A DNA stretch of 64,000 nt from Parabacteroides gordonii MS-1 = DSM 23371 (GTDB taxonomy: Bacteria > Bacteroidota > Bacteroidia > Bacteroidales > Tannerellaceae): positions 685,114-749,113 of the forward strand of contig NZ_KQ033920.1 of assembly GCF_000969825.1 (NCBI RefSeq), read 5' to 3'. The position numbers were made by a program, and so were the translations under genes. Within the stretch, counting starts at the first letter, position 1, and the number at the start of each line of letters is the position of its first letter. The notes under the pieces are model-generated. The model was not told the origin of the DNA, searched no databases, and worked only from the letters and a program-made list of their open reading frames with translations. Positions 1 to 64,000 of this stretch are shown piece by piece.

Positions 1-712
1 TGCGATAAAATGTACGAACCAGGGATTTGTCTCTTTGTCGTATGAGGTTGAAGGAGATTTTGTTCGTGTTTCAGTTACCGATACAGGTATTGGGATCGCT
101 AAAGACAAACAGGATGCAGTCTTTGACCGGTTTGTAAAGCTGGATGATTTCAGACAAGGAACTGGCTTAGGACTATCCATCTGCAGAATGATCGTAGAGA
201 AGCTGGGTGGGGAGATCGGGCTCAGATCGGAGTTAGGCAAAGGTTCTACTTTCTGGTTCACCCTTCCATTGGCTAATTCTGCAACACCTGCAGCGAAAGA
301 ACAAGATAATGGAGTGCCGATGGAAGTGGTACCGGATGCTTTACCCGGACAATATACAATTCTTGTTGCTGAAGACGTGTTGGAAAACTATCTTTTGTTG
401 CAGGCTGTCCTGAAGCAACAGTATCGTTTGATCTATGCCGAAAACGGAGAAGTGGCCGTACAACTGTTTAAGACTTATAAACCGGATTTAATCCTGATGG
501 ATATAAAAATGCCCGTTATGGATGGATTTGAAGCGACTTGTGAAATACGGAAACTTTCACCGGATATTCCTGTCCTGGCACTTACCGCATTCGCATTCGA
601 TAAGGAAAAAGAGAAGGCCAAGGATTGCCAGTTCAATGATTATCTGGTTAAGCCGGTTGATATACCTTTGTTGAAGTATAAGATAAAGTATTACCTTAAT
701 AAAAATAAATAG
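1..712 (+). CDS. Hybrid sensor histidine kinase, C-terminal part (cut by window edge)
   Basis: The frame is open from base 2 and begins inside the ATP-binding N box (NAIKCTNQG), so the gene starts upstream of the window. What remains is the end of a GHKL ATPase domain with the DTGIGI and GLGLSI boxes, then a full receiver domain with an acidic pocket near VAED, the phosphoacceptor Asp in LMDIKMP and the conserved Lys in LVKP. This order is that of a hybrid kinase that passes phosphate to its own receiver. No output domain follows; the protein ends about 20 residues after the Lys. The DJ-1 gene starts 7 bases later, so the two may be cotranscribed. The sensor half is not visible, so the signal is unknown. 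Confidence 0.9.
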   Translation, partial: AIKCTNQGFVSLSYEVEGDFVRVSVTDTGIGIAKDKQDAVFDRFVKLDDFRQGTGLGLSICRMIVEKLGGEIGLRSELGKGSTFWFTLPLANSATPAAKEQDNGVPMEVVPDALPGQYTILVAEDVLENYLLLQAVLKQQYRLIYAENGEVAVQLFKTYKPDLILMDIKMPVMDGFEATCEIRKLSPDIPVLALTAFAFDKEKEKAKDCQFNDYLVKPVDIPLLKYKIKYYLNKNK

Positions 713-719
713 AGAAGAT

Positions 720-1271
720 ATGAAACAAGCATTTGTATTCCTGGCAACGGGATTTGAAGAAATTGAAGCACTGGGTACCGTTGATATATTGAGACGGGGC
801 GGCATCAGAGTTACGACTGTTTCCATTATGGGAGAACCCAAGGTGATGGGTGCGCATAATATTCCGGTGATAGCGGATTTTGTTTTTGAAGAAGCTGACT
901 TCAGTGCAGCAGATGCTTTAATCCTTCCGGGAGGCATACCAGGAAGTAATCATCTGAATACTTGTACCCGCTTGAAGGAACTTATTATGGAAAAGTATAA
1001 GGAAGACATATTGCTGGGTGCTATTTGTGCAGGCCCTATGGTGCTGGGCGGCTTGGGGTTATTGAAAGGACGTAAGGCCACTTGCTTCCCTAATTTTGAA
1101 CCGACTATGATAGGGGCTATACCTACTTATACCGGAGTCGAACAGGATGGTAATATCATTACCTGTAAAGGCCCCGGGTTTGTTTTTGAGTTTGGTGTAG
1201 CGATTCTGAAAGCGTTGAGAGACGAAGAAATAGCGTATGAAGTTGCTGCTGCTTTGCAGTATGATTTATAA
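720..1271 (+). CDS. DJ-1/PfpI family protein
   Basis: A 183-residue protein of the DJ-1/ThiJ/YajL family. The nucleophile elbow GAICAGP with Cys103 is present, as is the early Glu of FEEIEALG, which in DJ-1 hydrogen-bonds the reactive cysteine. Family members act as cytosolic redox-responsive or glyoxal-handling proteins, and the exact substrate cannot be read from sequence. Length is normal and complete. It sits 7 bases after the kinase and is followed by a terminator-like hairpin, so it probably closes that transcript. Confidence 0.9.
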   Translation: MKQAFVFLATGFEEIEALGTVDILRRGGIRVTTVSIMGEPKVMGAHNIPVIADFVFEEADFSAADALILPGGIPGSNHLNTCTRLKELIMEKYKEDILLGAICAGPMVLGGLGLLKGRKATCFPNFEPTMIGAIPTYTGVEQDGNIITCKGPGFVFEFGVAILKALRDEEIAYEVAAALQYDL

Positions 1272-1283
1272 ACTGAATAATGC

Positions 1284-1316
1284 GGGAGTTTTGTTTAACG
1301 GCAAAACTCCCTTGCA
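1284..1316 (+). terminator. Terminator-like hairpin after DJ-1 gene
   Basis: GGGAGTTTTG (1284-1293) pairs perfectly with CAAAACTCCC (1302-1311) across an 8-base loop. The following T-run is poor, so termination strength is uncertain. Confidence 0.6.
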
Positions 1317-1368
1317 TGATATTTCCCCGGATCTTTCATTCGCTTTTAGAAGATTGCAGGTATTTTCT

Positions 1369-1376
1369 TACCTTTG
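1369..1376 (+). promoter_or_regulatory. Promoter -7 box of guanine deaminase
   Basis: TACCTTTG fits the Bacteroidetes -7 consensus TAnnTTTG. Transcription would begin near 1383, which excludes the most upstream in-frame ATG at 1374 and supports a start at 1425 or 1434. Confidence 0.55.
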
Positions 1377-1433
1377 ATGTGTTATATATTGCCTTCAGTT
1401 GCTTTATATGTTGAACTTCTAAAAATGTTGAGA

Positions 1434-2774
1434 ATGAATGATCCGATACAAATATTCAGAGGAGAAGTATTTTATTTCAAAGCCTCTCCTTTAGAAAGAG
1501 AAGATTCTTATTGCTACTATCCGGATGGAGCTCTGGTTATATCAGAAGGAAAAATAATAGAAACGGCTCCATACCATTCCATAAAAGAAAAATATAGGGA
1601 TGCACATCTTACAGACTATTCCGGAAAACTATTAATGCCGGGATTGATCGACTCGCATATCCATTACCCTCAGTCGGAAATGATCGGTATGTACGGAAAG
1701 CAACTGCTGGACTGGTTGAATGAATATACTTATCCTACGGAAGAAGCTTTCGCCTCGGAAGAATATGCGGAAAGAGTTGCCCGATTCTTTGTGAATGAAC
1801 TGTTCAGGAACGGAACAACTACCTGCATGGCCTATGCCACTGTCCATAAAGCCTCGGTCGATGCACTTTTTACTGTCGCTTCAGAATATAATATGAGGAT
1901 GCTTACCGGAAAAGTCATGATGAATAGAAATGCTCCCCAGGCATTGATGGACACGGAAGAGACAGGCTATGCAGACAGTCGCAAACTTATTGAAACCTGG
2001 CATAAAAAAGGACGTAACCTTTACGTGGTCACTCCCCGGTTCTCGATAACATCTACACATGGACAACTAATTACTGCTGCCCGTTTGCATGAAGAATTTC
2101 CGGATACCTATATTCAGACGCATCTTTCTGAAAATAAGGGTGAAATAGATTCGACCCTTTCTCTGTCTCCTGAATGTCAGGATTATCTTGAAGTGTATGA
2201 ACGTGCCGGGTTGGTAACGGATCGTTCGGTATTCGGTCATTGCATTCATCTTTCAGACTCCGAATGCCGCCGGATGGCTGAAGCAGGGGCTGTGATAGCC
2301 CATTGTCCGACATCCAATCTGTTCCTAGGAAGTGGTTTATTCGATATGCAGCAGGCAAACCGTATTCCAATACAAACAACACTTGCTACGGATGTGGGAG
2401 GGGGAACTTCCTTCTCTTTATGGAAAACAATGGCTGAATCTTATAAAGTGCAGCAGTTGAACGGTTATTCGATGTCTGTATTTGAATCTTTATACAAATG
2501 TACCCGCGGTGCGGCTGAAGCGTTGAAGCTGGGTGATAGGATCGGTAGCTTTGAGCCCGGTCGTGAAGCTGATTTTATTGTAGTCGATTGTACGGCAACA
2601 TCTTCCCAGCAAATGAGGAAAGAATATCTTCAACGTAATGGGAAGTGGGATATTGAAAATAAACTGTTCGGAATTCAAACACTGGGCGACGATCGTAATA
2701 TCACGGCAACTTACTTGATGGGGCGTCCGGTATACCAGTCAGATACGGGCAATCATCAGGAAGCAGGTGTGTAA
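1434..2774 (+). CDS. guaD: Guanine deaminase
   Basis: An amidohydrolase-superfamily enzyme that converts guanine to xanthine in purine salvage. The metal-binding motif SHIHYPQ follows PGLID, and further ligands appear in TQTHLSE, FGHCIH and ATDVGGG. The tail GRIGSFEPGREADFIVVD type ending (here DRIGSFEPG then ADFIVVD) is characteristic. I chose ATG 1434 because the reading frame extends upstream to 1374 but a promoter box lies at 1369-1376, and the residues before 1434 look unlike the family N terminus; ATG 1425 is also possible. The 3' end overlaps the convergent polyferredoxin gene by 36 bases. Confidence 0.9.
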   Translation: MNDPIQIFRGEVFYFKASPLEREDSYCYYPDGALVISEGKIIETAPYHSIKEKYRDAHLTDYSGKLLMPGLIDSHIHYPQSEMIGMYGKQLLDWLNEYTYPTEEAFASEEYAERVARFFVNELFRNGTTTCMAYATVHKASVDALFTVASEYNMRMLTGKVMMNRNAPQALMDTEETGYADSRKLIETWHKKGRNLYVVTPRFSITSTHGQLITAARLHEEFPDTYIQTHLSENKGEIDSTLSLSPECQDYLEVYERAGLVTDRSVFGHCIHLSDSECRRMAEAGAVIAHCPTSNLFLGSGLFDMQQANRIPIQTTLATDVGGGTSFSLWKTMAESYKVQQLNGYSMSVFESLYKCTRGAAEALKLGDRIGSFEPGREADFIVVDCTATSSQQMRKEYLQRNGKWDIENKLFGIQTLGDDRNITATYLMGRPVYQSDTGNHQEAGV

Positions 2775-3713
2775 AACAACTGTAATGATGATCCAAAGGC
2801 GTTCGGCGGTTGCCGGACGCAATTTCATAAAACGGTATTCAAGTCCCCCATGTTTGCAGGCGGACAGGCAGTCTCCGCAATAAGTACAGGTATATCCGAT
2901 TTGCCCTTTTTCTATATTGTCCTTATGCAAAGCATCGTATTTGCAGGCTTTTAAGCAGGCCATACAATGCGTGCAATCCTTATTTAGCTTTACCCGGAAA
3001 GGCGAGAGGTATTTCATAAAAGAGACTAAAGTGCCGATGGGACAATAACTGCTGCAATGGATCATTTTATTATTTCGGCGTGATAATAACAACATTATCC
3101 CCAGCCCAATTAATCCTACGGCAACACCGGTAAGCGTTGCAATCCAGCCATCAGCCCCGGCTAATCTCAATACTATGGCTCCGGCAATCACCAGAAACAA
3201 GACGCTATAACGTAACGGGCGATGATAACGAAAAGCTGTTTTATTTGTTTTCCCTTTCGCGCTCCAAGCATCAAACGCCCCGAAATAACAAAGCTGGCTA
3301 CACCAGGCAGGCCCCGAAAGTAATAAAGTACTCAGGAAAAGTATAGGCATGAATAATCCTTCCAACCGATATAATGGCCCTGCAAGAATAATAGCCGGAA
3401 CAGGTAAATGCAACTTTCCGGTCATCAGGAATACGGGGTTAACCAATATACCTAACAACAACTGTCCGAAAAAGACTATCGAGAAAAGCAACCAAGCTCT
3501 TGTTCTCCATTTCGGACGTTCTTTTCGATCCTGCATTTTATAACACAGCAATGCCCCATAAATAACAGCAATAACGACCTGTATCCAACCGCCTGCCGGT
3601 ATCAATCGTTCCATCAAAAGCAAAGGTGTAGACGGTACGACCTGGACAATAATCAATAAGGCGGCAATCAGTGATGCCGTTATAGCCGAGGTGTATAAGT
3701 ATTGTTTGTTCAT
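2739..3713 (-). CDS. Membrane-bound polyferredoxin, NapH/CcoG-like
   Basis: A 324-residue protein with several hydrophobic segments over roughly the first 215 residues, then two ferredoxin-type [4Fe-4S] motifs near residues 245-290 (CTHCMACLKAC and CTYCGDCLSAC), and a final membrane segment. Extra cysteines in the membrane part (SGPAWCSQLC, CSSYCPIG) match the NapH/CcoG/4Fe-4S-binding membrane family. Such proteins pass electrons between quinone or membrane partners and soluble redox proteins. The partner here is unknown because no reductase adjoins it. Only 24 bases separate it from the DUF2007 gene upstream, so the two are likely cotranscribed. Confidence 0.85.
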   Translation of the reverse strand: MNKQYLYTSAITASLIAALLIIVQVVPSTPLLLMERLIPAGGWIQVVIAVIYGALLCYKMQDRKERPKWRTRAWLLFSIVFFGQLLLGILVNPVFLMTGKLHLPVPAIILAGPLYRLEGLFMPILFLSTLLLSGPAWCSQLCYFGAFDAWSAKGKTNKTAFRYHRPLRYSVLFLVIAGAIVLRLAGADGWIATLTGVAVGLIGLGIMLLLSRRNNKMIHCSSYCPIGTLVSFMKYLSPFRVKLNKDCTHCMACLKACKYDALHKDNIEKGQIGYTCTYCGDCLSACKHGGLEYRFMKLRPATAERLWIIITVVLHTCFLMIARI

Positions 3714-3737
3714 CAGGACTGCAAAAGACGCTCAAAT

Positions 3738-3962
3738 TTATTCTCCAACCAATTCGGGTAATGCTTCTTTTAAAATCTCCTGAGCTCTCTCGTAATCTTT
3801 CTCAAAGACATATATTTCCAGTTGAAACCCCGGAATATTACCTAGTACAGTAGACATATTCTCATTCTTGAAAAAAGACTCTATACCTTCGTTCATTAAT
3901 AGATCCTTCAGGAGCCCTGCCTGAAAGCTATTATCTAATGTGGATAAAAAAACTGTCTTCAT
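3738..3962 (-). CDS. DUF2007 family small protein
   Basis: A 74-residue protein that resembles the DUF2007 family (named putative signal transducing protein). It has the family features of an early hydrophobic beta strand, GLLKDLLMNEGIES, and a C-terminal EKDYERAQEIL helix. Function is unproven; the fold is PII-like. It is the first gene of a two-gene unit with the polyferredoxin and has its own -7 box 32 bases upstream. Confidence 0.8.
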   Translation of the reverse strand: MKTVFLSTLDNSFQAGLLKDLLMNEGIESFFKNENMSTVLGNIPGFQLEIYVFEKDYERAQEILKEALPELVGE

Positions 3963-3993
3963 ACGATTAATGTTTTATATGTTCCTACCTTTA

Positions 3994-4001
3994 CAAAGAT
4001 A
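3994..4001 (-). promoter_or_regulatory. Promoter -7 box for DUF2007-polyferredoxin unit
   Basis: Reads TATCTTTG on the minus strand, a full match to TAnnTTTG, 32 bases before the ATG. Confidence 0.55.
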
Positions 4002-4114
4002 CTTTTTTTACCCCAATAAACATAATTATTCAGGGAATAAAGAAAGGGGGTACTCCAAATAAAATAAATCATAATAATAAAGGCCTGCAAGGGTATCAAT
4101 TTGATAATATTTCT

Positions 4115-4122
4115 TACTTTTG
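4115..4122 (+). promoter_or_regulatory. Promoter -7 box for the secreted HExxH protein
   Basis: TACTTTTG matches TAnnTTTG and leaves a leader of about 75 bases before the ATG at 4202. The leader contains a small CCGG...CCGG hairpin whose role is unknown. Confidence 0.5.
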
Positions 4123-4201
4123 AACCAACAAGGATAAGTTGAACCGGATAGCTCTACCGGATTGTACAGCAGTGTGATAGAGTTGAATAACAGTTATTGA
4201 C

Positions 4202-5488
4202 ATGAAAGATACTATTTTATTGATATGTGTAATCTTTTTTTCTTTTCGGACTTATGCCCAAAATGATCTTTCGGATATATATCACGGCTATTTTAAAGCC
4301 GTAGAACAAATATGTAAAAAGGATAACGGTAAATTATGGGGCATAAATCTCTATTCTCCGATCCTTTGCATAGATTCATTACGGAATGTATGGAGCAATG
4401 AACCGGATAATGAGAATAAATTTGTCAAACAAGAAAATATCTATCGTGGCAAATATCCGATTGATAAAAGTGTAGCTAACTCGATCACCGAGGTATATGG
4501 GAAAAAATGGGTGATGGTAATGGTTCCTTTACCAGAGGACGAACTTGAGAGGAATATTTTATTTACTCATGAAATATTTCATTATTGGCAGGATTTATTG
4601 AAACTGATCTCCTTTAACTATAATAATGCACATCTTGAACAAAAGGATGCCCGCATCTGGCTTAAAATGGAATGGTTGGCATTAAGCAAAGCTTTGTCGA
4701 CCGAGGGAGAAGAAAGAAGGATGTGTATAGAAGATGCCTTGTGTTTCCGTGCTTATCGCCGTTCTCTTTATCCAGATTATGTGACAGCTGAAAATGCATT
4801 TGAGATACACGAAGGTATTCCTCAATATACAGGAATGAAACTCTGTATAGACTCTGACTCTCTTTATCGAGCCAAGTTGGATGAAAGCCTTGAAAAGTAT
4901 CTGGCTGCAGAAAATTTAGTCCGTTCGTATGCTTATCATTCCGGTTCTGTTTATGGCTATTTATTGGATCAGTCGAGGCATGACTGGCGTAAACAATTGA
5001 ATGCTACATCTGATTTAGGTTCTATAGTTCAGAAAATGTACGAAACGTTTTTGCCGGTCGACATACAAAATCAATGTGAGATAAGAAAAAACAAGTATTC
5101 GTATACCCGGATAGAAAAAGAAGAACAGGCAAGGGATAAGAGGAAACAATATGAACTGGCACAGATAAAGACTGTTTTTCAGACAAACTGCATCACTTTG
5201 CCTTTACGAAAAATGAATATAAGTTTTAATCCGAACCGTATCACGGCACTGGAAGGATTGGGCACATTCTATAAGGAAGCCCGTATTGTTGATGAATGGG
5301 GTATTTTGAATGTATTTAATATAGGTTGCCTTATCAACGATGCCTGGAACAGTGTGACTATTCCGCTCTCCGATTATAAGCTTGGCAATGATACTAAACA
5401 TATCATCACCAACGATTGGCAATTGGATTTGAATGAAGGTTTTATACTGGAAAAAGATTCTCTAAAACAAGAATTCACAGCAAGATAA
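4202..5488 (+). CDS. Exported protein with HExxH zinc-protease-like motif
   Basis: A 428-residue protein I cannot assign to a named family. An N-terminal signal peptide ends near TYAQ (residue 20). HEIFH at residues 123-127, in a hydrophobic helix-like context, fits a zinc-metallopeptidase site. HEGIPQYTG at 203-211 resembles the gluzincin motif in which the Glu after about 75 residues is the third zinc ligand and the Tyr lies near the site. The last 100 residues look beta-rich. It is probably periplasmic or exported. It stands alone between a divergent unit and a convergent HU-like gene. The protease call is an inference from these two motifs only. Confidence 0.6.
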   Translation: MKDTILLICVIFFSFRTYAQNDLSDIYHGYFKAVEQICKKDNGKLWGINLYSPILCIDSLRNVWSNEPDNENKFVKQENIYRGKYPIDKSVANSITEVYGKKWVMVMVPLPEDELERNILFTHEIFHYWQDLLKLISFNYNNAHLEQKDARIWLKMEWLALSKALSTEGEERRMCIEDALCFRAYRRSLYPDYVTAENAFEIHEGIPQYTGMKLCIDSDSLYRAKLDESLEKYLAAENLVRSYAYHSGSVYGYLLDQSRHDWRKQLNATSDLGSIVQKMYETFLPVDIQNQCEIRKNKYSYTRIEKEEQARDKRKQYELAQIKTVFQTNCITLPLRKMNISFNPNRITALEGLGTFYKEARIVDEWGILNVFNIGCLINDAWNSVTIPLSDYKLGNDTKHIITNDWQLDLNEGFILEKDSLKQEFTAR

Positions 5489-5499
5489 AGACAGCCGGG

Positions 5500-6111
5500 T
5501 TACTCATCCCGGCCATCTTTTGCCAACATATAAACGACTACTTTTCGGTAGCCTTCCTTAACTATTTTCTTTTCTGCGATCAGTTCCTTCAAATCTTTCA
5601 GTGCCAGATAACGGGTACATTCGTTGATCCCCATGCATTCGGAACTCATGACCGTTTCGTGTTTTCCAAGGTATTTCAAGATCTTTTCCTTTCGTTCCTC
5701 TACCGTATATTTGACTGGCTTTGATGATCCGGGCTTTCTTTCAACTTTCATGCTTCGAAGCCGCTCCGTTATCTCTTTCGAACAACGGAAGTTTACCGAT
5801 TTGAAGTTGATGTCTTCGGCACGTACTTGTCTGGGGGTTGTGATCTTCGGACATTTCAATGAAACGGAGAAATGCCCCAGGCCTTCCAGTTCAACTTCAT
5901 CACCGTCTTCCAGATACGAAACGAGCACGTCAGCAAAAGCCTGCAATAATCCTTTCACATCTCCCGGGCTAAAGGAAGTGCATTCGGATATTTCCCGTGT
6001 AACCCGGTCGATCCGTATGGTTCTTCCCGGTATGATGCGGGCATGAAGAATATTGCTTTCTTTTTCTCCTTTATGCGGAGGATTCCTGAAAAGTCCGTAC
6101 TGTGCAGTCAT
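5500..6111 (-). CDS. HU-like (HU-HIG) DNA-binding protein
   Basis: A 203-residue protein. Residues about 25-125 form an HU/IHF-like fold of the Bacteroidetes HU-HIG type, with the helical region FSPGDVKGLLQAFADVLVSYLEDGDEVELEGLGHFSVSL split here as FSPGDVKGLLQAF and GDEVELEGLGHFSV. After a basic linker (VERKPGSSKPVK) the last 65 residues look like a winged-helix unit (ERKEKILKYL then ALKDLKELIAEKKI). It is a probable nucleoid-associated or regulatory protein. No good -7 box was found just upstream; instead a four-copy 22-bp phased array lies 62-151 bases before the start, which makes autoregulation possible. Confidence 0.8.
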   Translation of the reverse strand: MTAQYGLFRNPPHKGEKESNILHARIIPGRTIRIDRVTREISECTSFSPGDVKGLLQAFADVLVSYLEDGDEVELEGLGHFSVSLKCPKITTPRQVRAEDINFKSVNFRCSKEITERLRSMKVERKPGSSKPVKYTVEERKEKILKYLGKHETVMSSECMGINECTRYLALKDLKELIAEKKIVKEGYRKVVVYMLAKDGRDE

Positions 6112-6172
6112 AATACTAGGTGTTTTTAATTATAAGGTTATTACTTTCAAATACAAATGTCCCTATCTTCTG

Positions 6173-6262
6173 TATTTTTGACCTAGGTGCTAAACATTTT
6201 CGACCTAGGTAATAAACGTTTTTGACCTTGGTGCAAAACCTTTTCTACCTAGGTCAAAAATA
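6173..6262. repeat. Phased array 1: four ACCTAGGT cores at 22-bp period
   Basis: The palindrome ACCTAGGT occurs at 6181, 6203, 6225 (as ACCTTGGT) and 6247, exactly 22 bp apart. The first three units are direct repeats (GACCTAGGT followed by an AT-rich spacer ending in TTTTC/T). The outer two form a perfect 16-bp inverted repeat, 6173-6188 against 6247-6262. No coding potential. Two helical turns between cores would put all cores on one DNA face. Confidence 0.9.
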
Positions 6263-6482
6263 TAAAAGGTAGGGAACAAATATATTGAAAGAAAGGAGGA
6301 AAAGCAAAGAAATAGCGGAGAAATATATCAGAACATAGATAATATAGGCATAAACTTTGCGTAAATAAAATTATTGTCTATATGTTATATGCTGAGTCCA
6401 TACATCAGGGAAGTTGGTCGCATGGAACATCCCCGTTGGACTTTCAGGATGTAGTGATTATAAAGAAGAAATAATACGACAT

Positions 6483-6527
6483 AAAATATCCCGATATTTC
6501 TCTATTGATAGAATACCGGGATATTTT
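6483..6527 (-). terminator. Terminator of the plug protein gene
   Basis: AAAATATCCCG (6483-6493) pairs with CGGGATATTTT (6517-6527). On the minus strand a T-rich tail follows. It begins 13 bases past the stop of the plug gene. Confidence 0.65.
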
Positions 6528-6539
6528 TATTTAGTAACT

Positions 6540-7814
6540 TTAAAATACCTGCATAGCATTCTTGACCGTTGTAACACCAATCAAACGATCGTATTGTGTG
6601 CCCATAGGACGGTAATAAACATAGATGCTATATTCGTTTTCTGTCTGGTAATAATTACCTTCTATAGGGCCGGTTTCGCCGACAGTGCTGCCATTCGGTA
6701 CGTAAAGGTACTGATAATTGTAGCTTCCCTGTTTAAGTAAGACGGCTTTCTCGTATTGATGAGTCTCAAAATTATATCCCATTTTGCTCTTTTCATCCAA
6801 AACGTTATGGAATAGTTCGCCATCCAGGTAAACGCTTCCGTCAAGGAAAGGATCGCAGGCCAACGCAAAATGCACGATGCAATAATCAGCTTCGGTATTT
6901 GGATCGTCGCAGCTGCTACAGCGGATAAAGAAACGGCCGTCCTGATCCTGATCGTATTGATAAGTCTGGTTATTGCGTTTATGGTCGGTCATCAACTCCA
7001 CATTGTAATAAGGATTATGATAGGAGATACTTTCAATATGCATTCCGTTATACTTCGTACTCAGAAACTCCATACGGCGATATTCATTCCCGGCAGAGAA
7101 GATCAGGTTGCGATTGTAAGTATAGGATATCTGGTTATCCTGAATCGACATCGGTTGCAAGCCGGATGCTGCATTGTCACGCCGGTTATCCTGATATACA
7201 TATATCTTTAAGTCTGTCTGGGGGTATGGGATCGGGAAGTTAGGATTGTTAATGGTGAAGCTCACCTGCTGATGCGTTTGGTTGGTATCGATATCCGTGT
7301 TCCCGCTGACGGATGCAGAAATATTGACCATCGGTTCCGCAACTGAGAAACAAGCGGTGAGAACAATCTGATCAGGAATATCCTCGTTATAGATCTGTAC
7401 GGCATAGTTTCCCGAAACCTTAAACTGAACATCGTCATTCGGCAACAGCAAATCATAGTTCGTGTACTGCGTCGTCGTGTTAATGGAATTGGCGAAGTCA
7501 TCTATTGTTAGTCCTTGAAAACCACTCATATACTGAATGGGAGAGAGGATGGACTTTTGCCAGTTCGCATCACAGTGAATGATGGAATAGGAATAGCGTA
7601 CGCCACCCTGTTCCAAAGCATCGAAGTTGATCTCGATCTGCTGATCGCTGTTCAACTCGATATAAGGCTCGGAAATAAACTCTCCGGCCACCTTCACCTG
7701 AAGGGTTTTTATCAGCTTGCTGTTAACGTCGGTAAAGTACGTTTGCTGAGCATTGGCCTGCATTACAGCGGCACAAAACAACAAAAATAGTAAACAATGT
7801 ACTCTCATTTTCAT
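6540..7814 (-). CDS. Type IX secretion plug protein (DUF5103)
   Basis: A 424-residue exported protein; the signal peptide ends near ANAQQ (residue 23). It matches the DUF5103 family, described in Flavobacterium as the plug of the type IX secretion translocon. Visible family features are the beta-sandwich start YFTDVNSKLIKTLQV, YSIIHCDANWQ, and the C-terminal NEYSIYVYYRPMGTQYDRLIG. Other T9SS genes are not in the window, so active secretion cannot be judged here. ATG 7808 (MRVHC) is an alternative start two codons later. Confidence 0.85.
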   Translation of the reverse strand: MKMRVHCLLFLLFCAAVMQANAQQTYFTDVNSKLIKTLQVKVAGEFISEPYIELNSDQQIEINFDALEQGGVRYSYSIIHCDANWQKSILSPIQYMSGFQGLTIDDFANSINTTTQYTNYDLLLPNDDVQFKVSGNYAVQIYNEDIPDQIVLTACFSVAEPMVNISASVSGNTDIDTNQTHQQVSFTINNPNFPIPYPQTDLKIYVYQDNRRDNAASGLQPMSIQDNQISYTYNRNLIFSAGNEYRRMEFLSTKYNGMHIESISYHNPYYNVELMTDHKRNNQTYQYDQDQDGRFFIRCSSCDDPNTEADYCIVHFALACDPFLDGSVYLDGELFHNVLDEKSKMGYNFETHQYEKAVLLKQGSYNYQYLYVPNGSTVGETGPIEGNYYQTENEYSIYVYYRPMGTQYDRLIGVTTVKNAMQVF

Positions 7815-7833
7815 GTATGTTTCTTTGACGGTG

Positions 7834-7841
7834 CAAAATTA
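7834..7841 (-). promoter_or_regulatory. Promoter -7 box for the plug gene
   Basis: Reads TAATTTTG on the minus strand, 20 bases before the ATG at 7814. Confidence 0.5.
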
Positions 7842-7897
7842 TGGAATTATTTCTTTAATTATTTCTTTATTCCTGCTTTAAAGCATAAAAATTTATG

Positions 7898-7905
7898 TAC
7901 TTTTG
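7898..7905 (+). promoter_or_regulatory. Promoter -7 box of the nqr operon
   Basis: TACTTTTG matches TAnnTTTG, 36 bases before the nqrA ATG. It makes the longer in-frame start at 7797 impossible on this transcript. Confidence 0.6.
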
Positions 7906-7940
7906 CGGGAAAATTACATATAAACAATTTTAGTTGTATC

Positions 7941-9290
7941 ATGGCAAATGTGATTAAGATTAAAAAGGGTTTAGACATTAATCTGAAGGGTAAAGCTTCG
8001 GATGTACTGCTAAACGGTCGGAAAAGTGATAGCTATGCTATCGTTCCCGATTATTATAACGGTATTATCCCCAAAGTTGTTGCCAAAGTAGGAGAAAAAG
8101 TCAAAGCCGGTTCTGTATTGATGATCGATAAGAACCGCCCGGAAATCAAGTTTGTTTCACCCGTAAGTGGTGAAGTAACTGCCGTAAACCGAGGAGAGAA
8201 GCGTAAAGTCCTTAGCATTGTTGTTAAGCCGGACACGCAGATCGAGTATGAAGATTTCGGCAAGAAAAATGTGTCTTCACTGAAGGGTGAAGAGGTAAAA
8301 GAAGCCCTGCTCAATAGCGGTATGTGGCCTTTTATCAAACAGCGTCCGTACGATATCGTAGCAACGCCGACAGATCAGCCACGCGATATTTTCGTGTCGG
8401 CCTTCTATTCTGCTCCGCTGGCTCCCGATTTCGACTTCATCCTGAAGGGACAGGAAGCTGATTTCCAGACTGGGCTGGATGCGTTGGCAAAACTTACCAG
8501 TGGTAAAGTTTATGTAGGCATCCGTAAAGGTTCTTCCGTGAATGTGAAGAGTGTTGAAACAGTAGAAGTTGAAGGACCGCATCCTGCAGGAAATGTAGGG
8601 GTGCAGATCAATCACATTAAGCCTGTTAATAAAGGCGAAGTGGTTTGGGTGGTTAATCCTGCCGACGTGATCGTTATCGGTCGCCTGTTTAACAAGGGTG
8701 TTGCTGATTTTAGCCGGATGGTTGCCATCACTGGTTCTGAAACAACAGAAAGAGGATACATCAAAACTATTTCCGGTTGTACGATCGACAGCCTGGTGGC
8801 TGGAAAGATCCTGGAAGGTAAAGAAGACCTGCGTATTATCAGCGGAAACGTGCTGACCGGTACAAAAGTTCGTAAAGACGACTATCTGGGAGCTTACGAC
8901 AACCAGATCACAGTGATCCCTGAAGGAGACAAAACTTATGATTTCTTCGGTTGGGCAACTCTTGGATTCGGTAAGTACAGCGTTAGCCATTCTTATTTCA
9001 CCTGGTTGGCTCCGAAAAGCAAAGAATATGTGATCGATGCCCGCATCAAGGGAGGTAAACGTGCGATGATCATGTCTAACGAATACGATAAAGTATTCCC
9101 GATGGACATTATCCCCGAATACCTGCTGAAAGCTATCATCGCTTTCGATATCGATAAAATGGAAAATCTGGGTATCTATGAAGTAGCTCCCGAAGATTTT
9201 GCACTTTGTGAATTTGTTGACACTTCCAAGATCGAACTGCAGAAGATCGTTCGTCAGGGTCTGGATCTGTTATACAAGGAAATGAATTAA
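7941..9290 (+). CDS. nqrA: Na+-translocating NADH:quinone reductase subunit A
   Basis: A 449-residue peripheral subunit of the sodium-pumping NQR complex, which moves electrons from NADH to quinone and exports Na+. It opens MANVIKIKKGLDINLKGKA, the usual NqrA start, and continues with the Rnf/Nqr N-terminal beta domain and the conserved HPAGNVGVQINHI segment. The frame is open from 7797, but ATG 7941 gives the family length and follows the -7 box. First gene of six in an uninterrupted operon, 22 bases before nqrB. Confidence 0.97.
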   Translation: MANVIKIKKGLDINLKGKASDVLLNGRKSDSYAIVPDYYNGIIPKVVAKVGEKVKAGSVLMIDKNRPEIKFVSPVSGEVTAVNRGEKRKVLSIVVKPDTQIEYEDFGKKNVSSLKGEEVKEALLNSGMWPFIKQRPYDIVATPTDQPRDIFVSAFYSAPLAPDFDFILKGQEADFQTGLDALAKLTSGKVYVGIRKGSSVNVKSVETVEVEGPHPAGNVGVQINHIKPVNKGEVVWVVNPADVIVIGRLFNKGVADFSRMVAITGSETTERGYIKTISGCTIDSLVAGKILEGKEDLRIISGNVLTGTKVRKDDYLGAYDNQITVIPEGDKTYDFFGWATLGFGKYSVSHSYFTWLAPKSKEYVIDARIKGGKRAMIMSNEYDKVFPMDIIPEYLLKAIIAFDIDKMENLGIYEVAPEDFALCEFVDTSKIELQKIVRQGLDLLYKEMN

Positions 9291-9312
9291 TAACATAAAA
9301 AATTAGAATACA

Positions 9313-10515
9313 TTGAAAGCGTTAAGGAATTACCTCGACAAGATTAAGCCTAACTTTGAGGAAGGCGGAAAGCTGGCGATGTTCGGTTCTGTATTCGAAG
9401 GTATCGAAACATTTTTATTTGTTCCGAGCACTACCTCGAAATCAGGCGTGCATATTCACGACTCTATCGATTCAAAGCGTACCATGACTGTGGTTATCAT
9501 CGCTTTGTTGCCTGCTTTGCTTTTTGGTATGTACAACGTCGGTTACCAACACAATCTGGCTGTTGGTGCTGATCCGGGATTTTTGATGACCTTCATCTTC
9601 GGTTTCCTGGCCGTACTGCCTAAAATTATTGTTTCGTATGTAGTAGGTCTGGGTATCGAGTTTGCTGTTGCCCAGGTGAAGAAAGAAGAAATTCAGGAAG
9701 GTTTCCTGGTTTCCGGTATATTAATCCCGATGATTGTTCCTATCGATACTCCACTGTGGATGATCGCTGTGGCTACTGCTTTTGCAGTTGTTTTTGCCAA
9801 GGAAGTATTTGGTGGTACAGGCTACAACGTATTTAACGTTGCATTGGTAACACGTGCATTCTTGTTCTTCGCATATCCGGCTGCCATGTCCGGCGACCAG
9901 GTATTCGTTCGCACAGCCGATACATTCGGACTGGGTGCCGGTACTGTAGTAGATGGTTTCTCAGGAGCAACTCCTCTGGGACAGGTTTCTATTGCCGGTA
10001 AAGACATGATCGGTTCATTCCAGACAGTAGACGTATTGGGTAACCCGTTGTCTACATGGGATATGTTCCTGGGATTGATTCCGGGTTCAATCGGTGAAAC
10101 ATCCGTATTAGCTATCCTGATCGGTGCCGTGATTTTGCTGTATACTCAGATCGCAAGCTGGAAAACAATGCTGTCTGTATTTGTAGGTGGTGCTTTAATG
10201 GCTGCTATCTTCAATATGATAGGAACTACCGTTGCTATGTGTGTATCTCCAGTCGATCACTTGTTCCTGGGTGGTTTTGCTTTTGGTGCCGTATTTATGG
10301 CTACCGACCCTGTAACATCTGCACGTACTGAAACTGGTAAATATATTTATGGATTCTTAGTGGGAGCTATGGCTATCATTATCCGTGCGCTGAACCCGGG
10401 TTATCCCGAAGGTATGATGCTCGCTATCCTGTTGATGAATGTATTTGCTCCGCTGATTGACTACTATGTGGTAGAAAGCAACATCACACGTCGTTTAAAG
10501 AGAGCAGTGAAGTAA
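9313..10515 (+). CDS. nqrB: Na+-translocating NADH:quinone reductase subunit B
   Basis: A 400-residue integral membrane subunit. The flavinylation motif SGATPLG has Thr220 as the expected covalent FMN site, and many transmembrane helices follow. The start is a TTG codon: the residues after it (KALRNYLDKIKPNFEEGG) match the conserved NqrB N terminus, whereas the next ATG at 9379 would remove them. A TTG start may lower its translation relative to neighbours. Confidence 0.97.
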   Translation: MKALRNYLDKIKPNFEEGGKLAMFGSVFEGIETFLFVPSTTSKSGVHIHDSIDSKRTMTVVIIALLPALLFGMYNVGYQHNLAVGADPGFLMTFIFGFLAVLPKIIVSYVVGLGIEFAVAQVKKEEIQEGFLVSGILIPMIVPIDTPLWMIAVATAFAVVFAKEVFGGTGYNVFNVALVTRAFLFFAYPAAMSGDQVFVRTADTFGLGAGTVVDGFSGATPLGQVSIAGKDMIGSFQTVDVLGNPLSTWDMFLGLIPGSIGETSVLAILIGAVILLYTQIASWKTMLSVFVGGALMAAIFNMIGTTVAMCVSPVDHLFLGGFAFGAVFMATDPVTSARTETGKYIYGFLVGAMAIIIRALNPGYPEGMMLAILLMNVFAPLIDYYVVESNITRRLKRAVK

Positions 10516-10537
10516 CATTATAATAAGAAGTAGAATT

Positions 10538-11203
10538 ATGAATAGAGATAGTAATGTATATACCGTAGTATATGCTTCTGTAATGGTTCTTCTGGTTGCT
10601 GTTGTGTTAGCTTTCACTTCGCAGTCGTTGAGAAGTTTCCAGAAAAAGAATGAAGATAACGATAAAAGACAACAGATCCTGCGTTCAATCAACGTATCGG
10701 TTCCGGCTAATGAAGCTGAAGCTAAATACAATGAATTGATCAAGGAGTCTTTCCTTGTTAATGAAAATGGAGAAAAAGTAGAAGGTGACGCATTTAGTGC
10801 AACACCCGAACAACATCCTGTATTCGTAGCCAGTGTAGATGGTAAGACCAAATATATCATGGCTCTTTCAGGTGCTGGTTTGTGGGGACCTCTGTGGGGC
10901 TACCTTTCTGTTGATGACAATAGAAATACAATTTATGGTACTGACTTCAGCCACCAGGGAGAAACTCCGGGATTGGGTGCTGAAATAGCGAAACCTCAGT
11001 TCAGTAATGAATTTAAAGGAAAGAAACTGTTTGTCAACGGTGAATTTAAATCTGTGGCTATCGTAAAACCGGGTAAGAGTGTTGCCGGTCAGGATTATGT
11101 GGACGGTATTTCCGGTGGTACGATCACAAGTCAGGGTGTCGATCACATGTTGTTCAATAGCCTGAGTGGTTATGTTAAGTTTTTAACCTCACAAAATCAG
11201 TAA
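10538..11203 (+). CDS. nqrC: Na+-translocating NADH:quinone reductase subunit C
   Basis: A 221-residue subunit with one N-terminal membrane helix and a periplasmic FMN-binding domain. The flavinylation site reads DGISGGTITS, with Thr195 as the likely FMN-bearing residue; the usual SGAT is SGGT here. FMN attachment needs an ApbE flavin transferase, and no apbE gene is in the window. It begins 22 bases after nqrB and ends 4 bases before nqrD. Confidence 0.96.
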   Translation: MNRDSNVYTVVYASVMVLLVAVVLAFTSQSLRSFQKKNEDNDKRQQILRSINVSVPANEAEAKYNELIKESFLVNENGEKVEGDAFSATPEQHPVFVASVDGKTKYIMALSGAGLWGPLWGYLSVDDNRNTIYGTDFSHQGETPGLGAEIAKPQFSNEFKGKKLFVNGEFKSVAIVKPGKSVAGQDYVDGISGGTITSQGVDHMLFNSLSGYVKFLTSQNQ

Positions 11204-11207
11204 GAAG

Positions 11208-11837
11208 ATGGGATTATTATCAAGTAAGAATAAAGAAGTATTGTTAGGCCCGTTGAGCACTAACAACCCTGTGATCGTACAGATGCTGGGTATCTGCTCT
11301 GCGCTGGCTGTAACATCGAAGCTTGAGCCGTCTATAGTTATGGGACTTTCCGTGACGGCTGTTGTGGCTTTTGCCAACGTGATTATTTCGTTGCTGCGTA
11401 ATACAATTCCTAACCGTATCCGTATTATCGTACAGTTGGTGGTTGTTGCTGCGCTGGTAACTATCGTAAGTGAAGTATTGAAAGCTTTTGCCTATGACGT
11501 AAATAAGCAGCTTTCCGTGTTCGTTGGTCTGATCATTACCAACTGTATCCTGATGGGACGTCTGGAAGCATTCGCCCTGGGTAACGGCCCGTGGGAGTCT
11601 TTCCTGGACGGTATCGGTAATGGTCTGGGATATGGTTTGATTCTGGTGATCGTAGGTTTCTTCCGCGAATTGCTGGGTTCAGGTACGTTACTTGGATTCC
11701 AGGTGATTCCGCAGGCATTCTACGACTTCGGCTATGTAAACAACGGTTTGATGATCCTGCCTCCGATGGCTTTGATCGTAATTGCCGTGATTATATGGGT
11801 TCACCGTTCTAAGAACAAAGAACTTCAAGAAAATTAA
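11208..11837 (+). CDS. nqrD: Na+-translocating NADH:quinone reductase subunit D
   Basis: A 209-residue membrane protein of the NqrDE/RnfAE family with about six helices. The start LLSSKNKEVLLGPLSTNNPV and NCILMGRLEAFALGNGPW are family hallmarks; the conserved Cys of TNCILMGR helps bind the iron centre formed with NqrE. Four bases separate it from nqrC, so translation is probably coupled. Confidence 0.97.
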   Translation: MGLLSSKNKEVLLGPLSTNNPVIVQMLGICSALAVTSKLEPSIVMGLSVTAVVAFANVIISLLRNTIPNRIRIIVQLVVVAALVTIVSEVLKAFAYDVNKQLSVFVGLIITNCILMGRLEAFALGNGPWESFLDGIGNGLGYGLILVIVGFFRELLGSGTLLGFQVIPQAFYDFGYVNNGLMILPPMALIVIAVIIWVHRSKNKELQEN

Positions 11838-11862
11838 TGCAAACTATTAAACGAATAATAGA

Positions 11863-12480
11863 ATGGAAGAATATTTAAGCACGTTTGTCCGCTCGATCTT
11901 CGTAGACAACATGATTTTCGCATACTATCTGGGTATGTGTTCTTTCCTGGCTGTTTCCAAGAACGTAAAGACTGCTTTAGGATTGGGTATGGCTGTAACG
12001 TTCATCCTGGTATGTACGTTGCCGATCAACTATATGCTCGAAAATTATATTTTGAAAGAAGGCGCCATGAGCTGGTTGGGCGCTGAATATGCAGGTGTGA
12101 ACCTGAGTTTCCTTTCACTGATCATCTTCATCGCCATCATTGCTTCATTTACGCAATTGGTTGAAATGGTCGTAGAAAAGTTCGCTCCGGCCCTGTATGC
12201 TTCTCTGGGTATCTTTTTGCCGCTTATCGCTGTAAACTGTGCTATCCTGGGTGGATCTCTGTTTATGCAGCAGAAAGCATTCTCTAATGTAGGGGTTGCT
12301 ACTGTATACGGTTTGGGTTCTGGTATCGGTTGGATGCTGGCTATCGTTGGTATGGCTGCTATCCGCGAAAAATTAGCTTATTCGGATATTCCAAAACCTT
12401 TGAAAGGTCTGGGTATCACCTTTATCATTACCGGTCTGATGGGTATGGCATTTATGTGCTTCTCCGGACTTAAGATCTAA
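11863..12480 (+). CDS. nqrE: Na+-translocating NADH:quinone reductase subunit E
   Basis: A 205-residue membrane protein homologous to NqrD and inserted in opposite topology in known complexes. FVDNMIFAYYLGMCSFLAVSK carries one conserved Cys and AVNCAILGGSLFM the other (motifs quoted from residues 14-34 and about 125-137). Twenty-five bases follow nqrD. Confidence 0.97.
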   Translation: MEEYLSTFVRSIFVDNMIFAYYLGMCSFLAVSKNVKTALGLGMAVTFILVCTLPINYMLENYILKEGAMSWLGAEYAGVNLSFLSLIIFIAIIASFTQLVEMVVEKFAPALYASLGIFLPLIAVNCAILGGSLFMQQKAFSNVGVATVYGLGSGIGWMLAIVGMAAIREKLAYSDIPKPLKGLGITFIITGLMGMAFMCFSGLKI

Positions 12481-12507
12481 GTATTAACGCATTAAACAAA
12501 AATAAAG

Positions 12508-13797
12508 ATGATTATATTAATGTCGGGCGGACTTACCATTGCGGTGGGAGCAGTTGTATTCCTGGTGATTACACTGATCCTTGTAGGTGCGCTTTTATTT
12601 GCGAAAGCAAAATTAATACCATCGGGCAATGTGAGGATGGTTGTTAACGGAGAGAAGGAATACGATGTTCCCATCGGTGGAACCGTATTGAATACACTTC
12701 AGAGCGAAGGTATTTTCCTTTCATCTGCTTGTGGTGGTAGCGGTAGCTGTGGTCAGTGCCGTTGTCAGGTGCCTGAAGGTGGTGGAAATATTCTTCCTAC
12801 GGAAGTTGGTTTCTTTTCTCGTAAACAGATCAAGGATCATTGGAGACTGGGATGTCAGACTAAGATAAAAGAAGATATCAAGATCAAAGTTCCTGATGAA
12901 GTATTCGGTGTAAAAGAATGGGAATGCGAAGTGATCAGCAACAAGAACGTGGCAACTTTCATCAAAGAGTTTATCGTGGCATTGCCTAAGGGTGAACACA
13001 TGGACTTCGTCCCGGGTTCTTATGCACAAATCAAGATCCCTGCATATTCGATGGATTATGATAAAGATATTGATAAAGATCTGATCGGTGACGGCTATCT
13101 TCCTGCATGGAAGAACTTCGGTTTGTTCGGTTTGAAATGTCAGAACACAGAACCGACTATCCGTGCTTACTCTATGGCTAACTATCCTGCAGAAGGCGAC
13201 CGTATCATGTTGACTGTACGTATCGCAACTCCTCCTTTCAAACCGAAAGATCAGGGTCCTGGCTTCCAGGATATCATGCCGGGTATCGCTTCTTCTTATA
13301 TTTTTACCCTAAAACCGGGTGATAAGGTAATTATGAGTGGCCCTTACGGTGATTTCCATCCGATCTTCGACTCTAAGAGAGAAATGATGTGGGTCGGCGG
13401 TGGTGCCGGTATGGCTCCGTTGCGTGCTCAGATCATGCACATGACTAAGACATTGAAGACTACAGATCGCAAGATGACTTATTTCTATGGTGCACGTGCA
13501 TTGAATGAAGTATTCTATCTGGAAGACTTCCTGGCAATTGAAAAAGAATTCCCGAACTTCGAGTTCCGTCTGGCACTTGACCGTCCTGATCCTGCAGCTG
13601 ATGCAGCAGGTGTGAAGTACACTGCAGGATTCGTTCATCAGGTAATTTATGATACTTATCTGAAAGATCATGAAGCTCCTGAAGATATCGAATACTACAT
13701 GTGTGGTCCTGGCCCGATGTCGAAAGCTGTAGAAAATATGCTTGACAATCTGGGTGTGCCTCGCGAAATGTTACATTTCGATGACTTCGGTGCATAA
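12508..13797 (+). CDS. nqrF: Na+-translocating NADH:quinone reductase subunit F
   Basis: A 429-residue subunit that takes electrons from NADH. Domain order: one N-terminal membrane helix (residues about 5-28), a plant-type [2Fe-2S] ferredoxin domain with CGGSGSCGQC near residues 75-84 plus a later LGCQT, a ferredoxin-reductase FAD domain with RAYSMANYP, and an NAD domain with GGGAGMAPLR and YMCGPGPM. The C terminus FDDFGA is typical. Last gene of the nqr operon, followed by a strong terminator. Confidence 0.97.
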   Translation: MIILMSGGLTIAVGAVVFLVITLILVGALLFAKAKLIPSGNVRMVVNGEKEYDVPIGGTVLNTLQSEGIFLSSACGGSGSCGQCRCQVPEGGGNILPTEVGFFSRKQIKDHWRLGCQTKIKEDIKIKVPDEVFGVKEWECEVISNKNVATFIKEFIVALPKGEHMDFVPGSYAQIKIPAYSMDYDKDIDKDLIGDGYLPAWKNFGLFGLKCQNTEPTIRAYSMANYPAEGDRIMLTVRIATPPFKPKDQGPGFQDIMPGIASSYIFTLKPGDKVIMSGPYGDFHPIFDSKREMMWVGGGAGMAPLRAQIMHMTKTLKTTDRKMTYFYGARALNEVFYLEDFLAIEKEFPNFEFRLALDRPDPAADAAGVKYTAGFVHQVIYDTYLKDHEAPEDIEYYMCGPGPMSKAVENMLDNLGVPREMLHFDDFGA

Positions 13798-13827
13798 ATA
13801 GAGGTTATTCACAAGCCTTAATAGATA

Positions 13828-13863
13828 AAAAGGGAAGAAATTATTTATTTCTTCCCTTTTTTT
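13828..13863 (+). terminator. Terminator of the nqr operon
   Basis: A perfect 14-bp stem (13828-13841 with 13847-13860), 5-base loop and following T-run, 30 bases after the nqrF stop. Confidence 0.9.
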
Positions 13864-14057
13864 GTTTTTAGTGTTTCCTTCATTGAAAATTAATATAAAA
13901 TTCATTGGTACAAATCTTTACGCTTTTTCAAAAGATGAAAATCAACTCCTTTTCTAAAGAAAAAATAGAGAAAATATACTTTTTCATGTAATATCGTGCA
14001 GCATTTCCCGTTGTTATTACATCTTAGCTAATATAGACATAAAAATTGAGCAAGATT

Positions 14058-14240
14058 ATGAAGTCGTTGATTCTATCTTTTTTCGCAGTAATATTAGGTT
14101 ATTCTCTTCTTTTTAACGAGAAAGAGGAGATTCAGCAGCCCATCCACGGTGTTGACAATTCTGTGTATATTCAAAAAACTGATACGCAGAGAATTGATTC
14201 TATCGAAATATATCGCGACAGAACTGCGTACGCGTTATAA
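14058..14240 (+). CDS. Small protein with N-terminal hydrophobic segment
   Basis: A 60-residue open frame that I do not recognise. It begins KSLILSFFAVILGYSLLF, a possible membrane anchor or signal peptide, then a polar tail with several acidic and charged residues. I took ATG 14058 over the TTG 12 bases earlier. No clear promoter or ribosome site; coding status rests on the signal-like start only. Confidence 0.35.
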   Translation: MKSLILSFFAVILGYSLLFNEKEEIQQPIHGVDNSVYIQKTDTQRIDSIEIYRDRTAYAL

Positions 14241-14266
14241 TATTTGTTTAAGAAAACTACTCTTAA

Positions 14267-14314
14267 TAGCAATATTTATTCGATAAAAGTTTGTTTATTA
14301 AATAAATATTGCTA
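14267..14314. promoter_or_regulatory. 14-bp dyad overlapping a promoter
   Basis: TAGCAATATTTATT (14267-14280) and AATAAATATTGCTA (14301-14314) are a perfect inverted repeat around a 20-base loop. The right arm fills the spacer of the promoter at 14290-14320, and the -33 TTTG lies in the loop. This is a plausible operator. Confidence 0.6.
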
Positions 14315-14320
14315 TGTTTG
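14290..14320 (+). promoter_or_regulatory. Consensus Bacteroidetes promoter
   Basis: TTTG (14290-14293), a 19-bp spacer, then TATGTTTG (14313-14320) match the full -33/-7 consensus. It drives the small frame starting at 14347. Confidence 0.65.
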
Positions 14321-14346
14321 TTCCGTATAATTGTTAACATACGGAA

Positions 14347-14613
14347 ATGCTGCATTCATTTATCACTATATATACTTCTGGTCTTTGGATAACCATGCTC
14401 TTTGGAGTGTTGGTTTTTCTGTGTTTGCCTGTATTCTCAGGTGAACTAAATAAATTACCTCAAATTAATAATGTGATCCATATTACTCCGGTTGCATCTG
14501 ATACTGTTTTTGCGGGGAGACAGGACGGACTGACGGCGTATAAGGGAATCATTATTCCTCATACAACACGTTACAGATACTTGATAAGAAATTCCAGGTA
14601 TCGATTGGGCTGA
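14347..14613 (+). CDS. Small hypothetical protein with signal-like N terminus
   Basis: An 88-residue frame with no family I recognise. The first 32 residues are strongly hydrophobic (LWITMLFGVLVFLCLPVFSG), resembling a signal peptide or membrane anchor; the rest is basic and polar. The ATG lies 27 bases after a full consensus promoter, which supports expression. An 8-bp dyad CCTTATCC...GGATAAGG spans about 14619-14651 after the stop. The transcript could also be a regulatory RNA. Confidence 0.4.
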   Translation: MLHSFITIYTSGLWITMLFGVLVFLCLPVFSGELNKLPQINNVIHITPVASDTVFAGRQDGLTAYKGIIIPHTTRYRYLIRNSRYRLG

Positions 14614-14742
14614 TGAACCCTTATCCGGCAGAAACACGCTGAAGGATAAGGGGAGAGGCTTTGTGGAAAAACTTAAGTGCTTATTGTCTGTTCTATATTT
14701 CAGGCAAATAAGAATAATGTTATTGCCTTTTCCTTTCAATTT

Positions 14743-15198
14743 TTATCCCTCCAGAATACCATATTCGGGAATTCCCTCCAGAAAAGAATAAGTTAGATTT
14801 TCGTAATCGATCTTGCAACAGAAATGACTGATGCCGTTGCTGACTGTCAGGTAACGTACGTGCAAGACCATGTTATAACGCACTATCTGGTCGAATACGG
14901 CGCTCGTTATCTCTATGGTAGGGGCTTTATACTCCACGATCATTAAAGGGGCTAAAAAGCGGTTGTATGCAACCGTGTCACAGCGCTTGGCTGTTCCGTT
15001 CAGTTTCACAGGAACTTCATTGGCCAGGAGCTCTTTTGGATATCCTTTGTCCGTCACCAGATAATTCACAAAATGTTGACGTACCCATTCCTCGGGAGTC
15101 AAGGCTACATATTTGCGGCGTACCGGATCGAATATGACGGGCTTCCCGTCTTTTTCCTTTACTTTCGCGGCGAATGATGGCAGGTTTAATGATAGCAT
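14743..15198 (-). CDS. HsdR_N-domain (type I restriction R N-terminal-like) protein
   Basis: A 151-residue protein that corresponds to the N-terminal nuclease-like domain of type I restriction R subunits (HSDR_N_2). A PD-(D/E)xK-type arrangement can be seen: RCDTVAY followed by LMIVEYKAP. There is no helicase domain, no hsdM or hsdS beside it, and the length fits the stand-alone Bacteroidetes version, so it is unlikely to be a restriction enzyme. It is divergent from amn-holA and shares overlapping promoters with it. Its cellular role is unknown. Confidence 0.8.
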   Translation of the reverse strand: MLSLNLPSFAAKVKEKDGKPVIFDPVRRKYVALTPEEWVRQHFVNYLVTDKGYPKELLANEVPVKLNGTAKRCDTVAYNRFLAPLMIVEYKAPTIEITSAVFDQIVRYNMVLHVRYLTVSNGISHFCCKIDYENLTYSFLEGIPEYGILEG

Positions 15199-15212
15199 TT
15201 ACTATATTTGTC

Positions 15213-15220
15213 GTTTATAT
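15213..15220 (+). promoter_or_regulatory. Promoter -7 box of amn-holA
   Basis: TATATTTG matches TAnnTTTG, 35 bases before the amn ATG. It lies inside the probable transcribed leader of the divergent gene. Confidence 0.55.
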
Positions 15221-15240
15221 ATGCACTATAATTCTACCCT

Positions 15241-15248
15241 CAAAGGTA
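15241..15248 (-). promoter_or_regulatory. Promoter -7 box of the HsdR_N gene
   Basis: Reads TACCTTTG on the minus strand, 42 bases before the ATG. It faces and crosses the amn promoter. Confidence 0.55.
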
Positions 15249-15255
15249 ATGATTT

Positions 15256-16032
15256 ATGAAAACAAAACAAGAAATCGTTGAAAATTGGTTACCCCGTTAT
15301 ACGGAGCGTAAACTGGAAGATTTTGATAAGTATATCTTACTCACTAACTTTACCAAATATGTCGAGCTGTTTGCCGAACATTTTGATGTTCCTATCCTGG
15401 GATTGAAAAGCTCGATGCCTAACGCATCGGCCAAAGGGATTACGATCATTAACTTCGGTATGGGAAGTGCGAATGCAGCGACTGTTATGGATCTGTTGTC
15501 GGCAGTCAGCCCGACAGCCGTCCTGTTCCTTGGAAAATGCGGTGGCTTGAAAGCGGCCAATAATCTGGGAGATTATGTTTTGCCGATCGCTGCCATTCGG
15601 GGAGAAGGAACTTCCAACGAATATTTGCCACCCGAAGTCCCGTCTCTTCCTGCTTTTTCAATGTTGCGTGCTATATCTTCTGCGGTTCGCGATAAGGGTA
15701 AAGATTACTGGACTGGAACGATCTATACAACCAATCGTCGTGTCTGGGAATATGATACAGCGTTTAAAGATTACCTGAAACGTACGCATGCTACCGGAAT
15801 CGATATGGAGACGGCCACTTTGCTAACTGCCGGATTCGCCAATAAGATTCCTACCGGAGCCTTATTGATGATTTCTGATAAACCGATGGAAGAAGATGGG
15901 GTGAAGACTGAAGCCAGCGACCGGATAGTTACCCAGAACTTTGCTCCTGAACATGTAAAACTTGGAATAGAGGCTCTCCGTCAGATCATCGATGATAAGA
16001 AAACGGTTCGTCATATTCGCTTCAGTTGGTAA
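15256..16032 (+). CDS. amn: AMP nucleosidase
   Basis: A 258-residue nucleoside-phosphorylase-fold enzyme that splits AMP to adenine and ribose 5-phosphate. Family features are FGMGSANAATV, LFLGKCGGLK, ATGIDMETATL and LMISDKPM; the GIDMET segment supplies the ribose-binding Met-Glu pair. It is shorter than the two-domain E. coli Amn and matches the single-domain form known in Bacteroidetes. Sixteen bases precede holA, so the two are an operon. Confidence 0.88.
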   Translation: MKTKQEIVENWLPRYTERKLEDFDKYILLTNFTKYVELFAEHFDVPILGLKSSMPNASAKGITIINFGMGSANAATVMDLLSAVSPTAVLFLGKCGGLKAANNLGDYVLPIAAIRGEGTSNEYLPPEVPSLPAFSMLRAISSAVRDKGKDYWTGTIYTTNRRVWEYDTAFKDYLKRTHATGIDMETATLLTAGFANKIPTGALLMISDKPMEEDGVKTEASDRIVTQNFAPEHVKLGIEALRQIIDDKKTVRHIRFSW

Positions 16033-16048
16033 TATTAAAGTTCTATTT

Positions 16049-17071
16049 ATGGCAAAAAAAGAAAATACGTTTGAAGAAATATGCCGGGATATAGTAGCTA
16101 AGAAGTTTCAACCTGTCTATATCCTAATGGGTGAAGAACCTTTTTTCATGGATCGGATAACAGATTTGCTCCTGGAGAATGTGTTGTCTGAATCCGAGAA
16201 AGATTTTAACCAGATGATCATGTATGGTGCAGACACAGATGCAGCCATGATCATAAATGCCGCCCGCCGATTCCCGATGATGTCGGAATATCAGTTGGTG
16301 GTTGTTCGCGAAGCTCAGTTGGTTCGTGATATAGAGTTGCTGACCAATTACGTAAAAAGTCCGCTTAAATCGACAGTTCTGGTTATTAATTACAAATACA
16401 AAACTTTGGACAGGCGGAAAACATTGGCTTCAGCTACAGACAAGACAGGCATTTTGTTTGAATCGAAAAAGATTCCGGATTATAAAATGCCGGCGTTTAT
16501 CGTCTCGTTTATGCAACAGCGTTCTATTGGGATCGATCCCAAGGCCGCTCAGATGCTCTCAGACTTCCTTGGAAACGATTTAAGCCGTCTCAATAAGGAA
16601 TTGGACAAGCTGGCGCTGATCTTGCCGGAAAAGGCCGCAAAACGCATCACTCCGGAGTTGATAGAACAGAATATCGGAATAAGCAAAGAATACAATAACT
16701 TCGAGTTGATAAAAGCACTTGCAGTGAAAGATGTACTAAAAGCAAACCGGATAGCTCAATACTTCGAGAAAAATCCTAAAAGCAATCCGATACAGATGAC
16801 CCTTCCTGTAATTTTTAACTATTTCTCAAACCTGCTGATTTGCTACTACACCAAAGACAGATCGGAGACAGGTATAATGACAGCACTAGGTTTACGGGGT
16901 ACTTTTCAGGTGAAAGATTATATGACCGGACTTAGAAATTATCCGGCAATGAAAGTTTTTAATCTGATCAGTGATATCCGGACAACTGATGCCAGATCGA
17001 AAGGAGTAGAAAACACTTCTGTCTCTGATGCGGATCTTCTAAAAGAATTACTTTACAAAATTCTTCATTAA
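16049..17071 (+). CDS. holA: DNA polymerase III subunit delta
   Basis: A 340-residue clamp-loader subunit that opens the sliding clamp. The start KKFQPVYILMGEEPFFMDRI is the usual delta N terminus (AAA+-like fold), with DLSRLNKELDKL and ISKEYNNFELIKAL in the middle. An upstream in-frame start at 15992 lies inside amn and is unlikely; ATG 16049 gives the family start and length. A terminator follows. Confidence 0.93.
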   Translation: MAKKENTFEEICRDIVAKKFQPVYILMGEEPFFMDRITDLLLENVLSESEKDFNQMIMYGADTDAAMIINAARRFPMMSEYQLVVVREAQLVRDIELLTNYVKSPLKSTVLVINYKYKTLDRRKTLASATDKTGILFESKKIPDYKMPAFIVSFMQQRSIGIDPKAAQMLSDFLGNDLSRLNKELDKLALILPEKAAKRITPELIEQNIGISKEYNNFELIKALAVKDVLKANRIAQYFEKNPKSNPIQMTLPVIFNYFSNLLICYYTKDRSETGIMTALGLRGTFQVKDYMTGLRNYPAMKVFNLISDIRTTDARSKGVENTSVSDADLLKELLYKILH

Positions 17072-17091
17072 TACAAATTCACGAATACGAT

Positions 17092-17140
17092 AAAATTGCC
17101 TGCGTACTAAATTCTGATTATGTGCGCAGGCAATTTTCGT
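17092..17140 (+). terminator. Terminator of amn-holA
   Basis: AAAATTGCCTGCG (17092-17104) pairs perfectly with CGCAGGCAATTTT (17125-17137). The A-run before and T-run after suggest function in both directions. Confidence 0.8.
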
Positions 17141-17480
17141 TATATGTGCATCTGATTTTAAGAACCTGCCCAAGTATTGCTATTCTGTGACTTTTTCAAG
17201 GCTATTTTTCTGGAACGAACCAAAACCTGAACAAGGAAAACTACCTTCTGCTTTTTGTTTTTCAATTATTGAGTATGTAAATTACCCCTCTGAGAATTTA
17301 ATATTTCTTTCTTTCTGTACAGATGTATACAAATATCATCTAAAAATCAAGTTTTAGGGGATATGATACAAAAGTATATGCTTTTGAATAAAAGAATGAG
17401 AATGGAATAGGACATTTTGACAGAAGTGATTTAGATGAACTAGATGCGTGATCACAATTATAACAAAATAATAGGTGGTT

Positions 17481-17504
17481 ACAAATGTATTAAGATACAT
17501 TTGT
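17481..17504. repeat. Perfect 10-bp inverted repeat, probable operator
   Basis: ACAAATGTAT-TAAG-ATACATTTGT. The half-site ATACATTTGT recurs at 17554-17563. Located about 500 bases upstream of the XRE gene; the binding protein is unknown. Confidence 0.6.
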
Positions 17505-17894
17505 GTAACAATACAGGGGTAGAGTGGTTACTTATGTTTCGTATACTTGGTTTATACATTTGTATCAAGTTACATTACTAATATAAATCAATAAAAATAG
17601 GTTTAAATACTGTTATAGTCAATATATATGATAAAAGGTCAAAAGCCAGGCTTTTATAACGAAATACCGATTGTTTACATTAATTTATTCTAATATAATC
17701 GCATATTAATGTGAATTTTCGTGTAAATTCAGATAAAAATAAATCCATAATGCATTATATTACAGTGTTTTATTTGTTTAAATCATAAGTTTAAGTTTAG
17801 CTCTATTTTACTGCAGTTAAATAGGTTTACAGAAGTGGTTGTTAGATGTGTAACAGTGTGATTACATATGTATTGGTTTATTGTTATAATTATA

Positions 17895-17927
17895 AATTGC
17901 GCAATTGAAAATAATGATTTATATTTG
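17895..17927 (+). promoter_or_regulatory. Promoter of the XRE regulator with palindromic operator
   Basis: TTG at 17897-17899, a 20-bp spacer and TATATTTG at 17920-17927. The -33 element sits inside the palindrome AATTGCGCAATT (17895-17906), an obvious candidate for repressor binding, perhaps autoregulation. Confidence 0.5.
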
Positions 17928-18007
17928 TATCGGTATATAATTCTATATTATACTAGTGTAAACAGACATATTGGCAGTAATTTTCGATAAAAAATCGTTT
18001 TTTAGTC

Positions 18008-18457
18008 ATGAAAGATCGCATTCTAACAGTAATGGAACATGAAGGATTGACTCCTTCTAAATTTGCTGAAGCAATCGGCATCCAACGTTCAGCTATGTCA
18101 CATATTATATCTGGAAGAAATAATCCGAGTCTGGATGTGCTGGTTAAGATACTGGAACGGTTTACTTATGTAGATTCCGACTGGCTTCTATTCGGTAAAG
18201 GTAATATGATACGTCAACATGTGTTAACTGAGCCTGATTTGTTTACAAATACGGCGATAAATCTGTCCGATGGGCAGGAAACTCCCGAATATCGCAAGGA
18301 AATCAGGGTTGAGACACCTGTAAACACCCCCAAACCTCCTGTAATTGAACAGATTGTATATCCTGAAAAGACATCCAGAAATGTAAGCAAGATAATGATA
18401 TTTTATTCGGATAATACATTTGAGACTTTTACTCCCGAAAAAAACAAGAAAGACTAA
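18008..18457 (+). CDS. XRE-family helix-turn-helix regulator
   Basis: A 149-residue protein. Residues about 3-62 form an HTH_XRE domain (LTPSKFAEAIGIQRSAMSHI then SGRNNPSLDVLVKIL). The C-terminal half is proline-rich and polar, with no recognisable ligand or peptidase domain. Its targets are unknown; a palindrome in its own promoter suggests autoregulation. It lies 63 bases before pyrK, but pyrK has its own -7 box. Confidence 0.85.
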   Translation: MKDRILTVMEHEGLTPSKFAEAIGIQRSAMSHIISGRNNPSLDVLVKILERFTYVDSDWLLFGKGNMIRQHVLTEPDLFTNTAINLSDGQETPEYRKEIRVETPVNTPKPPVIEQIVYPEKTSRNVSKIMIFYSDNTFETFTPEKNKKD

Positions 18458-18487
18458 GCGAACATTGGGGATTACGTCTTATTCATG

Positions 18488-18495
18488 TATCTTTG
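18488..18495 (+). promoter_or_regulatory. Promoter -7 box of pyrK-pyrD
   Basis: TATCTTTG matches TAnnTTTG, 25 bases before the pyrK ATG. Confidence 0.55.
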
Positions 18496-18520
18496 TATAG
18501 AAATTGAGTAATCATATTAT

Positions 18521-19303
18521 ATGAAGAAGTACATGTTAGATATGAAGGTTACTGAAAACAACCGCCTTCATAAAAATTATTGCCTGCTAAAGTTGACCTG
18601 TAACGACACTTTGCCGGAAATGCTTCCCGGTCAGTTCGTTCAGGTTCTTGTGGATAACTCTCCTACAACATTTCTTCGCCGACCTATTTCAATTAATTTT
18701 GTAGATAAAACAACCAATGAATTATGGTTGCTTATCCAGTTGGTTGGTGATGGAACTCGTCGTATGGCAGAATACCGCCCCGGAGATATTGTAAATATTA
18801 TGTTGCCACTAGGTAACAGCTTTACAATACCGGCAAAAGAAGATAAAAACCAAAAGCTTCTGTTAATTGGTGGTGGTGTGGGCACGGCTCCTATGTTATG
18901 CCTGGGAGCTACATTGAAGAATGCCGGTTTTGAGCCGGTTTTCCTATTGGGAGCGCGTTCGAAAGACGATGTGTTACAACTGGATGAGTTTAATAAAATA
19001 GGAACTGTTCACATAACTACCGAAGATGGCTCTTTGGGTGAAAAAGGTTATGTAACAAACCATTCCATATTGAAAAACGTTCATTTTGACAGAATTTACA
19101 CCTGTGGACCTAAACCGATGATGGTTGCTGTAGCCAAATATGCTGCTGCGGAAACGATCACATGCGAAGTCTCTTTAGAAAACACAATGGCTTGTGGTAT
19201 AGGTGCTTGCCTATGTTGTGTAGAAAAGACTCAGAAAGGTCATGTATGTGTTTGTACTGAAGGTCCCGTATTTAATATAGAAAAATTGACATGGCTGAGT
19301 TAA
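18521..19303 (+). CDS. pyrK: Dihydroorotate dehydrogenase electron-transfer subunit
   Basis: A 260-residue FAD and [2Fe-2S] subunit that passes electrons from PyrD to NAD+ in pyrimidine synthesis. FLRRPISI is the FAD-binding motif, GGGVGTAPM the NAD motif, and the C-terminal cysteines CGIGACLCC and VCVCTEGP bind the cluster. Its stop overlaps the pyrD start by 13 bases, so the pair is translationally coupled. Confidence 0.95.
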
Positions 19304-20202
19304 ATGTAAACATAGGAGAATTGCAGTTAAAAAACCCGGTGATGACTGCTTCCGGAACTTTTGGATACGGAGTTGAATATTCTGACTTTATGGATATCTC
19401 CAGACTGGGTGGTATTTTTGTAAAAGGTACGACTATCCAACCACGTGAAGGAAACTTGTATCCGCGTATGGCGGAAACCCCTTCCGGAATGTTGAATGCC
19501 GTAGGTTTACAGAACAAAGGGGCACAATATTTTGTAGATAATATCTATCCGGAAATCAAGGATATCGACACCCACATGATCGTAAATGTGAGTGGATCGT
19601 CTGTGGAAACCTACGTGGAATGTGCAGAAAAGATAGCCGAACTGGATAAAATACCAGCTATCGAACTTAACATTTCATGCCCGAATGTGAAGCAAGGCGG
19701 TATGGCTTTTGGCGTAACAACCTGCGGTGCGGCTGAAGTTGTGAAGGCTGTCCGCAAGGTTTATCCGAAGACCCTTATTGTAAAACTTTCTCCTAATGTG
19801 ACTGACATTACAGAGATAGCCAAAGCGGTCGAAGGCGAAGGAGCCGACTCTGTTTCACTGATCAATACTATGCTTGGAATGGCTATCGATGCAGAGAAAC
19901 GTAAACCTATATTATCTACAATAACAGGTGGTCTTTCCGGGCCCTGTGTAAAGCCGGTTGCCCTGCGTATGGTGTGGCAAACATATAAAGCAGTAAAAAT
20001 ACCAATCATTGGTTTAGGCGGTATTTCAAACTGGAAAGATGCCGTCGAATTTATGTTGGCGGGAGCTACGGCAATACAGATAGGTACATACAATTTTGTC
20101 GATCCGACCGTATCCGTGAAAGTGATCGATGGCATGAATGAATATCTCGACAGACACGGATTTAAGTCTGCAAAAGAACTTATCGGAGCTTTAAAAGCAT
20201 GA
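19291..20202 (+). CDS. pyrD: Dihydroorotate dehydrogenase, catalytic subunit (class 1B)
   Basis: A 303-residue FMN enzyme that oxidises dihydroorotate to orotate. Features are [10 protein letters not shown], the [11 protein letters not shown] stretch carrying the catalytic Cys region typical of class 1 enzymes, [10 protein letters not shown], and the phosphate-binding [11 protein letters not shown]. It works with PyrK, as the overlap shows. Cytosolic. Confidence 0.96.
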
Positions 20203-20214
20203 TATTTCAATAGA

Positions 20215-20250
20215 AAAAGTGTCTGTTCAAACCAAAACAGGCACTTTTCT
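20215..20250 (+). terminator. Terminator of pyrK-pyrD
   Basis: AAAAGTGTCTGTT (20215-20227) pairs with AACAGGCACTTTT (20236-20248) with one G-T pair. Confidence 0.75.
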
Positions 20251-20298
20251 TCGTTTTATATTTAGTATATATAGACCACAATCAAGTAAAAAAGGAAC

Positions 20299-22458
20299 AT
20301 GAAAAACAGACTATTCTCTTTGATATGCCTATTGGTCATATCTATATCGCTGAAAGCCAGTGATAAAATTGTAATTCCAATCTCGACCGAGAATATCAGC
20401 CTTATATATAAGGTTGGCGATAATGGACGTTTGTACCAATCGTATCTAGGTCAGAAACTTCGGTTCAGTAGTGATATCGATCAGCTTCCCCTGGGTGGTG
20501 AAGCCTATATTACACACGGTATGGAAGATTATTTCGAACCGGCTATCCGTGTTTTGCATAATGACGGCAACCCTTCATTACTTCTTAAATATGTCTCTTA
20601 TGAGACTAAACAACTTCAGCCGGATGTAACAGAAACAGTTATTAAATTGAAGGATGATATTTATCCTGTAACAGTCGATCTTCATTTTGTCTCTTATGCA
20701 AAAGAGAACATAATCAAGTCTTTTACGGAGATCTCACATCAGGAGAAGAAGCCGGTTACGCTTTATAACTATGCTTCTTCGCTACTTCATTTAAACAGTG
20801 AAAAGTATTTTTTGACTGAATTTGCCGGAGATTGGGCACACGAAGTAAATATGACGGAACAGCAGCTTTCATTTGGTAAAAAAGTATTGGATACAAAGTT
20901 GGGAAGCCGCGCAAATATGTTCAATTCCCCCTTCTTTTTGCTGTCCCTGAATGAAAATTCCAGAGAAAATGAAGGGGAAGTTCTTTTCGGAACCATCGGT
21001 TGGACGGGAAATTTCCGTTTCACATTTGAGGTGGATAACGAAAATAAATTACGTATCCTTTCTGGTATAAACAACTATGCTTCAGAATATTCACTAAAGC
21101 CTAAGGAACTGTTCCGCACTCCGGAGTTTATATTTACCTTCAGTGCCGAAGGAAAAGGTAAAGCCAGTCGTGATTTTCATAGATGGGCACGTAAATATCA
21201 GGTAAAAGACGGCGAAAAATCACGTCTGACCTTGCTGAATAACTGGGAAGCTACCTATTTCGATTTCAACGAGGATAAACTGGTCGACATTATGGATGAA
21301 GCTAAAACACTGGGAGTCGATATGTTCCTGTTGGACGATGGTTGGTTCGCCAATAAATATCCCCGTAGCAGTGACCACCAGGGATTAGGAGACTGGGATG
21401 AAACCGTTGAAAAACTGCCGAACGGTATCGGTAAACTGGTAAAGGAAGCTACTGATAAAGGGATTAAATTCGGTCTATGGATTGAACCGGAGATGGTAAA
21501 TCCAAAGAGCGAATTGTATGAAAAGCATAAGGATTGGGTCATTCATCTGCCAAACAGGGATGAGTATTATTTCAGACATCAGCTGGTATTGGATCTTAGC
21601 AACCCCGAAGTGCAGGATTATGTATTTGGTATTGTAGACAACCTGATGACCAAATATCCGGGTATCGCTTATTTTAAATGGGATTGCAACAGCCCGATCA
21701 CCAATATTTATTCTCCGTACCTGAAAGACAAGCAGTCTCATCTTTATATCGATCATGTAAGAGGATTATATAATGTACTTGAACGTGTTAAAGCAAAATA
21801 TCCCAACCTGCCGATGATGCTTTGTTCCGGTGGTGGCGGACGTACTGATTATGAAGCTTTGAAATACTTTACAGAGTTCTGGCCGAGCGATAATACCGAT
21901 CCGATCGAACGTATCTTTATCCAGTGGGGCTACTCTCACTTCTTCCCTTCAAAGACAATGGCTGCACATGTTACAAGCTGGAATAAGAATGCCGGCATTA
22001 AGTTCCGTACAGATGTTGCTATGATGGGTAAGTTGGGATTTGATATCCGTACACATGAAATGACTCCGGCAGAACAGGAATATTGCAAAGGAGCTGTACA
22101 GAATTTCAACCGCTTAAGTGGTGCGATCCTGGATGGAGACCTGTATCGTCTGGTTTCTCCTTATGAAGGAAATCACTCGGCGGTTATGTATGTCAATGAA
22201 ACGACAGATAAAGCCGTTCTCTTTGCATTCGATATCCATCCTCGTTATGGTGAAATGTTGCAACCTGTTCGTTTACAGGGATTAAATCCGGATGCTCAAT
22301 ATGAAATAAAGGAGATCAATCTTGTTCCGGGCACGAAGTCAATACTGAAATGTGACGGAAAAACGTTCTCCGGCGAATTGTTGATGAAGGTCGGTATACC
22401 GGTATTCTCCGGCAGACAACTGGCAAGCCGGGTTATTGAAATCTCGAAAGTGAAGTAA
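20299..22458 (+). CDS. Alpha-galactosidase, GH36 family
   Basis: A 719-residue exported enzyme; the signal peptide ends near SLKAS (residue 20). The catalytic TIM barrel spans about residues 310-620. The nucleophile Asp lies in YFKWDCN (about residue 460) and the acid/base Asp in WPSDNTDP (about 530), with LLDDGWF and GLWIEPEMV as further family motifs. It should release terminal alpha-galactose in the periplasm or outside the cell. No SusC/SusD pair is adjacent, so it is not in an obvious polysaccharide-utilisation locus. It ends at a bidirectional terminator shared with the MFS gene. Confidence 0.92.
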   Translation: MKNRLFSLICLLVISISLKASDKIVIPISTENISLIYKVGDNGRLYQSYLGQKLRFSSDIDQLPLGGEAYITHGMEDYFEPAIRVLHNDGNPSLLLKYVSYETKQLQPDVTETVIKLKDDIYPVTVDLHFVSYAKENIIKSFTEISHQEKKPVTLYNYASSLLHLNSEKYFLTEFAGDWAHEVNMTEQQLSFGKKVLDTKLGSRANMFNSPFFLLSLNENSRENEGEVLFGTIGWTGNFRFTFEVDNENKLRILSGINNYASEYSLKPKELFRTPEFIFTFSAEGKGKASRDFHRWARKYQVKDGEKSRLTLLNNWEATYFDFNEDKLVDIMDEAKTLGVDMFLLDDGWFANKYPRSSDHQGLGDWDETVEKLPNGIGKLVKEATDKGIKFGLWIEPEMVNPKSELYEKHKDWVIHLPNRDEYYFRHQLVLDLSNPEVQDYVFGIVDNLMTKYPGIAYFKWDCNSPITNIYSPYLKDKQSHLYIDHVRGLYNVLERVKAKYPNLPMMLCSGGGGRTDYEALKYFTEFWPSDNTDPIERIFIQWGYSHFFPSKTMAAHVTSWNKNAGIKFRTDVAMMGKLGFDIRTHEMTPAEQEYCKGAVQNFNRLSGAILDGDLYRLVSPYEGNHSAVMYVNETTDKAVLFAFDIHPRYGEMLQPVRLQGLNPDAQYEIKEINLVPGTKSILKCDGKTFSGELLMKVGIPVFSGRQLASRVIEISKVK

Positions 22459-22478
22459 TTCAGCATACTATCTAAATG

Positions 22479-22520
22479 AAAACGGAGAGGCTTATCAGAT
22501 TAAGCCTCTCCGTTTTTGTT
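22479..22520. terminator. Bidirectional terminator between GH36 and MFS genes
   Basis: AAAACGGAGAGGCTTA (22479-22494) pairs perfectly with 22501-22516 around a 6-base loop, with T-runs on both strands. Confidence 0.9.
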
Positions 22521-22545
22521 TTATCACTTATGAAAATCCGGATCG

Positions 22546-23727
22546 TTATCCCTTTTCCTTCGACAGTAAAGTTACGCATAAAGAGGCACAACAAAGAAGT
22601 ACTCCGACGCAGGCTGTTCCCGCCCAACCGAATAGTTGCCAGGCTGTTCCGGAAAGGAAAGTACCCAGCGAGCCACCGACAAAATAAGTAGTCATAAAGA
22701 TCGTATTGACACGGTTGGAAGCAGCCGGACATAATTCAAAAATACTCGACTGGTTACTTAACTGGATACATTGCATACCTATATCGATAATGACAATACC
22801 GGCAACAATAGAGATATAATAGTTTCCTCCAGCATAAAGCAATAACCAGGCAAGCAATATCAATCCGCATCCCCAGAAGTTGAAACGTCTGACTCCCACC
22901 TTCTTAACGTATTTCCCGACAAGAGATGCCGATAATGCCCCGGCCATACCACAAAGTCCCAGCATCCCGACAACATCGCTACCGGCAAAAAAAGGAGCCT
23001 GTCCCATCTTGAATGCCAGACACGACCACATAGCCAGAAAAGATCCGAAGGCTAATCCGGAGCGGATTGCGTAAACCCTCAGTGCAGGAAATTCTTTCAG
23101 CAATGACAACAAGGATTTCATCAACTCCGAGTACTTGCCTTTAAAAGTTGGCTGTATATCCGGTAATACCGTTATCACAACAATGCCGCATACGACCATT
23201 AATCCGGCAGCGATATAATACATTTCCCGCCAACCGAACAAATCACCGATCAGTCCGCTTATTACGCGTGATACCAATATTCCGGAAAGTAACCCCGACA
23301 CGACCAGTCCTACATTTCGCCCCTTATTCTCCGGTTTCGAGTATATGGCAGCTATAGGTATAAATATCTGCGGTATCATGGAGCAGATCCCGGTAAACAA
23401 AGAAGCAATAAGAATAACATGAATATTGGGTGCCAGGGCAATACTTAGCAATGATATGGTCAAAATGGAGAAATTCGTAATGATAATCTTCTTACGTTTA
23501 TACATATCAGCCAATGGCACAACGAATAATAATCCCAATGCATAACCAATCTGCGTAACCATAGCGATCAGGTTGGTTGTAAATTCAGATACGTCGAGCT
23601 CCTGACGTATCATATTGAGAAGTGGCTGATTATAGTAAAGATTGGCTACCGATATACCGGCTACAATAGATAATGTCCATAGGATTAAAGGAGGAAGGCC
23701 TCCGTTTTCTTTTAAAACTTGTTTCAT
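22546..23727 (-). CDS. MFS transporter
   Basis: A 393-residue membrane protein with about twelve hydrophobic segments, of the AraJ/YdhP-like major facilitator group. The helix 2-3 loop reads GYALGLLFVVPLADMYKRKK, the MFS signature, and NLYYNQPLL near the start is common in this subgroup. The substrate cannot be inferred; relatives export drugs or sugars. Monocistronic, with its own promoter. Confidence 0.85.
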   Translation of the reverse strand: MKQVLKENGGLPPLILWTLSIVAGISVANLYYNQPLLNMIRQELDVSEFTTNLIAMVTQIGYALGLLFVVPLADMYKRKKIIITNFSILTISLLSIALAPNIHVILIASLFTGICSMIPQIFIPIAAIYSKPENKGRNVGLVVSGLLSGILVSRVISGLIGDLFGWREMYYIAAGLMVVCGIVVITVLPDIQPTFKGKYSELMKSLLSLLKEFPALRVYAIRSGLAFGSFLAMWSCLAFKMGQAPFFAGSDVVGMLGLCGMAGALSASLVGKYVKKVGVRRFNFWGCGLILLAWLLLYAGGNYYISIVAGIVIIDIGMQCIQLSNQSSIFELCPAASNRVNTIFMTTYFVGGSLGTFLSGTAWQLFGWAGTACVGVLLCCASLCVTLLSKEKG

Positions 23728-23746
23728 ACATTACTTTTTAGTCCGG

Positions 23747-23754
23747 CAAATTTA
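23747..23754 (-). promoter_or_regulatory. Promoter -7 box of the MFS gene
   Basis: Reads TAAATTTG on the minus strand, 20 bases before the ATG. Confidence 0.5.
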
Positions 23755-23830
23755 CCCCAAAAATTTGAATAACCGAAGCCTTTTCAATGCATGATATAGC
23801 TTCGGCAAGTATATGGAGATATTCAAATAA

Positions 23831-23854
23831 TTAGTTATATTTGCCAATAACTAA
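23831..23854 (+). promoter_or_regulatory. Promoter with 8-bp dyad before the MgtC gene
   Basis: TATATTTG (23836-23843) matches the -7 box and lies within the inverted repeat TTAGTTAT (23831-23838) / ATAACTAA (23847-23854), a possible operator. Confidence 0.5.
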
Positions 23855-23866
23855 AACAGAAAATAT

Positions 23867-24571
23867 ATGTTGGATCACATTAACGAGATACTTCAAAATA
23901 CAACCATTACGCCGACTACTGCGGCTGTAAAACTCTTTGTCAGTTTCCTGTTAGGCGCTATTATCGGTATAGAGCGCCAGTTCCGCCGTCGTGAAGCCGG
24001 AATGCGTACGTTTACCCTGATCTGTATGGGGTCGGCGGCAGCGATGCTTATTTCTATCTGGATACCGCAATGCTATCCGAATTTTCTGAATGGAGACCCG
24101 GGGCGTATTGCTGCCCAGGTACTTACCGGAATAGGTTTTCTGGGAGCAGGAGCGATCATGCAAAGTCACGGCAGTATTCATGGATTGACTACGGCTGCTT
24201 GTATCTGGGTCGTTGCCGTTATCGGGTTAGCCGTAGGAGCGGGGATGTATGTTCCGGCCTTGATCGGTACGGGTCTTACATTAGTGATACTGGTCAGTCT
24301 TGAAAAACTGGAGAAAAGAATGTTCCTGAATGGAGTAAATAAGATACTGACTATTACTTGTACTACTGCAACCCCGGATCTGAAGGCTGTCCGTAAAATA
24401 TTGGAAGAGAAGAATATTTATATTGTAAGTGTTTCGTTCGAGTCTCTGTTTGAGCTGAATAAGGCAGTCATTACTTATAAAGTGAATGTTAAGGCACAAT
24501 CCTCCTACATGAATTTGTTCAGTGAAATAAGAACGCTGGGATATGTTTCTCAAATAAGATTGATGGCCTGA
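23867..24571 (+). CDS. MgtC/SapB family membrane protein
   Basis: A 234-residue protein with about five hydrophobic segments in the first 145 residues and a C-terminal cytosolic domain that looks ACT-like (LTITCTTATPDLKAVRKIL). Hallmarks are GAIIGIERQ, REAGMRTFTL and GIGFLGAGAI. MgtC relatives affect membrane potential or Mg2+ homeostasis in other bacteria; the role here is not known. It converges on the C_GCAxxG gene with 4 bases between stops. Confidence 0.88.
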   Translation: MLDHINEILQNTTITPTTAAVKLFVSFLLGAIIGIERQFRRREAGMRTFTLICMGSAAAMLISIWIPQCYPNFLNGDPGRIAAQVLTGIGFLGAGAIMQSHGSIHGLTTAACIWVVAVIGLAVGAGMYVPALIGTGLTLVILVSLEKLEKRMFLNGVNKILTITCTTATPDLKAVRKILEEKNIYIVSVSFESLFELNKAVITYKVNVKAQSSYMNLFSEIRTLGYVSQIRLMA

Positions 24572-24575
24572 GCCA

Positions 24576-25049
24576 TCAATCCAATTCGTTTTTCAGCATC
24601 CGGCCTGCTATGCGGGCAGCTTCTTCCACATATTTGCTGCAAGGACGTTTTGCATAATATTCCGATGTTCTTTCGGAAGGAGCGGGAGCTGTCTGGCTGG
24701 CTTCAGCAGCAGGTAAAAGACTGCGGCAAATGATCGTACCGTGCTTTTCCTTGAACATCTCAGACATTTTCTGCACCATCGCATAATTCTTTGTCCGCGC
24801 TTCCTGATCATTCTGATCCAATACAGGATATTTGAATCCGGCTAGCATAGCCATAGCACTTACTGTACCACATATTTCCCGCATACGGCCAACACCACCA
24901 CCGAAAGAGACAGACATCTGTTTTGCCATATTCAGATCCAGTTCGAATACATCCGAATAAGCAAGGAATACAGACTGTGCACAGTTGTACCCCGACTCGA
25001 AATTCTGAACAGCGGCTTGTACCCGCTGTTCAATATCAAACTCCTTCAT
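24576..25049 (-). CDS. C_GCAxxG_C_C family protein
   Basis: A 157-residue protein with the family cysteine pattern: GYNCAQS, the glycine-rich FGGGVGRMREICG, a third Cys in TIICRSL and a fourth in RPCSKYV. Such proteins probably bind a metal or redox cofactor; none is well characterised. ATG 25049 (MKEFDIEQ) is preferred; the frame extends 13 codons further and would overlap the upstream gene. Third gene of serB-Dabb-C_GCAxxG. Confidence 0.85.
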   Translation of the reverse strand: MKEFDIEQRVQAAVQNFESGYNCAQSVFLAYSDVFELDLNMAKQMSVSFGGGVGRMREICGTVSAMAMLAGFKYPVLDQNDQEARTKNYAMVQKMSEMFKEKHGTIICRSLLPAAEASQTAPAPSERTSEYYAKRPCSKYVEEAARIAGRMLKNELD

Positions 25050-25066
25050 AAAGGAATAATCTTTAA

Positions 25067-25369
25067 TTAATATTCGTAATCCACGCAAGCTCTGTCAGCT
25101 TTTACCGGGCCGATAATGCCTTTCGAGATGGCCACATGTTCGGGGTGAGTGGCATATGTCTTCACATCTTCCAGTGAGTCGAGTTCCGTTGTAAGAATAA
25201 CGTCCCAGGCTTCTTCCGGATTTACGTTAAAGTCGACACGGATCATACGCAATACGTCGATCTTGTCGATCAAAGCTTCCAAACCTGTTTTTATTTCCTG
25301 CATTTTAGCCTGTTTGTCGGCCGGAGTTGCAAACTCAGTCAGTTTAAACATTACAATGTGTCTTATCAT
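25067..25369 (-). CDS. Dabb (stress-responsive alpha/beta barrel) protein
   Basis: A 100-residue ferredoxin-like-fold protein. It starts MIRHIVMFKL and has the conserved HPEHVAI segment of the Dabb family. Members are dimeric with varied or unknown activities. It lies 16 bases after serB and 17 before the next gene, so it is cotranscribed. Confidence 0.88.
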   Translation of the reverse strand: MIRHIVMFKLTEFATPADKQAKMQEIKTGLEALIDKIDVLRMIRVDFNVNPEEAWDVILTTELDSLEDVKTYATHPEHVAISKGIIGPVKADRACVDYEY

Positions 25370-25385
25370 AAACGCTTTTATTTAA

Positions 25386-26612
25386 TTACATTTGTTCTTC
25401 CAAATATGAATCTTTGTATCCCAGAAAATATAATATTCCGTCCAGGCCAATCGTCGAAATCGACTGTTTGGCGGTTGCTTTCACCTTGGGCTTGGCATGG
25501 AAAGCAATTCCCAAGCCCGCTATACTGATCATAGGCAAGTCGTTAGCTCCGTCGCCAACGGCCACAGTCTGACGGATATCCACGTTCTCGACCTGGGCGA
25601 TCAGGCGAAGCAATTCTGCTTTTCGCTTGCCGTCGACGATATCTCCGATATGGCGTCCGGTTAACTTGCCGTCTACCACTTCCAGCTCATTGGCATATAC
25701 ATAATCTATATTGTATTTCTGCTTCAGGTAGTTGCCGAAGTAGGTAAATCCTCCGGAAAGGATCGCAATCTTGAATCCCACCTTTTTAAGGATGCGCATC
25801 AAACGGTCTACACCCTCCGTGATCGGTAAATTCTCTGCAATATCCTGCATGACAGATACATCCAAACCTTTTAACAGGGCACAACGCTGGCGGAAACTTT
25901 CGCTGAAATCAATCTCTCCGCGCATGGCCGATTCGGTAATCGCTTTTACCTGGTCGCCAACACCGGCACGGATGGCCAGTTCGTCGATCACTTCCGTTTC
26001 AATCAGGGTCGAATCCATATCGAAACAGATGAGACGGCGCATACGGCGATACATACTTTCTTCCTGAAACGAAATATCCATCACCTGTTCGGACGAGAGT
26101 TTCATAAATTCGGCCTTCATCAGCTCCTTATCACGCGGTGTACCACGAACCGAAAATTCCACACTAGCCTTCGGCGTACGTGAGTTTTCATCCAGCGGGA
26201 TACGTCCTGTCAGACGTTTGATGTCGTCTATGTTCATCCCCTGGTCGGCAACGATACGGGTTACGCCTGCTATTTGCTTTGCCGTCAGCATGCGTCCCAG
26301 GATAGTGATAATATACCGGTTCTTTCCCTGCATATTCACCCATTTGGTATATTCTTCCTCTGTGATAGGATTAAAACGGATATTTACATCCAATTCATAG
26401 CTTTTGAAGAGTAACTCTTTCAAAATATCACCCGAATTTCCTCCGCAACTCTGGAAAAGAATACCCAACGACAGGTTATTATGGATATCGGCCTGACCGA
26501 TATCGAGGATAACAGCATTATTCTTTGCCAGGATTTCGGTTAGGGCGGCGGTGACCCCAGGGCGGTCGGCTCCGTTTATATTTATCAGTATAATTTCGTC
26601 TTTTAGTCCCAT
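25386..26612 (-). CDS. serB: Phosphoserine phosphatase
   Basis: A 408-residue HAD enzyme for the last step of serine synthesis. Two ACT-like domains occupy about residues 1-175 (NGADRPGVTAALTEIL), followed by the HAD domain with nucleophile motif FDMDSTLIE (about residue 200), LSGGF and GDGANDLPM. The frame is open to 26684, but a -7 box at 26631-26638 lies between that start and ATG 26612, so the shorter protein is chosen. It heads a three-gene operon. Confidence 0.94.
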   Translation of the reverse strand: MGLKDEIILININGADRPGVTAALTEILAKNNAVILDIGQADIHNNLSLGILFQSCGGNSGDILKELLFKSYELDVNIRFNPITEEEYTKWVNMQGKNRYIITILGRMLTAKQIAGVTRIVADQGMNIDDIKRLTGRIPLDENSRTPKASVEFSVRGTPRDKELMKAEFMKLSSEQVMDISFQEESMYRRMRRLICFDMDSTLIETEVIDELAIRAGVGDQVKAITESAMRGEIDFSESFRQRCALLKGLDVSVMQDIAENLPITEGVDRLMRILKKVGFKIAILSGGFTYFGNYLKQKYNIDYVYANELEVVDGKLTGRHIGDIVDGKRKAELLRLIAQVENVDIRQTVAVGDGANDLPMISIAGLGIAFHAKPKVKATAKQSISTIGLDGILYFLGYKDSYLEEQM

Positions 26613-26630
26613 GTTTTTTGTTTTATAAGG

Positions 26631-26638
26631 CAAAGGTA
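26631..26638 (-). promoter_or_regulatory. Promoter -7 box of the serB operon
   Basis: Reads TACCTTTG on the minus strand, 19 bases before the ATG, leaving a very short leader. It decides the serB start. Confidence 0.6.
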
Positions 26639-26768
26639 AACAAGTTATGTGCAAATTTCTACATTTGGATAAACAAAAATTCAAATGGAATTGTTATTTT
26701 TATAGACGCGTTATATTTAATTTAGAACCTGGCAACCTTAATAAGTCCTGACTGGCAGGCAAATCGAG

Positions 26769-27293
26769 ATGAAAATTCAGTTTGAAATTAAGGAAAAGCT
26801 GCCTGAGATTATTGCCGAAATACGGCATTCAGACAAATGGCAAACAAAAGTAGTAGAAAAGACACCTGCTTTAGAGAGAGTTACGATTAAAGATCCTAAC
26901 TATGATTCTGAAGCATGTGTTGAGATTTGGGAACACGAGATTCATATCCGCACCGCATGGTCAAATTACACATATCGTGTTTTTGAACAAGGCAATACCA
27001 ATTGGTGTGAGTATATCGGTGCCTACCGTGGATTGTTGGAGCAGACATTACTTCCTACACTGACGCCGAAGATGAATATTCTTGACTCGGTAGTTGTTGA
27101 AAGTTCCCTGACCGGGAATAAAAAGGAAACTTTACGTACTTATAGCACGGAAAACCTGAAGCTGAAGAACTTCCGTCGTGGCAACTTCAAAGCAGAATAC
27201 AACGTCACTTCTCCCCAGGATCACCCGACTGTCGTATATGATGAATATATCAAAGAAGGGGTGCCGATGCCTTCTCCTTATGATAAACTGTAA
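26769..27293 (+). CDS. Conserved-looking protein of unknown function
   Basis: A 174-residue cytosolic protein that I do not recognise. No signal peptide or membrane segment. It is rich in beta-prone stretches (YDSEACVEIWEHEIHIRTAW) and ends in a proline-containing tail (GVPMPSPYDKL). Codon use resembles its neighbours. It stands alone between serB (divergent) and the structured leader at 27588. Its high content of charged and aromatic residues suggests a folded soluble protein. Confidence 0.7.
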   Translation: MKIQFEIKEKLPEIIAEIRHSDKWQTKVVEKTPALERVTIKDPNYDSEACVEIWEHEIHIRTAWSNYTYRVFEQGNTNWCEYIGAYRGLLEQTLLPTLTPKMNILDSVVVESSLTGNKKETLRTYSTENLKLKNFRRGNFKAEYNVTSPQDHPTVVYDEYIKEGVPMPSPYDKL

Positions 27294-27550
27294 TAATAGA
27301 AAAGATAAAGTCCGGTGAATAATCGGACTTTATTTGTTGAAAATATATGATCTTGAACCACTATCAAATAACTCGTTTTACCCGGAAATCACTTTTCCCT
27401 CCCTTCTTCATGTTAAAATAGCACCTGTTTTCCCCCTGGCTAAACTGCAAATAATCGTTAACGATATGCTATAAAACACCTATTTTGCAGGAATTCCGTG
27501 CAATAAAACATATAAAAAACCTTGTATTTCACTCGAATTATGTTATTGCG

Positions 27551-27583
27551 TTTGGAAGGAAAGACTCTTTACCCGTATCTTTG
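27551..27583 (+). promoter_or_regulatory. Consensus promoter before the structured leader
   Basis: TTTG at 27551-27554, 21-bp spacer, TATCTTTG at 27576-27583: a full -33/-7 match. Predicted transcription start is near 27589. Confidence 0.7.
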
Positions 27584-27586
27584 CCA

Positions 27587-27736
27587 ACGTTAAAAACAAG
27601 AAAGTGGCTCCTTAGCGAAGGAAAAGCGCTTGTTTACTTCCTGAAAATCAGGAGTCGGACATAAAGGATGACAGAGAAGAGCCGCCGCAGACCGGTAATT
27701 ATCCGTAGGAGGTTATGTTCCGATTAAGTTTAACGT
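27587..27736 (+). ncRNA. Structured 5' leader or small RNA, class unknown
   Basis: About 150 bases from the predicted transcription start to just before the thioredoxin-like gene. The ends pair perfectly over 8 bp (27587-27594 with 27729-27736). Inside are a TCCTT-AGCG-AAGGA hairpin (27609-27622), a TCCTGA-AAA-TCAGGA hairpin (27639-27653), and a long-range helix TCGGACATA (27655-27663) with TATG-T-TCCGA (27714-27723, one bulge). GGCTC (27606-27610) could alternatively pair with GAGCC (27679-27683). I could not match it to a known riboswitch, 6S, SRP or tmRNA. Confidence 0.5.
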
Positions 27737-27748
27737 AAAAATTACATT

Positions 27749-28249
27749 ATGAAGGTAAGAGCTTATGTTCTCATTGTAACGGTTGCATTGGCAACAATGT
27801 CATCCGCAACAAAAGAAGCAAGACCTACCGTGGGTACTAATCCTGGTGATCTGGCTCCGAGAATAGAGTCTTTAGGAAATGAAAGTAATATTAATTTCCA
27901 AAATCATTCCGGACGTTACACGTTGCTGAATTTCTGGGCAGCTTACGATGCTGAATCGCGGGCCCGTAACGTTCAATTATGGAATGAAGTTAATAAACTA
28001 AGTTCGGATAAAATTGCGATGTATTCTGTTTCTCTCGACGAGAAAGAATCAATCTTTACCGAGACGGTAAAGGCAGACAAGCTTAGCGGCACCAAGCAAT
28101 TTCGTGAAGAACTGGGAAAAAAGTCAGAGTTGTATGGAAAGTTTAACCTGCAAAAAGGTTTGAAGAACTTTCTGATTGACGACAAAGGAGTGATCATCGC
28201 CGCAAATGTGACTCCGGATCAATTGACTGAAGTTATGAATAAGATTTAA
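27749..28249 (+). CDS. Thioredoxin-fold exported protein lacking CxxC
   Basis: A 166-residue protein with a signal peptide (cleavage near SSATKEA) and a TlpA/AhpC-like thioredoxin fold: PGDLAPRIE, then YTLLNFWAAYDAESRARN where active thioredoxins carry WCxxC, and GLKNFLIDDKGVIIAANV at the end. Both active-site cysteines are absent, and there is no cysteine in the protein, so it cannot do thiol-disulfide exchange. It may be a structural or binding derivative. Its mRNA carries a structured leader. Confidence 0.8.
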   Translation: MKVRAYVLIVTVALATMSSATKEARPTVGTNPGDLAPRIESLGNESNINFQNHSGRYTLLNFWAAYDAESRARNVQLWNEVNKLSSDKIAMYSVSLDEKESIFTETVKADKLSGTKQFREELGKKSELYGKFNLQKGLKNFLIDDKGVIIAANVTPDQLTEVMNKI

Positions 28250-28266
28250 TCAGTAGATTATTATTT

Positions 28267-28306
28267 AAAAAGAGCTGTTCTACCCAACAAGAACAGCTCT
28301 TTTTTT
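28267..28306 (+). terminator. Terminator of the thioredoxin-fold gene
   Basis: AAAAAGAGCTGTTC (28267-28280) pairs with GAACAGCTCTTTTT (28291-28304) and a T-run follows. Confidence 0.9.
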
Positions 28307-28307
28307 G

Positions 28308-28315
28308 TATTTTTG
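28308..28315 (+). promoter_or_regulatory. Promoter -7 box of the GH20 gene
   Basis: TATTTTTG matches TAnnTTTG directly after the preceding terminator and 38 bases before the ATG. Confidence 0.5.
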
Positions 28316-28352
28316 CTTCTAATTTATTACCAAACAAATAAACACAATTAAA

Positions 28353-30656
28353 ATGTACAGACAACTTATTGCGGCTTGTTCCCTGACCGGAGCATTATTG
28401 CTGAGTGCATGCTCGCCCACGACGCCTGTGGCACATGATGTATCCATTATTCCCATTCCCAAAGAGATTAAGAATGCCAACGGCGAGTTTACCTTGAAAG
28501 ACGGTATGACCATTGGCGTGGCCGACAAACAATTATTACCGGCAGCCAACTATCTTTCCGGCCTGCTTTCCCGTTCAACCGGCTATATATATAATGTACG
28601 CGAAGGAGATGGTGACATATCCCTGGCGGTAAGTGATATCGCAGGACAAAATGAAGGGGCTTATACGTTGGATGTTTCTTCCGGCAAAGTACAGATCAAA
28701 GGAAATACGTATGGGGGAGTTATTTCCGGTATCGAGTCGCTTCGCCAGCTTCTTCCGGCAGAGATCGAGTCACCGGAAGTGGTAAGCGATATTACCTGGA
28801 GTGTTCCGGCCGTTCAGATCACCGATGCTCCGCGTTTCGGGTGGAGAGGATTGATGCTGGATGTTTCCCGTCATTTCTATACCAAAGAAGAAGTGAAGGA
28901 GTTGCTCGATATGATGGCACTCTATAAGTTGAACAAGTTCCACTGGCACCTGACGGATGATCAGGGTTGGCGTGTCGAGATAAAGAAATATCCATTGCTG
29001 ACCGAAAAAGGAGCCTGGCGTACCTTCAACAATCATGACCGCGAGTGCATGAGATTGGCAAAAGTACAGGATAATCCTGACTATGAAATACCGGCAGAGA
29101 AACTGCGCATTACACAAGGCGATACTTTGTACGGAGGTTTCTATACGCAGAACGATATTAAGGAAATTGTAGAATATGCCGGTGTACGCGGTATAGATGT
29201 CATCCCGGAAATAGATATGCCGGGTCACATGCTGGCTGCGGTAAGCAACTATGCCGGTGTTTCCTGTTTTAATCAGACAGGCTGGGGAACGACGTTCTCT
29301 TCTCCCGTTTGTCCGGGTAAGGATTCTGCACTGGAGTTCTGTAAAAACGTTTACAGTGAAATAATCCCTCTTTTCCCTTATAAGTATATCCATCTGGGTG
29401 CTGATGAAGTGGAAAAGACAAACTGGAAGAAATGCCCTGACTGTCAGAAACGAATGAAAGACAATGGCTTGAAGACCGAAGAGGAGTTGCAGGCCTGGTT
29501 CGTTCACGACATGGAGAAATTCTTTAACGAGAACGGAAAAGAGATGATCGGCTGGGATGAGATCCTGGAAGGCGGATTATCTCCGACGGCTACAATCATG
29601 TGGTGGCGCAGCTGGCATCCGCAATCGGTTCCGGATGCAACGGCACAAGGCAACCATGCGATTATGAGTCCGAATACCAATTTCTATTTTGATTATCAGC
29701 AGGATAAAAACTCCCTGCCGGGCGTATATAACTTCAATCCGATGCTTGAATCGCTGAATGATGCACAGAAAGCATTGATCCTGGGTATACAGGCAAATCT
29801 CTGGTGCGAGTATATCCCTTCTTTCGAGCGTGCACAGTATATGATCATGCCCCGTATGATGGCCCTGTCTGAACAGGCTTGGAGCGATCCTTCGGTTAAG
29901 AGTTGGGATGGTTTCACAGAAAGGTTGGTTAAGCAATTCCCCCGCCTGAACATTATGGGTGTGAATTACCGTATGCCGGATCTGGAAGGTTTCAATAATA
30001 CAAATGCGTTTATCGGTGAAGGCAACGTAACGATAACATGCCTTGATCCGAGTGTGGAAATTCATTATACGACAGACGGCAGCATCCCGACACTGGAGTC
30101 TCCCCGCTATACGGAGCCGATCAAGGTGACGGAAACAACCGACTTCACTTTCCGTACTTTCCGTCCGAACGGTAAGAAAGGCGACATTGTAAAGACCCGT
30201 TATATCAAAAGCGAATATGCTCCGGCAGCCGAAGCAACTCCTTCAAAGAAAGGTTTGCAGGCTGTATGGCATGAGTTCAAAGGCAATAAATGCGCAGATA
30301 TAGAGAAAGCTCCGGTTAACGGCACGTACGAAATATCTGAAGTAACGATCCCGGCTGAAGCAAAAGGTAATATCGGCCTGGTAATATCCGGCTATTTCAA
30401 TGCGCCGGAAGATGCTATTTACACCTTCAACCTGATCTCTGACGACGGTAGCACGCTGACTATCGACGGCGAGCAGGTGGTCGATAACGACGGCCCTCAC
30501 TCGGTACGTGAAGTGACAGGGCAGAAGGCTTTGGCGAAAGGTTTGCATCCGATCCAGGTGAAATACTTCGATAATAACGGCGGTATGCTTCAGTTGAAGG
30601 TAATGACTGCCGATGGCAAAGAGATACCTGTTAATACGAATATGTTCGCTTACTAA
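28353..30656 (+). CDS. Beta-N-acetylhexosaminidase, GH20 family, lipoprotein
   Basis: A 767-residue lipoprotein; the lipobox LLSAC gives lipidated Cys20. Domains: GH20b-like N-terminal domain (residues about 30-155), GH20 catalytic barrel (about 160-500) with the acid pair in HLGADEVE (about residue 347) and FHWHLTDDQGWR, a C-terminal chitobiase-type domain (HYTTDGSIPT), and a PA14-like carbohydrate-binding domain at about 625-765 (YTFNLISDDGSTLTIDG). It should remove terminal GlcNAc/GalNAc from host glycans at the cell surface or in the periplasm. Single gene with its own promoter and terminator. Confidence 0.93.
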   Translation: MYRQLIAACSLTGALLLSACSPTTPVAHDVSIIPIPKEIKNANGEFTLKDGMTIGVADKQLLPAANYLSGLLSRSTGYIYNVREGDGDISLAVSDIAGQNEGAYTLDVSSGKVQIKGNTYGGVISGIESLRQLLPAEIESPEVVSDITWSVPAVQITDAPRFGWRGLMLDVSRHFYTKEEVKELLDMMALYKLNKFHWHLTDDQGWRVEIKKYPLLTEKGAWRTFNNHDRECMRLAKVQDNPDYEIPAEKLRITQGDTLYGGFYTQNDIKEIVEYAGVRGIDVIPEIDMPGHMLAAVSNYAGVSCFNQTGWGTTFSSPVCPGKDSALEFCKNVYSEIIPLFPYKYIHLGADEVEKTNWKKCPDCQKRMKDNGLKTEEELQAWFVHDMEKFFNENGKEMIGWDEILEGGLSPTATIMWWRSWHPQSVPDATAQGNHAIMSPNTNFYFDYQQDKNSLPGVYNFNPMLESLNDAQKALILGIQANLWCEYIPSFERAQYMIMPRMMALSEQAWSDPSVKSWDGFTERLVKQFPRLNIMGVNYRMPDLEGFNNTNAFIGEGNVTITCLDPSVEIHYTTDGSIPTLESPRYTEPIKVTETTDFTFRTFRPNGKKGDIVKTRYIKSEYAPAAEATPSKKGLQAVWHEFKGNKCADIEKAPVNGTYEISEVTIPAEAKGNIGLVISGYFNAPEDAIYTFNLISDDGSTLTIDGEQVVDNDGPHSVREVTGQKALAKGLHPIQVKYFDNNGGMLQLKVMTADGKEIPVNTNMFAY

Positions 30657-30678
30657 CAGACAGTTAATCCCCAAAAAG

Positions 30679-30722
30679 ATCCCCGTAAAGAGAAGTAACA
30701 AGCTCTTTACGGGGATTTTTCA
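30679..30722 (+). terminator. Terminator of the GH20 gene
   Basis: ATCCCCGTAAAGAG (30679-30692) pairs perfectly with 30703-30716, followed by a T-run. Confidence 0.9.
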
Positions 30723-30815
30723 TTTATATAGACTACGTATTACCTTACTACTCATTACCGTCAAACCTATTATAAACTATGCCTTAAGTAATGACTTATA
30801 ATCTTAATTACCTTC

Positions 30816-30893
30816 GTCGTTAAGCTTTGCGACAGACGTCGTTAAGCTTAATGATGATGCTCGATAAGCTTAACGACCTTAGTCGTTAAGTGA
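30816..30893. repeat. Phased array 2: four GTCGTTAAGCTT-like cores at 22-bp period
   Basis: Cores begin at 30816, 30838, 30860 and 30882, exactly 22 bp apart. Units 1 and 2 are identical over 12 bases; unit 3 reads CTCGATAAGCTT and continues into AACGAC so it also matches in inverse orientation; unit 4 reads GTCGTTAAGTGA. Units 2 and 3 give a 13-bp inverted repeat (30838-30850 with 30865-30877). Confidence 0.88.
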
Positions 30894-30981
30894 ATTAAAC
30901 GTAATGTTTGACTTAGTAGGCTTATACCTTTCATCTAGTGTCCAGGTATGTAAGTGCTAGTAGTAAGTAATCTGAAACGAT

Positions 30982-31018
30982 AAAAGGTGAAGGGTTCAAA
31001 CCAACCCTTCACCTTTTT
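30982..31018. terminator. Bidirectional terminator-like hairpin, GGTGAAGGGTT family
   Basis: AAAAGGTGAAGGGTT (30982-30996) pairs perfectly with AACCCTTCACCTTTT (31003-31017) around a 6-base loop, with T-runs on both strands. Extra copies of the 11-base arm lie at 31023-31033 and (inverted) 31091-31101. It is placed to stop pepP transcripts from the right. Confidence 0.75.
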
Positions 31019-31120
31019 AAGCAACCCTTCACCTGTGTGAATGGTGCTTTATGTGTTGTTTTATAATGCATTAACCTTCATGAGGTGAATGGTGAAGGGT
31101 TTAATGCTTATTTTGCTATG

Positions 31121-32494
31121 TTATCTTAATGCTTCCACTTCATCCGTATGCAAAGGAATCTTCTTACCCAGCAGACGTGCGCCGTCTTCTGTGATCAGGT
31201 AATCTTCTTCGTTACGGATACCGCTGAAGTCTTTGTAAGTAACCAGTTTTTCGTAATTGATAAACTCGGTGAACTTGTTCTGGCTTCTCCACAGATCCAT
31301 CAGTTCAGGAATAAAGTAAACGCCCGGCTCGATAGTGAGAACGAAGCCCGGTTCCAGTTTGCGTCCCAGGCGGAGAGACTTACGGCCGAACTCTGTGCTT
31401 TTCGGCTGTCCGTCGTAACCGACATATACTTCACCCAGGTTTTCCATATCATGCACGTCGAGTCCCATCATATGTCCTAATCCGCAAGGCATGAACATGG
31501 CATGAGCACCGGCCTTTACAGCTTCCATCGGATCGCCTTTTACAAATCCAAGGTCTTTCAATCCTTCCATAATTACCTTACAAGACAGCTCGTAAACGTC
31601 GACGAAAGGAATGCCCGGACGAAGGGCGGCAACAGCAGCTTCGTGGGCAGCTACCTGAATATCATAAATATCTTTTTGGCGGGTTGTGAATCTGGCGTCG
31701 GCAGGAATGGTAGACGACATATCGCCCGCATAACCCATTTCCGTTTCTGCACCGGCATCCAGCAGTAACATATCGCCGCTCTTGATCATATTGCTATGAT
31801 CGTGGTTGTGCAACGTTTGTCCGTTGATTGTCGCAATAATAGGGAAGGAGAGCTGGTAGTTGTTAGCGTAAGCTACTTCGGCGACAGCTGCAGCCACTTC
31901 GCTTTCACGGATTCCCGGACGGACAGTACGCATGGCGGTCAGGTGCATATCGGCAGTAACCGTACAAGCCTTTTCGATCTCTGCAATTTCTTCCGCACTC
32001 TTATAATTACGTTGGTTCACAACACCCAGAATGAAAGGAACCGAAGGTTGTTCCGTACCCGGCACGACACCCAGCCACTGGAATAACTTGATCTGATGTT
32101 CGGCACGGTAAGTCGGCAGGTAATGAACACGTTGGCTCTTCTGCTGCGCCGCTTTCAGATACGTTTCGATTTCTTTGAACGGACGAACTTCCGTGATACC
32201 GGCTGCTTCGCTTTTCTCTTTCAGCGTAGGCTGGGTTCCCATCCATACGATTGCATCGATGGTCAGTTCGTCACCGAAGATGATTTCTTTGTTGTTGTCA
32301 ATATCGATGATAGCAGACAGCCCGGCATAGGGAAGTCCGAAGAAATACAAGAAAGTGGAATCCTGGCGGAAGTGGTATGTGTTATCTGCATAGTTCATAC
32401 CTGACTCATCATTTCCGAGGAAAAGTAACAAACCTGAACCGATAGTCTGTTTCAGTTTAGCCCTGCGGGCCATATACGTTTCTTTACTAAACAT
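31121..32494 (-). CDS. pepP: Aminopeptidase P family (Xaa-Pro) metallopeptidase
   Basis: A 457-residue pita-bread-fold enzyme that removes N-terminal residues ahead of proline. An N-terminal AMP_N domain (residues 1-145) precedes the catalytic domain. All five metal ligands are visible: Asp in LLDAGAE, Asp in AGDMSS, His in GLGHMMGLDVHD, Glu in TIEPGVYF and Glu in GIRNEEDY. Cytosolic and monocistronic with its own -7 box. Confidence 0.92.
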   Translation of the reverse strand: MFSKETYMARRAKLKQTIGSGLLLFLGNDESGMNYADNTYHFRQDSTFLYFFGLPYAGLSAIIDIDNNKEIIFGDELTIDAIVWMGTQPTLKEKSEAAGITEVRPFKEIETYLKAAQQKSQRVHYLPTYRAEHQIKLFQWLGVVPGTEQPSVPFILGVVNQRNYKSAEEIAEIEKACTVTADMHLTAMRTVRPGIRESEVAAAVAEVAYANNYQLSFPIIATINGQTLHNHDHSNMIKSGDMLLLDAGAETEMGYAGDMSSTIPADARFTTRQKDIYDIQVAAHEAAVAALRPGIPFVDVYELSCKVIMEGLKDLGFVKGDPMEAVKAGAHAMFMPCGLGHMMGLDVHDMENLGEVYVGYDGQPKSTEFGRKSLRLGRKLEPGFVLTIEPGVYFIPELMDLWRSQNKFTEFINYEKLVTYKDFSGIRNEEDYLITEDGARLLGKKIPLHTDEVEALR

Positions 32495-32520
32495 AACTTT
32501 TGGATTTTATTTATTGCTAT

Positions 32521-32528
32521 CAAAGATA
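32521..32528 (-). promoter_or_regulatory. Promoter -7 box of pepP
   Basis: Reads TATCTTTG on the minus strand, 27 bases before the ATG. Confidence 0.55.
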
Positions 32529-32688
32529 ATGCAAGCCGAGAGCAGAATAAAATGAACGAGTTCATTTTTTATGCCGAGGCGCAGCTTATCTTCGTTTTGA
32601 AACAAAGATAGTAATTAATATAAACTAACGGGTATCTATTAAAAAATATTTCTTACATTGGCCTCACAAATTAAACCTTGCATACATT

Positions 32689-33033
32689 ATGAAGATTCAG
32701 CAGATACAAGAACTTACCGAAGCAACCGTAGCATGTGGAAGCGATAAGCTAGACCATGAAGTGCAATGTGCTTTTGCCAGCGACCTGATGAGCGATGTAT
32801 TGACAGTGGATTGTAATGAAGTGATCCTGATCACCGGACTCTGCAACCTGCAAACGATCCGTACGGCCGAAATGGCCGATGTGTCCTGTATCCTTTTCGT
32901 CAGGGGCAAACGGGTGACGGATGAGATGTTGGCGGTAGCCTCGGAAAACAATATGATCCTGCTTGAAACGGAACATTCCATGTACCATACGGTGGGCGAG
33001 TTATATTGTAGCGGCCTTTTACCTATTTTTTAA
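32689..33033 (+). CDS. DRTGG-domain protein 1
   Basis: A 114-residue protein similar to the DRTGG domain: VACGSDKLDHEVQCAFASDLMSDVL is the recognisable pattern (a Cys-Gly start, then ASDLMSDVL). In other bacteria such domains accompany CBS domains, phosphotransacetylase or hydrogenase-linked genes and may bind a nucleotide. It is a paralogue of the gene at 34847 in the same operon. First gene of a six-gene unit; 18 bases precede the next. Confidence 0.82.
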   Translation: MKIQQIQELTEATVACGSDKLDHEVQCAFASDLMSDVLTVDCNEVILITGLCNLQTIRTAEMADVSCILFVRGKRVTDEMLAVASENNMILLETEHSMYHTVGELYCSGLLPIF

Positions 33034-33051
33034 GGAAAGGAGGAAATTAGC

Positions 33052-33474
33052 ATGCAATATAGTTTTGAACTGGAAGGAGGAAACTTTTCGAAAGCCGGAT
33101 ATGCATCCAGCCAGATAAAGAAGGTGTTGAAGCAATTGTCTATCGATTCCCGTATTATCAAGAGGATCGTCGTTGCTTTGTACGAAGCCGAGGTAAATAT
33201 CGTAGCCCATGCGTGGCGCGGAAAAGTATCTGCCACGCTGGATGCCGAAAAGATCACCTTGCTACTGAAAGACGAAGGCCCCGGCATTCCGGATATTCAG
33301 CAAGCCATGCAGGAAGGCTATTCGACCGCTTCGCCTGCTGTGCGGGAAATGGGATTCGGTGCGGGAATGGGACTTCCCAATATGAAGAAGAATGTAGACG
33401 AACTAACAATAGAGAGCGAGGTAGGCGTGGGGACGACCGTACGCATGGTTACCTGGTTCGCGACAAAGGAATAA
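33052..33474 (+). CDS. RsbW-like anti-sigma-type GHKL ATPase
   Basis: A 140-residue stand-alone ATP-binding domain of the serine kinase/anti-sigma type. It has an N box in ALYEAEVNIVAHA, a G1 box in LKDEGPGIPD, and a G2-like GFGAGMGLPNMKK. RsbW relatives phosphorylate an antagonist or sequester a sigma factor; no sigma or antagonist gene adjoins. A good Shine-Dalgarno-like AAGGAAAGGAGG lies about 10 bases upstream, rare in this genome. Confidence 0.85.
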   Translation: MQYSFELEGGNFSKAGYASSQIKKVLKQLSIDSRIIKRIVVALYEAEVNIVAHAWRGKVSATLDAEKITLLLKDEGPGIPDIQQAMQEGYSTASPAVREMGFGAGMGLPNMKKNVDELTIESEVGVGTTVRMVTWFATKE

Positions 33475-33480
33475 AGCGTT

Positions 33481-34860
33481 ATGGAGAAGACCAAGTTTTA
33501 TCATGCCCTGAGGATCGATAAGGATCGTTGTATCGGTTGTACCCATTGTATGACGAAGTGTCCTACACGGGCAGTCCGTATCCGCGATGGGAAAGCCGTG
33601 ATCCGTAAAGACTGGTGTGTCGATTGCGGTGAATGCCTGAAAGCCTGTCCGACAGAAGCGATCTCTGTTGAGCAGGACGACTTCCAGAAGATATTTGGTT
33701 ATGAATGCCGCGTGGCATTGGTTCCGACTGTTTTTATCGGGCAGTTCTCCAAATACACTACGGAGGAAGAGATATTCAGCGCCCTGTATGAATTAGGGTT
33801 TACCCATGTTTACCAAGTGGAGTTTACGGCCGATATGATCCATCGCGAAATGCTCCGCCAGATGGAGCTGGCCGAGGAGAAGCCGGTTATCAGTTCTTTC
33901 TGTCCCGCTATCGTACGGTTGATACAGATCCGTTTCCCGGCACTGGTCGATAATATCCTGCTGGTAAAGAGTCCGGTCAATGCTACGGCCACTTATTATC
34001 ATCAGGTGTTGACGGAAGAAGGGTATAAGCCGGAGCAGATCGGTCTTTTTTATGTCACGCCTTGTGCCGCCAAGATTGCGGCATTGAAAGGAGAGGACGG
34101 CTATTCTTCTACGATAAACGGAGTGATCAATATGGATACATTATATAATAAGGTATACCATATCCTGCAAAACCGTCCGAAAGGCTATAAGCCGGAATGT
34201 GTTCTTCCGCCGGCACTTACCAAGAAAGAGATGCGATGGAGCCAGACCGGAGGTGAAGCGAAACACTTCTCCGGCCGTTGCCTTGCCATCGATGAAATAC
34301 ACAACGTGATCGATTTTCTGGAACGGATGGAAACGACTAATGAAGTGCGCAACGTCGATTTCCTCGAACTCCGTGCCTGCGATCGTAGCTGTGCCGGAGG
34401 GGTGCTTGCCGTGGCCAACCGTTTCCTGACTTCCGAACGGATCATGAAGCGTTCGATGAAACGTGATAAGGCACCGCTTATTTATGCTTCCGAGCGTTTC
34501 GGCGCTTTGGCTTATCTGAAGCAACACATTACCATCCGTCCGCTTCATCCGAATCCGAAACTGCTTTTCGACGGCAATATCGAAGAAGTCCTGAAGAAGA
34601 TGGAGCAGGTGCGCCGCCTGATGTGTTACCTGCCGGGTATCGACTGCGGAGCTTGCGGAAACCCTAATTGCCAGAGCCTGGCAGAAGATATCGTCCGCCA
34701 TGAAGCCCAGTTCAGCGACTGTGTTTTCATGCAGCGCAATATGGAGAAGCATGGCAAACTGGATCAGGAACATGCCTTCCGTCTGATAGAAAAGACTTGG
34801 GGGAAAGATCGTTTAAACAAAGACTGTTATAAGAAAGGAGCAAAATATGAAGGTCAGTGA
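33481..34860 (+). CDS. Ferredoxin plus [FeFe]-hydrogenase-like C-terminal-domain protein
   Basis: A 459-residue protein. An N-terminal 2[4Fe-4S] ferredoxin domain (CIGCTHCMTKCP and CVDCGECLKACP, residues 17-60) is followed by the hydrogenase large-subunit C-terminal domain (about 70-360) and a third cluster motif CGACGNPNC near residue 392. The H-cluster motifs are altered: SSFCPAIV replaces TSCCPGW, VTPCAAKIAAL replaces the MPC..K motif, and RACDRSCAGG replaces the MACPGGC..GGGQP motif. Cysteines remain, but the hydrogenase loop is degenerate. This suggests an electron-transfer or sensing role rather than H2 catalysis. It overlaps the next gene by 14 bases. Confidence 0.85.
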   Translation: MEKTKFYHALRIDKDRCIGCTHCMTKCPTRAVRIRDGKAVIRKDWCVDCGECLKACPTEAISVEQDDFQKIFGYECRVALVPTVFIGQFSKYTTEEEIFSALYELGFTHVYQVEFTADMIHREMLRQMELAEEKPVISSFCPAIVRLIQIRFPALVDNILLVKSPVNATATYYHQVLTEEGYKPEQIGLFYVTPCAAKIAALKGEDGYSSTINGVINMDTLYNKVYHILQNRPKGYKPECVLPPALTKKEMRWSQTGGEAKHFSGRCLAIDEIHNVIDFLERMETTNEVRNVDFLELRACDRSCAGGVLAVANRFLTSERIMKRSMKRDKAPLIYASERFGALAYLKQHITIRPLHPNPKLLFDGNIEEVLKKMEQVRRLMCYLPGIDCGACGNPNCQSLAEDIVRHEAQFSDCVFMQRNMEKHGKLDQEHAFRLIEKTWGKDRLNKDCYKKGAKYEGQ

Positions 34861-35185
34861 TCTGATAAAAGAACTGGAACTCACCGTCTTCTGTGGCGAA
34901 GAGAGTCTGGATACAGAGATAAAAGGCGGTTACACCAGTGACCTGCTGAGTGATGTAATGGGGCATATGGAAGAAGGGATGCTGTGGGTGACCATGCAGA
35001 CTCATCAGAATATAGTCGCTGTTGCCACATTGAAAGATGCTGCCGCCGTATTGGTGGTCAATGGAGCTTCGCCGGATGAAGAGACGTTGCAGAAAGGCAG
35101 GGAAGAAGGTATTCCCTTGCTCGGGACGCCGCTTTCCGCTTTCGTTATCTCCGGTAAGATTTATCAACTCCTGCAAAACGCATGA
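34847..35185 (+). CDS. DRTGG-domain protein 2
   Basis: A 112-residue paralogue of the gene at 32689: TVFCGEESLDTEIKGGY then TSDLLSDVMG aligns with the first copy. Two distinct DRTGG proteins in one operon suggest a hetero-oligomer or two ligands. It overlaps both neighbours (14 and 4 bases), so translation is coupled. Confidence 0.83.
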   Translation: MKVSDLIKELELTVFCGEESLDTEIKGGYTSDLLSDVMGHMEEGMLWVTMQTHQNIVAVATLKDAAAVLVVNGASPDEETLQKGREEGIPLLGTPLSAFVISGKIYQLLQNA

Positions 35186-35925
35186 ATCTTTACCGGGCTG
35201 ATCTGCATATTCATACCTGCCTTTCACCCTGTGGAAGCCTGGATATGAGCCCTACGGTCATTGTCGAAACAGCTCTTGCCCGTGGCTTGGATATCATTGC
35301 CGTTACGGATCACAACAGCACGTTGCAATGTCCGGAAATTCAGGCGTTGGGAGCAGAGGCCGGATTAACGGTTATTGCCGGAGCTGAAGTTTGTACCCGT
35401 GAAGAAGCGCATTGCCTGGCCTTATTCGGAACTGCAGAAGCCCGTGTTGCTTTTCAGCAATACCTCGACCGGCATCTTCCTTCCGTCCCTAATGATCCCG
35501 AACGTTTCGGCGATCAGGTCTGGGTGAACCGGAACGATGAAATAATGGGAGAAGCTCCTTACTTGCTGATCTCCGCACTCGACCGGAATGTCAATCAAGT
35601 AGCTGCTGTAGTCAAGGAATTGGGCGGGCTTTTCGTTGCGGCACATGTGGAACGGCCTTCTTTCAGCCTGATCAGCCAGCTGGGGTTTATCGATCCGTCC
35701 TTGCCTTTGGATGCGATCGAGTATACGGATGCTTCCCGTTTTGCCCGGATTTTGTCGGAACAGAAGTATCTGTCAAAGTATATTTGTTATCAGGCTTCCG
35801 ACGCTCATTATCCCGAACAGATTGGAAGTAAACCTTGCCTGATACGGGCTTCGGCTCCTTTATTCGATAATATCAGGATGGCTTATTCGGGTAGTCAGGA
35901 TCATTTAATACTTTCGTCAGGATGA
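35182..35925 (+). CDS. PHP-domain phosphoesterase
   Basis: A 247-residue protein with the polymerase-and-histidinol-phosphatase fold. Metal-binding motifs are RADLHIHTCLSPCG at the N terminus, VTDHNS, an AGAEVCT Glu, AAHVERPS and QASDAHYPE. Related PHP proteins hydrolyse small phosphates or nucleotides. The ATG overlaps the previous stop as ATGA and the same overlap joins it to the next gene. Confidence 0.88.
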   Translation: MNLYRADLHIHTCLSPCGSLDMSPTVIVETALARGLDIIAVTDHNSTLQCPEIQALGAEAGLTVIAGAEVCTREEAHCLALFGTAEARVAFQQYLDRHLPSVPNDPERFGDQVWVNRNDEIMGEAPYLLISALDRNVNQVAAVVKELGGLFVAAHVERPSFSLISQLGFIDPSLPLDAIEYTDASRFARILSEQKYLSKYICYQASDAHYPEQIGSKPCLIRASAPLFDNIRMAYSGSQDHLILSSG

Positions 35926-36446
35926 ACACACTAACATTTCATATTACAGATATTGCTTCGAACAGTGTCCGTGCGGGAGCGACCCGTATTATGCTGGATG
36001 TCGTTATCGAAGGGGATAATGCGCGTATCCGTATTGCCGATAACGGTTGTGGGATGGATGCCGAAACCGTTTCGCGCGTTTCCAATCCGTTTTATACCAC
36101 CCGTACCACCCGCAGGATAGGGCTGGGAATACCTTTCCTTATACAAAATGCGGAGCAGACAGGCGGGTCTGTAAAGATAATATCCCAACCGGGGGAAGGC
36201 ACGGAAGTTACAGCCAGCTTTCATACGTCTCATATAGATTGTCCGCCGTGGGGAGACCTGGCGGGAACGGTCGCAATGCTGATAAGCGGTAATCCGGCTA
36301 TCAACGTCTGTTTTACATATAGGAAAGGGGAACATACCTTTGAATTGAGCACAAAAGAACTTCAAAGTATTTTTGAGGATATACCGCTAAACCATCCGAA
36401 AGTGATACTCGTGATCAAAGAAATGCTGGCTGAAAATCTGAAATGA
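35922..36446 (+). CDS. Histidine-kinase-like ATP-binding protein
   Basis: A 174-residue stand-alone GHKL domain. The N box is in ITDIASNSVRAGAT, the G1 box ADNGCGMD, the F-box-like NPFYTTR and the G2 region IGLGIPFL. No histidine phosphotransfer domain is present. It resembles the ATPases found beside hydrogenase-like genes in Firmicutes. Last gene of the unit; its stop abuts the convergent mltF stop with no gap. Confidence 0.85.
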   Translation: MNTLTFHITDIASNSVRAGATRIMLDVVIEGDNARIRIADNGCGMDAETVSRVSNPFYTTRTTRRIGLGIPFLIQNAEQTGGSVKIISQPGEGTEVTASFHTSHIDCPPWGDLAGTVAMLISGNPAINVCFTYRKGEHTFELSTKELQSIFEDIPLNHPKVILVIKEMLAENLK

Positions 36447-37844
36447 TCAGTGGTGCCCGGTCTTTGATTTGTAGTAGTCAAACCGTTCCAACACTTCGCG
36501 CACATAATTGAATGTTTCCGAACCACGCAGGTAACCGTGTTTGCAGACCGGGTCGTTATAGTATTCCGGATCGCTTTTCAGGCGGACATATTCGGCTACA
36601 TTGTTGTCCCAGACTTTCGGGTCTTTGCCGTACTTCTCGGCCAGACGCTGTGCGTCATAGATATGTCCGATACCTGCATTATAAGACGCTAATGTAAACT
36701 TTACCTTCTCCTGCGGATCGGTTATTTCGGAAAAGCCCTGACGGAACTTGCGCAGACAGTCCACCCCGGTGCGGATGCCGACATCAGGATCTTTCAGTTC
36801 GTGGGGAGTGACACCGAGTGCCCGGGCTGTATTCGGCATAATGCCCATCAGACCTTCGGCTCCGGCCCATGAAACGACCGACGGGTTGAAATGTGATTCC
36901 TGATAAGAGATGGAAGCGAGCAACTGCCAATCCCATCCGATATTCTTGGAGTGCTTCTTAAACAGATCGTCGTAAGGGGAGATATGCCCGTTTTTGACAG
37001 GGGGCAAGTCTACGGTAAGCGGTTGTTTACCTAATTCAAAGTACCGCTTCATCGCAGCCTTGTAGACATGGGTTCCGGATTTGTCCGACGCCCAGGCGTT
37101 GATTGCTTCTGCCAGTTTCGGACTGGTTTTACGTACTAGCCACGAAGAGCGCTGCATAAAGCTGACCTTCAACGAGACGTTGATATTCCAGAAATAGGTC
37201 TTGTTCAGGCGGGCCATGTTATCATCACTGATCGTATAGGGTATCTCTCCCTGCGAAACCATCGAGATCAGGTCTTCGGTTGTGATCGTATCTTTTTCTA
37301 TATCTTTTATGTGGATGCCACCGCCCAGTTCTTCATTGAGATTCTTCAGACGTTGGTAGTACTTCGTTGCGGGCTTTACGTAAACGTCTTTACCGATCAG
37401 TTGTGTTACGTCTTTGAGGATCGTGTCTCCTTTGTTGGCACGCTGAACGAGCACCTGGCTGGTCTGCGATTCACGTCCGCAATAGAGATAATCTTCCTTC
37501 AGCTTATTGTTTACCAGGATAGGGTAGGCTACGACATCGGCTTCGCCGGCTTCAAGCATTTCGATCAGGCGGGTGGCGTTTTCAGCTACTTTGATATTCA
37601 GCTTCAGTCCTTCAGAACGGGCAAAGTCTTTGATCAGGTCGTACTCGTATCCCATCGGTTCCATCTTATATTGGAAATAGGACGTGGAACTGTAGAGCGT
37701 AACGGCGGTGATCTCACCTGCCGCCTTCAACTGGGGAAGGTCTGTAAAGACAGAATCGTCTTCCTTTTGCTCTTGTTGCTTAGTGCCGGAACAGCTATTC
37801 AAAAGCAAAGTGATACACAAAAGGGAGACGATTTTCCTATACAT
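36447..37844 (-). CDS. mltF: MltF-like membrane-bound lytic transglycosylase
   Basis: A 465-residue lipoprotein (lipobox LLNSC, lipidated Cys18). A periplasmic solute-binding-like domain (SBP_bac_3) spans residues about 40-265, and a lytic transglycosylase SLT domain about 290-460 with the catalytic Glu in SYQESHFNP and the GLMGIMP motif. It cleaves peptidoglycan at the outer-membrane face. It follows rlmD by 11 bases and is likely cotranscribed with it. Confidence 0.9.
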   Translation of the reverse strand: MYRKIVSLLCITLLLNSCSGTKQQEQKEDDSVFTDLPQLKAAGEITAVTLYSSTSYFQYKMEPMGYEYDLIKDFARSEGLKLNIKVAENATRLIEMLEAGEADVVAYPILVNNKLKEDYLYCGRESQTSQVLVQRANKGDTILKDVTQLIGKDVYVKPATKYYQRLKNLNEELGGGIHIKDIEKDTITTEDLISMVSQGEIPYTISDDNMARLNKTYFWNINVSLKVSFMQRSSWLVRKTSPKLAEAINAWASDKSGTHVYKAAMKRYFELGKQPLTVDLPPVKNGHISPYDDLFKKHSKNIGWDWQLLASISYQESHFNPSVVSWAGAEGLMGIMPNTARALGVTPHELKDPDVGIRTGVDCLRKFRQGFSEITDPQEKVKFTLASYNAGIGHIYDAQRLAEKYGKDPKVWDNNVAEYVRLKSDPEYYNDPVCKHGYLRGSETFNYVREVLERFDYYKSKTGHH

Positions 37845-37855
37845 TATTATATATG

Positions 37856-39271
37856 TTACTTTTTCTTTTCCAGTAAAACGACATTCTCCACATGATGTGT
37901 ATGTGGAAACATATCTACCGGCTGTACCTTCTTCACGGCATATTTCACGTCGAGCAGACTCAGGTCGCGTGCCTGTGTGGCCGGGTTACAGCTGACATAG
38001 ACGATACGCTCCGGTTCGGCAAGAAGGATGGTGTTGATTACATCGTCATGCATACCGGCACGTGGCGGATCAGTAATAATAACATCCGGACGACCGTGTT
38101 GGTTTATGAAATCGGTAGTAAGAATATCTTTCATATCGCCTGCGTAGAATAAGGTATTTTCAATCTTGTTCAGGGCGGAATTGACTTTTGCATCTTCAAT
38201 AGCTTCCGGAACGTATTCTATTCCGATTACTTTCTTTGCCTGCCGTGATACGAAGTTGGCAATCGTACCGGTTCCTGTGTAAAGGTCGTAAACCATTTCG
38301 TTTCCGGTCAGTCCGGCAAATTCGCGGGCTATCTTATATAAGTTGTAAGCCTGTTCGCTGTTCGTCTGGTAGAATGATTTAGCGCCGACTTTAAACTGAA
38401 GACCCTCCATCTCTTCGATCATATGATCTTTTCCACGGAATACCAAGATTTCCTGGTCGGTAATCGTGTCGTTGCACTTCTCGTTGATTACATATAATAA
38501 GGAAGTGATTTCCGGAAATTGTTCTGCTACGTGCGACAACAACGCTTCGCGACGTTCTACGTCTTCGTGATAGAAAACAACGACAACCATCAGCTCACCG
38601 GTTGAAGCCGTACGGATCATCAATGTACGCAGAAAACCTTCCTGATTTCTCAGGTCGTAGAAAGGATACCCTTCGTGTGTCAGGCAATAGTCTTTGATAC
38701 AAAGGCGGATGCGGTTTGAAATATCATCCTGCAACCAGCATTTATTGATGTCGAGCACCTTGTCGAACATTCCGGGAATATGGAAACCGACACCATTCAT
38801 ACAATCGAACGTAGCTCCAGACTTTACTTCTTCTTCCGTCAGCCACTTCTTGTTAGAGAAAGTATATTCAAGCTTGTTCCGGTAGAAAGTGGTACGTTCA
38901 GATCCCAGAATAGGGAAAATCTCTTCCATTTCGATCTTTCCGATACGGGTAAGATTGTCGATAACCTGCTTGTGTTTATACTTTAACTGTTCCTTGTAGG
39001 GGAGATGTTGCCATTTGCAACCGCCGCAAACACCGAAATGTTCGCAAAAAGGAGTGGCACGTTCCGCTGAGTACTCGTGGAACCGTACAGCCCGACCTTC
39101 TGCAAAACTACTTTTTTTACGGGTAATCTGGATATCAACAATGTCGCCGGGAGCAACAAAAGGGACAAATATTACTTTGTCATTCACTCGTGCAATCGCT
39201 TTACCTTCAGCGGCTACGTCTGTAATTGTTACCTTTTCCAACAAGGGTAACTGCTTCTTATTTCTTGCCAA
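37856..39271 (-). CDS. rlmD: 23S rRNA (uracil-C5)-methyltransferase, RlmD-like
   Basis: A 471-residue SAM-dependent methyltransferase. The N-terminal TRAM domain (residues about 12-60) is followed by the Fe-S motif CEHFGVCGGCKWQH, then the class I methyltransferase domain with DLYTGTGTIANF, the substrate motif ITDPPRAGM and the catalytic Cys in YVSCNPATQARD. The assignment to U1939 is by family; other RumA paralogues cannot be excluded. Confidence 0.88.
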   Translation of the reverse strand: MARNKKQLPLLEKVTITDVAAEGKAIARVNDKVIFVPFVAPGDIVDIQITRKKSSFAEGRAVRFHEYSAERATPFCEHFGVCGGCKWQHLPYKEQLKYKHKQVIDNLTRIGKIEMEEIFPILGSERTTFYRNKLEYTFSNKKWLTEEEVKSGATFDCMNGVGFHIPGMFDKVLDINKCWLQDDISNRIRLCIKDYCLTHEGYPFYDLRNQEGFLRTLMIRTASTGELMVVVVFYHEDVERREALLSHVAEQFPEITSLLYVINEKCNDTITDQEILVFRGKDHMIEEMEGLQFKVGAKSFYQTNSEQAYNLYKIAREFAGLTGNEMVYDLYTGTGTIANFVSRQAKKVIGIEYVPEAIEDAKVNSALNKIENTLFYAGDMKDILTTDFINQHGRPDVIITDPPRAGMHDDVINTILLAEPERIVYVSCNPATQARDLSLLDVKYAVKKVQPVDMFPHTHHVENVVLLEKKK

Positions 39272-39300
39272 TTTTATCTGTGTTTAAAATTTTCGCCACG

Positions 39301-39308
39301 CAAATGTA
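39301..39308 (-). promoter_or_regulatory. Promoter -7 box of rlmD-mltF
   Basis: Reads TACATTTG on the minus strand, 30 bases before the rlmD ATG. Confidence 0.5.
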
Positions 39309-39396
39309 CATATTTAGCTGATACGAATGGTATGGAATGGTTATAAAACATATAAAATTATTTAACTTACCGTATCCTGCATACCCCTAAATAGCA

Positions 39397-39404
39397 TATA
39401 TTTG
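39397..39404 (+). promoter_or_regulatory. Promoter -7 box of ppdK
   Basis: TATATTTG matches TAnnTTTG, 60 bases before the ATG. Confidence 0.55.
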
Positions 39405-39463
39405 CACCATTGCAATGTAGAGATAGCAAAACTGAAATCTAATAAATAAAAACTGTCTGACAC

Positions 39464-42184
39464 ATGGAAAAGAAAAGAGTCTACACATTCGGAAATGGAA
39501 AAGCCGAAGGTAAAGCGGATATGAGAAATCTGCTGGGTGGTAAAGGTGCAAACCTTGCCGAAATGAATTTAATTGGTGTTCCGGTTCCTCCGGGATTCAC
39601 AATCACTACAGATGTCTGCTCGGAATATTACGAACTGGGCCAGGAGAAAGTAGTAGAGTTACTGAAGTCGGACGTTGAAAAGGCTATCGCTAATGTAGAA
39701 ACGTTGATGAACTCCAAGTTCGGAGACATAGAAAACCCATTGTTGGTTTCTGTCCGTTCCGGAGCACGCGCTTCTATGCCGGGTATGATGGATACGATCC
39801 TTAACCTGGGTTTGAACGACGAAGTAGTAGAAGGGTTAACACGCAAAACCGGTAATGCTCGTTTTGCCTGGGACTCTTATCGCCGTTTTGTACAGATGTA
39901 CGGTGATGTTGTTTTGGGTATGAAACCGACCAGCAAGGAAGATATCGACCCGTTTGAAGCCATCATCGAAGAAGTAAAAGAGGCCAAAGGCGTAAAGCTG
40001 GATAACGAGTTGACCGTAGATGACCTGAAGACATTGGTTACAAAATTTAAGGCTGCTGTTAAAAAACAAACCGGAAGCGACTTCCCAACTTGTGCTTATG
40101 AGCAATTGTGGGGTGCTGTTTGCGCCGTATTCAATTCATGGATGAACGAACGTGCTATCCTGTATCGTCAGATGGAAGGTATTCCGGCTGAATGGGGTAC
40201 AGCTGTAACGGTTCAGGCTATGGTGTTTGGTAATATGGGAGAAACGTCAGCAACGGGTGTATGTTTCTCTCGTGATGCTGGTAACGGTGAAGACCTGTTC
40301 AATGGTGAATACCTGATCAACGCACAGGGTGAAGACGTTGTAGCCGGTATCCGTACTCCGCAACAGATCACAAAGATCGGTTCACAGCGTTGGGCTGAAC
40401 GTGCCGGTATCCCTGAAGAAGAAAGAGCTGCCAAGTATCCTTCTATGGAAGAAGCAATGCCGGAAATTTATAAAGAACTGGATGCATTGCAGACTAAACT
40501 GGAAAATCACTACCGTGATATGCAGGATATGGAATTTACTGTACAGGAAGGTAAACTGTGGTTCCTTCAGACCCGTAACGGTAAACGTACTGGTTCTGCT
40601 ATGGTAAAGATCGCTATGGATCTGCTTCACCAGGGAATGATTGACGAAAAAACAGCATTAGCACGTATCGAACCGAACAAACTGGATGAATTGCTTCACC
40701 CGGTATTCAATAAGGCTGCGTTGAAGAAAGCAAAAGTATTGGTAAAAGGTCTGCCTGCATCTCCGGGTGCAGCTACCGGTCAGATCGTATTCTTTGCTGA
40801 TGATGCCGCTGAATGGCATGCTGCCGGAAAACGAGTAGTTCTGGTTCGTATTGAAACATCTCCTGAAGACTTGGCAGGTATGGCTGTTGCCGAAGGTATT
40901 TTGACTGCCCGAGGCGGTATGACTTCACATGCTGCTGTTGTTGCCCGTGGTATGGGTAAATGCTGCGTATCGGGAGCCGGTGGTTTGAATATCGATTACA
41001 AAAAGAAAACGATCGAAGTTGGCGGTGTTACGCTGAAAGAAGGTGACTTCCTGTCTATTAATGGCTCTACCGGGGAAATCTTTGAAGGACAAATCGAAAC
41101 ACAGGCCGCTGAGTTGTCTGATGATTTCGCAGAATTAATGAAGTTGGCCGACAAATATACCAGACTGCAGGTTCGTACCAATGCGGATACTCCTCATGAT
41201 GCGGAAATTGCCCGTGCATTCGGTGCAAGCGGTATCGGTTTGTGCCGTACGGAACATATGTTCTTTGAAGGCGAAAAGATCAAAGCTATGCGTGAAATGA
41301 TCCTGGCAGAAGATGCGGAAGGACGTAAGAATGCATTGAAAAAGATTTTGCCTTATCAGCAGGCTGACTTTAAGGGTATCTTCAAGGCTATGCATGATCT
41401 GCCTGTTACTGTTCGTCTGCTCGATCCTCCTTTGCACGAGTTCGTTCCTCACGATCTGAAAGGACAGGAAGAAATGGCTGCTGCTATGGGGGTTTCTGTA
41501 AAGACTATCCAGCAGCGTGTGGAATCGCTTTGCGAACATAACCCGATGTTGGGTCACCGTGGTTGCCGTTTAGGTAATACATATCCTGAAATCACAGAAA
41601 TGCAGACACGTGCCATTTTAGGTGCGGCATTGGAATTGAAAAAGGAAGGTATTGTTGCCAAACCGGAAATTATGGTTCCGCTGACAGGTATCTTATATGA
41701 ATTTAAAGAACAGGAAAAAGTAATCCGTGATGCTGCAGAAAAGTTATTTGCAGAAGTGGGAGACCGTATCGACTTTAAAGTGGGTACCATGATCGAAATA
41801 CCACGTGCCGCTTTAACAGCCGACCGTATCGCTTCTTCTGCCGAATTCTTCTCGTTCGGAACAAACGACTTGACTCAGATGACATTCGGTTATTCACGCG
41901 ACGATATCGCTTCTTTCTTGCCTATCTATCTGGAAAAGAAGATCCTGAAAGTAGATCCGTTCCAGGTATTAGACCAGAATGGCGTAGGTCAGTTAGTAAG
42001 AATGGCAACAGAAAAGGGACGTGCTATCCGTCCGGATCTGAAATGTGGTATTTGCGGCGAACATGGCGGTGAGCCTTCTTCTGTTAAATTCTGCCATAGA
42101 GTTGGTTTGAATTATGTTTCCTGCTCACCTTTCCGCGTGCCTATTGCACGTATCGCAGCGGCGCAGGCAGCAATAGAAGATTAA
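39464..42184 (+). CDS. ppdK: Pyruvate, phosphate dikinase
   Basis: A 906-residue enzyme that interconverts pyruvate, ATP and phosphate with PEP, AMP and pyrophosphate, central to anaerobic glycolysis or gluconeogenesis. The N-terminal ATP-grasp part opens NLLGGKGANLAEM; the swivelling phosphohistidine domain has GGMTSHAAVVARG with His489 as the phosphocarrier and the neighbouring Thr487 as the expected regulatory site; the C-terminal barrel has GTNDLTQMTFGYSRDD and the catalytic CGICGEHGG near residue 862. Complete length. No PPDK regulatory protein is adjacent. Confidence 0.97.
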   Translation: MEKKRVYTFGNGKAEGKADMRNLLGGKGANLAEMNLIGVPVPPGFTITTDVCSEYYELGQEKVVELLKSDVEKAIANVETLMNSKFGDIENPLLVSVRSGARASMPGMMDTILNLGLNDEVVEGLTRKTGNARFAWDSYRRFVQMYGDVVLGMKPTSKEDIDPFEAIIEEVKEAKGVKLDNELTVDDLKTLVTKFKAAVKKQTGSDFPTCAYEQLWGAVCAVFNSWMNERAILYRQMEGIPAEWGTAVTVQAMVFGNMGETSATGVCFSRDAGNGEDLFNGEYLINAQGEDVVAGIRTPQQITKIGSQRWAERAGIPEEERAAKYPSMEEAMPEIYKELDALQTKLENHYRDMQDMEFTVQEGKLWFLQTRNGKRTGSAMVKIAMDLLHQGMIDEKTALARIEPNKLDELLHPVFNKAALKKAKVLVKGLPASPGAATGQIVFFADDAAEWHAAGKRVVLVRIETSPEDLAGMAVAEGILTARGGMTSHAAVVARGMGKCCVSGAGGLNIDYKKKTIEVGGVTLKEGDFLSINGSTGEIFEGQIETQAAELSDDFAELMKLADKYTRLQVRTNADTPHDAEIARAFGASGIGLCRTEHMFFEGEKIKAMREMILAEDAEGRKNALKKILPYQQADFKGIFKAMHDLPVTVRLLDPPLHEFVPHDLKGQEEMAAAMGVSVKTIQQRVESLCEHNPMLGHRGCRLGNTYPEITEMQTRAILGAALELKKEGIVAKPEIMVPLTGILYEFKEQEKVIRDAAEKLFAEVGDRIDFKVGTMIEIPRAALTADRIASSAEFFSFGTNDLTQMTFGYSRDDIASFLPIYLEKKILKVDPFQVLDQNGVGQLVRMATEKGRAIRPDLKCGICGEHGGEPSSVKFCHRVGLNYVSCSPFRVPIARIAAAQAAIED

Positions 42185-42221
42185 GTATTACACGAATAAA
42201 AAAGTACTAATTCTATACATT

Positions 42222-42256
42222 AAGAAGGGTATTCTATTTGAATATCCTTCTTAATT
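42222..42256 (+). terminator. Terminator of ppdK
   Basis: AAGAAGGGTATT (42222-42233) pairs with AATATCCTTCTT (42241-42252) with one G-T pair. It is nearly identical to the hairpin at 42608. Confidence 0.7.
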
Positions 42257-42312
42257 CGTTTTAAAATATATAGTATTATTGGATATTTATTTCGTTATCT
42301 TCAAATTATAAT

Positions 42313-42320
42313 TACTTTTG
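42313..42320 (+). promoter_or_regulatory. Promoter -7 box of the 72-residue gene
   Basis: TACTTTTG matches TAnnTTTG, 41 bases before the ATG. Confidence 0.55.
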
Positions 42321-42361
42321 TATTAAACATTTTATATTTATTTATTAATATAGTAAAGTTT

Positions 42362-42580
42362 ATGGCACGTAAAGTAAATTATTCAAAGAAGATCGAGAAA
42401 ATTAAGGCTCAGTTGGATGAGCTGTCTGCTGAAATTGAGAATGGCTCTAAGAAGGAAGAAGAAGTGGTAGAACAGAAAGTAAAAATATCTGATATCGACT
42501 TCGAAGGTGAAGAGTTAGCTTCACTAATGAAAATTCAGTCTCGCTTAACACGCGCAATTAAAGCAAAAATAAACGGATAA
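42362..42580 (+). CDS. Small charged coiled-coil protein
   Basis: A 72-residue protein I do not recognise. It is rich in Lys and Glu with heptad-like spacing (KIEKIKAQLDELSAEIENG), predicted coiled coil, then IDFEGEELASL and a basic C-terminal helix (RLTRAIKAKING). Own promoter and terminators on both sides make it a real monocistron. It could be a nucleic-acid or ribosome-associated small protein, but this is only an inference from composition. Confidence 0.65.
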   Translation: MARKVNYSKKIEKIKAQLDELSAEIENGSKKEEEVVEQKVKISDIDFEGEELASLMKIQSRLTRAIKAKING

Positions 42581-42607
42581 ACAAAACCTGGGTTTTTATA
42601 TTATCGG

Positions 42608-42641
42608 GAAGGGTATTCTATTTCAGAATATCCTTCTTTTT
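42608..42641 (+). terminator. Terminator of the 72-residue gene
   Basis: GAAGGGTATTCT (42608-42619) pairs with AGAATATCCTTC (42625-42636), then a T-run. Confidence 0.8.
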
Positions 42642-42732
42642 TTGTATTAATTAGTTTTATATCCAATACCGGCTTGAACCAAAACAGCTTTAAAAATGTA
42701 TTATGTAGACAAATAATTAAAAATGGTTGGTT

Positions 42733-43689
42733 ATGGAAACTAAATTACTCAAAACAACGCAAGTGGTAGCATTCATCTGCACAATTATTCTCTTTTCAGG
42801 GTGTACGAAAAATATAATAACACTTGATATCGGAGACGAAAACAAACCCACGGGAGATAATAATCCGGATGGCACGAGCCTGATCACCTTTAACGCTTCT
42901 GTCGAAGATCGTAATTTACTTACACGGGCTATGTCTCCAATGAATCAGGGAATAAAAAGTACGTTATATGCTTTTGATCCTTCTACTCTAAATGGCATTA
43001 AATCCACACCTTCAGCGCAAGGATTGTACATAACATCTTCTCCCGGCGTATTAACCGGTGTGAATGGATATAAAATGTATTTGGAAAATGGTATTTTTGA
43101 TTTCTATGCAGTATCCGATAATTTCTCAACTATTCCTCCTAAATTCTCTGCGGGAAAATCCGAACCATTATTTAATGGAATAGATTATTTATGGTGGCAT
43201 AGCCCTAACCTGGACGTGGCAAGTTCACAGGTCAATATTCCGGTCGTTTATCTGCATGCGGCAACCCAGGTTGTCATTGAAATAACGGAAGGAGACAGTA
43301 TACGATTGAATAAACTGGTTTCAGCCATGATCACTCCCCCTGAATCAGGAGCCAGCATGGAGCTGGCAACCGGAGTTATACCTCCGGCTACGAAATTAGA
43401 TACTCCCGATAAAATGGGGATAAATGGTACTCTCGCCCAATACATTATGCTTCCACTGAAAATATCTACTCCGATGTCTTTAACACTTGAAGTGATGGTC
43501 AACGGAGAAAATACTTCACGAACTTATACTGTCGACGTGCCTGTTCCGGATGGGGAACTAAAGGCTGGCAATTCTTATTTATTTAATGCTATAATAGACG
43601 GTAATGCAGTTACGTTTTCAAGCGTAAATGTGAAAAACTGGACGGAAGTGGATGAAACAGGAAATCCTCTTTACCCGACTTTGAAGTAA
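42733..43689 (+). CDS. Fimbrillin-like (Mfa-like) lipoprotein
   Basis: A 318-residue lipoprotein with lipobox FSGC near residue 24. The body resembles the Bacteroidales fimbrillin family: ITFNASVEDRNLLTRA near the start, the central YLHAATQVVIEI strand, and the end SVNVKNWTEVDETG that closes many of these domains. Members are pilus subunits or surface lipoproteins. No chaperone, anchor or tip genes are adjacent, so a role as a lone surface lipoprotein is possible. ATG 42733 is preferred over the TTG two codons earlier. Confidence 0.75.
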   Translation: METKLLKTTQVVAFICTIILFSGCTKNIITLDIGDENKPTGDNNPDGTSLITFNASVEDRNLLTRAMSPMNQGIKSTLYAFDPSTLNGIKSTPSAQGLYITSSPGVLTGVNGYKMYLENGIFDFYAVSDNFSTIPPKFSAGKSEPLFNGIDYLWWHSPNLDVASSQVNIPVVYLHAATQVVIEITEGDSIRLNKLVSAMITPPESGASMELATGVIPPATKLDTPDKMGINGTLAQYIMLPLKISTPMSLTLEVMVNGENTSRTYTVDVPVPDGELKAGNSYLFNAIIDGNAVTFSSVNVKNWTEVDETGNPLYPTLK

Positions 43690-43777
43690 TTATGTGCCCT
43701 AAATTATTCCTGTTTGATAGAGCTATTGAATTTTAACCGATGGTCAATTTTTATCAAACAGCTTAAAAATCAGGTAT

Positions 43778-43814
43778 AAAAGAGGAATGTTCACAGAGAA
43801 TCTTCCTCTTTTCA
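43778..43814 (+). terminator. Terminator after the fimbrillin-like gene
   Basis: AAAAGAGGA (43778-43786) pairs with TCCTCTTTT (43804-43812). A second dyad TGTTTGATA/TATCAAACA lies at about 43710-43761. Confidence 0.65.
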
Positions 43815-43860
43815 TTTATATTTCTTTATAAATTGTTGCCGGATTAAAGATAAAATACCG

Positions 43861-43868
43861 TATATTTG
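43861..43868 (+). promoter_or_regulatory. Promoter -7 box of the LytTR-FHA genes
   Basis: TATATTTG matches TAnnTTTG, 34 bases before the ATG at 43903. Confidence 0.55.
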
Positions 43869-43902
43869 TTACTTGATGAAATAAAAAAAATAATATCAAC
43901 GT

Positions 43903-44301
43903 ATGGAGCGGTATTTAATAATTAAGACGAGGGATGAGTTGTTACGAATAAAGATAGGGCAGATACTCTACTTTGAAGCTGACAGAAATTATACTAAATT
44001 ACTATTATCCAACGGGATCCAGTTTACGTTTGCGATAAATATCGGTAAAATAGAAGAGATACTTGAAAAGCAAGTAGCCGGTTGTAATAAGATATTAATG
44101 CGAGTTGGAAAAAGTCATATCATCAATAAGAATCATATTTTGCAGATCAATTTACCCAAGCAAAAACTGTTATTGTTGACAGAAGAGGGTAAACCCCGTG
44201 AACTTATAATATCCAAAGATCCTTTAAAAGTGCTAAAAGAATCACTGGAAAAGGAAATGGGAAAACCGGAAGAACCAAAAGAAATTAATGATGAAAATTA
44301 A
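43903..44301 (+). CDS. LytTR-domain protein without receiver
   Basis: A 132-residue protein that is essentially a LytTR DNA-binding domain (residues about 5-105): ILYFEADRNYTKLLL, MRVGKSHIINKNHI and a basic strand. It lacks a phosphoacceptor receiver, so it is not a standard response regulator. A charged tail (LEKEMGKPEEPKEIN) follows. It overlaps the FHA gene by 14 bases, tying it to the phospho-signalling cluster, possibly as its transcriptional output. Confidence 0.85.
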   Translation: MERYLIIKTRDELLRIKIGQILYFEADRNYTKLLLSNGIQFTFAINIGKIEEILEKQVAGCNKILMRVGKSHIINKNHILQINLPKQKLLLLTEEGKPRELIISKDPLKVLKESLEKEMGKPEEPKEINDEN

Positions 44302-44944
44302 AATTGGTAAAGCTGAAGATAATGATTTTATAGTTAATGATCCTCATGTAAGCAGACATCATGCTTGTCTGATTCGTGAGGATCACGGCTGTTGGCTATT
44401 GGAAGATCTCGGCTCTACTAACGGTACTTTCGTTAATGATTCACAGATCGTCAAGAAGCGTGTGACACCAACAGATAAGATTGTACTTGGAACCGGGTAT
44501 GTATTGAATCTATCGGAAGTCTCCAAATACAATAATGATTACAGTGAAGAGTTTGCAGCCTTGAAGGATATATATAACAATTATGTTCAAGCAAAGGTTA
44601 AGATACAATCTGCTAATCAATTCAAAACAAGGCTGTTCCAGTCATTGCCTTTTGCTTTGCCTGGTATAATAGGCGTCGTGATCGGTTTCTTAGGCAAAGG
44701 AAGTCCGGAGCTATTCGGATTAAGCTTATTCATAACTATTTGTGCTCCAACAGTCGGTATTTTTCTGGGAGCAAAGCAGGCATCCAAAACTCCCCAGCAG
44801 TTGCAAGATATTGCAAATCAGTTCAAAATAGATTATGTGTGTCCCAAATGCGGTACTTTTCTGGGTGAAATACCCTGGGAATCGCTTAGAAACAGAAAGC
44901 AATGTCCCGTTTCTTCCTGTAAAGCCAAGTGGGTGAACGAATAA
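44288..44944 (+). CDS. FHA-domain membrane protein with zinc ribbon
   Basis: A 218-residue protein. The N-terminal FHA domain (residues 1-80) has the phosphothreonine-binding set: KAEDNDFIV, VSRHHACL and GSTNGTFVN. A helical linker precedes two membrane segments at about 118-163, then a C-terminal zinc ribbon CPKCGTF...CPVSSCK (about 180-212). It would bind phosphothreonine peptides at the membrane, a natural partner for the kinase at 46694. Confidence 0.88.
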   Translation: MMKIKIGKAEDNDFIVNDPHVSRHHACLIREDHGCWLLEDLGSTNGTFVNDSQIVKKRVTPTDKIVLGTGYVLNLSEVSKYNNDYSEEFAALKDIYNNYVQAKVKIQSANQFKTRLFQSLPFALPGIIGVVIGFLGKGSPELFGLSLFITICAPTVGIFLGAKQASKTPQQLQDIANQFKIDYVCPKCGTFLGEIPWESLRNRKQCPVSSCKAKWVNE

Positions 44945-45036
44945 GTTTCGTATCTCAAAAGCACTTGGTTTGTACAGAAAACCCAACCATTTGATTATAA
45001 GAGAGAATTAACCATTTATTAATCCATTACTTTTCC

Positions 45037-45044
45037 TACTTTTG
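45037..45044 (+). promoter_or_regulatory. Promoter -7 box before the acidic-protein gene
   Basis: TACTTTTG matches TAnnTTTG, 32 bases before the ATG at 45076. Confidence 0.5.
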
Positions 45045-45075
45045 TTTCCAGAAAGATTATTTAAATCAAACCAGT

Positions 45076-45318
45076 ATGCAAGAGGAGGAATACACATTCG
45101 TTACACTAGACGGTGACGACTCCGTATTTAGTGATGCGGTAGTTGTAGATGTGGATGGGGAAAATGATTTATCTGATGTCGTGGTTATCGACAATGATAG
45201 TATGGATGTTTCAGATTTTATTACATTATCTGATGATACTATAATGTTGTCTGACGCAGATATGCAAGACACTTTCTCTACTGATATCGACGAAGCTGAT
45301 TTATCATTTATGCTATGA
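45076..45318 (+). CDS. Very acidic 80-residue protein
   Basis: No family recognised. More than a quarter of its residues are Asp or Glu and there is almost no Lys or Arg. It contains repeated short motifs of the form hydrophobic-Asp-Asp (TLDGDDSVFSDAVVVDVDG, then VVVIDNDSMDVSD, then ITLSDDTIMLSD). The many Ser/Thr-Asp sites could be kinase substrates or an FHA ligand. Its stop overlaps the next start as ATGA, which supports real translation within the signalling cluster. Confidence 0.7.
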   Translation: MQEEEYTFVTLDGDDSVFSDAVVVDVDGENDLSDVVVIDNDSMDVSDFITLSDDTIMLSDADMQDTFSTDIDEADLSFML

Positions 45319-45830
45319 TCTCAATCAGATGTCCACATTGTCACGTAGGATTAAAGGTAGACGAGGGGAAATTACCCCTCGATCTTACCTCCTTCAAATG
45401 TCCGAAGTGTAAGCAACCGATTCCTGTCTCTTTGCTTCAACTGGGAAACAACGGGTTGGATTCCGATCAGGATACCATTCTGGTCAATCCGGTATTGAAC
45501 AGTACCGGACAGCTTACAGTTGTCAGTGATTCAGCCACTCCCGAACAGATTTTCCCCCTTTATGAAGGTATTGCAGTCATTGGCCGTAAATCGAATGCTT
45601 CGAGTGCAACAATAGGAATTGTAACGGCCGACAAATCAATGAGCCGGGAACATATACGAATAGAAGTTAAAAAAGATCCGAAAGGAGGCTATAAACATTA
45701 TCTTTCTGACAATAATAGTAAAAACCATACGTTATATAATAGCAATTACCTGGAGAATGGAGAAGTAGTAGTGCTAAAAAACAATGACGAGATCATTATC
45801 GGCCATACTGTTCTTCGCTTTAATGAATAA
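45315..45830 (+). CDS. Zinc-ribbon and FHA-domain protein
   Basis: A 171-residue soluble protein. An N-terminal zinc ribbon (CPHCHVGLKV...FKCPKCKQPIPV, residues 4-39) of the MJ0042 type is followed by an FHA domain at about 80-170 (AVIGRKSNA, SMSREHIRIE, SKNHTLYNS). The order is the reverse of the FHA gene at 44288. It starts inside the stop of the acidic protein and ends 14 bases before the phosphatase. Confidence 0.87.
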   Translation: MISIRCPHCHVGLKVDEGKLPLDLTSFKCPKCKQPIPVSLLQLGNNGLDSDQDTILVNPVLNSTGQLTVVSDSATPEQIFPLYEGIAVIGRKSNASSATIGIVTADKSMSREHIRIEVKKDPKGGYKHYLSDNNSKNHTLYNSNYLENGEVVVLKNNDEIIIGHTVLRFNE

Positions 45831-45844
45831 AATCTGTTCGTGCT

Positions 45845-46648
45845 ATGAATATAACGATTGGTAAGCCTTGGGCCGTCTGTGAAAAAGGCGGCAGACAAAA
45901 CAACGAGGATTCTATCTATCCGTTACCAGAAATGGTAAATTCCAATCAAAAACTATTTCTGGTCTGCGATGGTGTAGGCGGATCGGAAAAAGGAGAGATT
46001 GCCAGCTCTTTAGCTTGCGAATCTTTTCAAAGTTTTTTCTCTACTTTTCTGGAGGAAGAACCTTCCGGAGAGTTTATTAATAAAGCTGTAAGGTACACGG
46101 AAGCACGTTTTGACGATTATGTAAATTCACATCCGGAAGCCAAAGGAATGGCAACTACACTGACAATGGTTTCTGTCGGAGTTTCAGGGATAACACTTGC
46201 CCATATAGGAGATAGCCGGATCTATCAGTTCCGCCGCGGAGAGATCATCTACCAGACCGAAGACCATTCATTAGTGAACTCACTTGTCAAGTTAGGAAAA
46301 ATTAGCAAAGAAGAAGCCCTTACTCATCCACAGAGAAATGTTATTATTCGCGCCATACAAGGCACGGAACATCCTACGGAAGCTGATGTCACTTTGCTAA
46401 ATGATATACAAGCAGGCGATTTCTTCTTTATGTGCACCGACGGTGTATTGGAACGGCTTAAGAATGAGGATCTAGCACATATCTTTTCTTCTCATAGCAA
46501 TCCGGAAGACATTAAAGATACTATCATGGCATCTTGTTGTGGAAAGACCAGAGACAACTTCTCTTTTTATATTTTGCCGGTTCAAAATGTTGGTGAATCT
46601 ATCGGAATAAAACAAAATATTCTCTCTTTCCTTTATTCTTTTATATAA
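45845..46648 (+). CDS. PP2C-family protein phosphatase
   Basis: A 267-residue Ser/Thr phosphatase. The metal-binding motifs are all present: GGRQNNEDS, VCDGVGGSEKGE, AHIGDSRIYQFRRGE, MCTDGVLE and TRDNFSFYIL. It would remove the phosphates added by the downstream kinase, as in PrpC-PrkC pairs. The last 20 residues extend beyond the catalytic fold. Cytosolic; no signal or membrane segment. Confidence 0.92.
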   Translation: MNITIGKPWAVCEKGGRQNNEDSIYPLPEMVNSNQKLFLVCDGVGGSEKGEIASSLACESFQSFFSTFLEEEPSGEFINKAVRYTEARFDDYVNSHPEAKGMATTLTMVSVGVSGITLAHIGDSRIYQFRRGEIIYQTEDHSLVNSLVKLGKISKEEALTHPQRNVIIRAIQGTEHPTEADVTLLNDIQAGDFFFMCTDGVLERLKNEDLAHIFSSHSNPEDIKDTIMASCCGKTRDNFSFYILPVQNVGESIGIKQNILSFLYSFI

Positions 46649-46654
46649 ATAACG

Positions 46655-46662
46655 TAATTTTG
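46655..46662 (+). promoter_or_regulatory. Promoter -7 box before the kinase gene
   Basis: TAATTTTG matches TAnnTTTG, 32 bases before the ATG at 46694. It may give the kinase group separate control from the phosphatase. Confidence 0.45.
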
Positions 46663-46693
46663 GCAGATTAAAAAGAGAATTGCACGCGAAGTT

Positions 46694-48553
46694 ATGAATT
46701 TGCCAAACGGACATCTTCTTCAAAATGGAAAATATCGACTTACCCATATAGTTGGTCAGGGCGGCTTTGGTATAACTTACAAAGGTGTTTGGTTTACCGA
46801 GGTTAAAGGGCCGTTGGGAACTATCAAAACTGAGGTTCCTATATGCGTAAAAGAATATTTTTTTAAAGATTACTGTTACAGAGATCCTGAGTCTTATGCT
46901 GTCAGGGTTCATTCTGAAACGGGGAGGGTTCTTTTTGACAAGTTTAAAGAAAAGCTGATCAAAGAGGCCAAAATATTATCGGAAGTTCATCATCCCCATA
47001 TTGTCAATGTATTGGAAGTATTCGAGGAAAACGATACTGCCTATATTGCGATGGAGTACATTTCGGGAAACAGTCTTAAATATATGATGGATAAGGAAGG
47101 AGTTTTGCCTGAAGCGAAAGTCCTGAGATATGTTCATCAGATAGGAGAGGCACTCCAGTTTGTTCACGAGAAGAATATTCTTCACCTGGATATCAAGCCC
47201 AGTAATATATTGATCGATCAGAATGGGAAAGCACGACTGATCGATTTCGGTGTGAGCAAGCGGTATGATATCGAACAGCAGGAAACCAGTACCACGATGC
47301 TGACCTTATCGAAAGGTTTTGCTTCCATCGAACAATACGATAATGAAGGTACCCAAAGTTTCTCACCCTGTCCGGATGTTTATTCGTTGGGGGCAACTAT
47401 GTATAATCTGCTGACCGGGAAGATACCTACAGAATCTATTCTGCGGGCAACGCGTCCGTTGCCATCCCCCCGGGAACTGAATCCGGCTATTTCTGCAAAA
47501 ACAGAGGCCGCGATTATCAAAGCAATGCAGATTATTCCGGCAGATCGTTTTCAGTCGGTATCGGAAATGCTTGCTGAATTGGATTTTCCGCAGGTCGAAG
47601 AAGAGGTGGTAAAAAATAATATATCGTCTCCCGAATATTTCGAAGAAGATGAAACAACAATCTTGTTTACTACTCGCCTGCCTCAGTCGAAGGGAACTGA
47701 AGATGATGAAACAGTATTAAACAACGTTGATTTACCTTCGGTACCTAAAAAGAAAAAAAGAAAAGTAACGTTAATATCTTTACTTATTATTATATTTGCA
47801 AGTATCGGTTCGGCTGTGGCACTTTTGGTTCAGCGATATAAAACGGCTCCTCCGGTAGCAGAAGTAATAAATACAGCTTCGGGAGGAAATACAGAGCCTG
47901 TACAGGATCCGGTTATGCATGATATTATTGAAGAAAGTGATACACCGGAAGTGGTAGAAGAAAAAACAAAAACGGAGAATGAAAATGAAGGTAAAACAAA
48001 TAAAGACCAACAGGATACATCAACTAAACCGGTGGATAAACCAGAAACTGTTCAGCAACAGCCTGCATCAGTAAAGCCGGAAGTTAAACCTGTAGTAAAA
48101 GATGTGGAACAACCGGTAACGGTAAGACCGGAGCGCTCAAAGGAAGAAATTAATGCAGAATATTTATCGTTGATCAATTCTGGGAAAGATAAAATGGCTG
48201 CGGCTGATTTTTCCGGTGCAAAGGCTGATTTTACCAAAGCTTCAGAGATTAAAATGACAAAAGAGTTATTTGATCTTATTGGAGATTGTAAGCTCAAAGA
48301 AAACGAAAATGATCTGGCAGAACGGAAAGCCCAATATGAAGAAAAGATGTCTTTCGGTAAATATATTATTGTACGAAAGAAATCGAACGGAAATTACGGG
48401 GCTGTTGATGCAGATGCCATTGAACAGATTCCTTGTAAATACAAGAATGTGGGAAAAGCGGATAATGGACGTGCATTTGAACGTGCTGACGGGTTGTTTG
48501 ACATATATAATACAGAAGGAGTGTTGATTAATCAAGGTGTACCGTATTATTAA
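46694..48553 (+). CDS. Transmembrane Ser/Thr protein kinase
   Basis: A 619-residue Hanks-type kinase. The kinase domain covers residues about 13-295: glycine loop VGQGGFGITYKG, Lys in ICVKEYF, catalytic loop LHLDIKPSN (HLD instead of HRD) and DFG in LIDFGVSK. An acidic linker leads to one membrane helix at about 355-380. The outer part has a Glu/Lys/Pro-rich stalk (about 390-480), then a TPR-like segment (GKDKMAAADFSGAKADFTKA) and a C-terminal WG-repeat-like beta unit (KSNGNYGAVDADA). Signal sensing at the envelope is likely. It is followed after 8 bases by the outer-membrane protein gene. Confidence 0.9.
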   Translation: MNLPNGHLLQNGKYRLTHIVGQGGFGITYKGVWFTEVKGPLGTIKTEVPICVKEYFFKDYCYRDPESYAVRVHSETGRVLFDKFKEKLIKEAKILSEVHHPHIVNVLEVFEENDTAYIAMEYISGNSLKYMMDKEGVLPEAKVLRYVHQIGEALQFVHEKNILHLDIKPSNILIDQNGKARLIDFGVSKRYDIEQQETSTTMLTLSKGFASIEQYDNEGTQSFSPCPDVYSLGATMYNLLTGKIPTESILRATRPLPSPRELNPAISAKTEAAIIKAMQIIPADRFQSVSEMLAELDFPQVEEEVVKNNISSPEYFEEDETTILFTTRLPQSKGTEDDETVLNNVDLPSVPKKKKRKVTLISLLIIIFASIGSAVALLVQRYKTAPPVAEVINTASGGNTEPVQDPVMHDIIEESDTPEVVEEKTKTENENEGKTNKDQQDTSTKPVDKPETVQQQPASVKPEVKPVVKDVEQPVTVRPERSKEEINAEYLSLINSGKDKMAAADFSGAKADFTKASEIKMTKELFDLIGDCKLKENENDLAERKAQYEEKMSFGKYIIVRKKSNGNYGAVDADAIEQIPCKYKNVGKADNGRAFERADGLFDIYNTEGVLINQGVPYY

Positions 48554-48561
48554 ATGTGTTT

Positions 48562-49503
48562 ATGAAAAGACTTTGGATACTTATCTTAATAGTTATTGTG
48601 CTTCCAGGATGTTTGTTGGCACAACAACGTACTGAATACAACAGAAAAGGCGATGAAGCAATGAAACGCCAGGATTATAGTGATGCGAGGATGTGGTACG
48701 AAGAAGGGGTCAGCCTTTGCGACTCATACAGTATCGATCAGTTGACAGCTATATGGAAAGCGAATAAAAAAATGCGTGGCTCTATGCGCAGTTTAATGAC
48801 TAAGTGCTTGAATTGTCTGACTGTTAAAGCTACAGATAACGACTCGACGGCTGTTGCTCAATTAATCATCTACTATAATGAGGGCATAGGGACTCCGATC
48901 AGCGAGGAGTTAGCGACTTACTGGCAAGATCGTTTGGAAGAACTTCGTAAACCGGTAGAACCGATAACCTACGTACCCATACAAGAAAGAAAACCGAGAG
49001 AACCCATGAAGTTCTTTGTAGGGTATGCTTTCTCTATTGAAGCTCCTTATGGTCTGACGGTAGGAGGTGTAGGCGAACGGTTTGGATGGTATGCCCGCTT
49101 CAGGACAAATCTGTCTTTTGATAATTATACGAGTGAGTGTCGGGGAGATCATGAATTGCTTCCTTTACCGGAGAATGCCTCATATAGTTTTACCAATAAA
49201 AAGAAGTCTAATAACATTGCCGCTTCAGCTGGGTTAGTTATTAAATGTACTCCTTGGTTATACACTTCTGTAGGACTAGGATATGGAAAAAGGGAACTTT
49301 TATATGAGTATACGACTACCGATTATTCCGATTCCAGAAATACAAGTGTTCTTTGGGCTAAGAATACCGATAACTCTTATGAAGGAGTTGTTGCCGATCT
49401 GGATTTTATGGTAAAGTTCGGGCCTGTATTTATTAGTGCAGGTTGTAATACTCTGAATTTTAAATATATTGATCTTAATGCCGGTCTTGGTGTATTCTTT
49501 TAA
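48562..49503 (+). CDS. Exported protein with TPR-like start and beta-barrel-like C terminus
   Basis: A 313-residue exported protein. The signal peptide ends near CLLAQQ. Residues about 25-130 look TPR- or Sel1-like (GDEAMKRQDYSDARMWYEEG, then QLIIYYNEGIGTPISEE). The last 170 residues alternate aromatic and polar residues (FFVGYAFSIE, YTSVGLGYGKRELLYEY) and end in an aromatic FF, as in small outer-membrane barrels. The function is unknown; its tight link to the kinase suggests an envelope partner. A GTG two codons upstream is an alternative start. Confidence 0.75.
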   Translation: MKRLWILILIVIVLPGCLLAQQRTEYNRKGDEAMKRQDYSDARMWYEEGVSLCDSYSIDQLTAIWKANKKMRGSMRSLMTKCLNCLTVKATDNDSTAVAQLIIYYNEGIGTPISEELATYWQDRLEELRKPVEPITYVPIQERKPREPMKFFVGYAFSIEAPYGLTVGGVGERFGWYARFRTNLSFDNYTSECRGDHELLPLPENASYSFTNKKKSNNIAASAGLVIKCTPWLYTSVGLGYGKRELLYEYTTTDYSDSRNTSVLWAKNTDNSYEGVVADLDFMVKFGPVFISAGCNTLNFKYIDLNAGLGVFF

Positions 49504-49514
49504 TTGATAATCAT

Positions 49515-51713
49515 ATGAAACAACTATACTTACTATTATTCACATTGTTTGCAGCCTGTTTATTCGGATGTCTGGAAGAGCCGGATATGGATCCGAGTCT
49601 TCAAAATGCTTTTGCTCCGGAATTAGAGAAATTTACAAGAGCTAACGTTGATATCACTGCTACGACGATTGTTGCAAGAGCTACGGTAAAAAAAGAAAAT
49701 GGCGATCCGGTAACAGAACGTGGTTTCATCTATTGGCTGAAAAATACGACTAAAGTAGAGACTGTAAATGAGACTAATTTAGAAAATGGGAAAGGTGAAT
49801 TTAGTAAAAAAATAGAAAAGTTGCAGAACGATACTATTTATTACATCAGTCCGTATGCAAGGAATAAGAAAGGCATAACTTATGGAGATACCTTAGATAT
49901 TAATACGAAGCCAGGTATTGGTAGTGTCGTTACCTCAGAAGTCACAGAAGTCACAGCTACTACTGCTGTAGTGGGAGGATTAATTAAGGATAAAGGAGAA
50001 GGTGAAATCAAAATGATTGGTTTCAATTTATATAAGAACTCCGAATTGGATTCAATTATCAAGATTGATATGGATGAAATGCCTACAGATTCTACATTTA
50101 TCCATACATTGACAGAATTGGAATCCGAAACCGATTATGTTATTGAAGCGATTGTAGAAAATAGTTTTGGACAATTCAATACAGATAAACAAAGCTTTAG
50201 AACACCGGACGGACACCCGGAACTTGGTTTCCTGTCAGTAATAGAAGCAGATTATTCGCAGGTAACGGTTAGAGCTAAATTAGTGAAAAAAGGGGATGGA
50301 GAATTGGATTCTATCGGTTTTTGCTGGAGTGATGTTAAAGCTGTGGGAAGACCTAATATTAAAGAAGATTCAACCATAAAATGTACTGTAGACAAAGATG
50401 GATTCTTTGTTGGTGTAATACCTAATCTGAAAGCACAGACACGATATTATGTACATAGTTATGCTGTAAATGCCTTTGGTACTGTTTATACTCCAGATAG
50501 CATGGAAATTTCTGCAAAAAGTGATGCACCTACTATTTTTATGGATGAAGCATCAAACTATGTAATGAAAGATGGGAGTGTTACAGTGAGTGCTGTTTTG
50601 AAGGATGATGGTAGAGGTAGTGTTTCAGAAATTGTTATCTGTTACTCATTATCTGCAACTCCAAATCCTGATAAGGATGAAAAAATAACCTTAAGCAGAG
50701 AAGAATTAGAATTAGATGCAGATAATAGATTTAAAGTATCATTACCTAAACTATTAAAAGGAAATCAGAAGTATTATGTAATTGCTTATGCTAAAAATAA
50801 ATTTGGTACGGGATCAAGTAGTGTAGTTTCATTTACTACACCACCTATTTTTTCAACTACAGATATAAAATCATTCCCTGTTGATTGGGGACTTCGTAAA
50901 GAATTTGCGGCATTTTCGCTTGGTAATGATGCTTTTATTTTGGGTGGAGATTTTGGTTCTACACGTACAAAAGAATTGATTGGATACAATGCTGATAATA
51001 ATGTTTGGATGCAGTATCGCTCTTATGATAAAGAAGCGACTAATATATCTGTATGTACAAATGAAAATACAGTTTATGCACTTGGTGGCAGACAATCAGG
51101 CTTTGGACAAAATGGTATCTTAAGGACTTGTTATTCATATTCATATAGTGATAACACATGGAATGAGATCGATGGTGGAGAGTTAGTAGGCGAAAATATC
51201 CGATATGATGCTGTTAGTTTTGTTTCAAATGATAAAATTTATCTTATCGGGGGAGTTAATCTAAATTCAGCACTTACTGATACGATTTTCTATTATGATA
51301 TGAATGCCAAAACGTGGAGTGGATCAAGTAGATTCGACGTTGCATTCAGTGGAGGTATTGCATTAATGAAGGATGGAAACGCTTATGTTGGTTTAGGTAA
51401 TAAGCCTTCAGAATGTGGATTCTTTACTTCTTCTGGTGACTTCAAAGATTGGACTTCCTTGGAAACACCTCCTGGACTAATGAATAAAGTATCAACTGGA
51501 GTTGTTTATTATGATAATATTTATGTTATTGATGATAGTGGTATAATCTGGCAGTATAATTTGACTGAAGACAAATGGTATCAGCGTTCTACCTGTCTTC
51601 CAGAAAAGATTAAAAACTTTAAAATATATGTATTGAATGACATGATTTATATTTTAGGTATGGATTATTTCAATACAACATTAATGACCTACGACCCTTC
51701 ATGGGATAATTAA
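49515..51713 (+). CDS. Surface lipoprotein with Fn3-like and Kelch repeats
   Basis: A 732-residue lipoprotein (lipobox LFGC, Cys19). Residues about 45-440 comprise four fibronectin-III-like units, each with a RGFxYW or SIGFCWS type strand and a closing SYAxNxFGT motif (for example VHSYAVNAFGTVYTPDS). Residues about 455-730 form a Kelch-like propeller (DAFILGGDF, TVYALGGRQSG, KIYLIGGV, MIYILGMD). It is AT-richer than neighbours at its 3' half, a possible sign of transfer or relaxed constraint. It may be the surface effector or receptor of the kinase cluster. Confidence 0.78.
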   Translation: MKQLYLLLFTLFAACLFGCLEEPDMDPSLQNAFAPELEKFTRANVDITATTIVARATVKKENGDPVTERGFIYWLKNTTKVETVNETNLENGKGEFSKKIEKLQNDTIYYISPYARNKKGITYGDTLDINTKPGIGSVVTSEVTEVTATTAVVGGLIKDKGEGEIKMIGFNLYKNSELDSIIKIDMDEMPTDSTFIHTLTELESETDYVIEAIVENSFGQFNTDKQSFRTPDGHPELGFLSVIEADYSQVTVRAKLVKKGDGELDSIGFCWSDVKAVGRPNIKEDSTIKCTVDKDGFFVGVIPNLKAQTRYYVHSYAVNAFGTVYTPDSMEISAKSDAPTIFMDEASNYVMKDGSVTVSAVLKDDGRGSVSEIVICYSLSATPNPDKDEKITLSREELELDADNRFKVSLPKLLKGNQKYYVIAYAKNKFGTGSSSVVSFTTPPIFSTTDIKSFPVDWGLRKEFAAFSLGNDAFILGGDFGSTRTKELIGYNADNNVWMQYRSYDKEATNISVCTNENTVYALGGRQSGFGQNGILRTCYSYSYSDNTWNEIDGGELVGENIRYDAVSFVSNDKIYLIGGVNLNSALTDTIFYYDMNAKTWSGSSRFDVAFSGGIALMKDGNAYVGLGNKPSECGFFTSSGDFKDWTSLETPPGLMNKVSTGVVYYDNIYVIDDSGIIWQYNLTEDKWYQRSTCLPEKIKNFKIYVLNDMIYILGMDYFNTTLMTYDPSWDN

Positions 51714-51714
51714 T

Positions 51715-52602
51715 ATGAACAGAACTGACATCCTAAACCAGATACAAAAAAACGTAGAACGTTTGTCGGCTTCCTGTTTGCCGGAGTATAAATATATACC
51801 GTTGCATCAGAAGCCGTCACCTTCCGTTCATTCGCTTCGGGAGATCATGCGACTGTTGCGGAAAGTGATCTTTCCGGGATTCTTCGGTTCTGAGCAGGAG
51901 GCACAGGTCGATTCCATACAATATTATACAGGAGTATATCTGGAGCAGATATATGACCTGTTGCAGGAACAGATATACAACGGATTATGCTTTGAAGTAG
52001 ACCGCTGCTGTGACTCTAAAGACCGTGCTTCAGAAATAGCGATCAGCTTTATCAATCAGATACCTCACATTAAATATCTGCTTTCAACGGACGTTAAAGC
52101 AATCCTGGACGGTGACCCTGCCGCTAAAAGCGTCAGTGAAATAATATTTTCTTATCCGGCCGTACGTGCAATCCTGTATCAGCGGGTAGCTCACGAATTA
52201 TTGAAACTCGGAGTACCCGTGCTGCCACGCATCATTACAGAAATGGCACATTCGGATACGGGGATCGATATTCATCCGGGGGCACAGATCGGCGAGTACT
52301 TCAGTATAGACCACGGCACCGGTATCGTGGTCGGCCAGACAGCTATCATTGGAAATCATGTACGTTTATATCAGGGAGTTACCTTGGGAGCCAAGAACTT
52401 CACCCTCGATGAAGAAGGACTGCCTATGGATATACCCCGGCATCCGATCCTCGAAGATTACGTTACCGTCTATTCCAATGCATCGATACTCGGACGGATC
52501 ACAATCGGAGAAGGTTCAGTGATAGGCGGTAACATCTGGTTAACCCATAGCGTACCGCCCAACTCCAAAGTACTTCAGTCGCGAGCCGTTGAAGACAAAT
52601 AA
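51715..52602 (+). CDS. cysE: Serine O-acetyltransferase
   Basis: A 295-residue enzyme making O-acetylserine for cysteine synthesis. The long helical N-terminal part and the left-handed beta helix are both visible: GIDIHPGAQIGEYFSIDHG, GIVVGQTAIIGNHVRLYQG and the Lys in GVTLGAK. It is of the longer EpsC-type. It begins one base after the Kelch gene stop, although the functions are unrelated. Confidence 0.93.
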   Translation: MNRTDILNQIQKNVERLSASCLPEYKYIPLHQKPSPSVHSLREIMRLLRKVIFPGFFGSEQEAQVDSIQYYTGVYLEQIYDLLQEQIYNGLCFEVDRCCDSKDRASEIAISFINQIPHIKYLLSTDVKAILDGDPAAKSVSEIIFSYPAVRAILYQRVAHELLKLGVPVLPRIITEMAHSDTGIDIHPGAQIGEYFSIDHGTGIVVGQTAIIGNHVRLYQGVTLGAKNFTLDEEGLPMDIPRHPILEDYVTVYSNASILGRITIGEGSVIGGNIWLTHSVPPNSKVLQSRAVEDK

Positions 52603-52654
52603 ATCTTTTTCATTTTTTAGCCCGAAACACTACTGTAAATTAAAGAGAAATACG

Positions 52655-52662
52655 TATGTTTG
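52655..52662 (+). promoter_or_regulatory. Promoter -7 box of the hydrogenase operon
   Basis: TATGTTTG matches TAnnTTTG. A small hairpin ACCCT-GAC-AGGGT follows at about 52669-52681 in the short leader. It shows that the TTG in-frame start at 52660 cannot be used. Confidence 0.6.
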
Positions 52663-52704
52663 CGTTACACCCTGACAGGGTCTAATACCTTAAATGCATA
52701 CGTG

Positions 52705-53103
52705 ATGAGCAAAGTAAAAACGTTAGATGACCTTCGGAAGATGCGCGAATCCTTACGCACCTCCCTCGATTTGCGCGAGAAAAGTAATAACCCCGAACAA
52801 ATGGTTCAGATCAAGGTCGCAATGGCCACCTGTGGTATAGCGGCAGGGGCTAAAGAAGTGATGAGCTACTTTATCGAAGCTCTCGACCGTGAACGTGTGG
52901 ATGCACTGGTTACCCAAACCGGCTGCATGGGATATTGCTATGCGGAGCCCACTGTCGAGATTACCGTTCCCGGAAAAGAACCGATCGTATTCGGTAGCGT
53001 CAATAAACCGAAAGTGGATGAGATCATTTCCTGTTATATCAAACAAGGTATTTTGGTGGACGGTATCATCCCCGTCAATTATAACTCGGTCGGCCCCGAA
53101 TAA
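52705..53103 (+). CDS. Small [2Fe-2S] thioredoxin-like ferredoxin subunit of hydrogenase
   Basis: A 132-residue protein with a thioredoxin-like [2Fe-2S] fold in which the cluster ligands appear as MATCGIAAG and TGCMGYCYAEP. It resembles the N-terminal extension of NuoF-type subunits and is often encoded first in [FeFe]-hydrogenase operons. It would shuttle electrons between NADH and the catalytic subunit. ATG 52705 is chosen; the frame opens at TTG 52660 inside the promoter. Confidence 0.88.
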   Translation: MSKVKTLDDLRKMRESLRTSLDLREKSNNPEQMVQIKVAMATCGIAAGAKEVMSYFIEALDRERVDALVTQTGCMGYCYAEPTVEITVPGKEPIVFGSVNKPKVDEIISCYIKQGILVDGIIPVNYNSVGPE

Positions 53104-53127
53104 CAAACCAATCCAAATTCTTACATA

Positions 53128-54921
53128 ATGGCACAATTTAGCAACTATATTCTGGTGTGCGGCGGGACAGGCTGTCGTGCATCACAAAGCGAACTTATAC
53201 TGGAAAACTTAAAGGAAGCGGTCAAACAAAACGGGTTACAGGAGAGCGTACAAGTGATCCGAACCGGTTGTTTCGGCTTCTGCGAGAAAGGCCCTGTAGT
53301 AAAGCTGATCCCGGATAATACATTTTATGTAGAAGTAAAACCGGAAGATGCGGACGATATAGTAAACGAGCATCTGGTAAAAGGACGCAAAGTAGAACGT
53401 TTACTCTATGTAAATCCGGAAACGAACGAGCAGATACTCGACTCCAAGCATATCAACTTCTATAAGAAACAGTTACGCATAGCCTTACGCAACTGCGGTT
53501 TCATCAATCCGGAAAACATCGACGAATACATCGCCCGTGACGGTTATATCGCCTTGGGGAAAGCCCTTACGGAAATGACTCCTGATGAAGTGATCAAAGA
53601 AATCATGGATAGCGGCCTTCGGGGCAGAGGGGGCGGCGGTTTCCCGACCGGACTCAAATGGCAGATTACCCGCAAGGTGCAGGCTCCGCAGAAATATGTA
53701 GTCTGTAATGCCGATGAAGGCGACCCCGGTGCATTCATGGATCGTTCTATCCTGGAAGGTGATCCGCATTCTATTGTTGAAGCGATGGCTATCAACGGAT
53801 ACTGCACCGGAGCAAGCAAAGGGCTTGTCTATATCCGTGCCGAATATCCGCTTGCCGTAGAACGATTGAAGATAGCCATCCAGCAGGCCAAGGAATACGG
53901 ACTTCTGGGTGAAAATATCTTCGGCACGGACTTTTCTTTTGATATTCAGATACGTTACGGAGCCGGAGCTTTCGTCTGCGGTGAAGAAACAGCCCTGATA
54001 CACAGTATGGAAGGACTTCGCGGAGAAGCAACCGTCAAGCCGCCGTTCCCCAGTGAATGCGGATATAAAGGTTGTCCGACTAACGTGAATAATGTGGAGA
54101 CCTATGCCAATATCCCCGTTATCCTGTTGAAAGGAGCCAAATGGTTCAGCAGTATAGGTACGGAAAAAAGCAAAGGGACGAAAGTATTTGCCTTGGCCGG
54201 AAAGGTCAACAATGTCGGCCTGATAGAAGTTCCGATGGGAACAACCCTTCGTGAAGTTATATTCGGCATCGGCGGAGGTATAAAAGACGGGAAGAAATTC
54301 AAAGCCGTACAGACCGGAGGGCCTTCGGGCGGCTGTCTAACGGAGAAACACCTCGACCTGCCTATCGACTATGATAACCTGATAGCAGCCGGTTCGATGA
54401 TGGGATCGGGGGGTATGATCGTTATGGACGAAGACGACTGTATGGTCGCTATGGCCAAGTTCTATCTCGATTTCACGGTAGAAGAGTCATGCGGCAAATG
54501 TGCTCCGTGCCGTATCGGAAACAAGCGTCTGCACGAAATGCTTCAAAAGATAACTACCGGAAGAGCCAATGTAGACGATCTCGACAAACTGCGTAACCTG
54601 GCAATGGTAATCAAAGACACCGCTCTCTGCGGGCTGGGGCAGACCTCGCCTAATCCCGTTCTTTCCACGCTGGATAACTTCTATGAGGAATACCTGGCTC
54701 ATGTCGACGAACAACGTTGCCCGTCGCACCAGTGCCGCGAACTTACCCAATACTTCATCAATCCGGAGAAATGTAAAGGATGCACCATGTGCGCCCGTAT
54801 CTGTCCGGTTCATGCCATCACCGGTAGCCGGAAAGTACCTCACACGATCGATTCGGAAGTATGTATCCGTTGCGGGTCATGTATAGAGAAATGTAAGTTC
54901 GATGCTATTTACGTACATTAA
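53128..54921 (+). CDS. hydB: NADH-binding (NuoF-like) hydrogenase subunit
   Basis: A 597-residue diaphorase subunit. Domains in order: a thioredoxin-like [2Fe-2S] domain (VCGGTGCRAS, GCFGFCEKGP; residues 8-100), the FMN/NADH domain with GLRGRGGGGFPTGLKW (about 155-175) and CNADEGDPGAFMDR, an SLBB domain, the CGKCAPCRIG [4Fe-4S] site (about 455), and two C-terminal ferredoxin clusters (CKGCTMCARICP, CIRCGSCIEKCK). This is the layout of HydB in bifurcating hydrogenases. It couples NAD(H) to HydA. Confidence 0.94.
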   Translation: MAQFSNYILVCGGTGCRASQSELILENLKEAVKQNGLQESVQVIRTGCFGFCEKGPVVKLIPDNTFYVEVKPEDADDIVNEHLVKGRKVERLLYVNPETNEQILDSKHINFYKKQLRIALRNCGFINPENIDEYIARDGYIALGKALTEMTPDEVIKEIMDSGLRGRGGGGFPTGLKWQITRKVQAPQKYVVCNADEGDPGAFMDRSILEGDPHSIVEAMAINGYCTGASKGLVYIRAEYPLAVERLKIAIQQAKEYGLLGENIFGTDFSFDIQIRYGAGAFVCGEETALIHSMEGLRGEATVKPPFPSECGYKGCPTNVNNVETYANIPVILLKGAKWFSSIGTEKSKGTKVFALAGKVNNVGLIEVPMGTTLREVIFGIGGGIKDGKKFKAVQTGGPSGGCLTEKHLDLPIDYDNLIAAGSMMGSGGMIVMDEDDCMVAMAKFYLDFTVEESCGKCAPCRIGNKRLHEMLQKITTGRANVDDLDKLRNLAMVIKDTALCGLGQTSPNPVLSTLDNFYEEYLAHVDEQRCPSHQCRELTQYFINPEKCKGCTMCARICPVHAITGSRKVPHTIDSEVCIRCGSCIEKCKFDAIYVH

Positions 54922-54962
54922 ATAAGTTGATAGTCGATAATGGACAGTTGACAGATAATCAT

Positions 54963-56753
54963 ATGGAAAATATAAAGCTAACAATAGATAACAGGGAAGT
55001 GGAAGTACCAAAAGGTATGACCGTTCTCGACGCAGCAAGGAGCATGGGTATTCGTATACCGACTCTTTGCCACATGAAACTCGAAGATCTGCATTATGAA
55101 AACAATCCCGGTGCCTGCCGTATCTGCGTGGTTGAAATAGAAGGCCGCCGCAACCTGGCTCCGTCCTGCAAGACGGAATGTACCGAAGGAATGGTCGTTA
55201 GAACCCACACGCCGCGGGTGATGAATGCCCGTAAGACCGTGATGGAACTGATTTTGTCGAACCATCCGGCCGGTTGCCTTACCTGTAGCAGCAACGGTTA
55301 CTGTGAACTTCAGACAATCGCCCACGACCTGGGCATACGGGAAATAAGATACCAGGGCGAACAGTCTACCTTTGAGATAGACCGTTCGCCGTCCATCGTA
55401 CGCAACATGAATAAATGTATCATGTGCCGCCGGTGCGAAACCATGTGCAACAGTATACAGACCGTCGGTGCACTGACCGCCGTCAACCGTGGCTTCAATG
55501 CTGCCGTTTCAACCGCTTTCGAGCGTGATATTGCGGGTAGTACCTGTTCTTATTGCGGACAATGCGTTTCGGTTTGTCCGGTAAATGCTTTGAGCGGACG
55601 CAATACCCAACAACCCGTACTGGATGCATTGGCCGACCCGACCAAGATCGTGATCGCCCAAACCGCCCCGGCAGTCCGTACGGCTCTCGGACGCGATTTC
55701 GGTTGCGAACCGGGAACACTGGTTACCGGAAAGATGGTATCTGCCCTTCGCCAGTTAGGTTTCGATTATGTGTTCGATACGGACTTTGCCGCCGACCTGA
55801 CTATAATGGAAGAGGGTACGGAGCTGTTGCAACGACTCAGTAAATACCTGTCGGGCGACGAGGAAGTGAAAATACCGATGATGACGAGCTGTTGCCCCGG
55901 TTGGGTCAGTTTCGTCGAGCAGCATTTCCCGGAATTGCGGGATAACCTTTCAACGGCCAAGAGCCCGCAACAAATGTTCGGTGCCATTGCCAAAAGCTAC
56001 TTTGCGGAGAAGCTGGGCGTCGATCGTAAGGATATTATCGTAGTATCCATCATGCCTTGTCTGGCTAAGAAGTATGAAGCCTGTCGTCCGGAGTTTGCCG
56101 AGGATGGTAATCCGGATGTAGACATTTCCATTTATACACGCGAACTGGCTCGCCTGATCCGTTACGCAAATATCAACTTCAACGAACTTCCCGATAGCGA
56201 CTTCGACCATCCGCTCGGTGAGTCGACCGGTGCCGGGGTGATCTTCGGAACAACGGGTGGGGTGATCGAAGCAGCCTGCCGTACGGCTTACGAACTATAT
56301 ACGAAGAAGCCGCTCGAAAAGATCGAGTTCAAGGAGTTGCGCGGCCTGGAAGGTATTCGTAGCGGAACGATCAACTTTGACGGCGTTCCGGTGAAGATCG
56401 GTATCGCTCACGGCCTGGGTAATGCCCGTAAACTGGTAGAGGAGGTGAAAAGTGGAAAATCACCTTACCATGTCATCGAGGTGATGGCTTGTCCGGGTGG
56501 CTGTATCGGCGGTGGAGGGCAGCCCTTCCATCAGGGCCGTATAGAGGTCTTACGTAAACGTGCTGCAGCCCTTTACAGCGAAGACGAGAGCAAGCCCCTT
56601 CGTAAGAGCCATGAAAACCCGTATATCCAGCAGTTATATAAAGAATATCTGGGTGAACCTTGCGGGCCGAAAGCACATAAGTTACTGCATACCCATTACT
56701 TCGACCGTAAAGAAGTGATCAATATGTTTCTGGAAACCGATAAAGACAAATAA
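54963..56753 (+). CDS. hydA: [FeFe] hydrogenase catalytic subunit, NAD-linked type
   Basis: A 596-residue enzyme that makes or uses H2. The N terminus carries a plant-type [2Fe-2S] domain (CHMKLEDLHYENNPGACRIC), the His-ligated cluster HPAGCLTCSSNGYC, and two [4Fe-4S] motifs (CIMCRRCETMC, CSYCGQCVSVCP). The H-cluster motifs are intact: MTSCCPGWV, IMPCLAKKYEA and VMACPGGCIGGGGQP. ATG 54963 starts MENIKLTIDN; the upstream in-frame ATG at 54927 is unlikely. The HydEFG maturases needed for the H cluster are not in the window. Confidence 0.96.
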   Translation: MENIKLTIDNREVEVPKGMTVLDAARSMGIRIPTLCHMKLEDLHYENNPGACRICVVEIEGRRNLAPSCKTECTEGMVVRTHTPRVMNARKTVMELILSNHPAGCLTCSSNGYCELQTIAHDLGIREIRYQGEQSTFEIDRSPSIVRNMNKCIMCRRCETMCNSIQTVGALTAVNRGFNAAVSTAFERDIAGSTCSYCGQCVSVCPVNALSGRNTQQPVLDALADPTKIVIAQTAPAVRTALGRDFGCEPGTLVTGKMVSALRQLGFDYVFDTDFAADLTIMEEGTELLQRLSKYLSGDEEVKIPMMTSCCPGWVSFVEQHFPELRDNLSTAKSPQQMFGAIAKSYFAEKLGVDRKDIIVVSIMPCLAKKYEACRPEFAEDGNPDVDISIYTRELARLIRYANINFNELPDSDFDHPLGESTGAGVIFGTTGGVIEAACRTAYELYTKKPLEKIEFKELRGLEGIRSGTINFDGVPVKIGIAHGLGNARKLVEEVKSGKSPYHVIEVMACPGGCIGGGGQPFHQGRIEVLRKRAAALYSEDESKPLRKSHENPYIQQLYKEYLGEPCGPKAHKLLHTHYFDRKEVINMFLETDKDK

Positions 56754-56755
56754 GC

Positions 56756-57244
56756 ATGGAAAAGATACATTTGCCCCAACCTAAAGTAAAGGAACTTCAT
56801 GCCGTATGCAAAGAGCATGACAATGATCCCGGCGAACTGATCAATATCCTGCACGCCGCACAGGAAATATTCGGTTATCTTCCCCGCGAAGTGCAGGAAA
56901 TGGTAGCGGCCGAACTGCATATTCCCGTGTCGCGGGTGTATGGTGTCGTTACCTTTTATTCCTTCTTTACCATGACTCCGAAAGGAAAATATCCTATTTC
57001 CGTCTGCCTGGGAACGGCCTGCTATGTGCGGGGAGCTGAAAAAGTATTGGATGAATTCCAACGCCAGCTGGAAATAAAAATAGGGGAGACAACCCCCGAC
57101 GGATTATTCTCCCTCGACTGTCTGCGTTGTGTGGGTGCCTGTGGACTGGCGCCCGTTGTAACGATCGGAGGAAAGGTGTACGGAAGAATTACCCCCGAAA
57201 AGGTGCGGGATATCTTGTCGGAATATTATATCCGGGAAGAATAA
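56756..57244 (+). CDS. hydC: NuoE-like hydrogenase subunit
   Basis: A 162-residue [2Fe-2S] subunit with a four-helix N terminus (LINILHAAQEIFGYLP) and a thioredoxin-like C terminus. The four ligands are in CLGTACYVRGAEK and CLRCVGACGLAP. It begins 2 bases after hydA and completes the HydABC-type complex. A strong terminator lies about 260 bases downstream. Confidence 0.94.
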   Translation: MEKIHLPQPKVKELHAVCKEHDNDPGELINILHAAQEIFGYLPREVQEMVAAELHIPVSRVYGVVTFYSFFTMTPKGKYPISVCLGTACYVRGAEKVLDEFQRQLEIKIGETTPDGLFSLDCLRCVGACGLAPVVTIGGKVYGRITPEKVRDILSEYYIREE

Positions 57245-57257
57245 AAGTTTTTTGCAA

Positions 57258-57327
57258 AAGTGCCTTCATGGGTTCATATGAGCTTCTTGGGTTTTGAATA
57301 TTATGGCATAACGATATGAAGGCACTT
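57258..57327. repeat. 12-bp inverted repeat after hydC
   Basis: AAGTGCCTTCAT (57258-57269) and ATGAAGGCACTT (57316-57327) pair perfectly around a 46-base loop; GCCTTCATG recurs at 57348-57355. Confidence 0.6.
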
Positions 57328-57378
57328 CTTTCGGCGGGTTCATTTCCGCCTTCATGCTGTGGCAGATGACAGATTGCG

Positions 57379-57404
57379 TTGCAGATAAAAGTAAGTATCT
57401 GCAA
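57379..57404. repeat. TTGCAGATA dyad in GCAGAT word family
   Basis: TTGCAGATA and TATCTGCAA pair perfectly. GCAGAT or its complement occurs also at 57362, 57423 (ATCTGT), 57447 and 57454. Confidence 0.55.
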
Positions 57405-57505
57405 TACCTTAATTCGTTTATTATCTGTTATATACGGCTAAAGGTGGCAGATGGCAGATAACTTTGAAAAACATTTGTGTAGAGAAGAATATAAGCTCAT
57501 ATTAT

Positions 57506-57555
57506 AGTAAAGGGAAGCAAGCCGTTAACAACTAGCTTGTTTCCCTTTACTTTTT
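57506..57555 (+). terminator. Terminator of the hydrogenase operon
   Basis: The stem is 57506-57521 with 57536-57551 (AGTAAAGGGAA core, one G-T pair), followed by a T-run. Confidence 0.8.
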
Positions 57556-57600
57556 ATCTCAAAGATGTATAGAAACTAATTTAAAAGTAGTAACAAAGAA

Positions 57601-57683
57601 AAGCCAGCCTGTACACCGTAATTCAACAAGGTGTACAGGCTGGCTTAGTATGGTGTACACTCTAATCGATTATCCTGTACACC
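57601..57683. repeat. Phased array 3: four CCTGTACACC cores at 22-bp period
   Basis: Cores start at 57608 (CCTGTACACC), 57630 (GGTGTACAGG, inverse), 57652 (GGTGTACAC, inverse) and 57674 (CCTGTACACC), exactly 22 bp apart. Units 1 and 2 lie in a perfect 17-bp hairpin (57601-57617 with 57630-57646); units 3 and 4 form an 8-bp dyad. No T-run follows, so this is not an ordinary terminator. Confidence 0.9.
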
Positions 57684-57755
57684 CTGGCAATAATGAGTCC
57701 TATCCTTTGAATTAGTTAGTCCAGACTTGCCTGTTAGTTATTAGTGACCAACCGG

Positions 57756-58745
57756 TTAAAAGCGGCTGATGGAACCGCCACCACCTGAGCGGCCTCCTCC
57801 CCAGGAACCTCCGCCACCACCAAAGCCTCCCCCGAAGCCACCGAAACCGCCACCTCGTCCGCCGCCGCCAATAATGACAGGGCCGGTACTGCGTCTCAGT
57901 CGACTGATATTACGGCTCTTCTTTTCGGTATAACCACAATTCTTGCATCTGTAAGTGTCTTCAGCCAGCCCTTCCGAATTGTAGGTAGCACACTGTATGA
58001 CTTGCTGGCCTACATATACCAACGTTTTCTGTCCGCAACGGGGACAAATACGAGGGCGGTATTTCAGGAAAGAGACCAGGATAAAGATTCCGGCAGGAAA
58101 TACCACGATCATTATCAGGAATAACCACAGAAACATATCGTCACCTTCTGCCTGCCGGTTGCTCTGGCCTGTCATGGCGGCACGCTCATAGTCGCTGGCC
58201 ATCAGGTATTCCTTTACGGCGGCAACGCCTTTCAGCATACCGGTACTATAATCGCCGGCTTTCAGGTCGGGGATCATGTATTTCTGTTGCAGGCGGTAGG
58301 TGATGGCATCCGGAAGTACACCTTCCAAGCCGTAACCTGTCTCGAAAACGACGGAGCGTTGGGTAGGTTCGGTGACAAGCTGTATCAACAGGCCGTTATC
58401 TTTCCCTTTCTTTCCCAGTCCCCAGTGTTGGAACAGGTCGGTGGCAAACATGCGGGCGTCGTTATCACCGATACTTTCCACAGCGACAACGGCTACTTCT
58501 ATTCCCAAGCTGTCTTCCACAATCTGCAAAAGGCGGTTGATACGGTCTACATCCTGCGGCTGGATGATCCCGTCCGGATTGCTCACATGATTATACCGGT
58601 CGGAGAGGCGTACGTTGGGTATTGTCTCGACCGTATAATCCGTTGCAGCAGAAAGATGTAACGGGAAAAGAGACACCAGCAACAAGCCCGTAAGCAGGAG
58701 AGCCAACATATGCCGTCCTACCGGTATTTTATTCAGATTTTTCAT
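57756..58745 (-). CDS. TPM-domain membrane protein (YgcG-like)
   Basis: A 329-residue exported membrane protein. A signal peptide (to about residue 33) is followed by a periplasmic TPM domain at about 40-180 (QDVDRINRLLQIVEDSLGIEVAVV, and ALF-type FETGYGLEGVLPDA), one membrane helix at about 208-228, two Cys pairs of a zinc-ribbon type (CPRCGQKTL and YRCKNCGYTEK), and a Gly-rich tail with Ser-Arg-Phe end. The glycine tail is common in the family. It pairs with the LemA gene upstream, as in many bacteria. Confidence 0.88.
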   Translation of the reverse strand: MKNLNKIPVGRHMLALLLTGLLLVSLFPLHLSAATDYTVETIPNVRLSDRYNHVSNPDGIIQPQDVDRINRLLQIVEDSLGIEVAVVAVESIGDNDARMFATDLFQHWGLGKKGKDNGLLIQLVTEPTQRSVVFETGYGLEGVLPDAITYRLQQKYMIPDLKAGDYSTGMLKGVAAVKEYLMASDYERAAMTGQSNRQAEGDDMFLWLFLIMIVVFPAGIFILVSFLKYRPRICPRCGQKTLVYVGQQVIQCATYNSEGLAEDTYRCKNCGYTEKKSRNISRLRRSTGPVIIGGGGRGGGFGGFGGGFGGGGGSWGGGRSGGGGSISRF

Positions 58746-58766
58746 TTGTTATCTGAACTTATCGGA

Positions 58767-59366
58767 TTAAAATTCAACCTTTGGAGCTTTCTCCGCACCG
58801 CTTTCCGCACTGAAATAGGCTTTAGGCTGGAAACCGAACATTCCGGCCAATACGTTGGTCGGGAAGCTACGGATATATGTATTATAGGATTGTGCTGTTT
58901 CGTTGAAACGTTTACGTTCTACGGAGATACGGTTTTCGGTACCTTCCAACTGCGCCTGCAATTCGGAGAAGTTCTGGTTGGCCTTCAAGTCCGGATAACG
59001 TTCAATTACGAGCATCAGGCGGGAGAGGGCACTGCTCAGTTCGCCCTGTGCGGCCTGGAACTTCTTCATCGATTCTTCATTCAGGTTGGAAGGATCGATT
59101 GTCGTCTTGGTCGCTTCAGCGCGGGCACTCACTACCCCTTCCAGTGTTTCTTTTTCGTGTGTAGCGTATCCTTTTACTGTATTTACCAGGTTTGGTATCA
59201 AATCCATACGGCGCTGGTACTGGTTCTCCACCTGACTCCAGGCAGTTTTTACTCCTTCATCCTGCGTAACCATTGTGTTGTATGTGCCTTTCACCCAGGA
59301 GTAACCGCCAAATAGAAGTACCACGACAATGGCAAGTGTAATCCACAAAGCTTTGTTCTTAAACAT
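58767..59366 (-). CDS. LemA family protein
   Basis: A 199-residue protein with one N-terminal membrane helix (residues 7-22) and a long helical bundle. Family signatures are MVTQDEGVKTAWSQVENQYQRR, LIPNLVNTVKGYA and the C-terminal NVLAGMFGFQPKAYF. Its function is not known in bacteria, but LemA and TPM proteins are commonly adjacent. It starts the two-gene unit, 21 bases before the TPM gene. Confidence 0.93.
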   Translation of the reverse strand: MFKNKALWITLAIVVVLLFGGYSWVKGTYNTMVTQDEGVKTAWSQVENQYQRRMDLIPNLVNTVKGYATHEKETLEGVVSARAEATKTTIDPSNLNEESMKKFQAAQGELSSALSRLMLVIERYPDLKANQNFSELQAQLEGTENRISVERKRFNETAQSYNTYIRSFPTNVLAGMFGFQPKAYFSAESGAEKAPKVEF

Positions 59367-59400
59367 TTTCTTTTTGCTTTAATTGTTATACATAGTTCTG

Positions 59401-59408
59401 CAAAGCTA
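59401..59408 (-). promoter_or_regulatory. Promoter -7 box of the LemA-TPM unit
   Basis: Reads TAGCTTTG on the minus strand, 35 bases before the LemA ATG. Confidence 0.5.
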
Positions 59409-59567
59409 TATAAAAAACAGGATAGTATAAAGTTTGGTTTTATAGAATTGAGGATTAGTTCGAATCTTTCATATCTAAACCTATTTGTGCTTACCTTTAT
59501 AGACTCTGCCTATCTCCCGATAAATAAAACTTATCGCTTTCGTAAACATATCTTAATAAAATATATC

Positions 59568-59575
59568 TACATTTG
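59568..59575 (+). promoter_or_regulatory. Promoter -7 box of the cytochrome peroxidase gene
   Basis: TACATTTG matches TAnnTTTG, 31 bases before the ATG. Confidence 0.5.
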
Positions 59576-59605
59576 TGCTAATTATAACTTAATCAACCAA
59601 TAATT

Positions 59606-60979
59606 ATGCGCAACACTAGTCTTACGAAGATGGCAGTATTTCCTGTCGGGCTACTTACGTTAGCTTTAACATTGCCTTCTTGCTCGTCTAACGACTACAA
59701 GAAACATGAAGGTGATAAGGCAAAACAGGTAGCATCTATCATTCGCAACAACGGATGTCTGGAATGTCACTCAGCCACCGCAAACATTCCTTTTTACGGT
59801 AAACTTCCGATCATCGGCCCGGTTGTACAGGCGGATATGAAAGAAGGTACGCATTATCTGGATCTTACCGCTATGATGACTGCCCTCGACAACGGACAGC
59901 CTGTTACCGAAGTGGATCTGGCTAAAGTGGAGAACACGGCACTCAGCGGCTCAATGCCTCCTGCCAAGTATTACACCATGCATTGGGGTACAAACCTGAA
60001 TGACGATGAAAAAGCGGTTATTATCTCCTGGGCTAAAGAAGCCCGTAAAAACAAGTATGTATCGCCTACTGTAGCTGAAGAGTTTGCCAACGAACCGGTT
60101 CAACCGCTGATGGCTTCCATCCCGACCGACCCGGCTAAGGTGGCTTTAGGATTCGACTTGTATCACGATACCCGTTTATCGGGCGATAACACAATCTCTT
60201 GTGCTACTTGTCACGGTCTGAATACTGGCGGAGTAGACCGCAAACAATATTCAGAAGGTATCGACGGACAATTCGGTGGAGTAAATGCACCGACTGTCTA
60301 CAATGCCGCACTTAACTTCGTGCAGTTCTGGGACGGACGTGCTGCCGACCTGAAAGAACAGGCAGCCGGCCCTCCATTGAATCCGGTTGAAATGGGTAGC
60401 CATTCATTCGATGAGATCTGTACCAAGTTGGCTGACGATAAGGAACTGAGCAAACGTTTCCTTGAAGTATTCCCGGAAGGTTTCACAGAATCGACTGTTA
60501 CCGAAGCAATCGCTGAATTTGAAAAGACATTGCTTACTCCGAGCCGTTTCGATAACTACCTGAGAGGTGACAAGAACGCTCTTACAGCTGAAGAACTGGA
60601 AGGTTACCAATTGTTTAAAGACAACAAATGTGCCACTTGCCACGTAGGTATGAATCTCGGCGGACAGTCGTACGAATATATGGGTATCAAGGATAATTAC
60701 TTTGATTATCGCGGTACCGGCCTGACGGATGGTGATAACGGACGTTGGTCTGTAACGAAGAACGAGTCTGACCGTCATAAGTTCAAAACACCGACTTTGC
60801 GTAACGTCATGCTGACACCTCCGTACATGCACGACGGTTCGATCACTACGATTGAAGATGCTATCCAGGTAATGCATGAATTCCAGATCGGAAAACATAT
60901 TTCGGATGCTGAAACAGCTAAGATCGTTGCCTTCCTGAATACGCTGACCGGCGAATATGACGGGAAGTTGCTTCAATAA
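59606..60979 (+). CDS. Cytochrome c peroxidase-like lipoprotein with three haem sites
   Basis: A 457-residue lipoprotein (lipobox LPSC, Cys26). An N-terminal haem-binding domain with CLECH (residue about 50) precedes a di-haem cytochrome c peroxidase core with CATCH at about residues 200 and 349. Each is a CxxCH covalent haem site, so three haems c are expected. The core motifs FDLYHDTRLSGDN and TPTLRNVMLTPPYMHDGS fit the CcpA/MauG group. It would reduce H2O2 in the periplasm using a quinol or cytochrome donor. The extra N-terminal haem may supply electrons from the membrane. Confidence 0.9.
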   Translation: MRNTSLTKMAVFPVGLLTLALTLPSCSSNDYKKHEGDKAKQVASIIRNNGCLECHSATANIPFYGKLPIIGPVVQADMKEGTHYLDLTAMMTALDNGQPVTEVDLAKVENTALSGSMPPAKYYTMHWGTNLNDDEKAVIISWAKEARKNKYVSPTVAEEFANEPVQPLMASIPTDPAKVALGFDLYHDTRLSGDNTISCATCHGLNTGGVDRKQYSEGIDGQFGGVNAPTVYNAALNFVQFWDGRAADLKEQAAGPPLNPVEMGSHSFDEICTKLADDKELSKRFLEVFPEGFTESTVTEAIAEFEKTLLTPSRFDNYLRGDKNALTAEELEGYQLFKDNKCATCHVGMNLGGQSYEYMGIKDNYFDYRGTGLTDGDNGRWSVTKNESDRHKFKTPTLRNVMLTPPYMHDGSITTIEDAIQVMHEFQIGKHISDAETAKIVAFLNTLTGEYDGKLLQ

Positions 60980-60993
60980 TACAAATTAGTTAT

Positions 60994-61001
60994 TATATTT
61001 G
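60994..61001 (+). promoter_or_regulatory. Promoter -7 box at the RlpA start
   Basis: TATATTTG matches TAnnTTTG but ends only 3 bases before the ATG at 61005. Either translation is leaderless, the start is further downstream, or the match is chance and the gene is read from the peroxidase promoter. Confidence 0.35.
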
Positions 61002-61004
61002 CAC

Positions 61005-61469
61005 ATGCCCTTTCGTCTGATCCATATCGCTCTCCTGTTTATTGCTTTGCAAAGCATAGGGGGAGCGTGGGGGCAGGAGGAAGGGCTTGCCTCTTATTAC
61101 CATGAGCGTTTCCACGGCCGAAAATCATCCAGTGGACGCATTCATGACAAAAACGAACTGGTTGCCGCCCATCGTACGTATCCTTTCGGTACTTTCCTGC
61201 GTATCACCAATCTGGATAATATGAAGTCTGTGATCGTTTGTGTCACCGATCGCGGCCCGCACCGTAAAGGAAGGATTATCGATGTATCTTCCAGTGCTGC
61301 TAAATTACTGGGATTTAAGAAGAAAGGAATAGCCCGTGTCCGTCTGGAAGAGGTGCCTTGTGCAATCGATCTTCGTTACCTGGATCTGATCTATCCTAAA
61401 TGTCCGGCTTACCTCGATACCGACCATTTGCAGCCTACGCCACCTTACCGCATGAAAATAAGACGCTAA
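61005..61469 (+). CDS. RlpA-like septal ring lytic transglycosylase
   Basis: A 154-residue exported protein. The signal peptide ends near GGAWGQ. The rest is a double-psi beta-barrel domain: GLASYYHERFHGRKSSSG, LVAAHRTYPFGTFLRITN and VTDRGPH..GRIIDVS, all RlpA signatures. Known RlpA cuts glycan strands that lack stem peptides. The SPOR domain found in larger RlpA proteins is missing. It starts 26 bases after the peroxidase stop. Confidence 0.88.
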   Translation: MPFRLIHIALLFIALQSIGGAWGQEEGLASYYHERFHGRKSSSGRIHDKNELVAAHRTYPFGTFLRITNLDNMKSVIVCVTDRGPHRKGRIIDVSSSAAKLLGFKKKGIARVRLEEVPCAIDLRYLDLIYPKCPAYLDTDHLQPTPPYRMKIRR

Positions 61470-61545
61470 AGGGCTTCTAATCAAAATCTAATTTCATTTA
61501 AGAGTATTCTAATCGATTACATAAGGCCAAAACACGGCCTGCTTA

Positions 61546-61553
61546 TACCTTTG
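61546..61553 (+). promoter_or_regulatory. Promoter -7 box of the efflux operon
   Basis: TACCTTTG matches TAnnTTTG, 21 bases before the TolC-family ATG. Confidence 0.5.
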
Positions 61554-61573
61554 CTTCCAAAAAACAGAAGCAA

Positions 61574-62842
61574 ATGGACAAACGAGTCATTCTCTTATCA
61601 CTTCTTTTACAGGTATTTGTCTTTACCTCCGGTGCTGAAAACCAACTAGTAAAACTTAATTTACAGGAAGCCGGACAGCGTTTTTCTACCTGCAACCTGG
61701 AACTGATTGCCGAACGTTATAACATCGACATGGCCGAAGCCGAAGTTATCCAGGCACGCCTCTTCGAGAACCCTGTTATCTTACTTGAACAGAATGTCTA
61801 CAACCGTCTGAACGGAAAATATTTCGATATGGGACGCGAGGGGGAAGCCGTTGTCGAGGTCGAACAGCTTATCTATATTGCCGGACAGCGCAATAAACGT
61901 GTCCGTGTAGAAAAGCTGAATAAGGAAATGGCTGTCTATCAGTTTGAAGAAGTGCTTCGAACCCTACGAAGCGAACTTAACACCAAGTTCATCGAACTCT
62001 ACTACACAGAGAAGTCTCTTTCCGTATACGATAAAGAGATCGACTACCTGCAACGGCTGCTCGAAGTAATGAAAGAGCAGAATGAGAAAGGAAATATATC
62101 ATTGTTGGAGAAGTCGAGAATACAGGCGCTTCTTTTATCGCTGCAACAGGAGAGGAACGAGACTTCCAACCGGGTCATTTCCCTGCAGGGCGATATGAAG
62201 TTATTATTGGGACTGAATGCAACCGAAGTGTTCGAGCCTGTTTTCGACGAAGCGGTATTGAAGCAGGTGGATATTGCCTCTATTCCTTTTATCGAACTGA
62301 ACAACCGTCTGGCCGAACGTCCTGATATAAAGATGGCACGCACCAATATACAGGTTTCCCGTGCCAATGTAAGTTTGCAAAAGTCGCTTGCCTTTCCTGA
62401 AGTCAGCCTGAAAGGAGCTTACGACCGGGCTGGTAATTTCTGCGACAACTACTTCGCTATCGGTTTGAGTGTCTCTGTCCCGATATTCAACCGTAACCAG
62501 GGAAATATCAAATCTGCCCGCCTTTCCGTCCTGCAAAACACGAACAGGGAAGAGTTGGCGCGTAAGCAGGCGGAGAACGAACTTTTCACCAGCTATGCAC
62601 GTCTGGAGAAGGCCGTCAAGCTCTATAATACATCCAACTACGAACTGGAACGTGATTTTGAAAAGATCATCGACGGAGTGAACAGCAATTACAGTAAACG
62701 TAATATCAGCCTGCTCGAATTCATCGATTATTATCAGGCTTATAAAGAAACCTGCCTGCAACTCTATCAGACACAGAAGGATGTATTCCTCGCAATGGAA
62801 GATATCAACACTGTAACAGGTAGCGATGTATTCAACTATTAA
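61574..62842 (+). CDS. TolC-family outer-membrane efflux protein
   Basis: A 422-residue outer-membrane channel of an RND efflux system. The signal peptide ends near TSGAEN. Two repeats of long helical coiled coils are visible; each OEP unit is marked by AEAEVIQARLFENPVILLEQN and by the second-half strand LKGAYDRAG...IGLSVSVPIFNRNQG. It resembles CusC/CzcC-type proteins. First gene of the outer-membrane, adaptor and pump operon, 20 bases before the adaptor. Confidence 0.92.
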   Translation: MDKRVILLSLLLQVFVFTSGAENQLVKLNLQEAGQRFSTCNLELIAERYNIDMAEAEVIQARLFENPVILLEQNVYNRLNGKYFDMGREGEAVVEVEQLIYIAGQRNKRVRVEKLNKEMAVYQFEEVLRTLRSELNTKFIELYYTEKSLSVYDKEIDYLQRLLEVMKEQNEKGNISLLEKSRIQALLLSLQQERNETSNRVISLQGDMKLLLGLNATEVFEPVFDEAVLKQVDIASIPFIELNNRLAERPDIKMARTNIQVSRANVSLQKSLAFPEVSLKGAYDRAGNFCDNYFAIGLSVSVPIFNRNQGNIKSARLSVLQNTNREELARKQAENELFTSYARLEKAVKLYNTSNYELERDFEKIIDGVNSNYSKRNISLLEFIDYYQAYKETCLQLYQTQKDVFLAMEDINTVTGSDVFNY

Positions 62843-62861
62843 CGGATAACAAGATATAAAT

Positions 62862-63950
62862 ATGAAGAATAAGAATTGTATAGCATTAGCACTTTTACTA
62901 CCCCTTCTTGTTGCCTGTGGCAGTAAGACTACCGGGGAAGAAGCCGGCACGGCCCCCCTTATGTTGACCGACAGCCTACAGAAAGTCGTATCTGTCGAAA
63001 CCGTGCATGAGATCCCTCTCAACAACGAACTGATCCTGAACGGCCGTGTCAGCTTCAACCCCGAACAAGTGGCAAATGTGTATCCTATCTTCGGTGGAAA
63101 TGTATCTGCTGTGAATGTGGAAGTAGGCGACTATGTGAAGAAGGGCGATATACTCGCCGTGATCCGCAGCAGCGAGGTGGCCGATTACGAAAAGCAACGC
63201 AAAGAGGCTGAACAGCAATCGATCCTGGCAAACCGTAATCTGGAAGCCGTAAAGGATATGTTCCGTAGCGGCATGTCGTCCGAGCGTGATGTGCTTCAGG
63301 CGGAACAGGAAGTGAGCAATGCGCGTGCCGAGCAAAAACGGATCGAAGAGGTTTATTCCATCTATCATATCTCTGGCAATTCAGTGTATGAGATAAAAGC
63401 GCCTGTATCCGGTTTTGTGATAGAGAAGAATGTAAGCCGTAACATGCAGATACGTTCTGACCAAACGGAGGAGTTGTTCACGATCTCCGGTCTGGATAAC
63501 GTGTGGGTGATGGCCGATGTGTACGAAAGCGATATCAGCAAGGTACGCGAAGGAGCTCCGGTACGTATCACCACGCTGGCATACAGGGACAAGGAGTTTA
63601 CCGGAACGATAGACAAAGTATATAACATCCTGAACGACGAAAGTAAGACCATGAGCGTACGTGTCAAACTGAAGAACGACGACTATATGCTTAAACCTGC
63701 TATGTTTACTAATGTCTATGTACAAAACAACCAGGAAGGGGAGGTGATGCCCTGCGTAAATTCCCGCGCCGTCATCTTCGAGAACGGCCGCCATTATGTC
63801 GTATGTATCGACGCAAATAATGAACTGCATGCCTGCGAAGTGACCGTGTTCAAGCAGACAGAGAAGAACTGCTACCTGCAATCCGGGCTGAAAGAGGGCG
63901 ACCGTATCATCGACAAGAACGCACTTCTGGTTTATAACGCTTTAAAGTAA
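62862..63950 (+). CDS. RND efflux periplasmic adaptor (CusB/CzcB-like) lipoprotein
   Basis: A 362-residue lipoprotein with lipobox LVAC. It has the membrane-fusion plan: beta-barrel N edge, biotinyl-lipoyl half GNVSAVNVEVGDYVKKGDIL, a coiled-coil hairpin (residues about 105-165), the second lipoyl half IKAPVSGFVIEKNV, and a C-terminal barrel ending LKEGDRIIDKNALLVYNAL. No His-rich metal-binding tail is visible, so the metal or drug specificity is unclear. Confidence 0.92.
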   Translation: MKNKNCIALALLLPLLVACGSKTTGEEAGTAPLMLTDSLQKVVSVETVHEIPLNNELILNGRVSFNPEQVANVYPIFGGNVSAVNVEVGDYVKKGDILAVIRSSEVADYEKQRKEAEQQSILANRNLEAVKDMFRSGMSSERDVLQAEQEVSNARAEQKRIEEVYSIYHISGNSVYEIKAPVSGFVIEKNVSRNMQIRSDQTEELFTISGLDNVWVMADVYESDISKVREGAPVRITTLAYRDKEFTGTIDKVYNILNDESKTMSVRVKLKNDDYMLKPAMFTNVYVQNNQEGEVMPCVNSRAVIFENGRHYVVCIDANNELHACEVTVFKQTEKNCYLQSGLKEGDRIIDKNALLVYNALK

Positions 63951-63957
63951 CCGAACC

Positions 63958-64000
63958 ATGCACAAATTCATAGATAACATAATAGCCTTCTCGCTGAAGA
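63958..64000 (+). CDS. RND efflux pump, CusA/CzcA-like, N-terminal fragment (cut by window edge)
   Basis: Fourteen codons are visible (HKFIDNIIAFSLK after the Met), the usual start of a CusA/CzcA inner-membrane pump. The gene continues past the window. It begins 7 bases after the adaptor stop, in the operon order expected for CusCBA. Confidence 0.7.
   Translation, partial: MHKFIDNIIAFSLK

Follow-up and report, generated by a model that had tools for sequence, protein, structure and literature searches.

Three short intergenic arrays lie in the window, by which we mean the whole analysed stretch of 64,000 nucleotides from Parabacteroides gordonii. Each consists of four palindromic units with a 22-bp period around a core of its own, and all three were confirmed where the original prediction had placed them. 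The first stands before a gene of the HU-HIG family and the other two in gaps between convergent genes.

Arrays and genes in the window

5500..6111, minus strand: HU-HIG gene, 203 aa (PF18291, E = 3.4e-31; TIGR01201), its start 61 bp from array 1
6173..6255, no strand assigned: array 1, four palindromic units, 22-bp period, core GACCTAGGT, within the HU-HIG gene's 5' leader
6277..6284, minus strand: TATATTTG, which fits the pattern TAnnTTTG and precedes array 1 by 21 bp when read toward the HU-HIG gene
30798..30891, no strand assigned: array 2, four palindromic units, 22-bp period, core GTCGTTAAGCTTAACGAC, in a convergent gene gap
57608..57683, no strand assigned: array 3, four TGTACA units, 22-bp period, palindromic core GGTGTACA, in a convergent gene gap

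A scan of the window for 8-mers recurring at periods of 12–60, adjacent copies differing at no more than one position, gave 22 as the sole hit period (arrays 1 and 2). Array 3 was detected when two mismatches were allowed; periods 12 and 44 then gave one hit each, and five shuffles scanned at this setting gave 0–3 raw hits.

HU and IHF are architectural DNA-binding proteins, and in HU-HIG proteins (PF18291) the HU fold is joined to a further part, which is a wHTH, an Ig or a glycine-rich one; the family was reportedly the subject of a study by Burroughs and co-workers in 2017. The protein encoded beside array 1 belongs by score to this family (PF18291, TIGR01201; HU/IHF superfamily), with 108.3 bits against PF18291 and a curated Pfam cut-off of 26.2. 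Its predicted model (mean pLDDT 88, pTM 0.55) comprises an HU part (residues 34–119) and a winged helix (137–196) and gave fold matches to HU/IHF chains and to winged-helix chains, with the C-terminal part matching AspA of pNOB8. The protein is thus predicted to combine an HU fold with a C-terminal winged helix. TAnnTTTG is presumably the Bacteroidetes −7 box, in which case TATATTTG at 6277..6284 would be a putative promoter element. Matches to PF18291 number 14–54 in six array-bearing Parabacteroides genomes and 1–2 in five genomes of other families; P. gordonii has 54, a figure that takes in ordinary HU.

A class of intergenic arrays with a common period

Four-copy arrays were sought in 1.264 Mb of the P. 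gordonii genome at periods of 10–119 with two mismatches allowed. Intergenic DNA held 29 at period 22 and 13 at period 23 (42 in all); every other period gave at most four, the four being at 46, twice 23. Coding sequence of the same genome held none at 22 and one at 23, and shuffled intergenic DNA gave 0 at 22, 0.7 at 23 and 12.7 summed over all periods. A geometry-defined intergenic class with many unrelated words, as originally proposed, therefore stands far above shuffled sequence (29 versus 0 and 13 versus 0.7), and the genome-wide comparison of periods suggested at the time has 22 and 23 dominating, with no other above four. The stipulation of exactly 22 bp does not survive: array periods span 21–23 bp, 23 being common and 21 also found. 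In 2.06 Mb from six genomes of the genus, scanned with three- or four-copy criteria, 63 arrays have period 22 and 23 have period 23, other periods from 15 to 30 giving at most six each; 69 of these 86 arrays have three (31) or four (38) copies. Outside the genus, 75 other loci (1.26 Mb) yielded eight intergenic arrays at 22, five at 21 and five at 14, a mild excess of period 22. The class of 22-bp palindromic arrays is genuine.

Palindromy exceeds the 95% point of a period-keeping null in 39 of 61 arrays, whereas none of the 47 tandem repeats with a different period in the same DNA does so. Conservation of the array unit peaks at the dyad, and the spacer is free to vary. Across three orthologous arrays, 174 of 203 site positions are conserved as against 231 of 314 in the flanks; in one of the three, array 193430, conservation falls below that of its own flanks, which counts against reading the arrays as protein-binding sites. 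These observations bear on the proposal that the arrays are neutral palindromic minisatellites, with slippage and template switching homogenizing the copies, the ancestral period inherited and the words left to drift. Words do vary between species, units occur in both orientations (by eye) and one hairpin stem is altered on both sides between the close relatives G049 and G036 (by eye), all as such a process might produce. It predicts neither a dyad-centred profile nor sites more conserved than their flanks, nor the link to HU-HIG leaders described below, and we consider it most improbable.

Arrays lie in convergent gaps more often than expected (21 observed, 10.7 expected) and in divergent gaps less often (10 observed, 19.1 expected), so that the class as a whole is not operator-like, a point against the explanation that we favour below. 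The enrichment at gene 3' ends that had been anticipated thus holds as a convergent excess only, the HU-HIG-tied arrays lying at 5' ends. Terminators were considered as well: of the 51 arrays that have a gene end facing them, 17 are preceded within 150 bp by a terminator-like hairpin. Such hairpins are present in 257 of 401 comparable gaps, and 14 arrays overlap with a hairpin of this kind. These counts say nothing clear about a terminator role.

Leader arrays of HU-HIG genes

Association of the arrays with one DNA-binding protein, also raised in the original prediction, was borne out for the HU-HIG family. In sampled DNA of genomes G000 and G049, counting arrays within 150 bp upstream of a gene, all five HU-HIG genes of 180–300 aa have one, at a distance of 48–88 bp. 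The figures for other lengths are 1/1 (128 aa), 1/7 (141–170 aa) and 0/8 (at most 110 aa). The background is 30 of 1203 genes, giving p = 4e-9 for all 13 HU-HIG genes of at least 120 aa. For P. distasonis, B. finegoldii and Phocaeicola massiliensis, public records place arrays before eight of nine HU-HIG genes of about 200 residues and before none of ten genes of a shorter HU class (p = 1e-4); by the scan, L375 is the one of the nine with no leader array, and none was found at a relative's locus, L086. Of the 14 HU-HIG genes encoding about 200 residues in the two main tests, 13 are preceded by a leader array, such arrays being nearly absent from the shorter HU classes. We define a proposed HU-HIG operator array as one that lies within 250 bp upstream of such a gene and would be bound by its cognate protein; array 1 of the window has the required position. 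The majority of arrays have no HU-HIG gene adjoining, which, like the two loci L375 and L086, also counts against our favoured explanation.

Words of the leader arrays differ between paralogues. Since arrays stand before 13 of the 14 long genes, each word is likely to be the private docking site of one sister protein. The word GACCTAGG is common to L083 and the window gene despite 33% protein identity, and a 47%-identical paralogue has a different word; on these sequences, whole-protein identity does not simply predict the word, a further point against it.

A TAnnTTTG motif ends within 60 bp before the array in 8 of 18 leader arrays; among the other arrays, one side out of 108 has it. If these −7-like boxes are promoters, the leader arrays are transcribed, and their units fold into hairpins; the arrays might act as RNA, with tandem hairpins controlling the HU-HIG mRNA and the dispersed copies likewise serving as RNA elements. 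Paired double changes are in slight excess (26 versus 16 expected). However, the wobble asymmetry expected of RNA is absent (175 G–T versus 200 A–C mismatches; heterogeneity χ2 62.0, 61 df), and one-sided changes make up 289 of the 338 deviations. No Rfam family was found in the window or the tested arrays: the window gave nothing above gathering, only eukaryotic-type chance matches with E up to 5, and 11 relative loci gave a single match at E ≤ 0.5, to FopS (55.2 bits, gathering 56), which lies beside an element and outside any array. RNA structure is disfavoured by the missing wobble bias and the mostly one-sided changes, and there is little chance that it accounts for the arrays.

Dispersed copies and the proposed role of the arrays

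The words of the window recur elsewhere. The TTAAGCTTAACGAC word of array 2 is common to the leader array of an HU-HIG gene at C1:592691 (score 44; null maximum 12.5), and the word of array 3 to that of a 128-aa HU-HIG gene at C1:723739 (score 24). Array 2 is enclosed in a larger element:

30744..31130, no strand assigned: larger dispersed element enclosing array 2, with own-genome matches of query 445–736 and 685–831

This element contains GGTGAAGGGTT words in both direct and inverted orientation. Words had been thought locus-specific, and the arrays free of kinship with mobile repeats, neither of which is supported: dispersed relatives were found for 26 of 42 sampled own-genome arrays, and 15 of the 42 share sequence with other loci past the array limits. 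At one locus the array is present in G000 but the site is empty in both G036 and G049; at another it is G049 that has the array and G000 the empty site. The word of one P. distasonis leader has a match in a dispersed array of genome G016. Leader words of P. gordonii other than the window's have a dispersed relative in sampled DNA for three of six tested; none was found there for those of C1:344710 and C1:415556, which weighs against the reading that we favour below.

Such dispersal would be expected if the arrays were the core of small non-autonomous MITE- or BIME-like repeats, spread by an enzyme that reads geometry, with HU-HIG leaders as preferred landing sites or as the source. Composite elements with inverted arms, the filled and empty loci and a slot occupied by different families agree with this. 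Yet the spreading enzyme was not found, clear target-site duplication was not seen, and mobility does not predict a private array before every long HU-HIG gene. Extended inverted flanks exceed the 99% null in only 5 of 61 arrays and were rejected as a general rule. The Y1 transposase family (PF01797) numbers none in array-rich G016 and one each in G000 and G049; the sole G000 gene has no array adjoining and is flanked by another palindrome, so that mobilization of the REP/RAYT kind is disfavoured. Viral contigs contained neither the CTATCAC 18-mer nor HU-HIG relatives, and one composite element was not found in phage and plasmid collections. We regard mobility as an unlikely explanation of the class, though less so than the RNA and minisatellite accounts.

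The description of the BrickBuilt MITE of Porphyromonas gingivalis (PMC4596501) gives intergenic, dispersed 23-nt tandem repeats with leader and tail flanks, filled and empty sites between strains, and one word in one species at 1–22.8 copies with IS5-like TIRs. The Parabacteroides arrays are likewise intergenic, tandem and dispersed with filled and empty loci, but have many words, usually three or four copies and a link to HU-HIG, and those of the window have a period of 22 bp rather than 23, the latter occurring elsewhere in the same genome. The BrickBuilt IS5-like TIR GAGACCTTTGCA shows no excess in the window (four matches with at most two mismatches, 4.3 expected by chance). BIME/REP elements with RAYT form dispersed extragenic palindromic arrays of alternating orientation, often between convergent genes. 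Our arrays share these features, and differ in the lack of a Y1 transposase in array-rich G016 and the separation of the G000 gene from arrays. A literature search by repeat features, not by HU-HIG, found no published description of these arrays.

The explanation that we favour, at a probability of roughly 0.7, is that each array serves one HU-HIG paralogue as a private binding array, and that this paralogue thereby represses the gene encoding it and docks on dispersed copies of the word as well. An array, as a rule made up of four palindromic sites, each some 16 bp long and stepped by 21–23 bp, would be occupied by HU-HIG dimers tiled side by side; a dimer footprint of about 22 bp would let the protein set the pitch and its specificity the word. 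Leader arrays that lie shortly past a −7-like box may serve as roadblock operators through which the paralogue represses its own gene. Dispersed arrays, some apparently carried within MITE-like elements, could be extra docking sites, whether as a regulon, in chromosome organization or as parasitic decoys. Multi-site autoregulatory operators and winged-helix centromere arrays similarly have phased palindromic sites beside the DNA-binding protein's own gene, as a dimer reading would imply here, but not the many paralogues, different words per genome and dispersed copies to which binding is proposed in our case. The interpretation in the original prediction is partly supported.

More tentatively, and at somewhat less than even odds, we suggest a Bacteroidales addressing code in which a genome has dozens of HU-HIG paralogues and every one of them reads a private word through a quadruple array of 21–23-bp pitch, in its own leader and in arrays dispersed across the chromosome. 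Word and reader would diversify as orthogonal sets and build locus-specific intergenic nucleoprotein complexes, a bacterial counterpart of zinc-finger expansions. To our knowledge, no binding sites or private operator arrays have been described for the HU-HIG family, and we know of no sites assigned to its large expansion in gut Bacteroidetes. An array in a gene's own leader supplies a predicted target word for each such paralogue, making dozens of HU-HIG proteins of unknown role directly testable as regulators, and paired sets of proteins and words offer a route to the recognition code of the HU-type fold. If true, the HU-HIG link would explain some members of a class of intergenic repeats that is dense in this genome, with 42 four-copy arrays in 1.264 Mb.

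A further repeat was noted beside array 3:

57264..57470, no strand assigned: stretch adjoining array 3, with GGCAGAT-type words repeated (by eye)

In genome G004 the slot matching this stretch holds a CTATCAC word, again as judged by eye.

Intergenic arrays with periods of 22 and 23 bp

The original prediction described three arrays in the window, each of four palindromic units at 22 bp, and these are present as described. The features concerned are as follows.

6174-6254, array 1
30798-30891, array 2
57608-57683, array 3
5500-6111 (-), gene of the HU-HIG family (PF18291), 203 aa, start 61 bp from array 1
57264-57470 and 30984-31130, arms of repeated words (also at the fetched loci L340, L341, L345, L150 and L151)

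A scan of period and copy number against shuffled intergenic DNA likewise bore out an excess, which is strong and found at 23 as well as 22 bp, with other periods far rarer. In 1.264 Mb of the own genome, G000 (1.2 Mb of stretches plus the window; genome 6.79 Mb), 29 four-copy intergenic arrays were found at period 22 and 13 at period 23, with no more than four at every other period from 10 to 119. The same scan gave 0 and 1, respectively, in coding sequence and 0 and 0.7 in shuffled intergenic DNA. Judged by one protein, the nearest named relatives of this genome are Parabacteroides goldsteinii (96%) and P. faecis (95%), and its genus is accordingly taken as Parabacteroides. A wider set of 2.06 Mb, which adds 400 kb of G049 and 100 kb each of G012, G013, G014 and G016, contains 61 four-copy intergenic arrays, four others (coding or in short gaps) being left out. 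All five of these relatives carry such arrays, with mostly different words (palindromic core sequences). One convincing array, in G023, was located in a further sample of 400 kb (G026, G023, G021, G025 and G028, from other families, with 20 kb of G011); period-23 matches in the AT-rich G028 look like chance. Named loci beyond the five nearest Parabacteroides show a mild excess. The arrays are over-represented in convergent gaps (21 versus 10.7 expected, p = 0.0007) and under-represented in divergent gaps (10 versus 19.1, p = 0.02), with 30 versus 35.2 in tandem gaps; these expectations total 65, the four dropped arrays being counted in.

Under a null that preserves the tandem period, 39 of the 61 arrays exceed the 95% point for palindromy, compared with none of the 47 tandem repeats whose period differs (Fisher p = 6e-14). 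Up to 8 bp from the dyad, unit-to-unit identity is about 0.6-0.7, with a dip at the dyad; it drops to 0.34-0.42 at 11 bp, a profile from which the unit reads as a site of about 16 bp and a free spacer of 6-7 bp. Among 338 deviating pairs, 289 carry a one-sided change and 49 a two-sided one (27 expected under independence), and 26 of these 49 pair, versus 16 expected (p = 0.006). Wobble bias is absent from the array mismatches (175 G-T versus 200 A-C; heterogeneity χ2 of 62.0 with 61 degrees of freedom). Since the changes are mostly one-sided and free of wobble bias, it is the word that is conserved rather than RNA pairing as such, with a weak pairing signal persisting. Over three arrays common to G000 and G049, identical columns number 174/203 in sites, 47/69 in spacers and 231/314 in flanks (site versus flank, p = 0.001), although the array at 193430 runs opposite to the other two (flanks 102/111, sites 55/62).

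HU-HIG genes and their leader arrays

The gene adjoining array 1 encodes an HU-HIG protein. Its AlphaFold2 model (33 sequences; mean pLDDT 88, pTM 0.55) has an HU fold and a winged helix; the best fold matches were 4fmr of Bacteroides vulgatus and HU and IHF chains, a part of 60-70 residues matched AspA and MarR/ArsR-type chains, and a sequence profile recovered IHF and HU. Among the matches listed, PF18291 numbers 54 in G000, 53 in G049, 23 in G016, 17 in G012 and 14 each in G013 and G014, and one or two in each of five genomes of other families, counts that take in ordinary HU. A profile of the window protein gave 29 matches among open frames of the sampled DNA, one of which, a duplicate of the window gene, was excluded afterwards.

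Across the contiguous stretches sampled from G000 and G049, a leader array (within 150 bp upstream) precedes all five HU-HIG genes of 180-300 aa, at 48-88 bp, the single gene of 128 aa, one of seven of 141-170 aa and none of eight of up to 110 aa, against a background of 30 in 1203 genes. Loci collected for purposes other than this comparison include three with leader arrays (L082, L083 and L165), one with an array of period 21 (L085, by eye) and one with none (L086); L083 and L165 entered through array similarity, the gene playing no part in their selection.

An independent test used tblastn of the window protein against PLSDB, which gave ten places in nine records (P. distasonis, two; B. finegoldii, four; Phocaeicola massiliensis, three), the best place per record being taken. 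These records, labelled plasmids, look like pieces of draft chromosomes. Eight of the nine have a four-copy array upstream, ending 48-183 bp from the gene, with period 22 in seven and 21 in one; in the ninth, L375, inspection by eye shows ACTATAGT twice, at a distance of 22 bp, too little to pass the threshold. In a control set of 10 records, selected by relationship to a 149-aa G000 HU protein, none had a leader array; three of the 10 matches spanned less than 80% of the query. At L384, L385, L387 and L388 this shorter HU class often shares its cassette with genes for a DUF4248 protein, a 'smalltalk' protein and an N-acetylmuramoyl-L-alanine amidase.

The motif TAnnTTTG, which we take to be the Bacteroidetes -7 box, occurs within 60 bp ahead of the leader array in 8 of 18 leaders chosen as already array-bearing, at 13-28 bp in all eight, versus 1 of 108 sides of other arrays.

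Correspondence of words and a proposed mechanism

Array 2 matches the array in the leader of an HU-HIG gene, C1:592691 (G000 coordinate), with a score of 44, and array 3 the one preceding the 128-aa gene at C1:723739 with a score of 24, the null maximum being 12.5. Four of six G000 leader words (the window's and those of C1:592691, C1:1708424 and C1:723739) have dispersed relatives in the sampled DNA, where none was found for C1:344710 and C1:415556; the leader word of L370 (P. distasonis) matches a dispersed array of G016 (score 31.5). Between species, the word is retained by C1:723739 and L165, whose proteins are 80% identical, and by L085 and L372 at 56% (by eye). Counter to a simple rule that word follows identity, the L083 and window leaders have GACCTAGG in common at 33% identity, and a paralogue 47% identical has a different word.

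Each palindrome is likely to be bound by an HU-HIG dimer, with four dimers probably tiling the array; an array directly past the promoter would then be likely to repress the gene. The pitch would be set by protein size and the word by binding specificity, which would account for one geometry with many words. Candidate roles for the dispersed arrays are a regulon, chromosome docking or parasites that have copied a binding array. The BrickBuilt element of P. gingivalis (PMC4596501) is possibly related to the dispersed arrays; its IS5-type TIR shows no excess within the 64-kb window. G000 has a single Y1 transposase gene (C1:1554424-1554762) with CCGTCGGTTTTAACCGACGG-type palindromes on both sides, an arrangement that resembles a conventional RAYT and its REP sequences.

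Word families and composite elements

The 61 arrays fall into 40 word clusters, of which 13 contain at least two arrays. Words had been thought locus-specific, which does not hold: 26 of 42 G000 arrays have relatives elsewhere in the sampled G000 DNA, and for 15 of the 26 the similarity reaches beyond the array. The array 1 word recurs at further G000 loci and, in altered form, in G011, G012 and G013.

Some arrays lie in the middle of composite elements flanked by inverted arms. In G000, an 18-mer from the CTATCAC arm occurs exactly 11 times, at 10 places, and 21 times when up to two mismatches are allowed (reversed-pattern control, 0); modules mix, this arm being found with two different arrays. 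One G000 array locus is empty in G036 and G049, where the adjoining terminator-like hairpin and start codon are continuous, and a composite of about 640 bp present in G049 is absent from G000. At the array 3 locus G000, G049 and G036 have a TGTACA array, and G004 has another word at period 23, about equally distant from the same gene.

Repeated 7- to 11-bp words, direct and inverted (GGCAGAT, GGTGAAGG, CTATCAC), form the arms beside some arrays, and the arm architecture seems constant even though one locus has different words in different species. In G002, an almost perfect array of seven 22-bp copies (L127:229-395; TTCCATGCCGATGGAATTGGAG) is possibly a recent expansion. At L357:1779-1861 (-), beside a composite element in G049, the Rfam sRNA family FopS (RF04319) is matched with 55.2 bits, just below its gathering score of 56.
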